Assembly (NCBI GenBank): GCA_021202635.1
Contig: JAJQCQ010000027.1
Span: 23,951 to 63,257 of the forward strand
Direction of reading: 5' to 3'
DNA: 39,307 nt
Source: Lachnospiraceae bacterium
GTDB lineage: Bacteria; Bacillota; Clostridia; Lachnospirales; Lachnospiraceae
Position 1 is the stretch's first letter, and every line of letters starts with the position of its first letter. This document shows positions 1-39,307 of this stretch, piece after piece. Position numbers and translations under genes: made by a program. Under the pieces are notes generated by a model that was not told the DNA's origin, made no database searches, and saw only the letters and a program-made list of their open reading frames with translations.

Positions 1-335
1 TAATACGAACCGCCATTTACGCCATTGCCCAGCTGGCCGTAGTACGAGCCGCCATAGTACGAACCGCCATTTGCGTCATTGCCTGGCTGACCGTAGTACG
101 GGTCGCCGTCGTACGAACCGCCATTTGCGTCATTGCCTGGCTGACCGTAGTACGGGTCGCCGTCGTACGGATCGCCGTAATACTGAGAACCTGTCCCAGC
201 GTCCTGACCGTCGTAATACGAGGCTTCGCCCGCATAATTTTCTGATTCATTCTCCTGCCAGTTCTCGTATTCCCTGGTATCCTGGCTATTGTTCTGAAGC
301 TCGCTCTCCTGATTGTCGTTTTTCTTCTTTCTCAT
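1..335 (-). CDS. Tyr/Gly-rich repeat protein, 5' part only
   Basis: This reading frame starts at 335 and runs off the left edge with no stop, so only about 111 residues are visible. The start ATG has a good ribosome site (AAAGGGGAAC, 5-8 bases upstream). The protein begins MRKKKNDNQESE, continues as a polar Gln/Asn/Glu-rich stretch to about residue 45, and then becomes Tyr/Gly/Asp/Asn-rich with 18-residue tandem units of the type GDPYYGQPGNDANGGSYD. No signal peptide or membrane segment is seen in the visible part. Proteins with a low-complexity Tyr/Gly/Pro head followed by a membrane domain are common in Lachnospiraceae, but the domain that would identify this one lies outside the window. 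It lies downstream of the phosphosugar transferase on the same strand, 87 bp away, and may be cotranscribed. Function not recognised. Confidence 0.6.
   Translation of the reverse strand, partial: MRKKKNDNQESELQNNSQDTREYENWQENESENYAGEASYYDGQDAGTGSQYYGDPYDGDPYYGQPGNDANGGSYDGDPYYGQPGNDANGGSYYGGSYYGQLGNGVNGGSY
7..168. repeat. 54-bp tandem repeat, three units, inside the Tyr/Gly-rich gene
   Basis: Positions 61-114 and 115-168 are identical 54-bp units, and 7-60 is a diverged third unit. The period is a multiple of three, so copy number can change without shifting the frame. Each unit encodes 18 residues rich in Gly, Tyr, Asp and Asn. Confidence 0.9.
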
Positions 336-422
336 GATGAGTTCCCCTTTCTCTGACCCCTCACAGTCATCCTGTTTTCTCCCCTCACAAATTCTCACAT
401 TCAACCATGTTTTTTCCCAAAG

Positions 423-1820
423 TCAGTACGCGTTCTTATTCACAAACCCTTTGAATAAAGTCATCGCCAGTATTTTGACATCCAGACTCATCGTCCAGTT
501 TTCGATATAATAAAGATCGTAGTCAATTCTTTTTCGAATAGAGGTGTTTCCACGGTACCCATGCACCTGCGCCCATCCGGTCATACCGGGCCGTACCTGG
601 TGCTTGACCATATAGCGGGGAATTTCCTCGCGGAATTTTTCCACATACTGAGGGCGCTCCGGTCTTGGCCCAACCAGGGACATATCTCCCTTTAAAACAT
701 TAAAAAACTGCGGCATTTCGTCGATGCTGGTATGCCGGATAAATTTTCCTACCGAAGTCACACGGGGATCATTCCGTGTCGTCCAGCCCTGCTGCTCCTG
801 GGCGTCTGTCTGCTGCTCCATGGAACGAAACTTGTACATTCGGAATGGCTTATTGTGCAGACCTACTCTCTCCTGCGTGAAAATGACCGGACCCCTGGAT
901 GTGCACTTGATCGCGATTGCCGTAAGCAGCATGACCGGAGAAAACAAAACGATGCAGAACACAGAACCGACGATATCCACGATCCGTTTCATTGTCGCAT
1001 TAAACGTATTCGAGAGAGGGACGTGGCGGATATTGATCACCGGAAGTCCCAGAATATCCTCTGTATAAGGCTTTGTCGGAATAATGTTGCTGTAATCGGG
1101 AATAAATTTTGTATGAACGCCGGACTTCTCACACATCGCCACAATCCGCTCCAGCTTGTAATATTCATTCAGACCGACGGTGATCGCAATCTCATCCGGC
1201 GTATGATAGGTCAGAAGAGTATTCAGACTGCCGATCGGCCCCAGCACCTCCGCGCCCCGGTATCGTGTTCCTGCCTCTGTATCATCGCTTAAGATACCCA
1301 GGATCTTATACCCCCACTGCGGATTCTGCACAATGCGGTCAATATACTCTTCTGCCGCACGGCTGTACCCCACGAGAAGGATATATCTCTGGTTCAGGCC
1401 AAGCGAACGGGCGCGCATCAGGACAATCCGTATCAGATTGCGCTCCAGAACCGTCAGCGTCACATTCAGAACCAGAAAGACCGTAAGCAGCATACGGGAG
1501 GCATCTATCTGCCGAATCATAAAAAGAACAGCCATAGCTGCAAGGCCGCCGACTACATTTGCTTTGATAATGTTGCTGCCTTCCCGGCGCCTGCCCTCCA
1601 GGCGGTTCGGCACATACAGGTTAAAGGCATAATAGAGTATCAGAAAAAAAGGCACGATGGCGACAAGCGCCATGAGATAGAATTCCCGTGGCAAAACGCC
1701 AATCCCGCCGCGACGCGAGCTGGATATCATAACATACCATCCCGTCATATACGAAATGATAATCACAATCGCATCCAGCACGACCTGAAGCCGGTTAAAA
1801 TATTTTTCGTTTTCCTTCAA
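423..1820 (-). CDS. Polyprenyl-phosphate phosphosugar transferase (WbaP/CpsE-like)
   Basis: Membrane enzyme that starts polysaccharide synthesis by moving a sugar-1-phosphate onto undecaprenyl phosphate. The N-terminal part carries about four hydrophobic helices, followed by a Rossmann-like segment (RYILLVGYSRAAEEY). A fifth helix (VDIVGSVFCIVLFSPVMLL) leads into the catalytic bacterial sugar transferase domain, with KFRSM, the acidic DE pair in SIDEMPQFFNVLKGDMS, and LVGPRPERP. I place the start at a TTG (1820-1818), preceded nine bases earlier by GGGGAGG, giving KENEKYFNRLQ as the N-terminus and 465 residues. A GTG at 1892 in the same frame would overlap the upstream glycosyltransferase by 31 bp and has no comparable ribosome site. 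It is the last complete gene of the left glycosylation arm. The sugar transferred (glucose, galactose or other) cannot be told from sequence. Confidence 0.9.
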   Translation of the reverse strand: MKENEKYFNRLQVVLDAIVIIISYMTGWYVMISSSRRGGIGVLPREFYLMALVAIVPFFLILYYAFNLYVPNRLEGRRREGSNIIKANVVGGLAAMAVLFMIRQIDASRMLLTVFLVLNVTLTVLERNLIRIVLMRARSLGLNQRYILLVGYSRAAEEYIDRIVQNPQWGYKILGILSDDTEAGTRYRGAEVLGPIGSLNTLLTYHTPDEIAITVGLNEYYKLERIVAMCEKSGVHTKFIPDYSNIIPTKPYTEDILGLPVINIRHVPLSNTFNATMKRIVDIVGSVFCIVLFSPVMLLTAIAIKCTSRGPVIFTQERVGLHNKPFRMYKFRSMEQQTDAQEQQGWTTRNDPRVTSVGKFIRHTSIDEMPQFFNVLKGDMSLVGPRPERPQYVEKFREEIPRYMVKHQVRPGMTGWAQVHGYRGNTSIRKRIDYDLYYIENWTMSLDVKILAMTLFKGFVNKNAY

Positions 1821-1861
1821 ACGTCCGTGCCTCCCCGTTCCGTCCTCATTTTCTGAAGCTT

Positions 1862-2830
1862 TTAAAACAGTCTTCGAAACAGATTGACCCACAATTCAAT
1901 CTGGATCCGGGCATAGTGCTTCAGATTCTTTCTCTGAAAAGCCACCTTTTTGTCCGGATGACAGAGCGCTCTCCCCGCTCCAAGTCCTCTGATATACTCC
2001 CTCAAATATCCCTTGCCGGCAAAAAAAAGCATTTTAATCAGAAATCCGGCCAGCAGAAGCGGAAAATTTAACACCATCTGCGGCCAGGGCATATTTTTAT
2101 AAATCAGATAAATACTATTCCTGGAAGAATAGCGAATCTTAAATTCATTGTACAGGGAACCGCTCGTCGCGCTGCCCACATGCCGAACCACCGCTTTCGG
2201 AGCATAGTAATTGCGATACCCCGCGATTCTCGCCCGATACGCAACATCCGTGTCCTCCAGATACGCAAAATGCGTCTCATCAAAGAGACCGATCTCCTCA
2301 AAAACCTCTCTGCGATAAATCGCAGCCGCCGCGCATGCGGAAAAAATCTCCCGTTCCCGGTCATAGCCGGCCGCAGGCTTCCCCTTCCCGAAGGCATAAG
2401 CCCAGCCGAAGGCACAGTAGTAATCGCCCGCATTGTCCATCTTCTCCGGATCATCCATCTGCACCATTTTGGCCGCGCAGGAAAAAACCTGCACCGCCCT
2501 CTCCTCACGGGGCGCTTCGATCGCCCGCACCAGTTCTTCCACAAAGGTCTCATCGCAGACCGTGTCATTGTTCAGAAGAATCACATAGGGAGTCCGGCTC
2601 AGGCGTATTCCCTCATTCACCGCACGGCAAAACCCTTCATTGCGGTCAAATCGGTGAATCACTACCTCCGGAAAATGCGTCTCCACAAACTCCACGCTCG
2701 CATCCTGTGAACCATTATCAATCAATATTACCGAAAAATCCTGCCTGCTCTGCATCATCAGGGATTCCAGGCATGGGCCGAGATACTGCATCCCATTATA
2801 ATTCGGTATCACAATTGTCGCAATTTGCAT
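1862..2830 (-). CDS. GT2 family glycosyltransferase (rhamnosyltransferase-like)
   Basis: A 322-residue cytoplasmic glycosyltransferase of family 2 (GT-A fold), using a nucleotide sugar to extend a lipid-linked polysaccharide. The fold begins at once with TIVIPNYNGMQYLGPCLESL, then VILIDNGSQDAS and the metal-binding acidic region VILLNNDTVCDETF. EIGLFDETHFAYLEDTDVAYRARIAGY is the acceptor-side motif with the likely catalytic Asp. The C-terminus has a hydrophobic stretch (MVLNFPLLLAGFLIKMLFF) near residues 255-275, suggesting membrane association. The layout resembles WbbL-type rhamnosyltransferases, which suits the nearby rml genes, but donor and linkage are inference. It lies 57 bp downstream of the tandem glycosyltransferase on the same strand and its stop slightly precedes the next gene's start. 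Confidence 0.9.
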   Translation of the reverse strand: MQIATIVIPNYNGMQYLGPCLESLMMQSRQDFSVILIDNGSQDASVEFVETHFPEVVIHRFDRNEGFCRAVNEGIRLSRTPYVILLNNDTVCDETFVEELVRAIEAPREERAVQVFSCAAKMVQMDDPEKMDNAGDYYCAFGWAYAFGKGKPAAGYDREREIFSACAAAAIYRREVFEEIGLFDETHFAYLEDTDVAYRARIAGYRNYYAPKAVVRHVGSATSGSLYNEFKIRYSSRNSIYLIYKNMPWPQMVLNFPLLLAGFLIKMLFFAGKGYLREYIRGLGAGRALCHPDKKVAFQRKNLKHYARIQIELWVNLFRRLF

Positions 2831-2887
2831 ATTTTACTCCAGGCGGGGCGCAGCCATTGTTTTGATTACACCCCGGCCAAATTCCTG

Positions 2888-4741
2888 TTATTTTCCTTTC
2901 CTTCCACTGCTTTGCAGAGAATAATTCCACTTACTCAGCGAAAGATTCGGATTATAGTAAGGATCTCCCTCTTTCAGAATTCGGATCCACCGTGTGCGCA
3001 TATACTCAATTTCCGTCTGAAAGCGTCTGGCTTTCTCCTCCGTATCTTCCGCGCCGCGCGTCTTAGACTCATAATGATACAGCTGTGCGTAAGGGTCGTA
3101 TACGATCAGGTAACCGGCCTCCCGCAGCCTCAGGCAGAGATCCACATCGTTAAAAGCAATCGCCAGCCGCTCCTCAAAGCCTCCCACCGCATCAAACGCT
3201 TCCCGCCGGATCATCATGCAGGCCGCCGTCACAGCGCTTAAATCCTGCTGCAGCGATTCACGGTGCATATAGCCGGTATGTCCGCGTTTCATATTCACAA
3301 ACACACTGCCGGCCACCCCGCCGATCCCGATGATAATGCCGGCATGCTGGATCGTATCATCCGGATAATACAGAAGCGCGCCGGCCGCGCCGGTACCGGG
3401 GCGCTGGCAATGCCCCAGAAGCTCCGTCATCCAGTCCGGAGAAATCACCTCGATGTCATTATTCAGACAAAGGATATATTCCCCTTTCGCATGCCGGATC
3501 CCGAAATTATTGATCGCGGAGTAATTAAATTCCCCGTCCCAATATACAACATGAACTCCATTTCGTCCATCTATTTCTTTATAATACTCGAAAATTTCAC
3601 AGGTTTCGCTGTTGTTTTCCACAATGATGATCTCATAATTGTTCCAGGTTGTCTTCTCAAAAACAGAGGTCAGGCACTTCTCCAGGGTCTCTTTTTCATC
3701 CTTATTCGGAATCACAACAGAAACCAGCGGCTCCCCCTGTACCTGGTATTTTACACGGTAACAGCCAAAATCCTTTTTGCGGGAAACCTCCCCTGCAAGC
3801 CCTGTGCGGGCCAGATGCGCCTCGATGGCCCGTTTCCCGGACTCGTAGGCATACTCCTTGCTGATCGGGTTATCCGCCGTCGACTGTGCGGAAATCCTCC
3901 AGTGATACAGGATGCGGGGAACGTGGCAGATTCCATCCGCCAGCTCCGTACACCGCAGAATAAAATCATAGTCCTGTGCTCCCTCATACCGGGCGTCCAG
4001 GCCGCCGGCACGCTCATACAGCTTCTTCGCAAACACAAGGAAATGACAGATATAATTATTCGAGCGCAGCAGATCCGGAGAAAAATCCGGCTTCAGATTT
4101 GGCTGAAAATGCCTGCTCAGATCCGACTCTACTTTATCCTCATCCGTGTAAAGCAGCTCCGGCATCCGTCCGGTATCTCTCTCTTTCCGCGCGATTGCCG
4201 AGGCAATTTCATAAAGCGCATCCGGGGCGAGCAGGTCGTCGTGATCCAGAAGTCCGATATAGGTTCCCGTCGCCATCTGAAGCGCTGCATTTGTATTACC
4301 CGCAATCCCCTGATTTTCAGATAAGGTCTTCACGCGAATCCGCTCATCCTTCGCATAAGTCAGAAGCGCTCGCGAAAGCGTTTCATCCTCCGGACTGCCG
4401 TTTACCAGACAAAGCTCCCAATGCGGATAGGACTGCCCGCTCACGGAAGCAATCATCTGTTCCAGGTACGGCAGCGGCGTCCGGTACAGCGGTACCACAA
4501 TGCTGAACCGGATCGGCTGCTTCCATTTTTGCTTCCGCTGCCGCTCCAGCTCCTCTTCACTCGCCCGGTGCTGTTCATACCAGGGCTCATAAGGCACTTC
4601 CTCCGGCTCGATCCGATCGCTTAACCGAATCAGAAATTCTTTCAGGCCAAAATGCTGAAGGTACCGGATGCCTTTCTTTATTGTATAAAAATTCAGCTTT
4701 CGAATCAGTCTGAATACTGTGTTTGTTCCTGTGTCTGACAC
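2888..4741 (-). CDS. Tandem two-domain GT2 glycosyltransferase
   Basis: A 617-residue protein with two complete GT2 domains in one chain. After a 75-residue head (including PYEPWYEQHRASEEELERQRK), domain 1 starts at FSIVVPLYRTPLPYLEQM and has the acidic motif GLLDHDDLLAPDALYE. Domain 2 starts at VSVVIPNKDEKETLEKCL with LCLNNDIEVISPDWMTELL and FNDVDLCLRLREAGY. Such double enzymes can build a polymer with two alternating linkages, as in rhamnan or O-antigen synthesis. It is the first gene of the left arm, directly behind its own promoter. It is clearly paralogous to the C-terminal 570 residues of the gene at 10147-12663, sharing AVTAACMM, NDVDLCLR and LYHYESK in the same order. Donor sugar unknown; dTDP-rhamnose is plausible from rmlB and rmlC. 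Confidence 0.9.
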   Translation of the reverse strand: MSDTGTNTVFRLIRKLNFYTIKKGIRYLQHFGLKEFLIRLSDRIEPEEVPYEPWYEQHRASEEELERQRKQKWKQPIRFSIVVPLYRTPLPYLEQMIASVSGQSYPHWELCLVNGSPEDETLSRALLTYAKDERIRVKTLSENQGIAGNTNAALQMATGTYIGLLDHDDLLAPDALYEIASAIARKERDTGRMPELLYTDEDKVESDLSRHFQPNLKPDFSPDLLRSNNYICHFLVFAKKLYERAGGLDARYEGAQDYDFILRCTELADGICHVPRILYHWRISAQSTADNPISKEYAYESGKRAIEAHLARTGLAGEVSRKKDFGCYRVKYQVQGEPLVSVVIPNKDEKETLEKCLTSVFEKTTWNNYEIIIVENNSETCEIFEYYKEIDGRNGVHVVYWDGEFNYSAINNFGIRHAKGEYILCLNNDIEVISPDWMTELLGHCQRPGTGAAGALLYYPDDTIQHAGIIIGIGGVAGSVFVNMKRGHTGYMHRESLQQDLSAVTAACMMIRREAFDAVGGFEERLAIAFNDVDLCLRLREAGYLIVYDPYAQLYHYESKTRGAEDTEEKARRFQTEIEYMRTRWIRILKEGDPYYNPNLSLSKWNYSLQSSGRKGK

Positions 4742-4782
4742 TGTTTTTTCTCCGCTCTCATGCTCTTTTTACTATCCTCATC

Positions 4783-4806
4783 CTCCGGGCAGCGGACCGC
4801 CCGGAG
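4783..4806 (-). other. Stem-loop at the 5' end of the left-arm transcript
   Basis: CTCCGGGC and GCCCGGAG form a perfect 8-bp stem around an 8-base loop. Given the promoter at 4818-4846, transcription should begin only a few bases before this hairpin, so it would sit at the extreme 5' end of the mRNA. Such hairpins can protect transcripts from decay. There is no T-tract, so it is not a classical terminator. Confidence 0.5.
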
Positions 4807-4817
4807 TTGGTTTACAC

Positions 4818-4846
4818 ATTTTAGCATATCCGCCAAAAGCTGTAAA
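4818..4846 (-). promoter_or_regulatory. Promoter of the left glycosyltransferase arm
   Basis: On the minus strand TTTACA (4846-4841) and TAAAAT (4823-4818) are separated by exactly 17 bp, a good sigma-A type match. It is the only strong candidate upstream of the gene starting at 4741. Confidence 0.65.
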
Positions 4847-4874
4847 CAAGTAAAAGACTTTCTTTGATTTCCTC

Positions 4875-4903
4875 TTGTTAGATTTTTGCGACTATGGTAG
4901 AAT
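4875..4903 (+). promoter_or_regulatory. Promoter of the rmlC-transporter arm
   Basis: TTGTTA (4875-4880) and TAGAAT (4898-4903) are spaced 17 bp apart and face rmlC. The two divergent promoters sit back to back, with 28 bp between their -35 elements, so one regulator could control both arms. Confidence 0.65.
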
Positions 4904-4926
4904 CATGGAAGTGTGACAGCGGCGGA

Positions 4927-4945
4927 TGCTGTTCTGAACTGTTAC
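4927..4945. mobile_element. MITE fragment (right-end inverted repeat) in the rmlC leader
   Basis: The 19 bases TGCTGTTCTGAACTGTTAC are identical to the right end of the intact element at 19460-19635. No matching left end is recognisable upstream, only a weak GTGTGACAGC, so this is a relic. It lies between the promoter and the start codon of rmlC and would be transcribed in its leader. Confidence 0.6.
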
Positions 4946-4976
4946 TGCAATACTATCAAAAACCAGGAGATATAAA

Positions 4977-5567
4977 ATGGGAAAAATAACAGTAGAAACC
5001 TGTGAAATCGAAGGCCTGAAGGTCATCACCCCGACTGTTTTCGGGGATGCCCGCGGCTATTTTATGGAAACCTATAATTACAACGACTTCGCGGCGGCGG
5101 GGATCGATATGAGCTTTGTGCAGGACAACCAGTCCTCCTCCCGGAAAGGGGTACTCCGCGGCTTGCATTTTCAGATCAACCACCCGCAGGACAAGCTGGT
5201 GCGCGTCGTGGCAGGCGAAGTATTTGATGTGGCGGTCGATCTCCGGCCGGGATCCGCGACCTACGGCAAGTGGTTTGGCGTCCTGCTTTCCGCAGAAAAC
5301 AAAAAACAGTTTTTTATTCCGAAGAATTTCGCGCATGGATTTGTCGTCCTCTCTGATCTGGCAGAGTTTGCCTACAAGTGCACGGACTTTTATCATCCCA
5401 ATGACGAGGGCGGTATTGCCTGGAATGACCCTGAGATCGGTGTGGACTGGCCCATTCCGGATGGCATGGAACTGATTCTCTCTGAAAAAGATCAAAAATG
5501 GGGGTCTTTCTCTGAATATACCGCGAAGCGCGCCTCCTCCGATCGTGTCGCACCGGCTTTGTCCTGA
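4977..5567 (+). CDS. rmlC: dTDP-4-dehydrorhamnose 3,5-epimerase
   Basis: Cytosolic cupin-fold enzyme that epimerises dTDP-4-keto-6-deoxyglucose at C3 and C5, the third step of dTDP-L-rhamnose synthesis. At 196 residues it has the usual length. Visible motifs are GDARGYFMETYNYNDF, FVQDNQSSSRKGVLRGLHFQ (the His is the expected catalytic base), DLRPGSATYGKW and FFIPKNFAHGFVVLSD. The ATG at 4977 follows AGGAG with six intervening bases. It opens the right arm. RmlB lies 7.2 kb away on the other strand; RmlA and RmlD are not in the window and must be encoded elsewhere if dTDP-rhamnose is made. Confidence 0.96.
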   Translation: MGKITVETCEIEGLKVITPTVFGDARGYFMETYNYNDFAAAGIDMSFVQDNQSSSRKGVLRGLHFQINHPQDKLVRVVAGEVFDVAVDLRPGSATYGKWFGVLLSAENKKQFFIPKNFAHGFVVLSDLAEFAYKCTDFYHPNDEGGIAWNDPEIGVDWPIPDGMELILSEKDQKWGSFSEYTAKRASSDRVAPALS

Positions 5568-5624
5568 GCACATCGATTCATCCGCGCCGCTTTATGACTC
5601 CAAAGAGGATAATGTATTTATAAT

Positions 5625-6449
5625 ATGAAGAAAGAACGTTTTAAACTGCCAAAGGACCTGTATAAAAACAGACGCTTACTGAAAAAAATGGCAAAAAATG
5701 ACCTCCGGAACCGATTCGCGGGGTCCTATTTTGGTACCGTCTGGGCCTTCATTCAGCCTATCGTAACGATTCTGGTCTATTATTTTGTGTTTGGCGTGGC
5801 CATGCGCGGGGGGAGCTCCGCGGAAGGCGGGACGCCGTTTGTGCTTTATCTGGTGGCAGGAATCATCCCCTGGCTTTTCTTTCAGGAGGGACTCACAAAT
5901 GCAACCAACTCCTTCCTGGAGTACAGCTACCTGGTGAAAAAAGTGGTCTTCGACATCGACATCCTGCCGATGGTCAAGCTGCTTTCCGCCACAGTGGTTC
6001 ACTGTTTTTTCATCCTTTTCGTAATTATTTTATTTGGATGCTACGGCCGCTTCCCTTCGGTCTATTATCTGGAGCTGATCTACTACGCGCTCTGCCTGTT
6101 CCTTCTGATCCTGGCTTTCGCGTATATTACCAGCTCCGTGGTCATCTTCTTTCGGGATCTCTCGCAGATTGTCTCCATCCTGCTGCAGGTCGGCGTCTGG
6201 CTGACTCCGATCATGTGGGAAGAGAGCATGCTCAGCTCCTATTCCTGGGGACCGGCTGCTCTTACCGTTTTAAGACTGAATCCAGTCTATTATATCGTTC
6301 ATGGCTACCGGAACGCCCTGATCAGTCAGCGCTGGTTTTTTGAAGACCCGCTCTGGACGCTCTATTTCTGGGTGTTTCTTGCCGCAAGCTTTGCGATCGG
6401 CAGCTGGGTGTTCAACCGCCTGAAGGGACATTTTGCGGATGTACTCTGA
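5625..6449 (+). CDS. Polysaccharide ABC transporter permease (Wzm/RgpC/TagG-like)
   Basis: A 274-residue ABC-2 type permease with about six hydrophobic segments, for example FIQPIVTILVYYFVFGVAM, PFVLYLVAGIIPWLFFQ and LFLLILAFAYITSSVVIFF. It has the family signatures NDLRNRFAGSYFGTVWAFIQP near the N-terminus and LTPIMWEESML with LNPVYYIVHGYRNALI near the C-terminus. It should form the membrane channel that moves an undecaprenyl-linked polysaccharide across the cytoplasmic membrane together with the ATPase at 6585-7838. The ribosome site is weak: AGAGGA lies about 16 bases upstream. The symbol wzm, rgpC or tagG depends on the polymer, which is unknown, so none is assigned. Confidence 0.93.
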   Translation: MKKERFKLPKDLYKNRRLLKKMAKNDLRNRFAGSYFGTVWAFIQPIVTILVYYFVFGVAMRGGSSAEGGTPFVLYLVAGIIPWLFFQEGLTNATNSFLEYSYLVKKVVFDIDILPMVKLLSATVVHCFFILFVIILFGCYGRFPSVYYLELIYYALCLFLLILAFAYITSSVVIFFRDLSQIVSILLQVGVWLTPIMWEESMLSSYSWGPAALTVLRLNPVYYIVHGYRNALISQRWFFEDPLWTLYFWVFLAASFAIGSWVFNRLKGHFADVL

Positions 6450-6456
6450 TTTTACT

Positions 6457-6487
6457 GGTCATAACCCGACCACGGCAGGGTGTGACC
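6457..6487 (+). other. Stem-loop between permease and ATPase genes
   Basis: GGTCA..ACCC pairs with GGGT..TGACC around a loop of about ten bases in the 135-bp gap. There is no T-run after it, so it is more likely an mRNA processing or stability element than a terminator. Confidence 0.35.
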
Positions 6488-6584
6488 TGTAACACTCTGA
6501 TCAATTCCAGGCACCAGATATTTCCCGCAGGCGCGTCTGCCAGGTTCGTCGCTTCGCGGGAATAAAGAGAGGCAGGTAAATCAT

Positions 6585-7838
6585 TTGGATAACAAATTTG
6601 CGATCCGTGTGGATCAGGTCAGCAAGGTCTATAAACTTTACAACAAACCCTCTGACCGGCTGAGGGGAGGCCTGGGACTGACCCGAAAAAAACGCTACCG
6701 GGAACACCGTGCGCTGGACCAGGTGAGTTTCACCGTGCAGGAAGGCGAAACAGTCGGAATTATCGGTGTAAATGGCTCCGGGAAATCCACGATTCTCAAA
6801 ATCATCACCGGTGTCCTCACCCCGACGGAGGGTTCCGTGACAGTGAACGGACGCATCTCCGCACTGCTGGAGCTGGGCGCCGGGTTTAATATGGAATACA
6901 CCGGTATTGAGAATGTCTACCTGAACGGCTCCATGCTCGGCTTTACGGATGAAGAAATCGAACAGCGCCTCCCCGAAATTCTGCGTTTCGCAGACATCGG
7001 CGACTTTGTGAACCAGCCGGTAAAGACCTATTCCAGCGGAATGTTCGTGCGTCTGGCGTTTGCGGTCGCCATCAACATCGACCCGGAAATCCTGATCGTC
7101 GACGAGGCGCTCTCGGTCGGCGATGTGTTTTTCCAGGCCAAATGCTACTACAAATTTGAAGAATTCAAAAAACAGGGAAAAACGATTCTCTTTGTCAGCC
7201 ATGATCTGAGCAGCATCAGCAAATACTGTGACCGCGTGATCGTGCTGAACCAGGGCACCAAGCTGGATGAGGGCCGGCCGAAGGCCATGGTCGATCTCTA
7301 TAAACGGCTCCTGGTTCACCAGGAAGGAGAACCGCCCAGAGGAACGGCTCCAAAAGACGGCGGAGCCTGGAAACAGGCGATAGAAGTCAATCCCCACCTG
7401 CTGGAATACGGGGAAAAACAGGCGGAGATCATTGATTTTGCCGTGACAGACAGCCGCGGGATGCTGACGAATACCGTTGAAAAAGGCAAGCTCTGCACGA
7501 TAAAAATGCGGATTCGCTTCCATGAGGATTTACAGGAACCGGTCGCCGCTTTTACGATCAAGGACATGAAGGGAACGGAAATCACCGGTACCAATACTAT
7601 GTACGAAAAGGTCGCGCTTCCCGCAAAAGCCGGAAGCATCGCGGAAGTGGATTTTACCCAGGAAATGAACCTGCAGGGCGGAAATTATCTGATCTCCTTC
7701 GGCTGTACCGGCTATATGGAAGGAGAATTTCATGTTTTCCACCGGCTCTACGATGCCTGCAATCTGACCGTCATATCGGTAAAGGATACCGTTGGCTTTT
7801 ATGATATGAATTCGGAAGTGACGGTTACGACCTCGTAA
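6585..7838 (+). CDS. Polysaccharide ABC transporter ATPase with Wzt-like C-terminal cargo domain
   Basis: A 417-residue ATP-binding subunit partnering the permease upstream. The nucleotide-binding domain (about residues 1-245) has Walker A GVNGSGKST, the Q-loop region ELGAGFNMEYTGIENVYLNG, signature YSSGM, Walker B ILIVDEALSVGD and the switch His in FVSHD. Residues 265-417 form a beta-rich domain (EIIDFAVTDSRGMLTNTVEKG, MNLQGGNYLISFGCTGYMEGE) of the Wzt C-terminal type. In E. coli O8/O9a that domain binds the modified non-reducing end of the polymer before export. The start is a TTG at 6585 with GGCAGG eight bases upstream. The next two genes, a methyltransferase and a kinase-fold protein, suggest that such a terminal modification exists here. 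Confidence 0.93.
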   Translation: MDNKFAIRVDQVSKVYKLYNKPSDRLRGGLGLTRKKRYREHRALDQVSFTVQEGETVGIIGVNGSGKSTILKIITGVLTPTEGSVTVNGRISALLELGAGFNMEYTGIENVYLNGSMLGFTDEEIEQRLPEILRFADIGDFVNQPVKTYSSGMFVRLAFAVAINIDPEILIVDEALSVGDVFFQAKCYYKFEEFKKQGKTILFVSHDLSSISKYCDRVIVLNQGTKLDEGRPKAMVDLYKRLLVHQEGEPPRGTAPKDGGAWKQAIEVNPHLLEYGEKQAEIIDFAVTDSRGMLTNTVEKGKLCTIKMRIRFHEDLQEPVAAFTIKDMKGTEITGTNTMYEKVALPAKAGSIAEVDFTQEMNLQGGNYLISFGCTGYMEGEFHVFHRLYDACNLTVISVKDTVGFYDMNSEVTVTTS

Positions 7839-7856
7839 CTGCTCCGTACCTTCACA
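7835..7856. mobile_element. MITE fragment (left-end inverted repeat) overlapping the ATPase stop codon
   Basis: The 22 bases starting GTAACTGCTCCGTACC match the left end of the intact element at 13895 at 20 of 22 positions. The TAA inside GTAAC is the stop codon of the ATPase gene. No right end follows. It is a remnant or an independently decayed copy. Confidence 0.5.
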
Positions 7857-7883
7857 AAAAGTATGCACTTCGGAGGAATAGAC

Positions 7884-8825
7884 ATGATGCAGGAAAAAAT
7901 TGGCAGCGTGATTCTTGACGACACCTGCTACCCCGGCGAAGACCGCTACAGCGACGGCTCCATAGAGCAGGAGCTCCTCGCGATAGCGAAAAGCTGTAAA
8001 AATGAAGCAGACTATAATGCGGTAATCGCGGAGAAAAAAAGCTGGCCTGTGATGTACCATTTTTCTCACATCCGACACAACCTTCTCTCCTGGGTGCCCA
8101 TCCGCAAAGAAGATAAGGTTCTTGAGATCGGCGCCGGCTGCGGAGCCGTCACCGGTACGCTCGCGGCAAAGGCCGGAAGTGTCACCTGTATCGAGCTTTC
8201 CAGGCAGCGCAGCCTGGTCAATGCCTGGCGGCACCGCGATTATGACAATATCACCATCCTGCTGGGCGCGTTTGAGGATGTCGAAAAACGGCTCACAGAA
8301 AAATATGACTACATCACCCTGATCGGTGTTTTCGAATATGCTGCGCTCTATACAAAGGCAGAAAACCCTTTTGTCCATATGCTCACCACCATTGCGCGTC
8401 ACCTGGCGCCCGGCGGAAAGATTCTGATCGCGATCGAAAACCGGCTGGGGCTCAAATACTGGGCCGGCTGCACGGAAGATCACGTCGGCAGGCTCTTCGA
8501 AGGGCTGGAAGGCTATTCCCGCACCCCCGCCTCTGGTGTACGCACATTTTCGAAACTGGAGCTGGAAAAGCTTTTTGGGGAAGCCGGAGACTTCAAAACT
8601 ACTTTTTACTACCCTTATCCGGATTATAAATTTCCGTTTTCCATCTACTCCGACCGCTATCTTCCACGCAAAGGAGACCTGAAAAACAACCTCAACAATT
8701 ACGACCGGCGACGGCTTCTGCTGTTTGATGAGGGAAAGGTATTTGACAGTCTCATCGAAAACGGACTGTTCCCGCAGTTTTCCAATTCCTTTTTGGTTTT
8801 CCTGGAACAGGAGGAACAGCCATGA
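7884..8825 (+). CDS. SAM-dependent methyltransferase, polysaccharide locus
   Basis: A 313-residue class I methyltransferase. Motif I is VLEIGAGCGAVTGTLAAKAGSVTCIELS (about residues 85-112), motif II-like ITLIGVFEYAALY, and motif III-like HLAPGGKILIAIENRLGLKYW. The ATG at 7884 is preceded by GGAGG with a seven-base spacer; an in-frame ATG at 7863 lacks a ribosome site. The stop overlaps the next start (ATGA at 8822-8825), so the two proteins are translationally coupled. Its place behind a Wzt with a cargo domain suggests methylation of the polymer end, like the methyltransferase half of WbdD; that role is inference. Methylation of an internal sugar or of a precursor are alternatives. Confidence 0.85.
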   Translation: MMQEKIGSVILDDTCYPGEDRYSDGSIEQELLAIAKSCKNEADYNAVIAEKKSWPVMYHFSHIRHNLLSWVPIRKEDKVLEIGAGCGAVTGTLAAKAGSVTCIELSRQRSLVNAWRHRDYDNITILLGAFEDVEKRLTEKYDYITLIGVFEYAALYTKAENPFVHMLTTIARHLAPGGKILIAIENRLGLKYWAGCTEDHVGRLFEGLEGYSRTPASGVRTFSKLELEKLFGEAGDFKTTFYYPYPDYKFPFSIYSDRYLPRKGDLKNNLNNYDRRRLLLFDEGKVFDSLIENGLFPQFSNSFLVFLEQEEQP

Positions 8826-10060
8826 AAGACATCATCTATTCGAAATATTCCAACGAAAGAAGCCGGGATTTCTCGATCCGCACCGATATTCTGGAAGAGA
8901 ACGGCAGACGCAGTGTCCGCAAGAGGGCGATTTATCCGGAGGGCAAGGCACATATCCAGGCACTTTACCGGCATTATCAGACCCTTTCCGAGCTGACTGC
9001 CGGCACACGGCTTTCCTGGAACCACTGTATACCGACAGCAGACGGAGTCGAGCTGGAATACCTGGAAGGGGAATCCCTGGAAGAACAGCTGCTGTTCACC
9101 CTGCATACCAAGGGTATGGATGCGTGTGCCCGGGATTTCCTGGACTGTCTGCGTTTCATCCGCTCACTCCACACGGGAGCCTCCTTTTCTCCCTGTGAAG
9201 AATTCCGCCGGGTCTTTGGAGAGGTTTCACTGCCAGCCGGTACCGATTGCGCGCCGTGTACAGACATTGACCTGCTCTGTGAAAACATCCTGGTCGCAAA
9301 CGGACACTGGACCGCGATTGACTATGAATGGAGCTTTGAATTTCCCATCCCGGTGAATTTTCTCTTGTACCGGATCATCCTGCATTTTACAGACAATGCA
9401 AACCGGGGGGAAGAATTCCGGCGCTTTGATTTTATGGGACAGATGGGGATCACCGAAGAGGAAAAAACCGCTTTTGCGGCGATGGAAGCCCATTTTCAGA
9501 AGTACATCCTTCAGGGGCATGTCCCTATCCGCAATCTCTATCCCGCCATCAGCGAAGGAGCTTTTCCTGCGGAAAATCACCTTGCTTTGGAGGATTTACA
9601 GATTTATTTTGATTACGGCAACGGCTTTCGCGAGGAAAACTCAGTTCTTTACCACATGCAGGAGGAACCCTGCTGGCACCTGCGGCAGGAGATTCCCATT
9701 CCGAACGGGGTCAAAGCACTGCGCATGGATCCAGGCAGCCATGCTTCCATCGTACATCTGCGCGAATTTCGCTTTGTCTCTCAGACAGAACGGGCTGCTT
9801 TTTGTCTGCGTGAAGGCAGCGTAAATGGCGACTGGATTTATTTTTCGGAGGAAGACCCGAATATCTTTCTTACTGAAATCCCGGAGGACGCCAGAAGCTT
9901 CCTCGTGGAGCTTGAAGCCTTCCAGCCGGGTCAGGCACCCATGAAGGAGGTCGGCCGGCTTGCCAGAGAATATCAGGAGCTGAAAAATTCGCGTCTGATC
10001 CGCTGGAAGGATACCGTAACCTCTGTTCTGAAGCCGCAGGAAGGATCTGCTGCGAAATAA
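8822..10060 (+). CDS. Kinase-fold (APH/choline-kinase-like) protein, possible WbdD-type kinase
   Basis: A 412-residue protein. Residues 1-180 look like an atypical small-molecule kinase: VRKRAIYPEGKAHIQAL with a candidate beta-3 Lys near residue 34, the hinge-like GVELEYLEGESLEEQ, and a catalytic-loop pattern DIDLLCENILV (D148, D150, N155). AIDYEW (D167) follows at the metal-binding position. The usual catalytic-loop HxD is replaced by DxD. The C-terminal half (about 270-412) is of unknown fold. No membrane segment is seen. It is coupled by a 4-bp overlap to the methyltransferase, and together the two parallel the methyltransferase-kinase chain terminator WbdD, although the long WbdD coiled coil is missing. 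Substrate unknown; the kinase assignment rests on motifs I read by eye. Confidence 0.6.
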   Translation: MKDIIYSKYSNERSRDFSIRTDILEENGRRSVRKRAIYPEGKAHIQALYRHYQTLSELTAGTRLSWNHCIPTADGVELEYLEGESLEEQLLFTLHTKGMDACARDFLDCLRFIRSLHTGASFSPCEEFRRVFGEVSLPAGTDCAPCTDIDLLCENILVANGHWTAIDYEWSFEFPIPVNFLLYRIILHFTDNANRGEEFRRFDFMGQMGITEEEKTAFAAMEAHFQKYILQGHVPIRNLYPAISEGAFPAENHLALEDLQIYFDYGNGFREENSVLYHMQEEPCWHLRQEIPIPNGVKALRMDPGSHASIVHLREFRFVSQTERAAFCLREGSVNGDWIYFSEEDPNIFLTEIPEDARSFLVELEAFQPGQAPMKEVGRLAREYQELKNSRLIRWKDTVTSVLKPQEGSAAK

Positions 10061-10146
10061 CGGATGCGTCTTGCACCGCCGCCTGTACACAAACCGGGAA
10101 TGTGCCAGACTATGAACCGAATCAAATTTGGGAGAAAACCAGAATC

Positions 10147-12663
10147 ATGAGTATAAAGAAAATAAAAATTGATCAGGAGACCTTCGGATGGGAACCCGGC
10201 GGCACATTTATCCTGCGCGGATGGAAAGTCACAGACCCTGGGGAAGCAGCCGTTTTTCGGGTACTTGATGAAACCGACACGCCAGTCGAAGCCGAATGCG
10301 TCCTGCTCCCCCGCCCGGACGTTGTCAGTCTTCATGCAGACTACGCTCCGCTGCAGGCTGAGCTTGGTTTTCAAATCACCGTGCCAGACATCGAACATTA
10401 TATGGAAGCACATCAGAAGCTGACGATTGAACTGCATGCCGGCGATACCAGCCGCGTGATTTTCTCGCGGAGTACGACAAAGCTGAAAAAAGCCTATTTT
10501 GATTCCTCTATCCAGTACTTTCTGGACGTCTGCGGATGTATTGACAATGTCATTACCATCCGCGGCTGGATTGTAGATATCACCGGGGAATGCTTTCCTC
10601 AGATCACGGATGAAAACGGAACGCTCTTACCCGTCCAGCCAAAAAGGTCCCTCCGCCCTGACCTGGTGGATGCGCTGCACCTGAATCCGGACTTTTACCA
10701 GGATCGTTCCTGGGGGTTTTCGTTCACGATGCCTATGGACAATTTTCAGGGTTCTGCCCTGCTCATCCGGATGCAGAATCCATATACAGACAAATCTCTC
10801 CGTCTCCCCAGGCAGCGGCTCATCTGGATGGGAACCAGTGTGGGACGGTGCCTGCTTCTGCTCACACGCTTCAGTCCGGGCCGTCTCCGGGATGAGATCC
10901 GCCGCAAAGGTCCAAAGGGATTCCTTACGCATTTGCGGAACGCAAGCACACTCACTGATATTCCTTACGCGAACTGGCGCAAACAGCACAATGTCAGCCG
11001 CACCGAGCTGCGCAGGCAGAGAAAAGAATCCTTTTCCTACGCGCCGCTGCTTAGCATCGTCATCCCGCTCTACAATACGCCAGAGCGCTATCTGCGGGAG
11101 CTGCTGGATTCGATTCTTGCGCAGACGTACTCCCATTTTGAAGTCTGCCTGGCGGATGGAAGCACACAGCCGGAACCAGCCGCGCTGATCGAAAAGCACT
11201 ATGGCCATGAGCCGCGGATCCGCCTGCAGCGCCTTGCGAAAAATGACGGCATCTCCGAAAATACAAACGCGGCAATCCGCATGGCCAGAGGCGAATTTCT
11301 GGTCTTTTCCGACCATGACGATCTGCTGGAGCCAAACGCGCTCTATGAATTGGTAAAAAAGCTGAATGAAAATCCGGCGCTGGATCTGATCTACACGGAT
11401 GAGGATCTGACCGATGAAAGCTCAAAGCATTTTAGCAACCCCCGCTTCAAGCCGGACTTCAACCCGGACTTTCTGCGGAGTATCAACTACATCTGCCATC
11501 TGACCATGGTACGTACCGCACTGGCGTTCGATGTGGGACTTCTGCGGAAGCAGTGCGACGGCGCACAGGATCATGATTTTCTCCTGCGCTGTATTGAAAA
11601 GACCGATCGCGTCGCTCATATTCCGAAGATTCTCTACCACTGGCGTGCCTACAGCGGCTCTACCGCCGGCAACCAGGACAGCAAGCAGTACGCCATAGAC
11701 GCCGGAAAGCTGGCGCTCACGGAGCATTACACGCGGCTTGGTTATGAGGCTGAAGTGGAATATACCGATATTTTTATCATGTACCGCATGCGGCTGAAGG
11801 TAAAAGAGACGGCTCCGTCCCGCCTGCCGCTGGTTACCATCGTCATTCCGAATAAGGATCACCTGGAGCTTCTGGATGCCTGTGTACAGTCCATCTTCGC
11901 CAAAACCGACTATTGCAACTATGAGATTCTTATCGTAGAGAACAACAGTGAAGCGCCTGAAACATTTGCGTATTATGAACGAATGAGGTGTGAGCATGCG
12001 AATTTCCGGGTCGTAACCTGGGAGGGAGGCTTTAATTACTCCGCGATCAACAATTTTGGTGTCCGCCACGCGAACGGAGAATATCTGGTATTCCTCAACA
12101 ACGACACGGAAGTCATCTCCCCCTTCTGGATCCGGGAAATGCTCGGATTCTGTCAGCGGGAAAATACGGCCGCAGTAGGAGCCAAGCTCTATTACGCGGA
12201 CGGACAGGTACAGCATGCGGGGGTAGTGATCGGCATCGGCGGCTTTGCCGGGCATGTTCATCCCTTCTGCAGCCGCGCAGATACCGGCTATCTTGGCCGT
12301 CTGAAGGCGGTGCAGGACATCAGCGCAGTTACCGCAGCCTGCATGATGGTAAAACGCTCTGTCTTTGAATCCATCGATGGCTTCGACGAGAATTTCGTGG
12401 TCGCGCTCAATGATGTCGATCTCTGTCTGCGTATCCGGGAAAAGGGGTATCTGATCGTGATGGACCCCAATGTGGAACTCTATCACTATGAATCCAAATC
12501 GCGTGGATATGAAGATACACCGGAAAAACAGGAACGCTTTCAAAAAGAGATCCGCCGTTTCCAAAGCCGCTGGAAAGGCTTTCTGGAAAAGGGGGATCCC
12601 TACTACAGCCCGCACCTGACCCTCCTGGACGGAGGCTGCGGCATCCGCCAGGAAACGGAATAG
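10147..12663 (+). CDS. Tandem GT2 glycosyltransferase with N-terminal duplicated beta modules
   Basis: An 838-residue protein. Residues 5-116 and 120-225 look like two copies of one beta-rich module, sharing a (L/I)RGWxVD strand, RPD(V/L)V and a GF(Q/S)(I/F)T(V/M)P strand. They are followed by a linker (YANWRKQHNVSRTELRRQRK) and two GT2 domains. Domain 1 starts at LSIVIPLYNTPERYLREL with FSDHDDLLEPNALYEL. Domain 2 starts at VTIVIPNKDHLELLDACV with FLNNDTEVISPFWIREM and LNDVDLCLRIREKGY. The ATG at 10147 is preferred over a GTG at 10102, which has no ribosome site, though GGGAG is about 12 bases from 10147. It is the last gene of the right arm and a paralogue of the gene at 2888-4741, which lacks the beta modules. 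It probably extends the exported polymer; the beta modules may bind glycan. Confidence 0.88.
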   Translation: MSIKKIKIDQETFGWEPGGTFILRGWKVTDPGEAAVFRVLDETDTPVEAECVLLPRPDVVSLHADYAPLQAELGFQITVPDIEHYMEAHQKLTIELHAGDTSRVIFSRSTTKLKKAYFDSSIQYFLDVCGCIDNVITIRGWIVDITGECFPQITDENGTLLPVQPKRSLRPDLVDALHLNPDFYQDRSWGFSFTMPMDNFQGSALLIRMQNPYTDKSLRLPRQRLIWMGTSVGRCLLLLTRFSPGRLRDEIRRKGPKGFLTHLRNASTLTDIPYANWRKQHNVSRTELRRQRKESFSYAPLLSIVIPLYNTPERYLRELLDSILAQTYSHFEVCLADGSTQPEPAALIEKHYGHEPRIRLQRLAKNDGISENTNAAIRMARGEFLVFSDHDDLLEPNALYELVKKLNENPALDLIYTDEDLTDESSKHFSNPRFKPDFNPDFLRSINYICHLTMVRTALAFDVGLLRKQCDGAQDHDFLLRCIEKTDRVAHIPKILYHWRAYSGSTAGNQDSKQYAIDAGKLALTEHYTRLGYEAEVEYTDIFIMYRMRLKVKETAPSRLPLVTIVIPNKDHLELLDACVQSIFAKTDYCNYEILIVENNSEAPETFAYYERMRCEHANFRVVTWEGGFNYSAINNFGVRHANGEYLVFLNNDTEVISPFWIREMLGFCQRENTAAVGAKLYYADGQVQHAGVVIGIGGFAGHVHPFCSRADTGYLGRLKAVQDISAVTAACMMVKRSVFESIDGFDENFVVALNDVDLCLRIREKGYLIVMDPNVELYHYESKSRGYEDTPEKQERFQKEIRRFQSRWKGFLEKGDPYYSPHLTLLDGGCGIRQETE

Positions 12664-12665
12664 AA

Positions 12666-12731
12666 AAAGCCTCCGATTCTCTCGCAGACACGGACGTTCC
12701 TTTCACGTCTGTCTGTGAGGTCGGAGGCTTT
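12666..12731. terminator. Bidirectional terminator between convergent genes
   Basis: AAAGCCTCCGA (12666-12676) pairs perfectly with TCGGAGGCTTT (12721-12731), with a second inner stem (CAGACACGGACG against CGTCTGTCTG). The A-rich left flank and T-rich right side let it work in both directions, ending the right arm and rmlB. Confidence 0.8.
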
Positions 12732-12757
12732 CATCATCCTCATAATCCGTTTAATTC

Positions 12758-13840
12758 TTATCTTCCTTTATACATCTCATCATAATATTTCTGATAATCG
12801 CCGCTGGTGACATTGGCCATCCAGTCTTCGTGCTCAAAGAACCAGCGAATTGTAAGACGGATGCCGTCCTCAAACTTTGTCTCCGGCTCCCAGCCCACCT
12901 CTGCGCGAATCTTGTCCGGGGCAATCGCATAGCGGCGGTCGTGTCCTTTCCGGTCCGTCACATAAGTGATCAGCTTTTCACTGACAAGTGCCTTGCGCGG
13001 ATCATCGTCGGGGAGCATCTCCTGGAGCGTATCCAGGATGATGTGAATGATCTGAATATTCTGCCGTTCATTGTGCCCGCCAATATTATAAGTCTCGAAC
13101 AGACGCCCCTTCTCCTGCACCAGGTCGATGCCCTTCGCGTGATCCTCGACATAAAGCCAGTCGCGGACATTTTTGCCATCGCCATAGACCGGGAGCGGCT
13201 TGCCCTGAAGCGCATTATTGATGATCAGCGGGATCAGCTTTTCCGGAAACTGATACGGACCGTAATTGTTGCTGCAGTTCGTGATGTTCGCCGGGAAGCG
13301 GTAGGTATCCATATAGGCCTTTACGAGCATATCCGAGGAAGCCTTGCTCGCGGAGTAGGGGCTGTGCGGTGCATAGGGAGTCGTCTCGTAAAAATACTCC
13401 CCCTCATTTTCCAGTGAACCATAAACCTCGTCGGTCGACACGTGGAGAAACTTTTTCCCCTCCTGAAAGGTACCGTCCGGGAGCTCCCAGGCTGCCTTCG
13501 CCGCATTCAGCATCACCAGTGTGCCAAGTACATTCGTCTTTACAAAAACCTCCGGATCCCGAATACTCCGGTCTACATGGCTTTCCGCCGCAAAATGAAC
13601 CACACGGTCGATCTCATTCTCTTCAAAAATCCGGTTTATCGCCTCTGTATCACAGATGTCCGCACGGATAAAGGTATAATTTTCCCGGTTTTCCACATCA
13701 CGCAGATTCTCAAGATTGCCCGCATAGGTCAGTTTGTCCACATTGATAATCCGGATTTCATCTCCATATTTGCGAAACATGTAGTGAATGTAGTTTGAAC
13801 CGATGAAACCGGCTCCTCCTGTTACAAGATAGGTTCTCAT
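12758..13840 (-). CDS. rmlB: dTDP-glucose 4,6-dehydratase
   Basis: A 360-residue extended short-chain dehydrogenase that converts dTDP-glucose to dTDP-4-keto-6-deoxyglucose, the second step of dTDP-rhamnose synthesis. Motifs are VTGGAGFIGSNYIHYM (NAD binding, residues 5-20), HFAAESHVDRSI, STDEVYGSL, the catalytic YSASKASSD (Tyr and Lys), NCSNNYGPYQFPEKLIPL and VYGDGKNVRDWLYVEDH. The ATG at 13840 lies six bases after AGGAGG; an in-frame upstream ATG at 13936 would add 32 residues with no family counterpart. It converges on the right polysaccharide arm. The region upstream of its ribosome site carries a GC hairpin (13864-13880) and then an intact MITE, so its promoter has probably been reshaped by that insertion. 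Confidence 0.97.
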   Translation of the reverse strand: MRTYLVTGGAGFIGSNYIHYMFRKYGDEIRIINVDKLTYAGNLENLRDVENRENYTFIRADICDTEAINRIFEENEIDRVVHFAAESHVDRSIRDPEVFVKTNVLGTLVMLNAAKAAWELPDGTFQEGKKFLHVSTDEVYGSLENEGEYFYETTPYAPHSPYSASKASSDMLVKAYMDTYRFPANITNCSNNYGPYQFPEKLIPLIINNALQGKPLPVYGDGKNVRDWLYVEDHAKGIDLVQEKGRLFETYNIGGHNERQNIQIIHIILDTLQEMLPDDDPRKALVSEKLITYVTDRKGHDRRYAIAPDKIRAEVGWEPETKFEDGIRLTIRWFFEHEDWMANVTSGDYQKYYDEMYKGR

Positions 13841-13894
13841 AGCTTTCCTCCTTTTCAATCCACGCTCCCGCCCGGGGAGCAACGAAAAATGCAC

Positions 13895-14029
13895 GTAACT
13901 GTTCAGTACCTTCACAGCTACGAGGGAAAAGCCCATTTAAAATCGCTTCGCGATGGGGCTTTTCCCCATAAGCTATAAGCTTTCATACGTACCTCGCAGC
14001 AGGTGCGAGGTACTGTCCTGAATAGTTAC
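13895..14029. mobile_element. Intact IS66-type MITE, 135 bp, with 8-bp target duplication
   Basis: The element begins GTAACTGTTCAGTACCT and ends with the inverse of GTAACTATTCAGGACAG. It is bounded by perfect 8-bp direct repeats AAATGCAC at 13887-13894 and 14030-14037. Inside are a strong hairpin (13924-13966, GGGAAAAGCCCAT against ATGGGGCTTTTCCC with an inner ATCGC-TTC-GCGAT) and a second one (GTACCTCGCA against TGCGAGGTAC, up to 14012). No open frame of note. GTAA ends plus an 8-bp duplication are hallmarks of the IS66 family. It lies downstream of the deacetylase-like gene and upstream of rmlB, and the hairpin could stop transcription coming from the former. Confidence 0.8.
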
Positions 14030-14086
14030 AAATGCACAACGATGTATCTGTATCTATATGCAGACAGCCGGACGCCAAACAGCTCC

Positions 14087-15838
14087 CTAGCTGTCCTCTC
14101 CGGCCGCGCTGCCCTCATCGTCAGTCGCTTCCGTGCTGCTTTCCTCCGAAGAACCGGAAGCGGTGTACTCCGAGCTCATCGTCCCGGCCGCGTCAGAGAG
14201 CTCCGCCACCGTATCCGGACGCAGCGCATCCCATACCGCGCTCACGTCAAACAGGTCTGATAGCAGATCCGCGTTGTAATACATCCGGTATCCATCGATA
14301 TTTCTCCTGCCCATCCGCATGGATGTACCGTTAAACTGTACCCAGTACTGCGTCGAATCCACACAGCAGAAGATATTGTACCCCTGCTCTTTCAGATAGA
14401 TATAATACTCATTGTCCTCTGAGTATTCTGTCCAGTCGCTGATATCCGCACCAAACGCAAAGATAATGATATCCGTCTCGCCAACGATCGTCTCGACATT
14501 GTTCTTCCACCGCTCTGTATCCGTCATCGTCCCCTCCAGGCCTTTCGCCAGAGGATCAATATGCCCCCAGGTGTGACTCGTGAATTCCCAGCCGTCTGCC
14601 TTCAGCGCGTCCGCGACAGCTGTAGCCGCGTCCACTTCCGCCTGCCAGGCCTCTTCATCGAAGTCCGGGTTTTCTTCCAGATATTCCCTTTGCCAGCTTG
14701 TGAGACGGTCTTCATCGCGCGTCAGATATACCTCATCTGTCCGGTAACCGAGGATCCCCTCATATCCGGTCAGTGCGATCGTCCCCTTATGACCGTGATA
14801 GGCGAAGTCCGGGTGCAGATCCACAAACGTGTCAATCCACGGAATCAGATCATAATCACCGACCGATACCGTACCGTCATCTTCGATATACTCCGCCTTC
14901 ACATCACCATTCTCATCCAGTACCAGCCGCGACGCAAAGCCGTCTCCGTCCATATAATGATAATAGCACACATCATCCTGCGAAAGCACGAAAGGAGTTT
15001 TCCCTTCCGGGAGCAGGATTTCCTTGCGGGTGACCGTACCATCGTCATTGACCTCGCACATATCGTGCATACTGACCATGACATAGCCTTCCTCGTACAT
15101 GGTCTCCATAATCGCGGAAAACTCGTCCATCGTCACCATGTACTGATTGTAGCCTTCTGCATAAAGGTCGCCGTCAAAAGCTTTGGACGCGTCCCAGATA
15201 ATCGTGTGGAAAAAGATGTGCGTCACCTCTTCCGGCGCCCAGGATACACAGTTTGCTTTCGTCTTTTCGTAGCTGGATGCCGCCTGCTGCAGCGTCTCAC
15301 TCAGCTCATAATATTCCGAGGCCTGCACACAGGCAATCGCACTGTCGTAATCATACATGGCGGCCAGATTTTCCGCCTCCATCAGCACTGCATCGATCTC
15401 AGCCTCTTCGGCAGTCGTAAATGTATCATCGTCCGTACCAGACGCTTCGGACTGCACAGCAGAACCAGCATCCGTCTCCAGGACTTCATCGGTACCGGTT
15501 TCCTCCCCGGCGGTACTCACCACATCTGTTCCCCCGGTCTCATTCAACGTCGTGACAGCCGTATCGCCATCCGAGCCTGTCCCGGAATCACCCGTCTCTG
15601 AACCATCCGCCAGACTGCCCGTCTCAGCCGTATTCACACTGCCCTGCTGCTGATCTCCGGCAGAGCTCAGCTTCACCACCTCCGGAATAACGACCTCCTT
15701 CACAAGCAATGCTCCCATCACCACAAGAGCCAGCACCAGAAGTGATATCGCACACTTCATAAGCAGCTCATTTTTTCGTCGCTTCGTACGCCGCTCCTGC
15801 GGATTATAATCCTGGTCTCCCATGTTCCCCTCCTTCAT
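14087..15838 (-). CDS. Membrane-anchored polysaccharide-deacetylase-like protein
   Basis: A 583-residue surface protein: a basic cytoplasmic head, one membrane helix (about residues 27-52), a Ser/Thr/Asp/Glu-rich stalk to about 145, a helical segment, and an extracellular domain from about 200. The domain shows CE4-like (NodB) features: VLSQDDVCYY with an Asp pair (288-289) where the metal/base Asp is expected, and SHTWGHI (His422 and His426), matching the HxxxH metal motif. A 130-residue insertion lies between them. It may de-N-acetylate a wall or capsule glycan, but the classical TFDDG and RPPYG motifs are not clear, so activity is uncertain. A second start at 15823 has GGAGGGG close by; the 15838 ATG has GGGG five bases upstream. 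It is transcribed with the small membrane gene upstream. Confidence 0.72.
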   Translation of the reverse strand: MKEGNMGDQDYNPQERRTKRRKNELLMKCAISLLVLALVVMGALLVKEVVIPEVVKLSSAGDQQQGSVNTAETGSLADGSETGDSGTGSDGDTAVTTLNETGGTDVVSTAGEETGTDEVLETDAGSAVQSEASGTDDDTFTTAEEAEIDAVLMEAENLAAMYDYDSAIACVQASEYYELSETLQQAASSYEKTKANCVSWAPEEVTHIFFHTIIWDASKAFDGDLYAEGYNQYMVTMDEFSAIMETMYEEGYVMVSMHDMCEVNDDGTVTRKEILLPEGKTPFVLSQDDVCYYHYMDGDGFASRLVLDENGDVKAEYIEDDGTVSVGDYDLIPWIDTFVDLHPDFAYHGHKGTIALTGYEGILGYRTDEVYLTRDEDRLTSWQREYLEENPDFDEEAWQAEVDAATAVADALKADGWEFTSHTWGHIDPLAKGLEGTMTDTERWKNNVETIVGETDIIIFAFGADISDWTEYSEDNEYYIYLKEQGYNIFCCVDSTQYWVQFNGTSMRMGRRNIDGYRMYYNADLLSDLFDVSAVWDALRPDTVAELSDAAGTMSSEYTASGSSEESSTEATDDEGSAAGEDS

Positions 15839-15859
15839 CCGTTCCCCTTTATTTTCCTT

Positions 15860-16396
15860 TTACTCAGCCAGGCCGGCCAGTGTGACGTCCAGAGACAGCG
15901 CTGTTCCCTCTCCCGTATCCGTCGTCTGCGCATCCTGACTGACATCGGTCTCCTGCTCGTTGGCAGAGCTCTGGCTGCCAGAAGAATCCTGGTCAGTCAC
16001 AGATATGATCTCCATATCCGTCTCCTCCTCCGTCTGCTGTTCTGCAGCAGCTTCCTCTGTATCGGACAGAAGCTCTGTCTCCTGCACATTCGTCCCCATA
16101 CGCTCGGACCCGGTCTCGAGACTGCCATATTCCAAAACAACTTCATAGATCATCGCAGCCACCAGTACCACGATCAATACAAACAAAACTCCCCAGAGAA
16201 GGCGCATCTTCGCATCGGTCTCCTCATCCCTGCGCCTGCGCCCGGATGGTTCTGAAAGATGTTCCTTCGGTACCGTTCCGATCGGCTGCGCACGTCGGCT
16301 GCGCCTGCTCTCTTCCGGTATCTCTCCGGACTCACCGTTATCCGGATTCCCCGTATAGATGTGGGAACGTCCCAGCGTTTTCTTCTGTTCATCCAT
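15860..16396 (-). CDS. Small single-pass membrane protein with acidic Ser/Thr-rich tail
   Basis: A 178-residue protein with a polar, basic cytoplasmic head (about 1-62), one clear membrane helix (MRLLWGVLFVLIVVLVAAMIYEVVL) and an acidic Glu/Thr/Ser/Gln-rich outer tail of about 90 residues. No enzyme motif is seen. The ATG at 16396 has GGAG seven bases upstream; an ATG at 16414 in frame is less well placed. It lies 21 bp upstream of the deacetylase-like gene, behind a good promoter. The matching architecture (head, one helix, low-complexity outer stalk) suggests they act together at the cell surface. Family not recognised. Confidence 0.7.
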   Translation of the reverse strand: MDEQKKTLGRSHIYTGNPDNGESGEIPEESRRSRRAQPIGTVPKEHLSEPSGRRRRDEETDAKMRLLWGVLFVLIVVLVAAMIYEVVLEYGSLETGSERMGTNVQETELLSDTEEAAAEQQTEEETDMEIISVTDQDSSGSQSSANEQETDVSQDAQTTDTGEGTALSLDVTLAGLAE

Positions 16397-16509
16397 GTCT
16401 TTTCTCCGTTTCAATCAACCAGCAGATCTGTCCGCAACAGCCTGTTATCGCCTGTATGCCTGCCGCATTCCGCTTCAGTCGGCATAAAATTCATCCAATT
16501 CAGTTAATT

Positions 16510-16538
16510 AGTATACCATGACATCGCCTTTGTTTCAA
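16510..16538 (-). promoter_or_regulatory. Promoter of the small membrane protein/deacetylase pair
   Basis: On the minus strand TTGAAA (16538-16533) and TATACT (16515-16510) are spaced 17 bp. The transcript would start near 16503, leaving a leader of about 105 bases. The leader contains an inverted repeat TATGCC...GGCATA. Confidence 0.65.
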
Positions 16539-16581
16539 CGACCCAATCCATCTTTTTTTATGAAGCAATCTTATTTTTCTC

Positions 16582-16666
16582 TTAACCGTTCAGAACAGGT
16601 TACCATCTGTGGCCTGCTGTTCTGAATATTTACCTATTTTTAATAACCGTTCAGAACAGCATCGAA
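16582..16666. mobile_element. Decayed MITE copy plus an extra left half
   Basis: A mini-element runs from TTAACCGTTCAGAACAG (16582) to CTGTTCTGAATATTTAC (16633), with an 18-base middle. Nine bases later a second left end, ATAACCGTTCAGAACAGC (16643 on), appears with no partner. No clean 8-bp duplication is seen; a 7/8 match (TTATTTTT against CTATTTTT) is offset by three bases. It sits in the 457-bp gap between the divergent genes at 16396 and 16854. The rest of that gap holds the two promoters and a leader. Confidence 0.6.
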
Positions 16667-16693
16667 ACTATACTAATCAGCAATTTTCCCCAC

Positions 16694-16722
16694 TTTACGA
16701 AATTCTCTTCCGATGATATACT
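16694..16722 (+). promoter_or_regulatory. Promoter of the DUF4364-fprA pair
   Basis: TTTACG (16694-16699) and TATACT (16717-16722) with a 17-bp spacer. The leader of about 125 bases contains a short inverted repeat ACGTTTTT/AAAATACGT near 16801-16820. No riboswitch was recognised. Confidence 0.55.
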
Positions 16723-16853
16723 TTCCTCGTATGGGTTGGTCGTGTTTTGACAGGCACAGTAAAACAGGACGGTTCATGCGGGAAACGGAGTTTCTGTCAC
16801 ACGTTTTTCCAAAATACGTATGACGCAATAACAATTTAGAGAGGTGGTTACTG

Positions 16854-17366
16854 ATGTCTGAACCGATTACGCTTTACAAGCTGATCATTCTGTATATGCT
16901 GGACAAAGCGGATTTTCCACTGACAGACGCGCAGATTTCTGATTTTATCCTCAATCAGGGCTATACTGACTACTTCACACTCCATTCTGTGCTTGGAGAC
17001 CTGGAGGATAGTCAGATGATCCAAAGTGAGACCATCCAGGATTGCGTATACTACTCGATAAAGGATGGCGGCACGGAGGCTCTGAAATATTTTCGCCACC
17101 GCATCTCGCCTTCCATCCGTCAGGAGGCGGACCGGTATATGTCCGAAAACAAAGTCCGGATGCGTGACGAGGTCTCCGTCCTCGCGGATTACTATAAGAC
17201 GACAAGCGGGGACTACGCCGTGCGCTGTCTGGTAAAAGAGAAGTTTTCCAACCCAATCGATCTGACCATTACGGTCGCGACGGAAAGTCAGGCGAAATCC
17301 GCCTGCCGCAGCTGGCGTGAACACAGCCAGCGCATTTATCAATTCATTATGGAGGAGTTATTATGA
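16854..17366 (+). CDS. DUF4364 family protein (winged-helix-like)
   Basis: A 170-residue protein starting SEPITLYKLIILYMLDKADFPLTDAQISDFIL, the conserved head of the DUF4364 family found in Clostridia. The N-terminal half (residues 5-75) reads as a winged helix: LTDAQISDFILNQGYTDYF followed by LHSVLGDLEDSQMIQSETIQDCVYYSIKDGGTEAL. The C-terminal half is a small alpha/beta domain. A transcriptional role is likely from the fold but has not been shown for the family as far as I know. The ATG at 16854 follows GAGAGGTGG. The stop overlaps the start of fprA (ATGA at 17363-17366), so both are co-translated and it may regulate or partner that gene. Confidence 0.85.
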   Translation: MSEPITLYKLIILYMLDKADFPLTDAQISDFILNQGYTDYFTLHSVLGDLEDSQMIQSETIQDCVYYSIKDGGTEALKYFRHRISPSIRQEADRYMSENKVRMRDEVSVLADYYKTTSGDYAVRCLVKEKFSNPIDLTITVATESQAKSACRSWREHSQRIYQFIMEELL

Positions 17367-18529
17367 AAGACATGTTTGTTTCTGACTCTGTCACCTATGT
17401 CGGTGTGGACGACACTACACTTGACCTGTTCGAGAGCCAGTACAGAATACCGTATGGTGTTTCTTACAACTCGTACATCATTTTTGATGAAAAAATTGCC
17501 GTCATGGACACGGTAGACCCGCGCGGCACAGAAGAATGGCTGGCAAATGTGCGCACAGCGCTCGGTAAACGGAAACCGGATTTTCTCGTTGTGCAGCACC
17601 TGGAACCAGATCATTCCGGCAGCATCCGCCGCTTCGTGGAGGAATACCCGGAAGTCACCCTTGTGGGGAACCAGAAGACCTTCCCTATGATCGAACAATT
17701 CTTTGATATAAAAGCCACAGCTGTAAAGACACTCACAGTCGCGGAGGGCGACACGCTCTCTCTCGGCAGCCATACGTTGCAGTTTTTCCTGGCTCCCTTC
17801 GTACACTGGCCGGAAGTCATGGTTACATATGAACAGACGGAGAAGCTTCTGTTTTCCGCAGATGGTTTCGGCACTTTTGGTGCGTTAAGCTCCGACATAG
17901 ACTGGATCACAGAGGCCAGACGCTACTACATCAATATCGTTGGAAAATACGGCGCACAGGTTCAGAATCTTTTAAAAAAGGCCTCTGGCCTTTCCATCGC
18001 AGCCATTCTCCCGCTTCATGGCCCGGTTTTGAAGGAAAATCTTGGCTATTACATCGACAAATACCTTACCTGGAGCAGTTATACGCCGGAAGAGGAGGGC
18101 ATCGTGATCGCTTACGCCTCCCTGCATGGCAACACTGCGAAAGCGGTACGCCGCTTAGAAGAGATTCTCAGGCAAAAGGGCGTGCAAAACGTAGCTGTCT
18201 TTGACTTAAACCGTGACGATATGTCCGTAGCTGTAGAATACGCATACCGCTATGACCGTCTTGTGCTTGCTTCTGTCACCTATGACGCTTCCCTTTTCCC
18301 GGCTATGGAAGACTTCCTGTACCACCTGAAGATCAAAAACTTCCAGAACCGCAAAGTAGGCTATATTCAGAACGGCACCTGGGCTCCTCCGGCTTCAGCC
18401 AGATTCATGAAAGCACAGATCGCCGAGATGAAGAATATCACAGAAGTCGAACCTGTCGTTACCATCCGTTCCGCGCTCAGCGCTGCGAACCTTACAGAGC
18501 TGGAAGCACTGGCCGACGCCCTGGTATAA
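17363..18529 (+). CDS. fprA: FprA-type flavodiiron protein
   Basis: A 388-residue cytosolic A-type flavoprotein: metallo-beta-lactamase-like diiron domain (1-245) plus flavodoxin domain (248-388). The diiron ligands are all present: H79, E81, D83 and H84 in HLEPDHSG, H148 in FVHWPE, D167 in FSADGFG and H219 in LPLHGPV. The FMN loop is IVIAYASLHGNTAKA. It should reduce O2 to water (or NO to N2O), protecting an anaerobe, with electrons from rubredoxin or F420-like donors depending on the lineage. GGAGGAG lies five bases before the ATG. It ends in front of a bidirectional terminator facing rpe. Confidence 0.94.
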   Translation: MKDMFVSDSVTYVGVDDTTLDLFESQYRIPYGVSYNSYIIFDEKIAVMDTVDPRGTEEWLANVRTALGKRKPDFLVVQHLEPDHSGSIRRFVEEYPEVTLVGNQKTFPMIEQFFDIKATAVKTLTVAEGDTLSLGSHTLQFFLAPFVHWPEVMVTYEQTEKLLFSADGFGTFGALSSDIDWITEARRYYINIVGKYGAQVQNLLKKASGLSIAAILPLHGPVLKENLGYYIDKYLTWSSYTPEEEGIVIAYASLHGNTAKAVRRLEEILRQKGVQNVAVFDLNRDDMSVAVEYAYRYDRLVLASVTYDASLFPAMEDFLYHLKIKNFQNRKVGYIQNGTWAPPASARFMKAQIAEMKNITEVEPVVTIRSALSAANLTELEALADALV

Positions 18530-18543
18530 TATTCTGGATTCCG

Positions 18544-18612
18544 GTCAACCATTCGAAACAGCACCGACCGGGGCAGGACGCAGATCTGCGGCGTGCTGTT
18601 CTGAATCTTTCC
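18544..18612. mobile_element. Decayed MITE copy downstream of fprA
   Basis: GTCAACCATTCGAAACAGCAC on the left and the inverse of GGAAAGATTCAGAACAGCAC on the right enclose a short middle with the hairpin CGCAGATCTGCG. Terminal GTAAC bases have drifted and no target duplication remains. The inner ends are the best preserved part. Confidence 0.55.
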
Positions 18613-18623
18613 TGTTTTGAAGC

Positions 18624-18651
18624 AAAAAGCAGCCCCTGCCGGCTGCTTTTT
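18624..18651. terminator. Bidirectional terminator between fprA and rpe
   Basis: AAAAAGCAGCC, a six-base loop and GGCTGCTTTTT form a GC-rich stem with A- and T-runs on both sides. It serves fprA (plus) and the long minus-strand operon ending with rpe. Confidence 0.88.
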
Positions 18652-18685
18652 GTTTCTCCGAATTCTGTTTTTCTGCCTGGAAGTG

Positions 18686-19363
18686 TTACTCGTATTCTTT
18701 ATATTCAGCCATCACTCCCAGCATCTTTTCCACATTTGCCGCACGGTCGCCGCCAAATACCGCAGAACCGGCCACACAGACATTCGCACCGGCCTCAAGA
18801 ACTGTCCGCAGAGTCTGATCATTAATGCCGCCATCCACCTCAATGTCAAGGGGAAGGCCGAGTTCGAGGGCCTTTTGGCGAAGTGTGCGGATTTTTCCGG
18901 TCATTTCCGGAATATAAGCCTGTCCGCCATAGCCCGGATTCACCGTCATGATCAAAACCATATCCAGATAGGGAAGGACATAATCCAGTACATTCAGCGG
19001 CGTAGCCGGATTGAGCGCGACTCCTGCGCGCAGACCGCGGCTTTTGATATCATGGAGGATTCGCTGCAGATGCTTTGCCGTCTCGGCATGCACCGTAATG
19101 CTGTCCGCACCGCAGGCAGCAAAATCCGCTATGTATTTTTCCGGCTCCGTGATCATCAGGTGAACGTCAAAAACACTGTCCGTCGCGCTGCGGATCGAGG
19201 AAATCACCGGCATGCCAAAAGAAATGCTCGGCACAAAGACTCCATCCATCACATCGATGTGCAGGTAACCGGCACCTGCTTTTGCTACTGTCTCCACTTC
19301 CTTGCCCAGATGTTTGAAATCAGCCGCCAGAATAGACGGCGCCAGTATGTTTTTTCGCTCCAT
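18686..19363 (-). CDS. rpe: Ribulose-phosphate 3-epimerase
   Basis: A 225-residue TIM-barrel enzyme that interconverts ribulose 5-phosphate and xylulose 5-phosphate in the pentose phosphate pathway. Motifs are LAPSILAADFKHLGKEVE, LHIDVMDGVFVPSISFG (metal and catalytic Asp), VFDVHLMITEP, ALNPATPLNVLDYVL, VNPGYGGQAYIPEM and LDIEVDGGINDQTL. GGGAG precedes the ATG by seven bases. It is the last gene of the housekeeping operon, as in Bacillus, but thiN does not follow. It is separated from rsgA by 299 bp filled with two MITE copies, so it may depend on read-through or on its own promoter. Confidence 0.96.
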   Translation of the reverse strand: MERKNILAPSILAADFKHLGKEVETVAKAGAGYLHIDVMDGVFVPSISFGMPVISSIRSATDSVFDVHLMITEPEKYIADFAACGADSITVHAETAKHLQRILHDIKSRGLRAGVALNPATPLNVLDYVLPYLDMVLIMTVNPGYGGQAYIPEMTGKIRTLRQKALELGLPLDIEVDGGINDQTLRTVLEAGANVCVAGSAVFGGDRAANVEKMLGVMAEYKEYE

Positions 19364-19394
19364 ATTTGTTCTCCCTGTATTGTATCCCTTTTGT

Positions 19395-19453
19395 GTGACA
19401 ATTCAGAACCGAAACGATGCGCAGACCAGCGGTCTGCCCTCCTGAATCATTCC
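19395..19453. mobile_element. Decayed MITE copy upstream of rpe
   Basis: GTGACAATTCAGAACC on the left pairs with the inverse of GGAATGATTCAGGAGG on the right, around a perfect hairpin GCAGACC-AGC-GGTCTGC. At about 59 bp it is short and its ends have drifted. Its right edge abuts the target duplication of the next copy. Confidence 0.5.
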
Positions 19454-19459
19454 TCATTT

Positions 19460-19635
19460 GTAACTATTCAGAACAGCAGGCCGCAGACCGCCTGCGATGC
19501 AGGCTATATGCCGCTAACGCGTCATATGTCTGTGGCTTGATGGGCGTTCCGCCCATCCCGAAATGAAAATACAGCCTTTAGCAGGTAAACCTGCACAGTC
19601 TGTCTTTTCATTTCGATGCTGTTCTGAACTGTTAC
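19460..19635. mobile_element. Intact IS66-type MITE, 176 bp, with 8-bp target duplication
   Basis: Left end GTAACTATTCAGAACAGCA and right end TGCTGTTCTGAACTGTTAC match as inverted repeats at 17 of 19 positions. Perfect 8-bp direct repeats CCTCATTT flank it at 19452-19459 and 19636-19643. The interior has hairpins GATGGGC-GTTCC-GCCCATC and CGAAATGAAAA against TTTTCATTTCG, with an inner GCAGGTAAACCTGC. No transposase frame fits in it. It accounts for most of the gap between rsgA and rpe. Confidence 0.85.
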
Positions 19636-19662
19636 CCTCATTTTATACCTGTCCGCTGCGCT

Positions 19663-20592
19663 TCAATACTTTCGCCTGTCCTTCAATTCCTTCGCCAGCA
19701 GCACGTAGCTCTCGTATCTGGCGTGATGAATTTCCCCTGCCTCTACGGCTTCTTTCACCGCACAGTCCGGCTCCTTCAGATGCATACAGCCCTGAAACCG
19801 GCAGCGTGTCTCATAAGGGGCAAATTCGTGAAAACAGTCTTTCAATTCTTCGTATTCGATGTCCTGTAAATATAAAGAACTGAAGCCGGGCGTATCCAGA
19901 AGATAACTGTTGCCAGGAGCCATCGTTTCTGAAGCATTTCTGACAGGTTCCCTTCCTGCGTAAGGCTTCAGCACCAAAAGCTCTGTATGCCGGGTCGTAT
20001 GCTTTCCCCGATCAATCTTCCGGCTGATCTCTCCGACCTCCATGTGTTCTGCCGACAAAAAACAATTCGTCAGCGAAGATTTGCCAACTCCGGAAGGCCC
20101 TGCCAATACGGTCGTCTTTGCCTCCAGAAGGGTGCGGATCGCATCCAGTCCTTCGCTCTGTGCGGCGCTGACAAATCGCACCTCACAGCCGCAGCCGCGA
20201 TAAATCCGCCCCAACTCCCGTGCCTGCTCCTCATCCGCCAGATCTGTTTTGTTAAAACAGATAATCACCGGAATCTCCTGGCGATTCATAAGGATCAGAA
20301 AACGATCCAGCAGGTTCAGATTTGGTTTGGGCTGCGTCAGAGCAAACACCACCATCGCCTGGTCAACATTGGCTGCGGCCGGACGAATCAGCATATTTTT
20401 CCGTGACAGCAGCCGGTCAACATTCCCCGTTTTTTCCTTTTCATCCAATATGGAAATCTCGACATTGTCGCCGACAAGGGGTTTCACCTTATCTTTCCGA
20501 AAAATTCCTTTCGCTCTGCACTCGTAAACCGCTCCATCTTCCGCGTGTACGTAGTAAAAACCGCCGACCCCTCTGATTATCTTTCCACGCAT
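19663..20592 (-). CDS. rsgA: Ribosome small-subunit GTPase RsgA
   Basis: A 309-residue circularly permuted GTPase that assists late 30S ribosome maturation. The order is an N-terminal OB-fold (GKIIRGVGGFYYVHAEDGAVYECRAKG), then G4 FNKTDL before G1 GPSGVGKSSL (about residue 170), G2/G3 GKHTTRHTE and DTPGFSSL. A C-terminal zinc knuckle follows (HEF, CRFQGCMHLKEPDC). The ATG at 20592 follows CGGAG by five bases. It lies 99 bp downstream of prkC in the operon, the usual Firmicutes neighbour. Confidence 0.96.
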   Translation of the reverse strand: MRGKIIRGVGGFYYVHAEDGAVYECRAKGIFRKDKVKPLVGDNVEISILDEKEKTGNVDRLLSRKNMLIRPAAANVDQAMVVFALTQPKPNLNLLDRFLILMNRQEIPVIICFNKTDLADEEQARELGRIYRGCGCEVRFVSAAQSEGLDAIRTLLEAKTTVLAGPSGVGKSSLTNCFLSAEHMEVGEISRKIDRGKHTTRHTELLVLKPYAGREPVRNASETMAPGNSYLLDTPGFSSLYLQDIEYEELKDCFHEFAPYETRCRFQGCMHLKEPDCAVKEAVEAGEIHHARYESYVLLAKELKDRRKY

Positions 20593-20691
20593 TCATTCTC
20601 CGTCGGATTTTCAATCCCGGCGGGAACCCCCGCCCCTGCAAGACCTCTTCCGCTCTCTTTATCAACCTGCCAGGCAGGACAACGCCTGTCC

Positions 20692-22962
20692 TTACGAGCT
20701 GACTTCGCTGAATGCAATCCCGGAATATTCAATCTTGCTGATTACCTCTCCTGTCTCCTCGTCGAGCAGATAGACATACGCTATTCCCGTGGACTCTCCA
20801 CTCGCGCCTTCCACCTGAAGCGTATAAGGAAACGTCGTCGTCCCCTCAAAAATCGTCGTCTCCGTACCATTCTGGTAAAGCGTAATCCGCACAGGCTGTC
20901 CTGTATATCCGGAAGGCGCCGTCAGAGAAGCATTGCACATCCAGGTGCCGCTTGTGGTCGTATCGGAAGAAGAGGACGTACTGCTGCTTTCCTCTATGGT
21001 AATATTGTCATCATCCGATGAGGTATCCGGTCCGGTGCTGATGTAAAGAGTAACCGTACTTCCCTTGGGAACCTGATTGTCCGTATCCTCCGCACTTGTA
21101 CGCGTCACCATGCCGGCACTGATCGTGTCGCTGGATTCATATGCATAAGCCGCAGTCAGACCGAGCATTTCCAGAGCTTCCTCCGCCCGTTCCACCGTAT
21201 ATCCGGTCAGATTCCACAGGGTCTTATATTCTGTAACCGTTTCCTCGCTCTCTTCCGTCTCCTCCGGTCCCTGGCTGACGTAAAGAGTAATCGTATCACC
21301 AGTACTTACCAGCTCCCCATATTCCGGATCCGTCGATATAATATATCCGCTTGCCACTGTGTCGCTGTACTGCGTCTGATCCACCGTGTATTTCAAGCCC
21401 TTTGTGATCAGAAGCGCCTGCGCCTGCGTGAGCGCCATATTACTGAGATTATCCAGCACAAATTCCGCTGAAGTCTCCGATTCTGTCTCAGACTCCGTCT
21501 GCTCCTCGGTCTCCGTCTCTGTCTCAGATTCAGAAGAAGTCTCTATCACTATGTTGTCCCCATCGGAAGCTGATTTTTTATTTCCTGAAAAATTCATCAG
21601 GCCAAACGCTTTTGCGAGAAGAACCAGAAAAACAATGCCGACGATCACCGCAATGATAATACCGCCCAGCGTCACTGCCTTCTCCAGCTTTGGATTCAGA
21701 TCGCTGTCCGTATCATGGTCTTTTTTTCTGCGTGCACGCGAATCTTCAAAAGACTCATCCAGCTCATAACCCTCTTCCTGATCATTGTTTTCCAGATCAT
21801 AGGCACCAGTTTCTCCATAGGAACCATCATAAGAGCCATAATAACCGGAATCAACCCCCGCATCCGTCCGATATCCCCCGCTCCAGCGGGTGCCGTCATA
21901 GGAACCGTCCATCGGCGAGACGTCCTGATACTGACTCTTCTGGTAATAACTGCCCGGCTGATAAGCACGGTTCTGTATCGATCCGGTCTCCTGTACATGC
22001 ATATTCGCCGCCGCACCCACATTCAGCGTCTCATCATAAGACGGCATGCGCTGCTCCGCCTTAATCTGTGCCATCTCTTCCTTCGACATCACAATCGTCT
22101 GGGAAGTCCGATCCGGCACCACCCAGGTCACAAAATCCCCTTCCGGATTGACCAGGGACTCCCGCAGGTCACGAATCAGCTCCGTCATATTCGGATAACG
22201 GCGATCTGCGCTTTTCTGCGTACATTTCAGGATAATCTGGTTTGTACTGTAAGGAATTTCCGGAAATTCTTCCTTCGGCCCATGCAATTCATCCTGTAAA
22301 TGATGCAGTGCGATCGCTACCGCCGTATCCCCGTCAAACGGCACATGACCGGTCAGCATTTCATACATCGTAATGCCAAGCGAATAAATATCGCTCTTCT
22401 CATCGCTGTACCCGCCCCGCGCCTGCTCCGGTGATGTATAATGTACGGACCCCATCATCGTAGACGTGATCGTATTCGTACTCGCTGCCCGCGCGATTCC
22501 GAAATCCGCCACCTTTACCTTTCCATCCGTGGAAATAATGATGTTCTGCGGCTTCACATCACGGTGAATAATCCCGTTATTGTGAGCAGCCTCCAGGCCG
22601 GCCGAAATCTGCAGCGCAATACTGGTCATCTCTCTTGCCGAGAGGTGCCCCTTACTTGCAATATACTCTTTCAGAGTAATGCCTTCCACCAGCTCCATCA
22701 CGATATAGTTGATTCCGGCTTCTTCCCCGACATCATAAATATTGACAATGTTCCCATGAGCCAGTCCAGCTGCTGCCTGTGCCTCTGCCCGGAATTTGGA
22801 GACAAGCACCTTGTCGTCCCGGAATTCATTTTTCAGCACCTTAACAGCCACAAAACGGTTCAGCTTATGATCCTTTGCCTTATAAACATCCGCCATCCCA
22901 CCGGAACCGATACGGGACATAATCTCATACCTGTTCTGTATAAATACTCCTGCACTTAACAT
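20692..22962 (-). CDS. prkC: PASTA-domain Ser/Thr protein kinase PrkC
   Basis: A 756-residue membrane kinase that senses cell-wall material and controls growth and division. The kinase domain (about 11-275) has the glycine loop RIGSGGMADVYKAK, Lys41 in VAVKVLK, HRDVKPQNI, DFGIARA and MGSVHYTSPEQARGGYSDEKSD. A Gly/Tyr/Ser-rich juxtamembrane stretch of about 100 residues follows, then one helix (LGGIIIAVIVGIVFLVLLAKA). Outside are an acidic Thr/Ser/Glu stalk, two PASTA domains (beginning near VLDNLSNMALTQAQ and LWNLTGYTVERAEE), a Ser/Thr linker and an extra C-terminal beta domain (LTAPSGYTGQPVRITLY). Two PASTA repeats are fewer than the three of Bacillus. GGGGAGAGGAT precedes the ATG. Stp, its phosphatase, lies 11 bp upstream. 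Confidence 0.96.
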   Translation of the reverse strand: MLSAGVFIQNRYEIMSRIGSGGMADVYKAKDHKLNRFVAVKVLKNEFRDDKVLVSKFRAEAQAAAGLAHGNIVNIYDVGEEAGINYIVMELVEGITLKEYIASKGHLSAREMTSIALQISAGLEAAHNNGIIHRDVKPQNIIISTDGKVKVADFGIARAASTNTITSTMMGSVHYTSPEQARGGYSDEKSDIYSLGITMYEMLTGHVPFDGDTAVAIALHHLQDELHGPKEEFPEIPYSTNQIILKCTQKSADRRYPNMTELIRDLRESLVNPEGDFVTWVVPDRTSQTIVMSKEEMAQIKAEQRMPSYDETLNVGAAANMHVQETGSIQNRAYQPGSYYQKSQYQDVSPMDGSYDGTRWSGGYRTDAGVDSGYYGSYDGSYGETGAYDLENNDQEEGYELDESFEDSRARRKKDHDTDSDLNPKLEKAVTLGGIIIAVIVGIVFLVLLAKAFGLMNFSGNKKSASDGDNIVIETSSESETETETEEQTESETESETSAEFVLDNLSNMALTQAQALLITKGLKYTVDQTQYSDTVASGYIISTDPEYGELVSTGDTITLYVSQGPEETEESEETVTEYKTLWNLTGYTVERAEEALEMLGLTAAYAYESSDTISAGMVTRTSAEDTDNQVPKGSTVTLYISTGPDTSSDDDNITIEESSSTSSSSDTTTSGTWMCNASLTAPSGYTGQPVRITLYQNGTETTIFEGTTTFPYTLQVEGASGESTGIAYVYLLDEETGEVISKIEYSGIAFSEVSS

Positions 22963-22973
22963 ATCCTCTCCCC

Positions 22974-23693
22974 TTAAACCTCAGCGAGAACCACAGAGAT
23001 ATTATCTTTCCCTCCGTTTTTGTTTGCCTCATTCACCAGATGCTGCGCCGCCTCCTTCGGTGAACGATATTTTTTGACAATCTGCAGAATCTCCGCATCC
23101 TCGACCATATTGGTAAGGCCGTCTGAGCAAAGCAGAATATGATCGCCCGGTTCCAGCTTCACATCGAAAAAATCAACCCGCACAGGCGATTTCACCCCAA
23201 TCGCCCTGGTGATAACATTCTTATCCGGATGCGTACGCGCGTCCTTGCGCTGCAGCTCCCCCATCCGTACCATCTCTTCCACCAGGGAATGATCCCTGGT
23301 AATCTGAGAAATCTCCTGATCCATCAGATACAGCCTGCTGTCACCAACATTCGCTACATACAGATATCCATCCTTAACCACTGCAGCCACCACGGTCGTC
23401 CCCATCCCCTCCAGGGTTTTATCCGTCGATGCTTTCTCAATCACCTGGTCATTCGCAAAATGAATCGCTTCTGAAAGAAGCGGGATCGGCCGTTTTTCCT
23501 GCGCCTGCCCCAGATACTCGATCATAGATTCCACCGTGTAGCGGGAAGCCAGATCTCCCGCATTGTGTCCCCCCATCCCGTCCGCAACAATCATCAGATT
23601 CGGAAGATTGCCGACCGGCTGATCCGAGGCATAGATAAAGTCCTGATTCGAATTTCGCCTCCTGCCAATGTCCGTGACACTGTAAACCTTCAT
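22974..23693 (-). CDS. stp: PP2C-type protein phosphatase Stp/PrpC
   Basis: A 239-residue metal-dependent phosphatase that reverses PrkC phosphorylation. The metal-binding PP2C motifs are complete: VTDIGRRRNSNQDF, VADGMGGHNAGDLAS, VANVGDSRLYL, LLCSDGLTNMV and GGKDNISVVLAEV. The start is preceded by AAAGGA. Gene order rlmN-stp-prkC is typical, but here 152 bp separate rlmN and stp and hold a duplicated segment. Confidence 0.96.
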   Translation of the reverse strand: MKVYSVTDIGRRRNSNQDFIYASDQPVGNLPNLMIVADGMGGHNAGDLASRYTVESMIEYLGQAQEKRPIPLLSEAIHFANDQVIEKASTDKTLEGMGTTVVAAVVKDGYLYVANVGDSRLYLMDQEISQITRDHSLVEEMVRMGELQRKDARTHPDKNVITRAIGVKSPVRVDFFDVKLEPGDHILLCSDGLTNMVEDAEILQIVKKYRSPKEAAQHLVNEANKNGGKDNISVVLAEV

Positions 23694-23716
23694 TGTGCAT
23701 GTCCTTTCTCTGTTGC

Positions 23717-23863
23717 CTGTGGTAAGAATATCCTGCCACCCACACGTAGCGCGATTTGTTGCGCCTGCTCCATTTACTGTGGTAAGGTCCCGCTTGCGGG
23801 GGATTCCTTACCACCTGCGCAGGCGCCATCGCGCGCAGCTCGATTTTATTGCGCCTGCTCCAT
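23717..23863. repeat. Duplication of the rlmN 3' end with hairpin
   Basis: Read on the minus strand, two modules (23863-23777, 87 bp, and 23773-23717, 57 bp) both begin ATGGAGCAGGCGCAA and end CTTACCACAG. The first module starts inside rlmN, encoding its last residues MEQAQ and the stop. The second is a diverged copy downstream in which the stop has changed to CAA. The first also contains a stem-loop (GTGGTAAGG against CCTTACCAC with an inner CCCGC-TTG-CGGGG, about 23779-23814), which may be a processing site or attenuator before stp. Confidence 0.65.
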
Positions 23864-24946
23864 ATACCCTTTGCGGAGCTGACCACAGGCGCCGCTGATA
23901 TCGCGCCCCATCTCTCTCCTAATAGTAACATTTATTCCGTATTTTTCAAGTTTATTTTTGAATGCAGTGATCACCCGCTGCTCTGATTGTACGTAATCCC
24001 TTTCTTTGATCGGGTTGACTGGTATCAGATTGATATGGCAGTTCATTCCCTCCAGAAGCTTCGCAAGCTGCTCTGCGTCTTTCGAGGTGTCATTCACCCC
24101 TCCGACCAGACTGTACTCAAATGTCATTCGCCGCCCGGTCTGTTCAAAATAATACCGGCAGGCCTCCAGCACGTCCTCCAGCTCATACCGGTACGCGACC
24201 GGCATCAGTGCTTTTCGTTTTTCCTGCGAAGAAGCATGCAGCGACAGCGCCAGCGTGATCTGAAGCCGTTCCTGTGCCAGGTCACGGATTTTTTCTACAA
24301 GTCCGCAGGTCGATACCGTAATATTTCTCTGGCTGATATGCAGGCCATTTTCGTCGGATAAAAGCCGGATAAAGCGAAGCAGATAATCGTAGTTATCCAG
24401 CGGCTCCCCGGTTCCCATGACCACAAGGTGTGAAACGCGCTCCCCGGTCAGCCGTTGGATGGCATAGACCTGGTCAAGCATTTCGGAAGGGAGAAGATTT
24501 CTCGTAAGTCCCCCGATGGTCGAAGCGCAAAAGCGGCAGCCCATCCGGCAGCCAACCTGAGAGGAGATACAGACGGAATTTCCAAAATGATAGCGCATCA
24601 AAACGCTCTCAATCACATTGCCATCGGAAAGTCCAAACAGATATTTCTCTGTTCCATCCACTGCTGAGACACGGCGTTCCACCAGCGTATGCGAAGTGTA
24701 TGTATACTCTCTGGCCAGCTTTTCCCGAAAGGTCTTCGGCAGATTCGTCATCTCATCATAATTGCGCGCCAGCTTCTGATGCATCCACTGGTAAAGCTGT
24801 TTCGCGCGAAATGGTTTTTCGCCAGACGCAATCACTTCCGCGGTAAGCTCCTCTAAGGTCAGGGACTTGATGTCTGTTTTCGTTTCCTGCGCCGCTGTCT
24901 CTGAACCGGCCGTTCCCGCCGCAGCCGCACCGGTCTTCTCTTTCAT
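23846..24946 (-). CDS. rlmN: Dual-specificity 23S rRNA/tRNA adenine-C2 methyltransferase RlmN
   Basis: A 366-residue radical SAM enzyme that methylates A2503 of 23S rRNA and A37 of some tRNAs. The [4Fe-4S] motif CRMGCRFCAST follows CISSQVG. Other family marks are MGTGEPLDNYDYLLRF, ISQRNITVSTCGLVEKI, LALSLHASSQEKR and FEYSLVGGVNDTSKDAEQL. The C-terminal catalytic Cys is in ISGACGQLRKGYMEQ. The first 25 residues are Ala/Gly/Glu/Thr-rich and variable, so an internal start is conceivable. The ATG lies three bases after the rsmB stop. Its 3' end has been duplicated downstream. Confidence 0.96.
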   Translation of the reverse strand: MKEKTGAAAAGTAGSETAAQETKTDIKSLTLEELTAEVIASGEKPFRAKQLYQWMHQKLARNYDEMTNLPKTFREKLAREYTYTSHTLVERRVSAVDGTEKYLFGLSDGNVIESVLMRYHFGNSVCISSQVGCRMGCRFCASTIGGLTRNLLPSEMLDQVYAIQRLTGERVSHLVVMGTGEPLDNYDYLLRFIRLLSDENGLHISQRNITVSTCGLVEKIRDLAQERLQITLALSLHASSQEKRKALMPVAYRYELEDVLEACRYYFEQTGRRMTFEYSLVGGVNDTSKDAEQLAKLLEGMNCHINLIPVNPIKERDYVQSEQRVITAFKNKLEKYGINVTIRREMGRDISGACGQLRKGYMEQAQ

Positions 24947-24949
24947 CGC

Positions 24950-26302
24950 TCAATTCCTCCCAAGCCGCGCGATAAAGAATCCGTCGGACTGATGGACTCC
25001 CGGCAAAAGCTGGATATATCCTCCGGCGGTCGTACGGCTTTTCAATTCATCACAGATATAAGAATCAATGCTCTCCAGATGGAATGGAAAATTCTCCAGA
25101 AACCATTTCATATTATACTGATTCTCATCCGCCCCTACCGTACAGGTGCTGTAAATCAGCGTCCCGCCCGGACGGACATAATTCTGCACATTCTGCAGAA
25201 TCCGTCTCTGCAGCCGGATGATATCCTGCTGCTGTTTTTCCGACATTTTGTACTTGATATCCTGTTTTTTCCGGATCACGCCGAGACCGGAGCAGGGGAC
25301 ATCCGCCAGTACAATATCCGCTTTTCCCCTGGACTCCTCATCCATCACCGTAGCGTCCATCCGCATCGCACGAATGTTGATGGCCTCTGTGCGTTCGATG
25401 TTTTCCTGCATCATCTGCACCTTGCGCTCGGAAATATCGCGCGCTTCCACATAGCCGCTGCCCATCAGCTTATCTGCGATATGCAGGCTTTTGCCTCCGG
25501 GAGCCGCACAGACATCGATGCAGTAATCTCCCCAGTTTGGCGCAGCAATCTCCGCCACAAGCATGGAACTGATATCCTGCACCTGAATCCAGCCCTTACG
25601 GAATGCAGAAACCGCCCCGATATAATTGTAATCTGAGATTTCCAGCGCATAATCCAGATAAGGATGCTGCTTTACCGTGATGTTCTGCGCAGTAAGCTCC
25701 TGAATGATCTCCTCTTTGGATGCCTTTGCCAGATTGCAGCGCACGATTGTGCCTCTCGTCACATGAGAATCCCGGCACATGATCTCCGTCGTCTCATATC
25801 CAAACTGCGTCATCCATTTGTTGATCATCCAGATTGGAAACGAATACTTCACCGACAGATAACGCATGGGCTCCCGCTGAGGATCAGGATAGCGAACCTG
25901 AGACAGACGGCGCGCAGTATTGCGCAATACGCCGTTCACAAATCCTTTCAGATTATAAAAACCTCTTTTCTGCGCCAGCCGAACCGCTTCATTACACACC
26001 GCGGAATCCGGCACACTGTCCATATATTTGAGCTGATACACCGACATCCGCAGTAAATTGCGGATCAGCGGCTTCATATTATAAACGGGCACATTGGAAA
26101 ACTGCTCGATAATATAATCGATCTGGATCATATGCTCCAGTGTGCCCTCTACGACTCTCGTGATAAACGCGCGATCCCGCTTTTCCAGATACTGATATTT
26201 CTCCAGTGTCTCCCGCAGAACCACATGGCTGTAGGCCTCTTCCTCGGTGATCTCCATCAGCATGCCGAGGCATATCTCACGAATGTTTACCGGTTTCGTC
26301 AT
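24950..26302 (-). CDS. rsmB: 16S rRNA cytosine-C5 methyltransferase RsmB
   Basis: A 450-residue enzyme that makes m5C967 in 16S rRNA. The N-terminal NusB-like RNA-binding domain (about 1-140) includes KRDRAFITRVVEGTLEHMIQIDYII and KYMDSVPDSAVCNEAVRLA. The C-terminal NSUN catalytic domain has CIDVCAAPGGKSLHIADKL for SAM, and the two catalytic Cys motifs LADVPCSGLGVIRKKQDIKY and LIYSTCTVGADENQ. The start overlaps the metallopeptidase stop (ATGA, 26299-26302), indicating coupling. Confidence 0.96.
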   Translation of the reverse strand: MTKPVNIREICLGMLMEITEEEAYSHVVLRETLEKYQYLEKRDRAFITRVVEGTLEHMIQIDYIIEQFSNVPVYNMKPLIRNLLRMSVYQLKYMDSVPDSAVCNEAVRLAQKRGFYNLKGFVNGVLRNTARRLSQVRYPDPQREPMRYLSVKYSFPIWMINKWMTQFGYETTEIMCRDSHVTRGTIVRCNLAKASKEEIIQELTAQNITVKQHPYLDYALEISDYNYIGAVSAFRKGWIQVQDISSMLVAEIAAPNWGDYCIDVCAAPGGKSLHIADKLMGSGYVEARDISERKVQMMQENIERTEAINIRAMRMDATVMDEESRGKADIVLADVPCSGLGVIRKKQDIKYKMSEKQQQDIIRLQRRILQNVQNYVRPGGTLIYSTCTVGADENQYNMKWFLENFPFHLESIDSYICDELKSRTTAGGYIQLLPGVHQSDGFFIARLGRN

Positions 26303-26997
26303 CTGCGTCGTCTCCCTCCTGACAGAAGCACCAGCCGCAGCAGCTGCAGCAAAGAAGCCGCCAGACTGGCTACATACGTCAACGCCGCTGCTCCGAGCAC
26401 CTTCCGGCCGGCGGCAATCTCCTGGTCTCCCAGAATATGTGTATCCTCAAGAATCCGCAGGGCACGGGAGGATGCGTTAAATTCTACCGGCAGTGTCACA
26501 AGCTGAAACAGCACCGCCAGCGTAAACAATACAATCCCCGCTGTGATCAGCGGCTGAAAGGACAGAATCCACCCAAACAGGAAGATCGGCCACCCCAGCG
26601 AGGAGCCAAAATTCGCCACCGGTACCAGAGAGCTGCGAAACGCCAGCGGAGCATACCCCACCTGATCCTGTACCGCATGTCCGCACTCATGCGCCGCCAC
26701 ACAGACCGCAGCCACCGAATTTGAACCGTAGGTACTGTTTGAAAGCCGCAGCGTCTTTGTGCGCGGGTCATAGTGATCCGTCAGTTCGCCGGATACCCGC
26801 TCAATCCGCACATCATAAAGTCCGGCGCTCTGCAGCACCTTCTGCGCCGCCATCGCCCCGGTCAGATTGCGCATACTGCGCACGCTGTCATATTTCCGGA
26901 AGGTATTCTTCACATGAGCGGACGCTGCCAGGGAAAGAACCAAACCTGTAATTACCAGCAGATACGTCCAGTCAAAGCCATAATATCCATAATACAT
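26299..26997 (-). CDS. Zinc metallopeptidase, YugP family
   Basis: A 232-residue membrane peptidase of the YugP type. After a Tyr-rich head (MYYGYYGFDWTYLLVITGLVL) come the zinc motif AAHECGHAVQD (HExxH) and helices FGSSLGWPIFLFGWILSF and LITAGIVLFTLAVLFQLVTLPVEFNAS, the latter containing the conserved PVEFNAS. The C-terminus has two more hydrophobic stretches. The ATG at 26997 follows GGAGGGG by six bases; an in-frame extension to 27099 is not supported. It sits between fmt and rsmB in the operon, a common position in Clostridia. Its substrate is not known to me. Confidence 0.93.
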   Translation of the reverse strand: MYYGYYGFDWTYLLVITGLVLSLAASAHVKNTFRKYDSVRSMRNLTGAMAAQKVLQSAGLYDVRIERVSGELTDHYDPRTKTLRLSNSTYGSNSVAAVCVAAHECGHAVQDQVGYAPLAFRSSLVPVANFGSSLGWPIFLFGWILSFQPLITAGIVLFTLAVLFQLVTLPVEFNASSRALRILEDTHILGDQEIAAGRKVLGAAALTYVASLAASLLQLLRLVLLSGGRRRR

Positions 26998-27049
26998 AGG
27001 GCACCCCTCCGATGCTTGAAATTTGTTAATAAAGCCGCCAGAAACCTTT

Positions 27050-28075
27050 TTATATATTCTCCCCGGTTTTAACCGGATAACCGCGCAGAAATGCATCAAT
27101 GGACATCCTTTTTTTCCCTTCCGGCTGTAATTCTAAAATCGAAAGAATGCCATCTCCGGTCTGTACATGAAGCGCATTTTTTGTAACCGCACATACAATA
27201 CCGTAAGTATCCTGCTTTTGCACCGCAAACGAAACCTGCGCCGAGCCTGCCGCAGCCTGTGGCTGATCTTCCTCAGGCTGCAAATGTCCTTCGGCGGTCT
27301 GGTGTCCTTCTTCCACAACCTCTGCTTTCCAGATTTTCAACAGCTTCCCGTGAAATCTGGTCCAGGCGCCCGGCCATGGGTCCAGGCCGCGGAGCCGGCA
27401 CTCGATCGCATGCGCACTCATGCTCCAGTCGATGCGGCCATCCTCTTTTCTCAGCATCGCTGCGTAAGGCGTCGGGCTGTCCACGGGCTGTTTTTCAAAG
27501 CCGGCGGTTCCATTTTCGAGAGCCTCCAGCGTCTCCAGAAGCAATCCGGCTCCGGTCACACTTAACTTGTCAAACAGGCTCCCGCCTGTCTCATTTTTAT
27601 CCAGCTCCACCGTTTTTCGCAAAATCATATCCCCGGTATCGAGTCCGGCATCCATGCGCATCGTAGTCACCCCGGACTCCTTTTCCCCATTGATCACCGC
27701 CCACTGGATCGGCGCGGCGCCGCGGTATTTCGGAAGCAGCGATGCGTGAACATTGATACAGCCGTATTCCGGCAGATCAAGGATTGCCTGTGGTATGATC
27801 TGCCCGAACGCCACGACCACAATCACATCCGGACGCAGCTCCGTTAAAAGAGCAAGCCACTGCGGCTCTCGGATTTTTACCGGCTGGTACACCGGAATCC
27901 CGGCCTCCACTGCCGCCGCTTTTACCGGAGACATCTGAAGTGCTCCGCTGCGGCCTTTCGGTTTATCCGGCTGGGAAAAAACGGCCTGTACCTGATATTT
28001 TTCTGACGCGACCAGCGCCTTCAGTGTGCCCACCGCAAAATCAGGTGTTCCCATAAAGACTACATTTTTCAGCAT
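27050..28075 (-). CDS. fmt: Methionyl-tRNA formyltransferase
   Basis: Formylates initiator Met-tRNA using 10-formyl-tetrahydrofolate. Motifs are VFMGTPDFAVGTLKALV, SQPDKPKGRSGALQMSPVK, the catalytic region INVHASLLPKYRGAAPIQWAVINGEKESGVTTM, MDAGLDTGDM and, in the C-terminal domain, IDWSMSAHAIECRLRGLDPWPGAW. At 341 residues it is about 25 longer than usual because of a Glu/Gln/Ala-rich insertion (VEEGHQTAEGHLQPEEDQ and following) in the C-terminal tRNA-binding domain. It lies seven bases downstream of def. Confidence 0.96.
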   Translation of the reverse strand: MLKNVVFMGTPDFAVGTLKALVASEKYQVQAVFSQPDKPKGRSGALQMSPVKAAAVEAGIPVYQPVKIREPQWLALLTELRPDVIVVVAFGQIIPQAILDLPEYGCINVHASLLPKYRGAAPIQWAVINGEKESGVTTMRMDAGLDTGDMILRKTVELDKNETGGSLFDKLSVTGAGLLLETLEALENGTAGFEKQPVDSPTPYAAMLRKEDGRIDWSMSAHAIECRLRGLDPWPGAWTRFHGKLLKIWKAEVVEEGHQTAEGHLQPEEDQPQAAAGSAQVSFAVQKQDTYGIVCAVTKNALHVQTGDGILSILELQPEGKKRMSIDAFLRGYPVKTGENI

Positions 28076-28082
28076 ATCATTC

Positions 28083-28598
28083 TCACTCTTCTTCCTCGTC
28101 GGTCACCTCAAACAGGTCACCCTCCACCTTTTCAACATACATGATTCCCTGCAGATGGTCACACTCATGGCAGATTGCGCGCGCCAGAAGGCCTCTGCCC
28201 TCCACCTCAAACTCCTTCATATCCTCATCAAATGCCTTTACCTTTACATATTCCGGACGCGTCACCATTCCCGCCTGCCCCGGCAGACTCAGACAGCCTT
28301 CCTGGCCGGTCTGTTCGCCGGAGGTCTCCAGAATCTCCGGGTTGATCATGACAAGCGGGCCGTCTCCGCAGCCGATCCCCGGCTCGGCGTCTTCACCCTC
28401 TGCGTCTCCGATGTCAATCACCACGATCTGTTTGAGAATCCCCACCTGCGGCGCGGCCAGCCCGACGCCGTTTGCCTCATACATGGTATCCAACATGTCC
28501 CGGATCAGCAGTTTGGTGCGTGGGCTCACAAACTGCACCGGACGGCAAGCCTTTGCCAGTTTCTCATCTCCGTAAATTCTAATCTGTCTCAAAGCCAT
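28083..28598 (-). CDS. def: Peptide deformylase
   Basis: A 171-residue metal hydrolase that removes the N-formyl group from new proteins. The three class motifs are GVGLAAPQVGI, EGCLSLPGQ and HECDHLQGIMY (metal-binding HExxH). A linker between the first two (DAEGEDAEPGIGCGDGP) is slightly extended. I start at ATG 28598 (MALRQIRIYGDEKL, the family's usual head), with AGG nine bases upstream; an ATG at 28619 would overlap priA. It starts a few bases after the priA stop. Confidence 0.96.
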   Translation of the reverse strand: MALRQIRIYGDEKLAKACRPVQFVSPRTKLLIRDMLDTMYEANGVGLAAPQVGILKQIVVIDIGDAEGEDAEPGIGCGDGPLVMINPEILETSGEQTGQEGCLSLPGQAGMVTRPEYVKVKAFDEDMKEFEVEGRGLLARAICHECDHLQGIMYVEKVEGDLFEVTDEEEE

Positions 28599-28602
28599 TG
28601 TT

Positions 28603-30954
28603 TTAATCCTGCCTTTCAAAATTTATCATAATATCATGAAAGCCGCTGTTCATCTCAATATACTGCTCCATATAATTTTTCATCGATGTCAGGGCTTTGG
28701 AATCCTTGTGCCTGATATAGAAAACCATTCGGTAGGTATCCTTCATCTTCGCGATTGCTTCGTCCGCAGGTCCCATCACGACCGCATGATACTTTTCCGC
28801 CAGCTGACCGGCAAAACGCGCCAGATAACCGGCCGCGGCGGCCAGGCGCTCCTGATCCGGCGAAGCACAGTGCACCGACATCAGGCTGCCCGACGGCGGG
28901 TACCCCGAAAGAGCGCGGTAACTCATCTCCTGTTCGTAAAACGGCTCATAGGTCTGCGCCGCGGAACAGGTAATCGCATAGTGTTCCGGCATATAGGTCT
29001 GAATCACTACCTCACCCGGAATCTTTCCGCGTCCGGCTCTGCCCGCCGCCTGCGTCAGCAGCTGATACGTACGCTCCGCGGCCCGAAAATCACTGATATT
29101 CAGCGACAGATCCGCAGCAAGCGCACCAACCAGCGCCACCTGTGGGAAATCATGTCCCTTCACAATCATCTGCGTACCAATCAGAATATCCGCCTCGTGG
29201 GCACCAAACGCCCGCAGAATCTCCGCGTGCCCATCCTTTCCCCTCGTTGTATCTGCATCCATCCGCAGAACCCGCACCCCGGGAAATGCGGCAGCCACTA
29301 CAGCCTCAATCTGCTGCGTTCCCGCCTTGAATCCGCCGATAAACGGCGAACCGCAGACCGGACATTTTTTCACTGCACGTTCGGTATAGCCGCAGTAATG
29401 GCAGACCAGCCGTCCTCCCTGATGAAGCGAAAGGGACACGTCGCAGTGCGGACATTTCATCACATGGCCGCACGAACGGCAGGAAACAAATCCCGCATAC
29501 CCCCGGCGGTTGAGAAACAACATACACTGCTGCCCCTGCTCCAGGTGCAAACGGATTTTTTCAAGCAGCGTGCGGCTTAAAATCGAGCTGTTCCCTTCCC
29601 GCAGCTCCCTGCGCATATCCACGATGGTCACATCTGCGAGCTGCCCGCCCGTCGGGCGATGATTCATCGTAAGCAGGGTACTCTTTCCATGTTTTGCCGC
29701 ATAATACGATTCCAGAGAAGGGGTCGCAGAGCCCAGCACCAGAATGGCTCCCTCCAGAGCCGCACGTTTGCGCGCAACCTCCCGCGCGTCATAGCGCGGC
29801 GTCGTCTCACTCTTATAAGAAGGCTCATGCTCCTCATCAATAATGATCAGCCCCAGGCTCTCAAACGGCGTAAACAATGCGGAGCGCGGCCCGATCATCA
29901 CATCGATCTCGCCCTCCTTCGCCCGTTCGAACTGATCATACCGTTCGGCCTGCGAAAGCCGCGAGTGCAAAATCGAAATCCGGTCGCCAAACGCGTGATA
30001 AAAGCGGACGACATTCTGATACGTCAGAGAAATCTCCGGAATCAGCAGAATCGCCTGCTTTCCCTGCCGCAATGTCTCCGCGATCAGCTCCATATAGACC
30101 GCTGTCTTGCCGCTGCCGGTCGCGCCATGAATCAGGAATTCCGTGCCAGCGGTCGCATTCGTTCCAGGCCGGGAAGCATTTCCCTTACACTGAGACATGG
30201 ATTCTGTATGTCGTTCTGTCCCACGCAGAGACGCACAAATCGTGTTCACCGCATTTTGCTGTTCCCTCGTCAAAGTAAAACCTGTGACTGATTGGGAATT
30301 CTCCCCAGGTAAATCCGCCTGCGCACTTCCATTTCCCGCATTCATCTGCATTTTCAACTGCTCTAATACTGCTGGCGTACGATATACCTGCTCCGACTCG
30401 CAGCGGATGATCCCCATCTGCTCCATCGCACGCAGCACCGGCTGCGTGATGCGCAGGGTCCCCGTCACGACCTCCTGCGGAAGCACCGGCTCCTCCAGCA
30501 GCGCCTCCAAAAGCCGCGCCCGCGCTGTCTGATGCTTTTTTCGCAATTCCTCCAGCTGCTTCTTTGCTGCTTCCATATCGATCGCCAGGCGAACACTCTT
30601 TTTCTTTTTCGCGGCAGCCTTATCCCGAAACGGAAGCACCGTGCGCAGCGCCTGCACGGTCGTCGAGCCATAATAATCGCGCATCCAGAGCGCCAGCGTA
30701 ATCAGCTTCGACTGCGCTCCGCCGAGCTCCGTCACGCACCTGACAATTGTCTTGATCTTTTCCGGAGGACACGAAAGAGCCGTCGAAATGCGGAGTACAT
30801 ATCCCTTTTTCAGCCGGTTTCCGTTTCCGAATGGAAGCTCCACCACGTCTCCCGGCTCCAGAATGCCCACCAGCTCCGGGGGAATCCGATACTGAAATGT
30901 CTGATCCAATTTGCTGTGTGAGATATCAATCATGATATCCGCGTACAAATCCAT
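28603..30954 (-). CDS. priA: Primosomal replication-restart helicase PriA
   Basis: A 783-residue superfamily 2 DNA helicase that reloads the replisome at stalled forks. It has the N-terminal DNA-binding domain (YADIMIDISHSKLDQTFQY), Walker A HGATGSGKTAVYMELI, IIIDEEHEPSYKSE with DARE(V)A, and LVLGSATPSLESY. The zinc-binding region has eight Cys (CRSCGHVMKCPHCDVSL, CHYCGY, CPVCGS), and the helicase end has GTQMIVKGHDFPQV and QAAGRAGRG. An unusual polar stretch of about 25-30 residues (RGTERHTESMSQCKGNASRP and following) lies just before Walker A. It is followed at once by def. Confidence 0.96.
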   Translation of the reverse strand: MDLYADIMIDISHSKLDQTFQYRIPPELVGILEPGDVVELPFGNGNRLKKGYVLRISTALSCPPEKIKTIVRCVTELGGAQSKLITLALWMRDYYGSTTVQALRTVLPFRDKAAAKKKKSVRLAIDMEAAKKQLEELRKKHQTARARLLEALLEEPVLPQEVVTGTLRITQPVLRAMEQMGIIRCESEQVYRTPAVLEQLKMQMNAGNGSAQADLPGENSQSVTGFTLTREQQNAVNTICASLRGTERHTESMSQCKGNASRPGTNATAGTEFLIHGATGSGKTAVYMELIAETLRQGKQAILLIPEISLTYQNVVRFYHAFGDRISILHSRLSQAERYDQFERAKEGEIDVMIGPRSALFTPFESLGLIIIDEEHEPSYKSETTPRYDAREVARKRAALEGAILVLGSATPSLESYYAAKHGKSTLLTMNHRPTGGQLADVTIVDMRRELREGNSSILSRTLLEKIRLHLEQGQQCMLFLNRRGYAGFVSCRSCGHVMKCPHCDVSLSLHQGGRLVCHYCGYTERAVKKCPVCGSPFIGGFKAGTQQIEAVVAAAFPGVRVLRMDADTTRGKDGHAEILRAFGAHEADILIGTQMIVKGHDFPQVALVGALAADLSLNISDFRAAERTYQLLTQAAGRAGRGKIPGEVVIQTYMPEHYAITCSAAQTYEPFYEQEMSYRALSGYPPSGSLMSVHCASPDQERLAAAAGYLARFAGQLAEKYHAVVMGPADEAIAKMKDTYRMVFYIRHKDSKALTSMKNYMEQYIEMNSGFHDIMINFERQD

Positions 30955-31029
30955 ATCCTTTCCTCTCCGTGCATCCTGTCCGAAAAACGTCCAAATAACG
31001 CCTCCGCCCCCGGTGTATCGACACGCAAG

Positions 31030-32535
31030 TTACATTCCGGCATTTTTTTCATCCTCTGCCAGAATTTCGCGGATCAGCACCCGCTCATCCATCGGGTACT
31101 GCACGCCGCAGATCTCCTGGTAGTCCTCATGTCCCTTGCCCGCCAGAACAATGATATCGCCCGGCTCTCCATGGTGAATGGCCCAGGCAATCGCTTCCCT
31201 GCGGTCGGTAATCTTCACATACATTCCATCCGTCTTCCTGATGCCACTCACAATATCCTCGATAATCGCCTCCGGTTCCTCAAAACGCGGATTATCCGAC
31301 GTGATCACCGTCAGATCCGCAAGCCTTCCGGAAACCTCCCCCATCTCATAGCGGCGAAGCTTCGAGCGGTTTCCCCCGCAGCCAAATACACTGATCAGAC
31401 GATGCGGATGATATTCGCGCAGCGTCTCCAGAAGGCTCTGGAGCGCCATCGCATTGTGCGCATAATCAATCATCAGCGTGAACGCATCGGAAACCTTTAC
31501 CAGCTCCACACGCCCCTTCACCTTTGCCACCTTCAGTGCTTTCTGAATATCTTCGATCTCCACCCTGAAATGACGGCAGATCGCAATCGCTGTCAGAGAA
31601 TTATATACACTAAACTTACCTGGAATGTCAATCTCAACATCAAAAGAAGTCCGTTCAGCCGCTTCGGAAGAACTCTCATTTTTCCACGAAACCGTATACG
31701 CAATCCCCAGGTAACCTGGCCGCGATACCAGATCCAGATTCTCTGCACGCACTCCCGCCTGTTCCGACAGACCAAAGGTCTCCACCTCACAGGTGTGCCC
31801 TCTCAGAATCTCTTCCAGATGTGCATCATCCGCGTTCAGAATCCCATACCTGCACTGTTGAAACAGACGGCTTTTACACTCCAGATAATCCTCAAAGCTT
31901 TCATGCTCCGCCGGTCCGATATGATCCGGCTCGATATTTGTAAAAATACCAATTTCAAACGGAATCCCCGCCGTGCGCTCCAGCATCAGCCCCTGCGAAG
32001 AGACCTCCATCACCACCACCTGGCAGCCCGCGTCCGCCATCCGGCGGAAATATTCCTGGATCGTGTATGACTCCGGCGTCGTATTGTGCGCCGGGATCTT
32101 CTCATCGCCGATAATCGCCTCAATCGTCCCGATCAGGCCAACCTTATACCCGGCCGACTCCAGAATCGACTTTACCATATAAGTCGTCGTCGTCTTGCCC
32201 TTCGTCCCGGTCACACCGATAATGCGCATCTCATTCGCCGGATAGCCAAAAAACGCCGCCGACATCAGAGCCATCGCATAGCGCGTATCCGCCACTCGGA
32301 TCACCGTCACATCCTCCGGCGCCTCCACCGCATCCTGCACGATCAGCACCTTCGCGCCCTTCGCCACCACATCCGGCACATACTTATGTCCGTCCGTCAC
32401 CGCTCCCTTTATACAAAAAAACAGAGAACCCTCCTCGACCTTCCGCGAATCATTTACCAGTTTCTTCACATCCGTATCAACTGTTCCCTGCAAACATCTA
32501 TACTCTATCTGCTCCAGCAGTTTTTCCAGCTTCAT
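31030..32535 (-). CDS. murE: UDP-MurNAc-tripeptide synthetase MurE (meso-DAP type)
   Basis: A 501-residue cytosolic ligase that adds the third amino acid to the peptidoglycan stem peptide. Motifs are KLVNDSRKVEEGSLFFCIKG, the ATP loop GVTGTKGKTTTTYM (residues 107-120), HNTTPESYTIQEYFRRM, MEVSSQGL, FTNIEPDHIGPAEHESFEDYL and VFGCGGNRSKLRR. DNPRFEEP contains the DNPR motif that marks meso-diaminopimelate enzymes. AAAGGAG precedes the ATG. It is the first gene of the minus-strand block, 75 bp before priA. A -10 like TATATA lies upstream near 32567, but no convincing -35 was found. Confidence 0.95.
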   Translation of the reverse strand: MKLEKLLEQIEYRCLQGTVDTDVKKLVNDSRKVEEGSLFFCIKGAVTDGHKYVPDVVAKGAKVLIVQDAVEAPEDVTVIRVADTRYAMALMSAAFFGYPANEMRIIGVTGTKGKTTTTYMVKSILESAGYKVGLIGTIEAIIGDEKIPAHNTTPESYTIQEYFRRMADAGCQVVVMEVSSQGLMLERTAGIPFEIGIFTNIEPDHIGPAEHESFEDYLECKSRLFQQCRYGILNADDAHLEEILRGHTCEVETFGLSEQAGVRAENLDLVSRPGYLGIAYTVSWKNESSSEAAERTSFDVEIDIPGKFSVYNSLTAIAICRHFRVEIEDIQKALKVAKVKGRVELVKVSDAFTLMIDYAHNAMALQSLLETLREYHPHRLISVFGCGGNRSKLRRYEMGEVSGRLADLTVITSDNPRFEEPEAIIEDIVSGIRKTDGMYVKITDRREAIAWAIHHGEPGDIIVLAGKGHEDYQEICGVQYPMDERVLIREILAEDEKNAGM

Positions 32536-32613
32536 CTCATCGGTTCTCCTTTGTCAATTCTTTCCTTATATAAATATGAAACAGTGGCGGGCACAGTCAC
32601 CTGCCGCTGATTC

Positions 32614-32740
32614 CAAACGGTTCAGAACCGCTCCGTTGCACAGCCTGGTCTCAGCTTCGTTTCGGTCGGTGCTAAACGCGTGCCACTGGCACGCAGCACC
32701 TTTTCATTTTGATGCTGTTCTGAAAGGTTATGAACTGTTA
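32614..32740. mobile_element. Old MITE copy upstream of murE
   Basis: CAAACGGTTCAGAACCG on the left faces TGCTGTTCTGAA on the right, followed by two 10-bp near repeats (TGAAAGGTTA, TGAACTGTTA) that look like a duplicated right end. Inside is a strong hairpin, GGTGCT...GCGTGCC-ACT-GGCACGC-AGCACC (32668-32700). No target duplication remains. It lies in the 541-bp gap between the divergent murE and XRE genes. The rest of the gap holds a possible coding remnant and several palindromes. Confidence 0.6.
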
Positions 32741-32766
32741 AGAACATTTTACCACGACAGGGGGAG

Positions 32767-32862
32767 TTGGACAAGAAGGAAATCGTAACAGAACCATTCA
32801 AAATGGCAGAAGCCCGATTTATGCGTCTGGAACAAATCTTTTCGGGGAAACTTCATCTTTAG
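32767..32862 (+). pseudogene. Possible remnant of a BlaI/MecI-type repressor N-terminus
   Basis: A TTG-initiated 31-codon frame ending at TAG encodes VTEPFKMAEARFMRLEQIF in its middle. The segment up to RFMRL resembles the opening helix of BlaI/MecI-type repressors, but the sequence then diverges and stops, so the winged helix is missing. A GGGGGAG is directly adjacent to the TTG, too close for good initiation. The likeness is short and judged by eye; it may be chance. Confidence 0.22.
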
Positions 32863-32956
32863 AAGTGTATCGGGTTTTCAAATCAGTACAATGAAGTCCA
32901 TGTATTTCCATTACAGGAAATGTTTCGCATAACCTGTAATCAGATTGACACATACC

Positions 32957-33025
32957 GCCGCAGGTCTACGCTGCGGCAAGACTTTTCTGATCTGCGATTC
33001 GCGTATCAGATGATGCAAAATGCAT
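32957..33025 (+). promoter_or_regulatory. Cluster of inverted repeats upstream of the XRE pair
   Basis: Three inverted repeats lie in 69 bp: GCCGCAG-7-CTGCGGC (32957-32977), TCTGAT-13-ATCAGA (32986-33010, with inner GCG-ATT-CGC) and ATGCA-AAA-TGCAT (33013-33025). The first could be a weak terminator. The other two are plausible binding sites for the XRE regulators that follow. No clear promoter hexamers were found. Confidence 0.4.
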
Positions 33026-33076
33026 AAGTGATTCATAAGAGCAGCTCAACTATAGAAATGGGAGATGACAGATGGC

Positions 33077-33346
33077 ATGAAAATCTATTGGGACGGAAAA
33101 AGCAAAAATATCATCGGAACCAGGCTGCGGGAATTGCGAAACAAAGAAGGCATTTCCCAAAAGTCGCTGGCCGCAAGGCTGCAGACGGAAGGAGCTGAAT
33201 TCAACGAGCTGACGATTCTGCGAATCGAAAAAGGCGATCGTTTCGTCAGCGACATGGAGGTCAAAGCACTGGCAAACCATTTCCATGTATCTGCCGATTA
33301 TCTTTTAGGACTCACGAATGAAAAAGGAAAGGACATTGCAGAATGA
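33077..33346 (+). CDS. Small XRE-family helix-turn-helix regulator 1
   Basis: An 89-residue DNA-binding protein. The HTH (about 10-70) reads IIGTRLRELRNKEGISQKSL, AARLQTEGAEFNELTILRIEKG and VKALANHFHVSADYLLGLT, a normal Cro/C1-type five-helix fold, here with a slightly longer loop between helices 2 and 3. The ATG at 33077 is 12 bases after GGGAG; an in-frame ATG at 33065 touches that site and would be too close. It overlaps the next XRE gene by ATGA (33343-33346). Target unknown; self-regulation through the palindromes upstream is plausible. Confidence 0.8.
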   Translation: MKIYWDGKSKNIIGTRLRELRNKEGISQKSLAARLQTEGAEFNELTILRIEKGDRFVSDMEVKALANHFHVSADYLLGLTNEKGKDIAE

Positions 33347-33576
33347 ACGATTCGGAAAAACGTCTCGGAGACATGATTAAAACAGCGCGCAAGGAACATC
33401 ACTGGACTCAAAACCAGTTCGCCGAACAGCTCGGCGTATCCGCATTCTACGTAAGAAATCTGGAATGCGGAAAATGTGTACCAAGCCTCGCTGTATTCTG
33501 TAAAGCAATGCGCATGCTCAATCTTTCCGCGGATGATTATGTCTATCCGGAAAGAGCGGCAAATGCGGAAGCATAA
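33343..33576 (+). CDS. Small XRE-family helix-turn-helix regulator 2
   Basis: A 77-residue protein made almost only of an HTH domain: RLGDMIKTARKEHHWTQNQF, AEQLGVSAFYVRNLECGKCV and LAVFCKAMRMLNLSADDYV. It is translationally coupled to the XRE gene upstream, so two different but related DNA-binding proteins are made together and could form a heterodimer or bind neighbouring sites. No toxin, integrase or peptidase partner lies beside them. Confidence 0.8.
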   Translation: MNDSEKRLGDMIKTARKEHHWTQNQFAEQLGVSAFYVRNLECGKCVPSLAVFCKAMRMLNLSADDYVYPERAANAEA

Positions 33577-33625
33577 AGGCCAAGGATCTATCGCGAAATT
33601 ATGTGCCCGTCTTGCACCGGGGCGG

Positions 33626-33651
33626 TATCCCATCCAAAACCGGGTGGGATA
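33626..33651. terminator. Stem-loop between convergent genes
   Basis: TATCCCATCC and GGGTGGGATA (one G-T pair) form a 10-bp stem around about six bases, midway between the ends of the XRE pair and the gene at 33709. It lacks a T-run, so terminator function is a guess from its position. Confidence 0.35.
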
Positions 33652-33708
33652 GACCCTCGCCTGGTGACACCTCTCCCAAAAAACGGACAGAATCAGGCCT
33701 CGCCGCTG

Positions 33709-33996
33709 CTATCGATCCCCTGTCAAAAAAGCTTCCGCGGTCATGCGAATTCCCTGTGCCATCCCCTGCACCCAGCACTCCCTGCATTTCTGTTCTGTGA
33801 TTTTCCCCGAATACTCCTTATAAGCATCAAACAAATCCGCTGCTCCGACCGAAAGCTGCTCGCGCAATTCCACTTCCGCCGTATCACGCAATTCCTGCGT
33901 ATCCTCGTATTCATTCGTCTGCGAAAAATAACTCTCTCCTGATGCGAATCTCTCCTCAAAAAGCCGTTCCAGGTCTGAATTCCTATTATACGTCAT
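33709..33996 (-). CDS. Small helical protein, DUF6809-like
   Basis: A 95-residue acidic, mostly helical protein. Its pattern (RLFEERF, then VELREQL...DLFDAYKEYSGKITEQKC, then WVQGMAQGIRMTAEAF) resembles the small DUF6809 proteins of Clostridia, with the LF.AYKE core and a late FxxGxxxG-like helix; I judge this by eye. Two Cys are close together (KCRECW). It has a good promoter of its own and is a single-gene unit convergent with the XRE pair. Function unknown. Confidence 0.6.
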   Translation of the reverse strand: MTYNRNSDLERLFEERFASGESYFSQTNEYEDTQELRDTAEVELREQLSVGAADLFDAYKEYSGKITEQKCRECWVQGMAQGIRMTAEAFLTGDR

Positions 33997-34064
33997 TTCC
34001 GGTCTTCTCGCTTTCTATGTATCAACCAATCCCCAACAAGTTTTCCATCATTCCGGCAAGATTG

Positions 34065-34093
34065 ATTATACACAAAAACAGGTTCCCTGTCAT
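34065..34093 (-). promoter_or_regulatory. Promoter of the DUF6809-like gene
   Basis: On the minus strand ATGACA (34093-34088) and a perfect TATAAT (34070-34065) are spaced 17 bp. The -35 element overlaps the stop codon of the CobW-type gene. Confidence 0.7.
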
Positions 34094-35079
34094 CCAAGTT
34101 GTACTTGGATAGCCTCCTCATGCAGATTCTCGCCAATCACGATCAGAACCTCCTGCCCTGCCTGGATTGGACTGAGCGTGATCTCACTGCGGGTCGCGTT
34201 CAGCTGCATCCACGTGTCCTCCCTGGCATCCTCCTCCCCAGGCACGCGCAAAAAACCTTTTATGCGAAACACATTTCCGCAGGCTTCGTCCATAAATATT
34301 CGGCCGACCGCCGAACGCAGTTCCTCCTCAGACATGCGCACATTCATAAAATATACCGAAGAGAAAAGTTCATCCTCCGCGCTTCTTTTCTGAAAACTCT
34401 CATTCCGATATCCGCAGGAAAGGATTCTTTCAAAGTCCGATTCTGTAAACAGATTCCAGTCGCCCGTTATCACATCAGAGCCAAGCCGGCAGCCGCACTG
34501 CACCATCTCCATCGCCTCAAAGCCAAACCGACGGCTACACCGCGCTGCCTCCAGCGCACGATTCAGATGTCGTATTGTCTCCGCAAGCTCTGCTTCCGAC
34601 GCCTCCTGACTCTTACTCATCACCACGACCCCAGCGTCAGCCACCTCCGATGCCAGAAGATACTCCGCTTCTTCCGACAAATCCGTTTCCAGCTTCGCAT
34701 CTACAATCGCAATCACATTTCCGATCTCATACCACTGCTCCAGCGGTTCCTCGTGAAGCACATCAAAAAACTCATCCACATCATAAATCCCGGATGGCTC
34801 CACCAGTACACGGTCATAGCCACACATCCCCATCGCAATCAGCTTCGACTGAAAGCGGCGGCGATGGCAGTCCCGGTGACAGCCCCCGGCCACCATCTCC
34901 AGCTCACAGTGATCTCCCATCAGATCCTGCAGCAGCATCATATCCACATTCACCGCACCATAATCATTCTCCAGAATGCCGATATTCATCCCTTTTCGTA
35001 TCAGGAAGTCTGCATACTTCTTCAGAAAAGTCGTCTTGCCCGCGCCCAAAAATCCTGTAATCAGATCAATTTTTATCAT
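34090..35079 (-). CDS. CobW/COG0523-type GTPase with altered metal motif
   Basis: A 329-residue G3E GTPase of the CobW family, which delivers metals such as zinc or cobalt to target proteins. Walker A is GFLGAGKTT (9-17), ILENDYGAVNVD follows, then LVEPSGIYDVDEFF and VVVMSKSQEAS in place of the usual NKxD (MSKSQ). The family metal site GCxCC is replaced by GGCHRDCHRRR, with Cys67, His68, Cys71 and His72. The C-terminal domain (about 215-329) ends with VYFMNVRMSEEELRSAVGRIF and a beta-rich tail. GGTGGA precedes the ATG. It lies 74 bp downstream of the double-flavodoxin gene and is probably cotranscribed, suggesting a metal or redox-cofactor role. Confidence 0.85.
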   Translation of the reverse strand: MIKIDLITGFLGAGKTTFLKKYADFLIRKGMNIGILENDYGAVNVDMMLLQDLMGDHCELEMVAGGCHRDCHRRRFQSKLIAMGMCGYDRVLVEPSGIYDVDEFFDVLHEEPLEQWYEIGNVIAIVDAKLETDLSEEAEYLLASEVADAGVVVMSKSQEASEAELAETIRHLNRALEAARCSRRFGFEAMEMVQCGCRLGSDVITGDWNLFTESDFERILSCGYRNESFQKRSAEDELFSSVYFMNVRMSEEELRSAVGRIFMDEACGNVFRIKGFLRVPGEEDAREDTWMQLNATRSEITLSPIQAGQEVLIVIGENLHEEAIQVQLG

Positions 35080-35153
35080 GTCGTCTTTCCACCGCCTTGT
35101 ATTCCATCATTCTGCTCTTCCTCTTCTTATCTGTCTTTTCTACCTTGTCGTAT

Positions 35154-36710
35154 TCACTCCTCCAGCACCTTCTTATAAGGAGCGACCATCCCTTCCGTCA
35201 TCTGTTTTCCCGCCTTGACGCGCAGCTTCGGATTATTCATCAAAGCACCCACCAGCATCATCAGCAGAATCTGCCCTTTCTTCTTCTGCGGGAAATCATA
35301 AATGCCGTTCTTTTTATAAAACTGGTGATCTGCTTTCATAAGGCCGCGCATGACATAAATCAGATCACGGAATATTTTCATGCCGCCCACGCCGTAAAAG
35401 TTCTGCGGCTGGACATACGCGCGGCGCAGCGCATAAAGCAGCCGCGCATTCATCTTTCTGATTTCCTCTGAATTCGTAGCCATACCGCAGAGGAAATTAT
35501 GCCCCACCTCGCAGCGCGCCTCAATCACCATACGCAAATTTTCCTCCGCTTCCAGGTTACCGGCAATCAGATACCCCATCGGCATCCCCATCGTAACCGT
35601 GCGGTGCCCATTGCAAAACTGCCGGTCATCATACAGCTTAAAGCGCGGCCCCATCGAATGATCCTGAATCGTAAACGCATAAAGAATCGCATCCGCACTC
35701 TGAATCTGCTCCCGCAGCATATCGGCAAATCCATCCTTATAAATACAGGTGCCATCCGCCGCACAGTGGAAACAGCTGATGCACCCTCCCTGAAACGGGA
35801 ACTCCTCTATATTCATCACACGGACAGGATATGGACAGACCGACTGAAACTCAGCGATCATTGCAGAGAGCTTTGTATCACCCGGTCTTATAGAGGCTAC
35901 AATCACGATATCCTTCCTTCCGGTTCCTGTTTTTCTCCCCGTCTTTCCCTTTCCTGTTTTCGTTTTCTTTTTTATTGCTGGTTTCTTTATTGTTGCTGGT
36001 TTCTTTGTCCCTGGTTCGTCCTGTTTTTCTGCGGTTTTTGTCTTCATCTGCCAGGAAGCTTCCGCACTTTTCTTTTCAACCTCTCCATCTGAAATCCGAT
36101 CTACCGGCTCATCTATCACCCGAACGTTATTTGTATATGTATTTACAGCGGCAGCATTCTGCTCTTCTCCCGATAGAGCAGAGTTCCCCATCGTTTTTTC
36201 CGGAATAACAGGAACCGAGGCAGGCTCATAAAGATCATATCGCACGCAATACTCCACATATCTCCAGAACTTTCTCGCATCCCGCTGCCCCTGTTTTGTC
36301 GGCAGATCTTCCATATCCGCCGACAATCCCTTAATGTATTTAAGACCGAAGTCCGCACAGTTGTCCTGGATAAAACGATGCGCGGTCACATCAAAAAAAT
36401 GCTTGGAAGTCGTAATCTGCGTCGCAAACTTTCCAGAGACATCGCATCCGCTCTCCTTCATTAATCGGATAAAACGATGCAGCTGCGCCGGAGCCAGAAA
36501 CGTATACACCGGATAGCAAAACACAATCAAATCTGCCCACTCCAGAGCTTTCACTGCCGATGCCATGTCCTTTTCAAAAGAACGAATTTTCTGGCCAACA
36601 TCCAGTATTTCATATGAATGCTCCGGATATTGTTTCTGTATGTACAGACAGGTGTGTAGGGTAACGCTGTTTTTTCCCTTTGGGGAACCGTTTAAAATCA
36701 GTATTTTCAT
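35154..36710 (-). CDS. Double flavodoxin-fold NAD(P)H-dependent oxidoreductase fusion
   Basis: A 518-residue protein with two flavodoxin-like reductase domains. Domain 1 (1-175) starts MKILILNGSPKGKNSVTLHT with FCYPVYTFLAPAQLHRFI. A Lys/Thr-rich linker follows (about 225-275, with KKPATIKKPAIKKKTKTGKG). Domain 2 starts DIVIVASIRPGDTKLSAMI and has a Cys cluster, GCISCFHCAADGTC, as in FMN reductases and iron-sulfur flavoproteins, then FTIQDHSMGPRFKLYDD and a C-terminal hydrophobic helix. The ATG at 36710 follows GAGGAG by five bases; the in-frame extension to 36797 runs through the hicA promoter and is rejected. It is divergent from hicA. Likely a flavin-dependent electron carrier or quinone/FMN reductase; substrate unknown. 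Confidence 0.85.
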   Translation of the reverse strand: MKILILNGSPKGKNSVTLHTCLYIQKQYPEHSYEILDVGQKIRSFEKDMASAVKALEWADLIVFCYPVYTFLAPAQLHRFIRLMKESGCDVSGKFATQITTSKHFFDVTAHRFIQDNCADFGLKYIKGLSADMEDLPTKQGQRDARKFWRYVEYCVRYDLYEPASVPVIPEKTMGNSALSGEEQNAAAVNTYTNNVRVIDEPVDRISDGEVEKKSAEASWQMKTKTAEKQDEPGTKKPATIKKPAIKKKTKTGKGKTGRKTGTGRKDIVIVASIRPGDTKLSAMIAEFQSVCPYPVRVMNIEEFPFQGGCISCFHCAADGTCIYKDGFADMLREQIQSADAILYAFTIQDHSMGPRFKLYDDRQFCNGHRTVTMGMPMGYLIAGNLEAEENLRMVIEARCEVGHNFLCGMATNSEEIRKMNARLLYALRRAYVQPQNFYGVGGMKIFRDLIYVMRGLMKADHQFYKKNGIYDFPQKKKGQILLMMLVGALMNNPKLRVKAGKQMTEGMVAPYKKVLEE

Positions 36711-36736
36711 AACTTCTCCTCTCTTAGCCAAATTTA

Positions 36737-36788
36737 TTTGTGTATTTTTATGTATTTCTCTTGACTTTTTGTGTAATCTTGTGTATTT
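36737..36788 (+). promoter_or_regulatory. hicAB promoter with paired direct-repeat operator
   Basis: TTGACT (36761-36766) and TATTTT (36784-36789) are spaced 17 bp. Two 21-bp direct repeats (36737-36757 and 36768-36788) differ at only three positions and are 31 bp apart, three helical turns. Both contain TTTGTGTA and TGTATTT. The second covers the promoter spacer and most of the -10, so binding there would block transcription. HicB autoregulation is the natural reading. The repeats also lie just upstream of the divergent flavodoxin gene. Confidence 0.6.
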
Positions 36789-36809
36789 TATCTTCATAAG
36801 GAGGTAAAC

Positions 36810-36998
36810 ATGAAGCCAAGAGACATCGCACTAAAAGAACTTAAGTCTTCCGGATATACCTTCAAGCGGAGTGGTGGAAACCACGACATATTTTACAATG
36901 CCGAATACAATAGCACGATTCCGTTGAAAAGACACGACTTCAATGAAAATGATCTTCGATATATCCGCAGGGAAATCAAACAAAATCAAAACAAGTAA
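36810..36998 (+). CDS. hicA: HicA-type toxin (mRNA interferase)
   Basis: A 62-residue double-stranded RNA-binding-fold toxin that cleaves mRNA when free of HicB. It shows the family pattern KPRDIALKELKSSGYTFKRS, GGNHDIFYN with the catalytic His25, and IPLKRHDFNENDLRYIRREI. AAGGAGG precedes the ATG by five bases. The antitoxin gene follows 41 bp later. A strong promoter with paired operator repeats lies upstream. Confidence 0.93.
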   Translation: MKPRDIALKELKSSGYTFKRSGGNHDIFYNAEYNSTIPLKRHDFNENDLRYIRREIKQNQNK

Positions 36999-37039
36999 GG
37001 TTGGAAGCGCCTGCTCCCTCCTTCCGAAAGGAGAACGCC

Positions 37040-37435
37040 ATGAAATATATTTACACAGCTATTCTTGTTCCGGAAGAAGACGGATCTGGCTTCTTTGCCA
37101 GAGTTCCCGATCTTCCCGGTTGCATCACCACCGGAAAAGACTTCGCTGACGCGATCGAACAGATCACTGATGCTGCGTCTATCTGGCTTGTTGATGCAGA
37201 AGATGATCATCCCGAAGATATTAACCCGCCGTCACCACAATGTGACATCGAACGCCCAGACAACGCTGTCCTTACCCTGATTCAGATTGACTCCCTCGCG
37301 TACCGCGCCGCGATTGATACGCGAGCTGTCCGAAAGAATGTCTCCCTTCCTGCATGGATGGCCGCTCTTGCTGATAAGCGTGGAATCAACTGCTCCCAGG
37401 TGCTGCAGGAAGGTCTGATGGAAAAGTTTGCTTAA
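37040..37435 (+). CDS. hicB: HicB-type antitoxin
   Basis: A 131-residue antitoxin that neutralises HicA and represses the operon. The N-terminal partial RNase-H-like domain reads YTAILVPEEDGSGFFARVPD, LPGCITTGKDFADAIEQITD and ASIWLVDAEDDHPEDI. The C-terminal DNA-binding part, NVSLPAWMAALADKRGINCS QVLQEGL, is a ribbon-helix-helix type. The ATG at 37040 lies six bases after AAAGGAG; an in-frame ATG 13 codons earlier has no such site. A terminator follows, then the old end of the CRISPR array 126 bp downstream. Confidence 0.93.
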   Translation: MKYIYTAILVPEEDGSGFFARVPDLPGCITTGKDFADAIEQITDAASIWLVDAEDDHPEDINPPSPQCDIERPDNAVLTLIQIDSLAYRAAIDTRAVRKNVSLPAWMAALADKRGINCSQVLQEGLMEKFA

Positions 37436-37447
37436 TCTCTTGGTTCT

Positions 37448-37475
37448 GGGCGGTCGTTTGATCGCCCTGTTTTTC
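37448..37475 (+). terminator. Terminator of hicAB
   Basis: GGGCGGT and ATCGCCC pair (one G-T) around a six-base loop, followed by TGTTTTTCT. It insulates hicAB from the CRISPR array, and the array from hicAB. Confidence 0.75.
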
Positions 37476-37560
37476 TCCATTGTTTTCTCCCCCACATCCG
37501 TCCGTGGTGTATAATATCTGTTCTCGGTCTCGTTCTCCGCCTTTCTCATATCACCCAGTA

Positions 37561-39306
37561 GTTTCAAGTCATACCCCCGCAGGGCAACAACAATTCTCGC
37601 CGTAGCTAATGTTGTTACAGTATCGTTTCAGGTCATGCTCCCGCAGGGGCAATAATAACTTGATGTGAGCAGCTTCAATACGTCAAACGTGTTTCAAGTC
37701 ATGCCCCGCAGGGGCAACAACAAATCGGAGCGAACGGCAACGATGTCACAAAAATGTTTCAAGTCATGCTCCCGCAGGGGCAACAACAGTAGCCATCCTT
37801 TAATGTCTGTGCCGCAGTACGCGTTTCAAGTCATGCCCCCGCAGGGGCAACAACCCAACTTCCAGATTGGTATCCGCACGTTCCTCATTGTTTCAAGTCA
37901 TGCCCCCGCAGGGGCAACAACTGTAGTGGAATAGCTCTCCAGTCTCGTTGATGTGTGTTTCAAGTCATGCCCCCGCAGGGGCAACAACCGTTAGCCTGAG
38001 TTTTTCGCGGATGTGCGATTAAGTTTCAAGTCATGCCCCCGCAGGGGCAACAACCTTATCTCCGTTTTTCAATGCGTTGTAATCGGCGTTTCAAGTCATG
38101 CCCCCGCAGGGGCAACAACGTGGATGGAAAACCGATCATGTAATGAAATCTGTAGTTTCAAGTCATGCCCCCGCAGGGGCAACAACAGGTAGGGGGGTGG
38201 CCTTCGGCAGTTAGAAGTTTCAAGTCATGCCCCCGCAGGGGCAACAACATCCGCCAGCCCGTCCGGTATCTGTATGCCCATAGTTTCAAGTCATGCCCCC
38301 GCAGGGGCAACAACTCCAGTTGCTCCTCCGCCTGTAACTGCAGCTCCTTGTTTCAAGTCATGCCCCCGCAGGGGCAACAACCTGAACGGCAACAACAGCT
38401 TGACGAACGCGAACTGGGTTTCAAGTCATGCCCCCGCAGGGGCAACAACGAGAACAGCCAGGACTTTGCCATAGCCACACCCGTTTCAAGTCATGCCCCC
38501 GCAGGGGCAACAACGAGAACAGCCAGGACTTTGCCATAGCCACACCCGTTTCAAGTCATGCCCCCGCAGGGGCAACAACGTGGATCTGGACGGGAACGCG
38601 GTGATCGTAGAGCTGTTTCAAGTCATGCCCCCGCAGGGGCAACAACTGGAACGTGCTGGCAAATGTCGTTGATGATAACGGTTTCAAGTCATGCCCCCGC
38701 AGGGGCAACAACGAAATGTCAGAGGGCGCGGTGATCTCCGTACCGGTGTTTCAAGTCATGCCCCCGCAGGGGCAACAACCCCATGCGCAAGGGCGTATTG
38801 CTTTAATGTGATTGTTTCAAGTCATGCCCCCGCAGGGGCAACAACAAAAGAACATCGGCGAGATGAAGGAAAAACTGAGTTTCAAGTCATGCCCCCGCAG
38901 GGGCAACAACCGGCATCAAGGATAAACAGCGAATTGTAAAGCTGTTTCAAGTCATGCCCCCGCAGGGGCAACAACTTGTGTGATTTTCTTTCAAGTAAAA
39001 GTCTTTCGTTTCAAGTCATGCCCCCGCAGGGGCAACAACTAGTAACTCATATATTGATTCTATCTGTGCTTGTGTTTCAAGTCATGCCCCCGCAGGGGCA
39101 ACAACTCTTTGCGTATTCCAGCAGCTCCGCGTAATTTTCAGTTTCAAGTCATGCCCCCGCAGGGGCAACAACAGCGTGTTCCCATTCACGATATGCCTGC
39201 CTTCCCGGTTTCAAGTCATGCCCCCGCAGGGGCAACAACGGTGCAATTGTATATAAGGCGAAGGTGTATCCTAAGTTTCAAGTCATGCCCCCGCAGGGGC
39301 AACAAC
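37561..39306 (-). CRISPR. CRISPR array, 27 repeats, 26 spacers, I-C-like repeat, open at right edge
   Basis: The 32-bp repeat (plus strand) begins GTTTCAAGTC and ends GGCAACAAC, with a central stem TGCCCC/GGGGCA. Repeats start at 37561, 37625, 37691, 37756, 37823, 37890, 37957, 38023, 38088, 38155, 38217, 38283, 38350, 38418, 38483, 38548, 38615, 38681, 38748, 38814, 38879, 38944, 39008, 39074, 39141, 39208 and 39275. Spacers are 30-36 bp. The first four repeats are degenerate (31 bp with a deletion at 37561 and 37691; substitutions at 37625 and 37756) and all others are identical, so the old end is on the left. Read on the minus strand the repeat ends in TTGAAAC, the usual 3' end, so transcription should run right to left from a leader outside the window. 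Length and stem resemble type I-C, but without cas genes the subtype is provisional. Confidence 0.97.
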
Positions 39307-39307
39307 C

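Follow-up and report, generated by a model that had tools for sequence, protein, structure and literature searches.

REP sequences and REPINs are dispersed intergenic hairpins served by a transposase acting in trans; they relate to IS200-like transposases and are not known to leave target duplications. Classical IS66 insertion sequences carry the genes tnpA, tnpB and tnpC. The parents given for the bacterial MITEs MITEPsy1, MITEPsy2 and MITECca01, in the descriptions available, are IS5-like, Tn3 and IS982, respectively. According to sections of a review on MITEs, these elements generally favour A+T-rich intergenic targets and fold stably, and the word IS66 is absent from the review's main text (PMC10969869). 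Among the insertion sequences of the ISBst12 group, ISDge4 is described in part of a further report with a GTAACTGCTCAGCA end and an 8-bp repeat (PMC12898284).

The window analysed here, a stretch of 39,307 nucleotides from a Lachnospiraceae bacterium (genome G000), contains short dispersed elements that, judged from their sequences, are very probably MITEs whose ends belong to the ISBst12 group (IS66 family) and which a transposase of that group mobilises in trans, duplicating 8 bp of target. This reading draws on the agreement of the ends, on the 8-bp duplications and one empty site, on copies of high identity at multiple loci and on autonomous ISBst12-type elements with closely similar ends, from which we infer both the kind of transposase that moves the elements and its action in trans. 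The original prediction had described one dispersed family of MITEs with ends of the IS66 type at no fewer than eight sites, all between genes, with 8-bp duplications around the two cleanest copies. Its general reading remains the best one in view of the empty site, the duplications and the matched ends, and its core observation holds, but the eight sites belong to at least two families. The family-2 end, GTAACTG(T/C)TC(A/C)GTACCTTCACA, is found at 13895 and 7835, and family-1 ends of the GTAAC..TTCAGAACAGCA type at 19460, 16582 and 4927. The features of the window are as follows.

4929 to 4945, minus strand: lone family-1 end, an exact 17-mer that lies upstream of the ATG at 4977 and has no visible partner.
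7835 to 7856, plus strand: lone family-2 left end (GTAACTGCTCCGTACCTTCACA), with no partner seen; its TAA is the stop of an open frame at 6585-7838.
13887 to 13894, no strand: left target duplication of the 135-bp element, AAATGCAC.
13895 to 14029, plus strand: intact family-2 element of 135 bp, with ends GTAACTGTTCAGTACCTTCACA and GTAACTATTCAGGACAG and a perfect 8-bp target duplication.
14030 to 14037, no strand: right target duplication of the 135-bp element, AAATGCAC.
16582 to 16633, minus strand: 52-bp piece of a family-1 element shortened by internal deletion, with a 227-bp ortholog in the congener G035.
16643 to 16659, plus strand: further family-1 end, a fragment with 2 mismatches adjoining the preceding piece and also found in G035.
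18544 to 18612, no strand: decayed short element with both ends recognisable and no clear target duplication, aligned in G035.
19395 to 19453, no strand: decayed mini-element of about 59 bp, its right limit set by eye, also found in G035.
19452 to 19459, no strand: left target duplication of the 176-bp element, CCTCATTT.
19460 to 19635, plus strand: intact family-1 element of 176 bp, with ends GTAACTATTCAGAACAGCAGGCC and GTAACAGTTCAGAACAGCATCGAAA and a perfect 8-bp target duplication.
19636 to 19643, no strand: right target duplication of the 176-bp element, CCTCATTT.
32614 to 32731, no strand: decayed element of about 118 bp containing a version of a hairpin module of about 51 bp (CTTCGTTTCGGTCGGTGCTAAACG..), its likeness to other copies judged by eye.

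As predicted, perfect 8-bp repeats flank each of the two cleanest copies (13895-14029 and 19460-19635). Seven of the eight sites lie between genes, the exception being the end at 7835, which supplies a stop codon. With up to three mismatches, the end motif GTAACWRTTCAGAACAG matched the window 12 times against a mean of 0.22 in shuffled sequences, none of 100 shuffles reaching 12. One match with three mismatches, at 22931-22947, lies within an open frame and may be a chance occurrence. Genome-wide, 240 matches with at most two mismatches were obtained against 2 for the reversed motif. The expected density of about one copy per 5 kb across the genome was too high, the genome (240 matches per 3.98 Mb) being about 3.4 times thinner than the window (8 per 39 kb) at this threshold.

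The 135-bp element contains two internal hairpins and a third that its left end can form, and matches the family-2 covariance model at 150 bits, the copy being itself among the model's sequences. The 176-bp element folds into a multi-hairpin junction closed by its terminal repeats (-95.2 kcal/mol, z -11.8) and has 11 matches in the genome, itself included, each spanning at least 171 bases at 94-100% identity. No difference in folding energy between strands was found (p 0.29), no intrinsic terminator was listed inside either intact element in a scan of 13700-19800, and a coding interior was set aside by eye. One family-1 analysis used 22 of 29 rows.

Evidence for insertion came from flanking sequences and from relatives. 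In the own genome, 25 elements have target duplications of at least 7/8, in a list selected on this feature. For family 2, an unbiased count was obtained by collecting elements with the covariance model alone, ignoring duplications: 79 of 116 had at least 7/8, against 0.9% for shuffled flanks. A second count, 106 of 148, is biased because 32 of the 148 came from a pattern set chosen with duplications of at least 6/8. In G035, GAGCAACGAAAAATGCTCAACGAGG stands in place of the window's 135-bp element and the copy of AAATGCAC on either side of it, the target differing by one letter; the empty site that the original prediction called for therefore exists in a relative, precisely empty for one of the two intact window elements. 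The 176-bp element is common to the window and G035, and none was seen at its site in G014, G064 and G065. A separate insertion in the opposite orientation, with its own duplication GTTCTTTT, was found in G030. The G035 ortholog at 16582 has corresponding ends, with one differing letter per compared stretch, and the 52-bp piece in the window is an in-place internal deletion of a family-1 element. Altogether, the elements show terminal inverted repeats, a fixed 8-bp target duplication, copies at multiple loci, an empty site and no transposase gene inside, as MITEs do; their lengths of about 49-330 bp leave no room for such a gene.

Family 2, the 135-bp family, was found in 85 of 397 sampled Lachnospiraceae genomes. 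Carriers of the elements that are in culture include Oliverpabstia intestinalis, Blautia wexlerae and Clostridium fessum. No name for this repeat was found in the literature searched, and nothing related to its end letters appeared, by title and abstract, among the literature matches listed. From 156 elements collected, 148 were kept, those outside 126-146 bp, less than 40 bp from a locus end or with duplicate flanks being dropped; one analysis used 105 of the 148. With open frames of at least 90 codons as gene proxy, and 12 of the 148 elements at locus edges left out of the gene-context counts, 5/148 elements fell inside open frames against 935/1480 random positions. The elements are positioned just after stop codons and, between tandem genes, are antisense in 63 cases and sense in 20. 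Two end dialects exist, GTAAC..CAG and GTTAC..CAC, concordant at both ends in 142 of 148 elements and paralleling the end types among IS66-like elements, and the same interior occurs between either. The hairpin motifs of this interior were absent from 10 compared insertion sequences, save for 2 weak partial matches, so the interior is probably not what an internal deletion left behind. It resembles an independent structured segment in which a conserved linker accompanies two hairpins and the left end forms a third, which suggests that ISBst12-type ends may transport cargo that has no relation to the insertion sequence.

Across genera, the alignments indicate that family-2 base pairs are kept by paired changes. 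In a plain MAFFT alignment (n=29), 14 of 31 pairs changed on both sides, and in a model-fitted alignment of 31 sequences 26 of 30 did so, neither count being reached in any of 500 shuffles. Alignments A3 and A4 are model-fitted and their counts lean towards structure; A1 and A2 are unfitted, although the structure was chosen by looking at both. No Rfam match was found on the elements in the window and six relatives, the sub-threshold hit in L424 lying before the element. We tentatively propose, as a possible reading held with less than even confidence, that family 2 is not merely a decayed insertion sequence but a structured element that is mobile, namely a conserved module of two hairpins with a putative RNA or single-stranded DNA function, selected for its fold, carried through much of Lachnospiraceae between two sets of ISBst12-type ends and settling behind stop codons in a preferred orientation. 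The paired changes could instead be a purely mutational effect, template-switch correction rewriting both arms of a palindrome with no selection for structure, which we regard as less likely than not. This alternative fits the pairs being almost all Watson-Crick: among 4061 pair cells, from 141 of the 148 elements, only 33 were G.T and 70 A.C, whereas a small tRNA control, in which the detection rule itself introduces a bias, gave 13 and 0 of 270. Such rarity of G.T is unlike ordinary RNA. Three features that persist in most sequences across genera speak against it: a bulge on one side only, which reads ATTTAAA in the window, a 2x2 internal loop found in one of the subtypes, and a linker that is unpaired and ends in (T)TACGG. 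Correction should erase bulges and leaves unpaired letters unaffected. Should selection act on the fold, gut bacteria carry a mobile module that would become part of mRNAs at many loci; otherwise, family 2 is a clean natural record of palindrome correction shaping DNA. In either case, the family offers many insertions with duplications, one with its empty site, for strain comparison.

As to the source of the ends, the earlier attribution to IS66 was right at the level of the family, the matching type being ISBst12, which has one IS66-like transposase, and not classical IS66. Terminal sequence and 8-bp duplication are those of autonomous ISBst12 members. Eight GTAAC-type ends of L355, L382, L383 and L384 share 10-12 of their first 12 letters with family 1 or 2, and GTTAC-type ends share 8-11. 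L382 is autonomous (1796 bp, ends GTAACTATTCAGCACC and GTAACTATTCAGAACC, duplication CTATGGCA 8/8), and further autonomous elements are L309 (2267 bp, GTTACTATTCAC, 8/8) and two from Geobacillus. Of these two, one is annotated as ISGst1 family (1613 bp, duplication 8/8 on both of two plasmids) and the other as ISGka4 family (1635 bp, 8/8, AACTCGTC). By contrast, classical three-gene IS66 elements do not have the same ends: in these bacteria they begin with GTAAGCG, GTAAACG, GTAAATG or similar, and eight compared elements, whose gene content of three frames in line was read in L300 and L303 only, share 5-8 of the first 12 letters. Classical IS66 was rejected on these ends as the source of family 1, whose end motif had no good match in 30 scanned loci with IS66 hits.

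An autonomous partner was sought in several places. The full IS66 element with exactly these ends that the original prediction had suggested looking for was not found; for exactly GTAACTATTCAGAACAG the best candidate was L382, which shares the first 15 letters. Within 40 stretches of the own genome around ends, drawn from the first 100 of the 240 matches listed, a search for paired ends at distances of at most 9 kb and flanked by 8/8 duplications yielded elements of 21-328 bp and nothing longer. No credible long partner was seen among 80 loci of named genomes, where one 6.9-kb pair and several long chance-like pairs were dropped for poor ends. Viral contigs gave no exact end matches and one transposase relative per transposase search. 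The own genome (97.5% complete) returned 0 matches to an IS66-family transposase in repeated searches, so the elements are filed as having ISBst12-type ends and not as IS66 insertion sequences. In the sample, an ISBst12-like transposase is no commoner in genomes with family 2 than in general (9 of 85 family-2-bearing genomes against 40 of 397 overall, with 8.6 expected, three draws of 397 genomes being taken as identical).

IS256, ISL3 and IS1595 are among the DDE families with 8-bp duplications. A family of this kind, or classical IS66 in the case of family 2, might move the elements, the ISBst12 likeness being convergence; we consider this improbable. Both the lack of a transposase match in the own genome and the lack of association across genomes would suit it. 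Classical IS66 is kept as a candidate because the end of L303, a three-frame element of the congener G002, reads GTAAAACGTAAGTACCTTGACA and agrees with the left end of family 2 at 16 of 22 letters, all of GTACCTT among them, as many as some ISBst12-type ends do. However, only 6-7 of its first 12 letters are identical to family 2, and a classical IS66 part in this family seems unlikely. Convergence would also have to produce the duplication length and 12-15 of the terminal letters exactly as found in ISBst12-type elements that are autonomous, one set from Geobacillus and one from a viral contig, together with dialects that parallel IS66-like end types. That the elements are instead not mobile, being a regulatory RNA or a REP-like repeat dispersed by some other copying process, as the strong covariation, the antisense bias and the placement past stop codons might suggest, is very improbable and, as sole reading, refuted by the empty site in G035 and by the duplications around elements collected irrespective of them, the joint switching of dialect at both ends also speaking against it.

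We therefore return to MITEs with ISBst12-type ends. An ISBst12-group transposase would move the elements in trans, duplicating 8 bp of an A+T-rich, mostly intergenic target, and inserted copies would gather point mutations and lose internal stretches until about 50 bp are left, as directly seen in one case. The fold may be kept because neighbouring mRNAs include the element or because it occurs as single-stranded DNA, only well-folded copies spreading or being tolerated, a part of the mechanism to which we give about even chances; template-switch correction of imperfect palindromes may contribute to the paired changes.

Compared with known systems, the elements resemble MITEPsy1, MITEPsy2, MITECca01 and QMITE2 in being short and devoid of a transposase gene, whereas conservation of the interior across genera by paired changes, as in family 2, is not reported in the available descriptions of these MITEs. 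They share dispersed intergenic hairpins with REP/REPIN sequences and differ from them by plain 8-bp duplications. With classical IS66 they have in common GTAA as the first four letters and 8-bp duplications but only 5-8 of 12 terminal letters, L303 being nearest through GTACCTT. From the ISBst12 group (ISGst1, ISGka4, ISDge4) they are set apart by their length, the missing transposase gene and a family-2 interior absent from the ten compared insertion sequences, while sharing with it GTAACTATTCAG-type terminal repeats and 8-bp target duplications.

The repeated end motif reported in the original prediction was found 12 times in the window at up to 3 mismatches, far above the mean of 0.22 obtained in shuffled sequence. 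Over the whole genome (3.98 Mb), 122 forward and 118 reverse matches (240 in all) were retrieved at up to 2 mismatches, to be compared with the single forward and single reverse match (2 in all) of the reversed-pattern control. The eight window sites, initially regarded as one dispersed family, are indeed real, but they represent two families, exemplified by a 176-bp element (19460-19635; family 1) and a 135-bp element (13895-14029, left end GTAACTGTTCAGTACCTTCACA; family 2), and only two of the eight are intact. Of the other six, three are decayed, two consist of a single end and one derives from a longer element by deletion. Both intact elements are bordered by perfect 8-bp direct repeats, AAATGCAC and CCTCATTT, as had been announced for the two cleanest copies. 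Other repeats were observed in the window: a CRISPR-like array of 32-nt repeats (GTTTCAAGTCATGCCCCCGCAGGGGCAACAAC) extends from 37556 to the window end at 39307, with two units (38418-38482 and 38483-38547) identical down to the spacer, and three 65-nt direct repeats spaced by 54 bp lie at 4-176, probably corresponding to a repetitive protein segment.

Comparison with relatives demonstrated the mobility of the elements. The congener G035, about 96% identical to the window in the compared region, is empty at the 13895 site, where the target reads AAATGCTC. At the 16582 site it carries a 227-bp element vs. 52 bp in the window, while the 19460 element is common to both. No element was seen at the place corresponding to 19460 in genomes G014, G064 and G065, and a separate 176-bp insertion was found near this place in G030, in the opposite orientation and with the duplication GTTCTTTT.

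The 176-bp element has 11 matches in its own genome, itself included, which span at least 171 bases and are 94-100% identical, together with longer (225-228 bp and 328 bp) and shorter (49-64 bp) versions. Because several 49-59-bp forms from different loci are similar, by eye, at their deletion junctions, they may move as units, recurrent deletion being the alternative. In the fully read 227-bp version, a hairpin module of about 51 bp sits within a loop. This module (CTTCGGTCGGCGCTAAACG..CCACTGG..CAGCGCC) occurs inside family 1 and family 2 alike, and its core was found in or adjoining such elements at 7 of 7 places (two judged by eye) over the window and 40 own-genome stretches. Examples are:
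L222 (genomic locus), stretch 7713-7948 containing the module
L004 (genomic locus), stretch 1501-1727 containing the module
Window, 32650-32700, about 51-bp hairpin module

A second module of about 40 bp (ATCCCGCAC..GTGCGGGATGCC..CCCGGCGAGG and variants) is inserted in family-2 elements of loci L177, L214, L220 and L048. Palindromes built solely from two element ends, possibly the smallest element remnants, were also observed:
L136, 5973-5993, 21 bp, flanks matching at 7 of 8 positions
L064, 1497-1517, 21 bp, flanks matching at 7 of 8 positions
L192, 2724-2756, 33 bp, flanks matching at 8 of 8 positions

The exact family-2 end was present in at least 116 stretches of the genome contig collection. 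Among the matches listed (80 loci) are records titled Oliverpabstia intestinalis, Blautia wexlerae, Clostridium fessum and Murimonas intestini; that of Murimonas intestini is marked UNVERIFIED_CONTAM. One Oliverpabstia intestinalis record (L209) also shows a THF riboswitch match of 73 bits at 853-954. A covariance model was run on 397 genomes (334 genera) of the same bacterial family, which we infer to be Lachnospiraceae, and detected family 2 in 85 of the genomes and 75 of the genera; at most 8 candidates were scored per genome, so that copy numbers are lower bounds. No description of these MITEs was found in the titles and abstract beginnings of the literature matches listed, which leave most subscription journals uncovered, and novelty is hence unproven.

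Both families are predicted to fold strongly, at -95.2 kcal/mol (z -11.8) for family 1, with the terminal repeats as closing helix, and -58.6 (z -8.4) for family 2. In family 2, 14 of 31 pairs changed on both sides (89 cells) in a MAFFT alignment of 29 elements, 8 of 20 covaried among 36 elements including a subtype with a different second hairpin, and 26 of 30 covaried in an alignment fitted to the model, which joins the window copy to 30 relatives (31 sequences). None of 500 shuffles reached the observed both-sided changes and covariation score in any of the three alignments, and both signals were lost when partner columns were slid by 1-3; for the count of additional pair types, in contrast, 137, 285 and 1 of 500 shuffles, respectively, attained the observed value. 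Elements whose left end reads GTTAC instead of GTAAC also differ in the hairpin partner of that end and in the right end: these end dialects, whose consensus sequences agree at 102 of 135 columns, are concordant in 142 of 148 elements, with a tie at one end in 5 and discordance in 1. Family-1 covariation is weak: among 22 closely similar sequences, 4 of 71 pairs show it.

Few family-2 elements lie inside open frames, 5 of 148 distinct elements vs. 935 of 1480 random placements; for family 1, this was 1 of 23. Between tandem genes (n = 83), family 2 is separated from the preceding stop codon by 27 nt (median) and is antisense to these genes in 63 cases and sense in 20 (p = 2.4e-6, an optimistic value since copies within one genome are related), whereas family 1 shows no bias (6 and 6 of 12). 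Target duplications are A+T-rich, end in T followed by C or T, and are poor in G on the element's strand; such target preference alone could yield the orientation bias of family 2. Mispairs in family 2 are more often A.C (70) than G.T (33), in reverse order to family 1 (G.T 41, A.C 8). The A.C excess has the direction expected under selection on an antisense-strand RNA, and mutation bias explains it equally well.

As for the transposase, a search for a full IS66 element with these ends, suggested together with the original prediction, gave none in the own genome or at the loci hit by PF03050, the Pfam IS66 transposase profile. PF03050 matched 21 of 60 genomes but not the own genome, included among them, nor G012, G030, G032 and G035, which yet have many end matches; the 30 loci of its hits contained no good family-1 end match and one weak hit (L074). 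Classical IS66 elements in these genomes are about 2.6-2.8 kb long, with ends such as GTAAGCG, GTAAACG, GTAAATG, GTAAGTA and GTAAAAC, the three frames in line being read in L300 and L303 only. The L303 element (2421-5264, in a congener) has ends GTAAAACG(T/C)AAGTACCTT, identical to the family-2 left end at 16 of 22 letters, with GTACCTT at the same offset.

A weak PF03050 hit in G014 (L309, 3458-5724) belongs to an element of 2267 bp that has GTTAC-type ends GTTACTATTCAC and an 8/8 duplication, encoding a Lys/Arg-rich leading frame of 102 aa and a 520-aa IS66-like transposase. This protein, above the Pfam cut-off and below that of NCBIfam IS66 (140 vs. 180 bits), has matches in 30 of the 397 genomes sampled from the bacterial family. 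Among its matching loci, a second type with ends GTAACTATTCAGAACC turned up, whose protein was matched in 37 of 397 genomes; the cleanest example, L382 on a viral contig, is 1796 bp long with an 8/8 target duplication, and its reading frame seems to be interrupted close to the beginning. The presence of a transposase and that of family 2 are not associated in this sample, the former occurring in 9 of 85 family-2 genomes (8.6 expected) and 40 of 397 overall. In Geobacillus, an element annotated as ISGst1 family has ends GTAACTATTCAG / GTAACTATTCAC and an 8/8 duplication, likewise on a second plasmid, and one annotated as ISGka4 family has ends GTAACTATTCAG / GTATCTATTCAG, also with an 8/8 duplication. 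ISDge4, placed in the ISBst12 group (IS66-family elements with a single transposase), has ends GTGACTACTCAGCA / GTAACTGCTCAGCA and an 8-bp repeat, as given in PMC12898284. The ends and 8-bp duplications of L382, the ISGst1- and ISGka4-family elements and ISDge4 argue strongly that the MITE ends are of the ISBst12 type, and a transposase of this group may be the mobilising enzyme.
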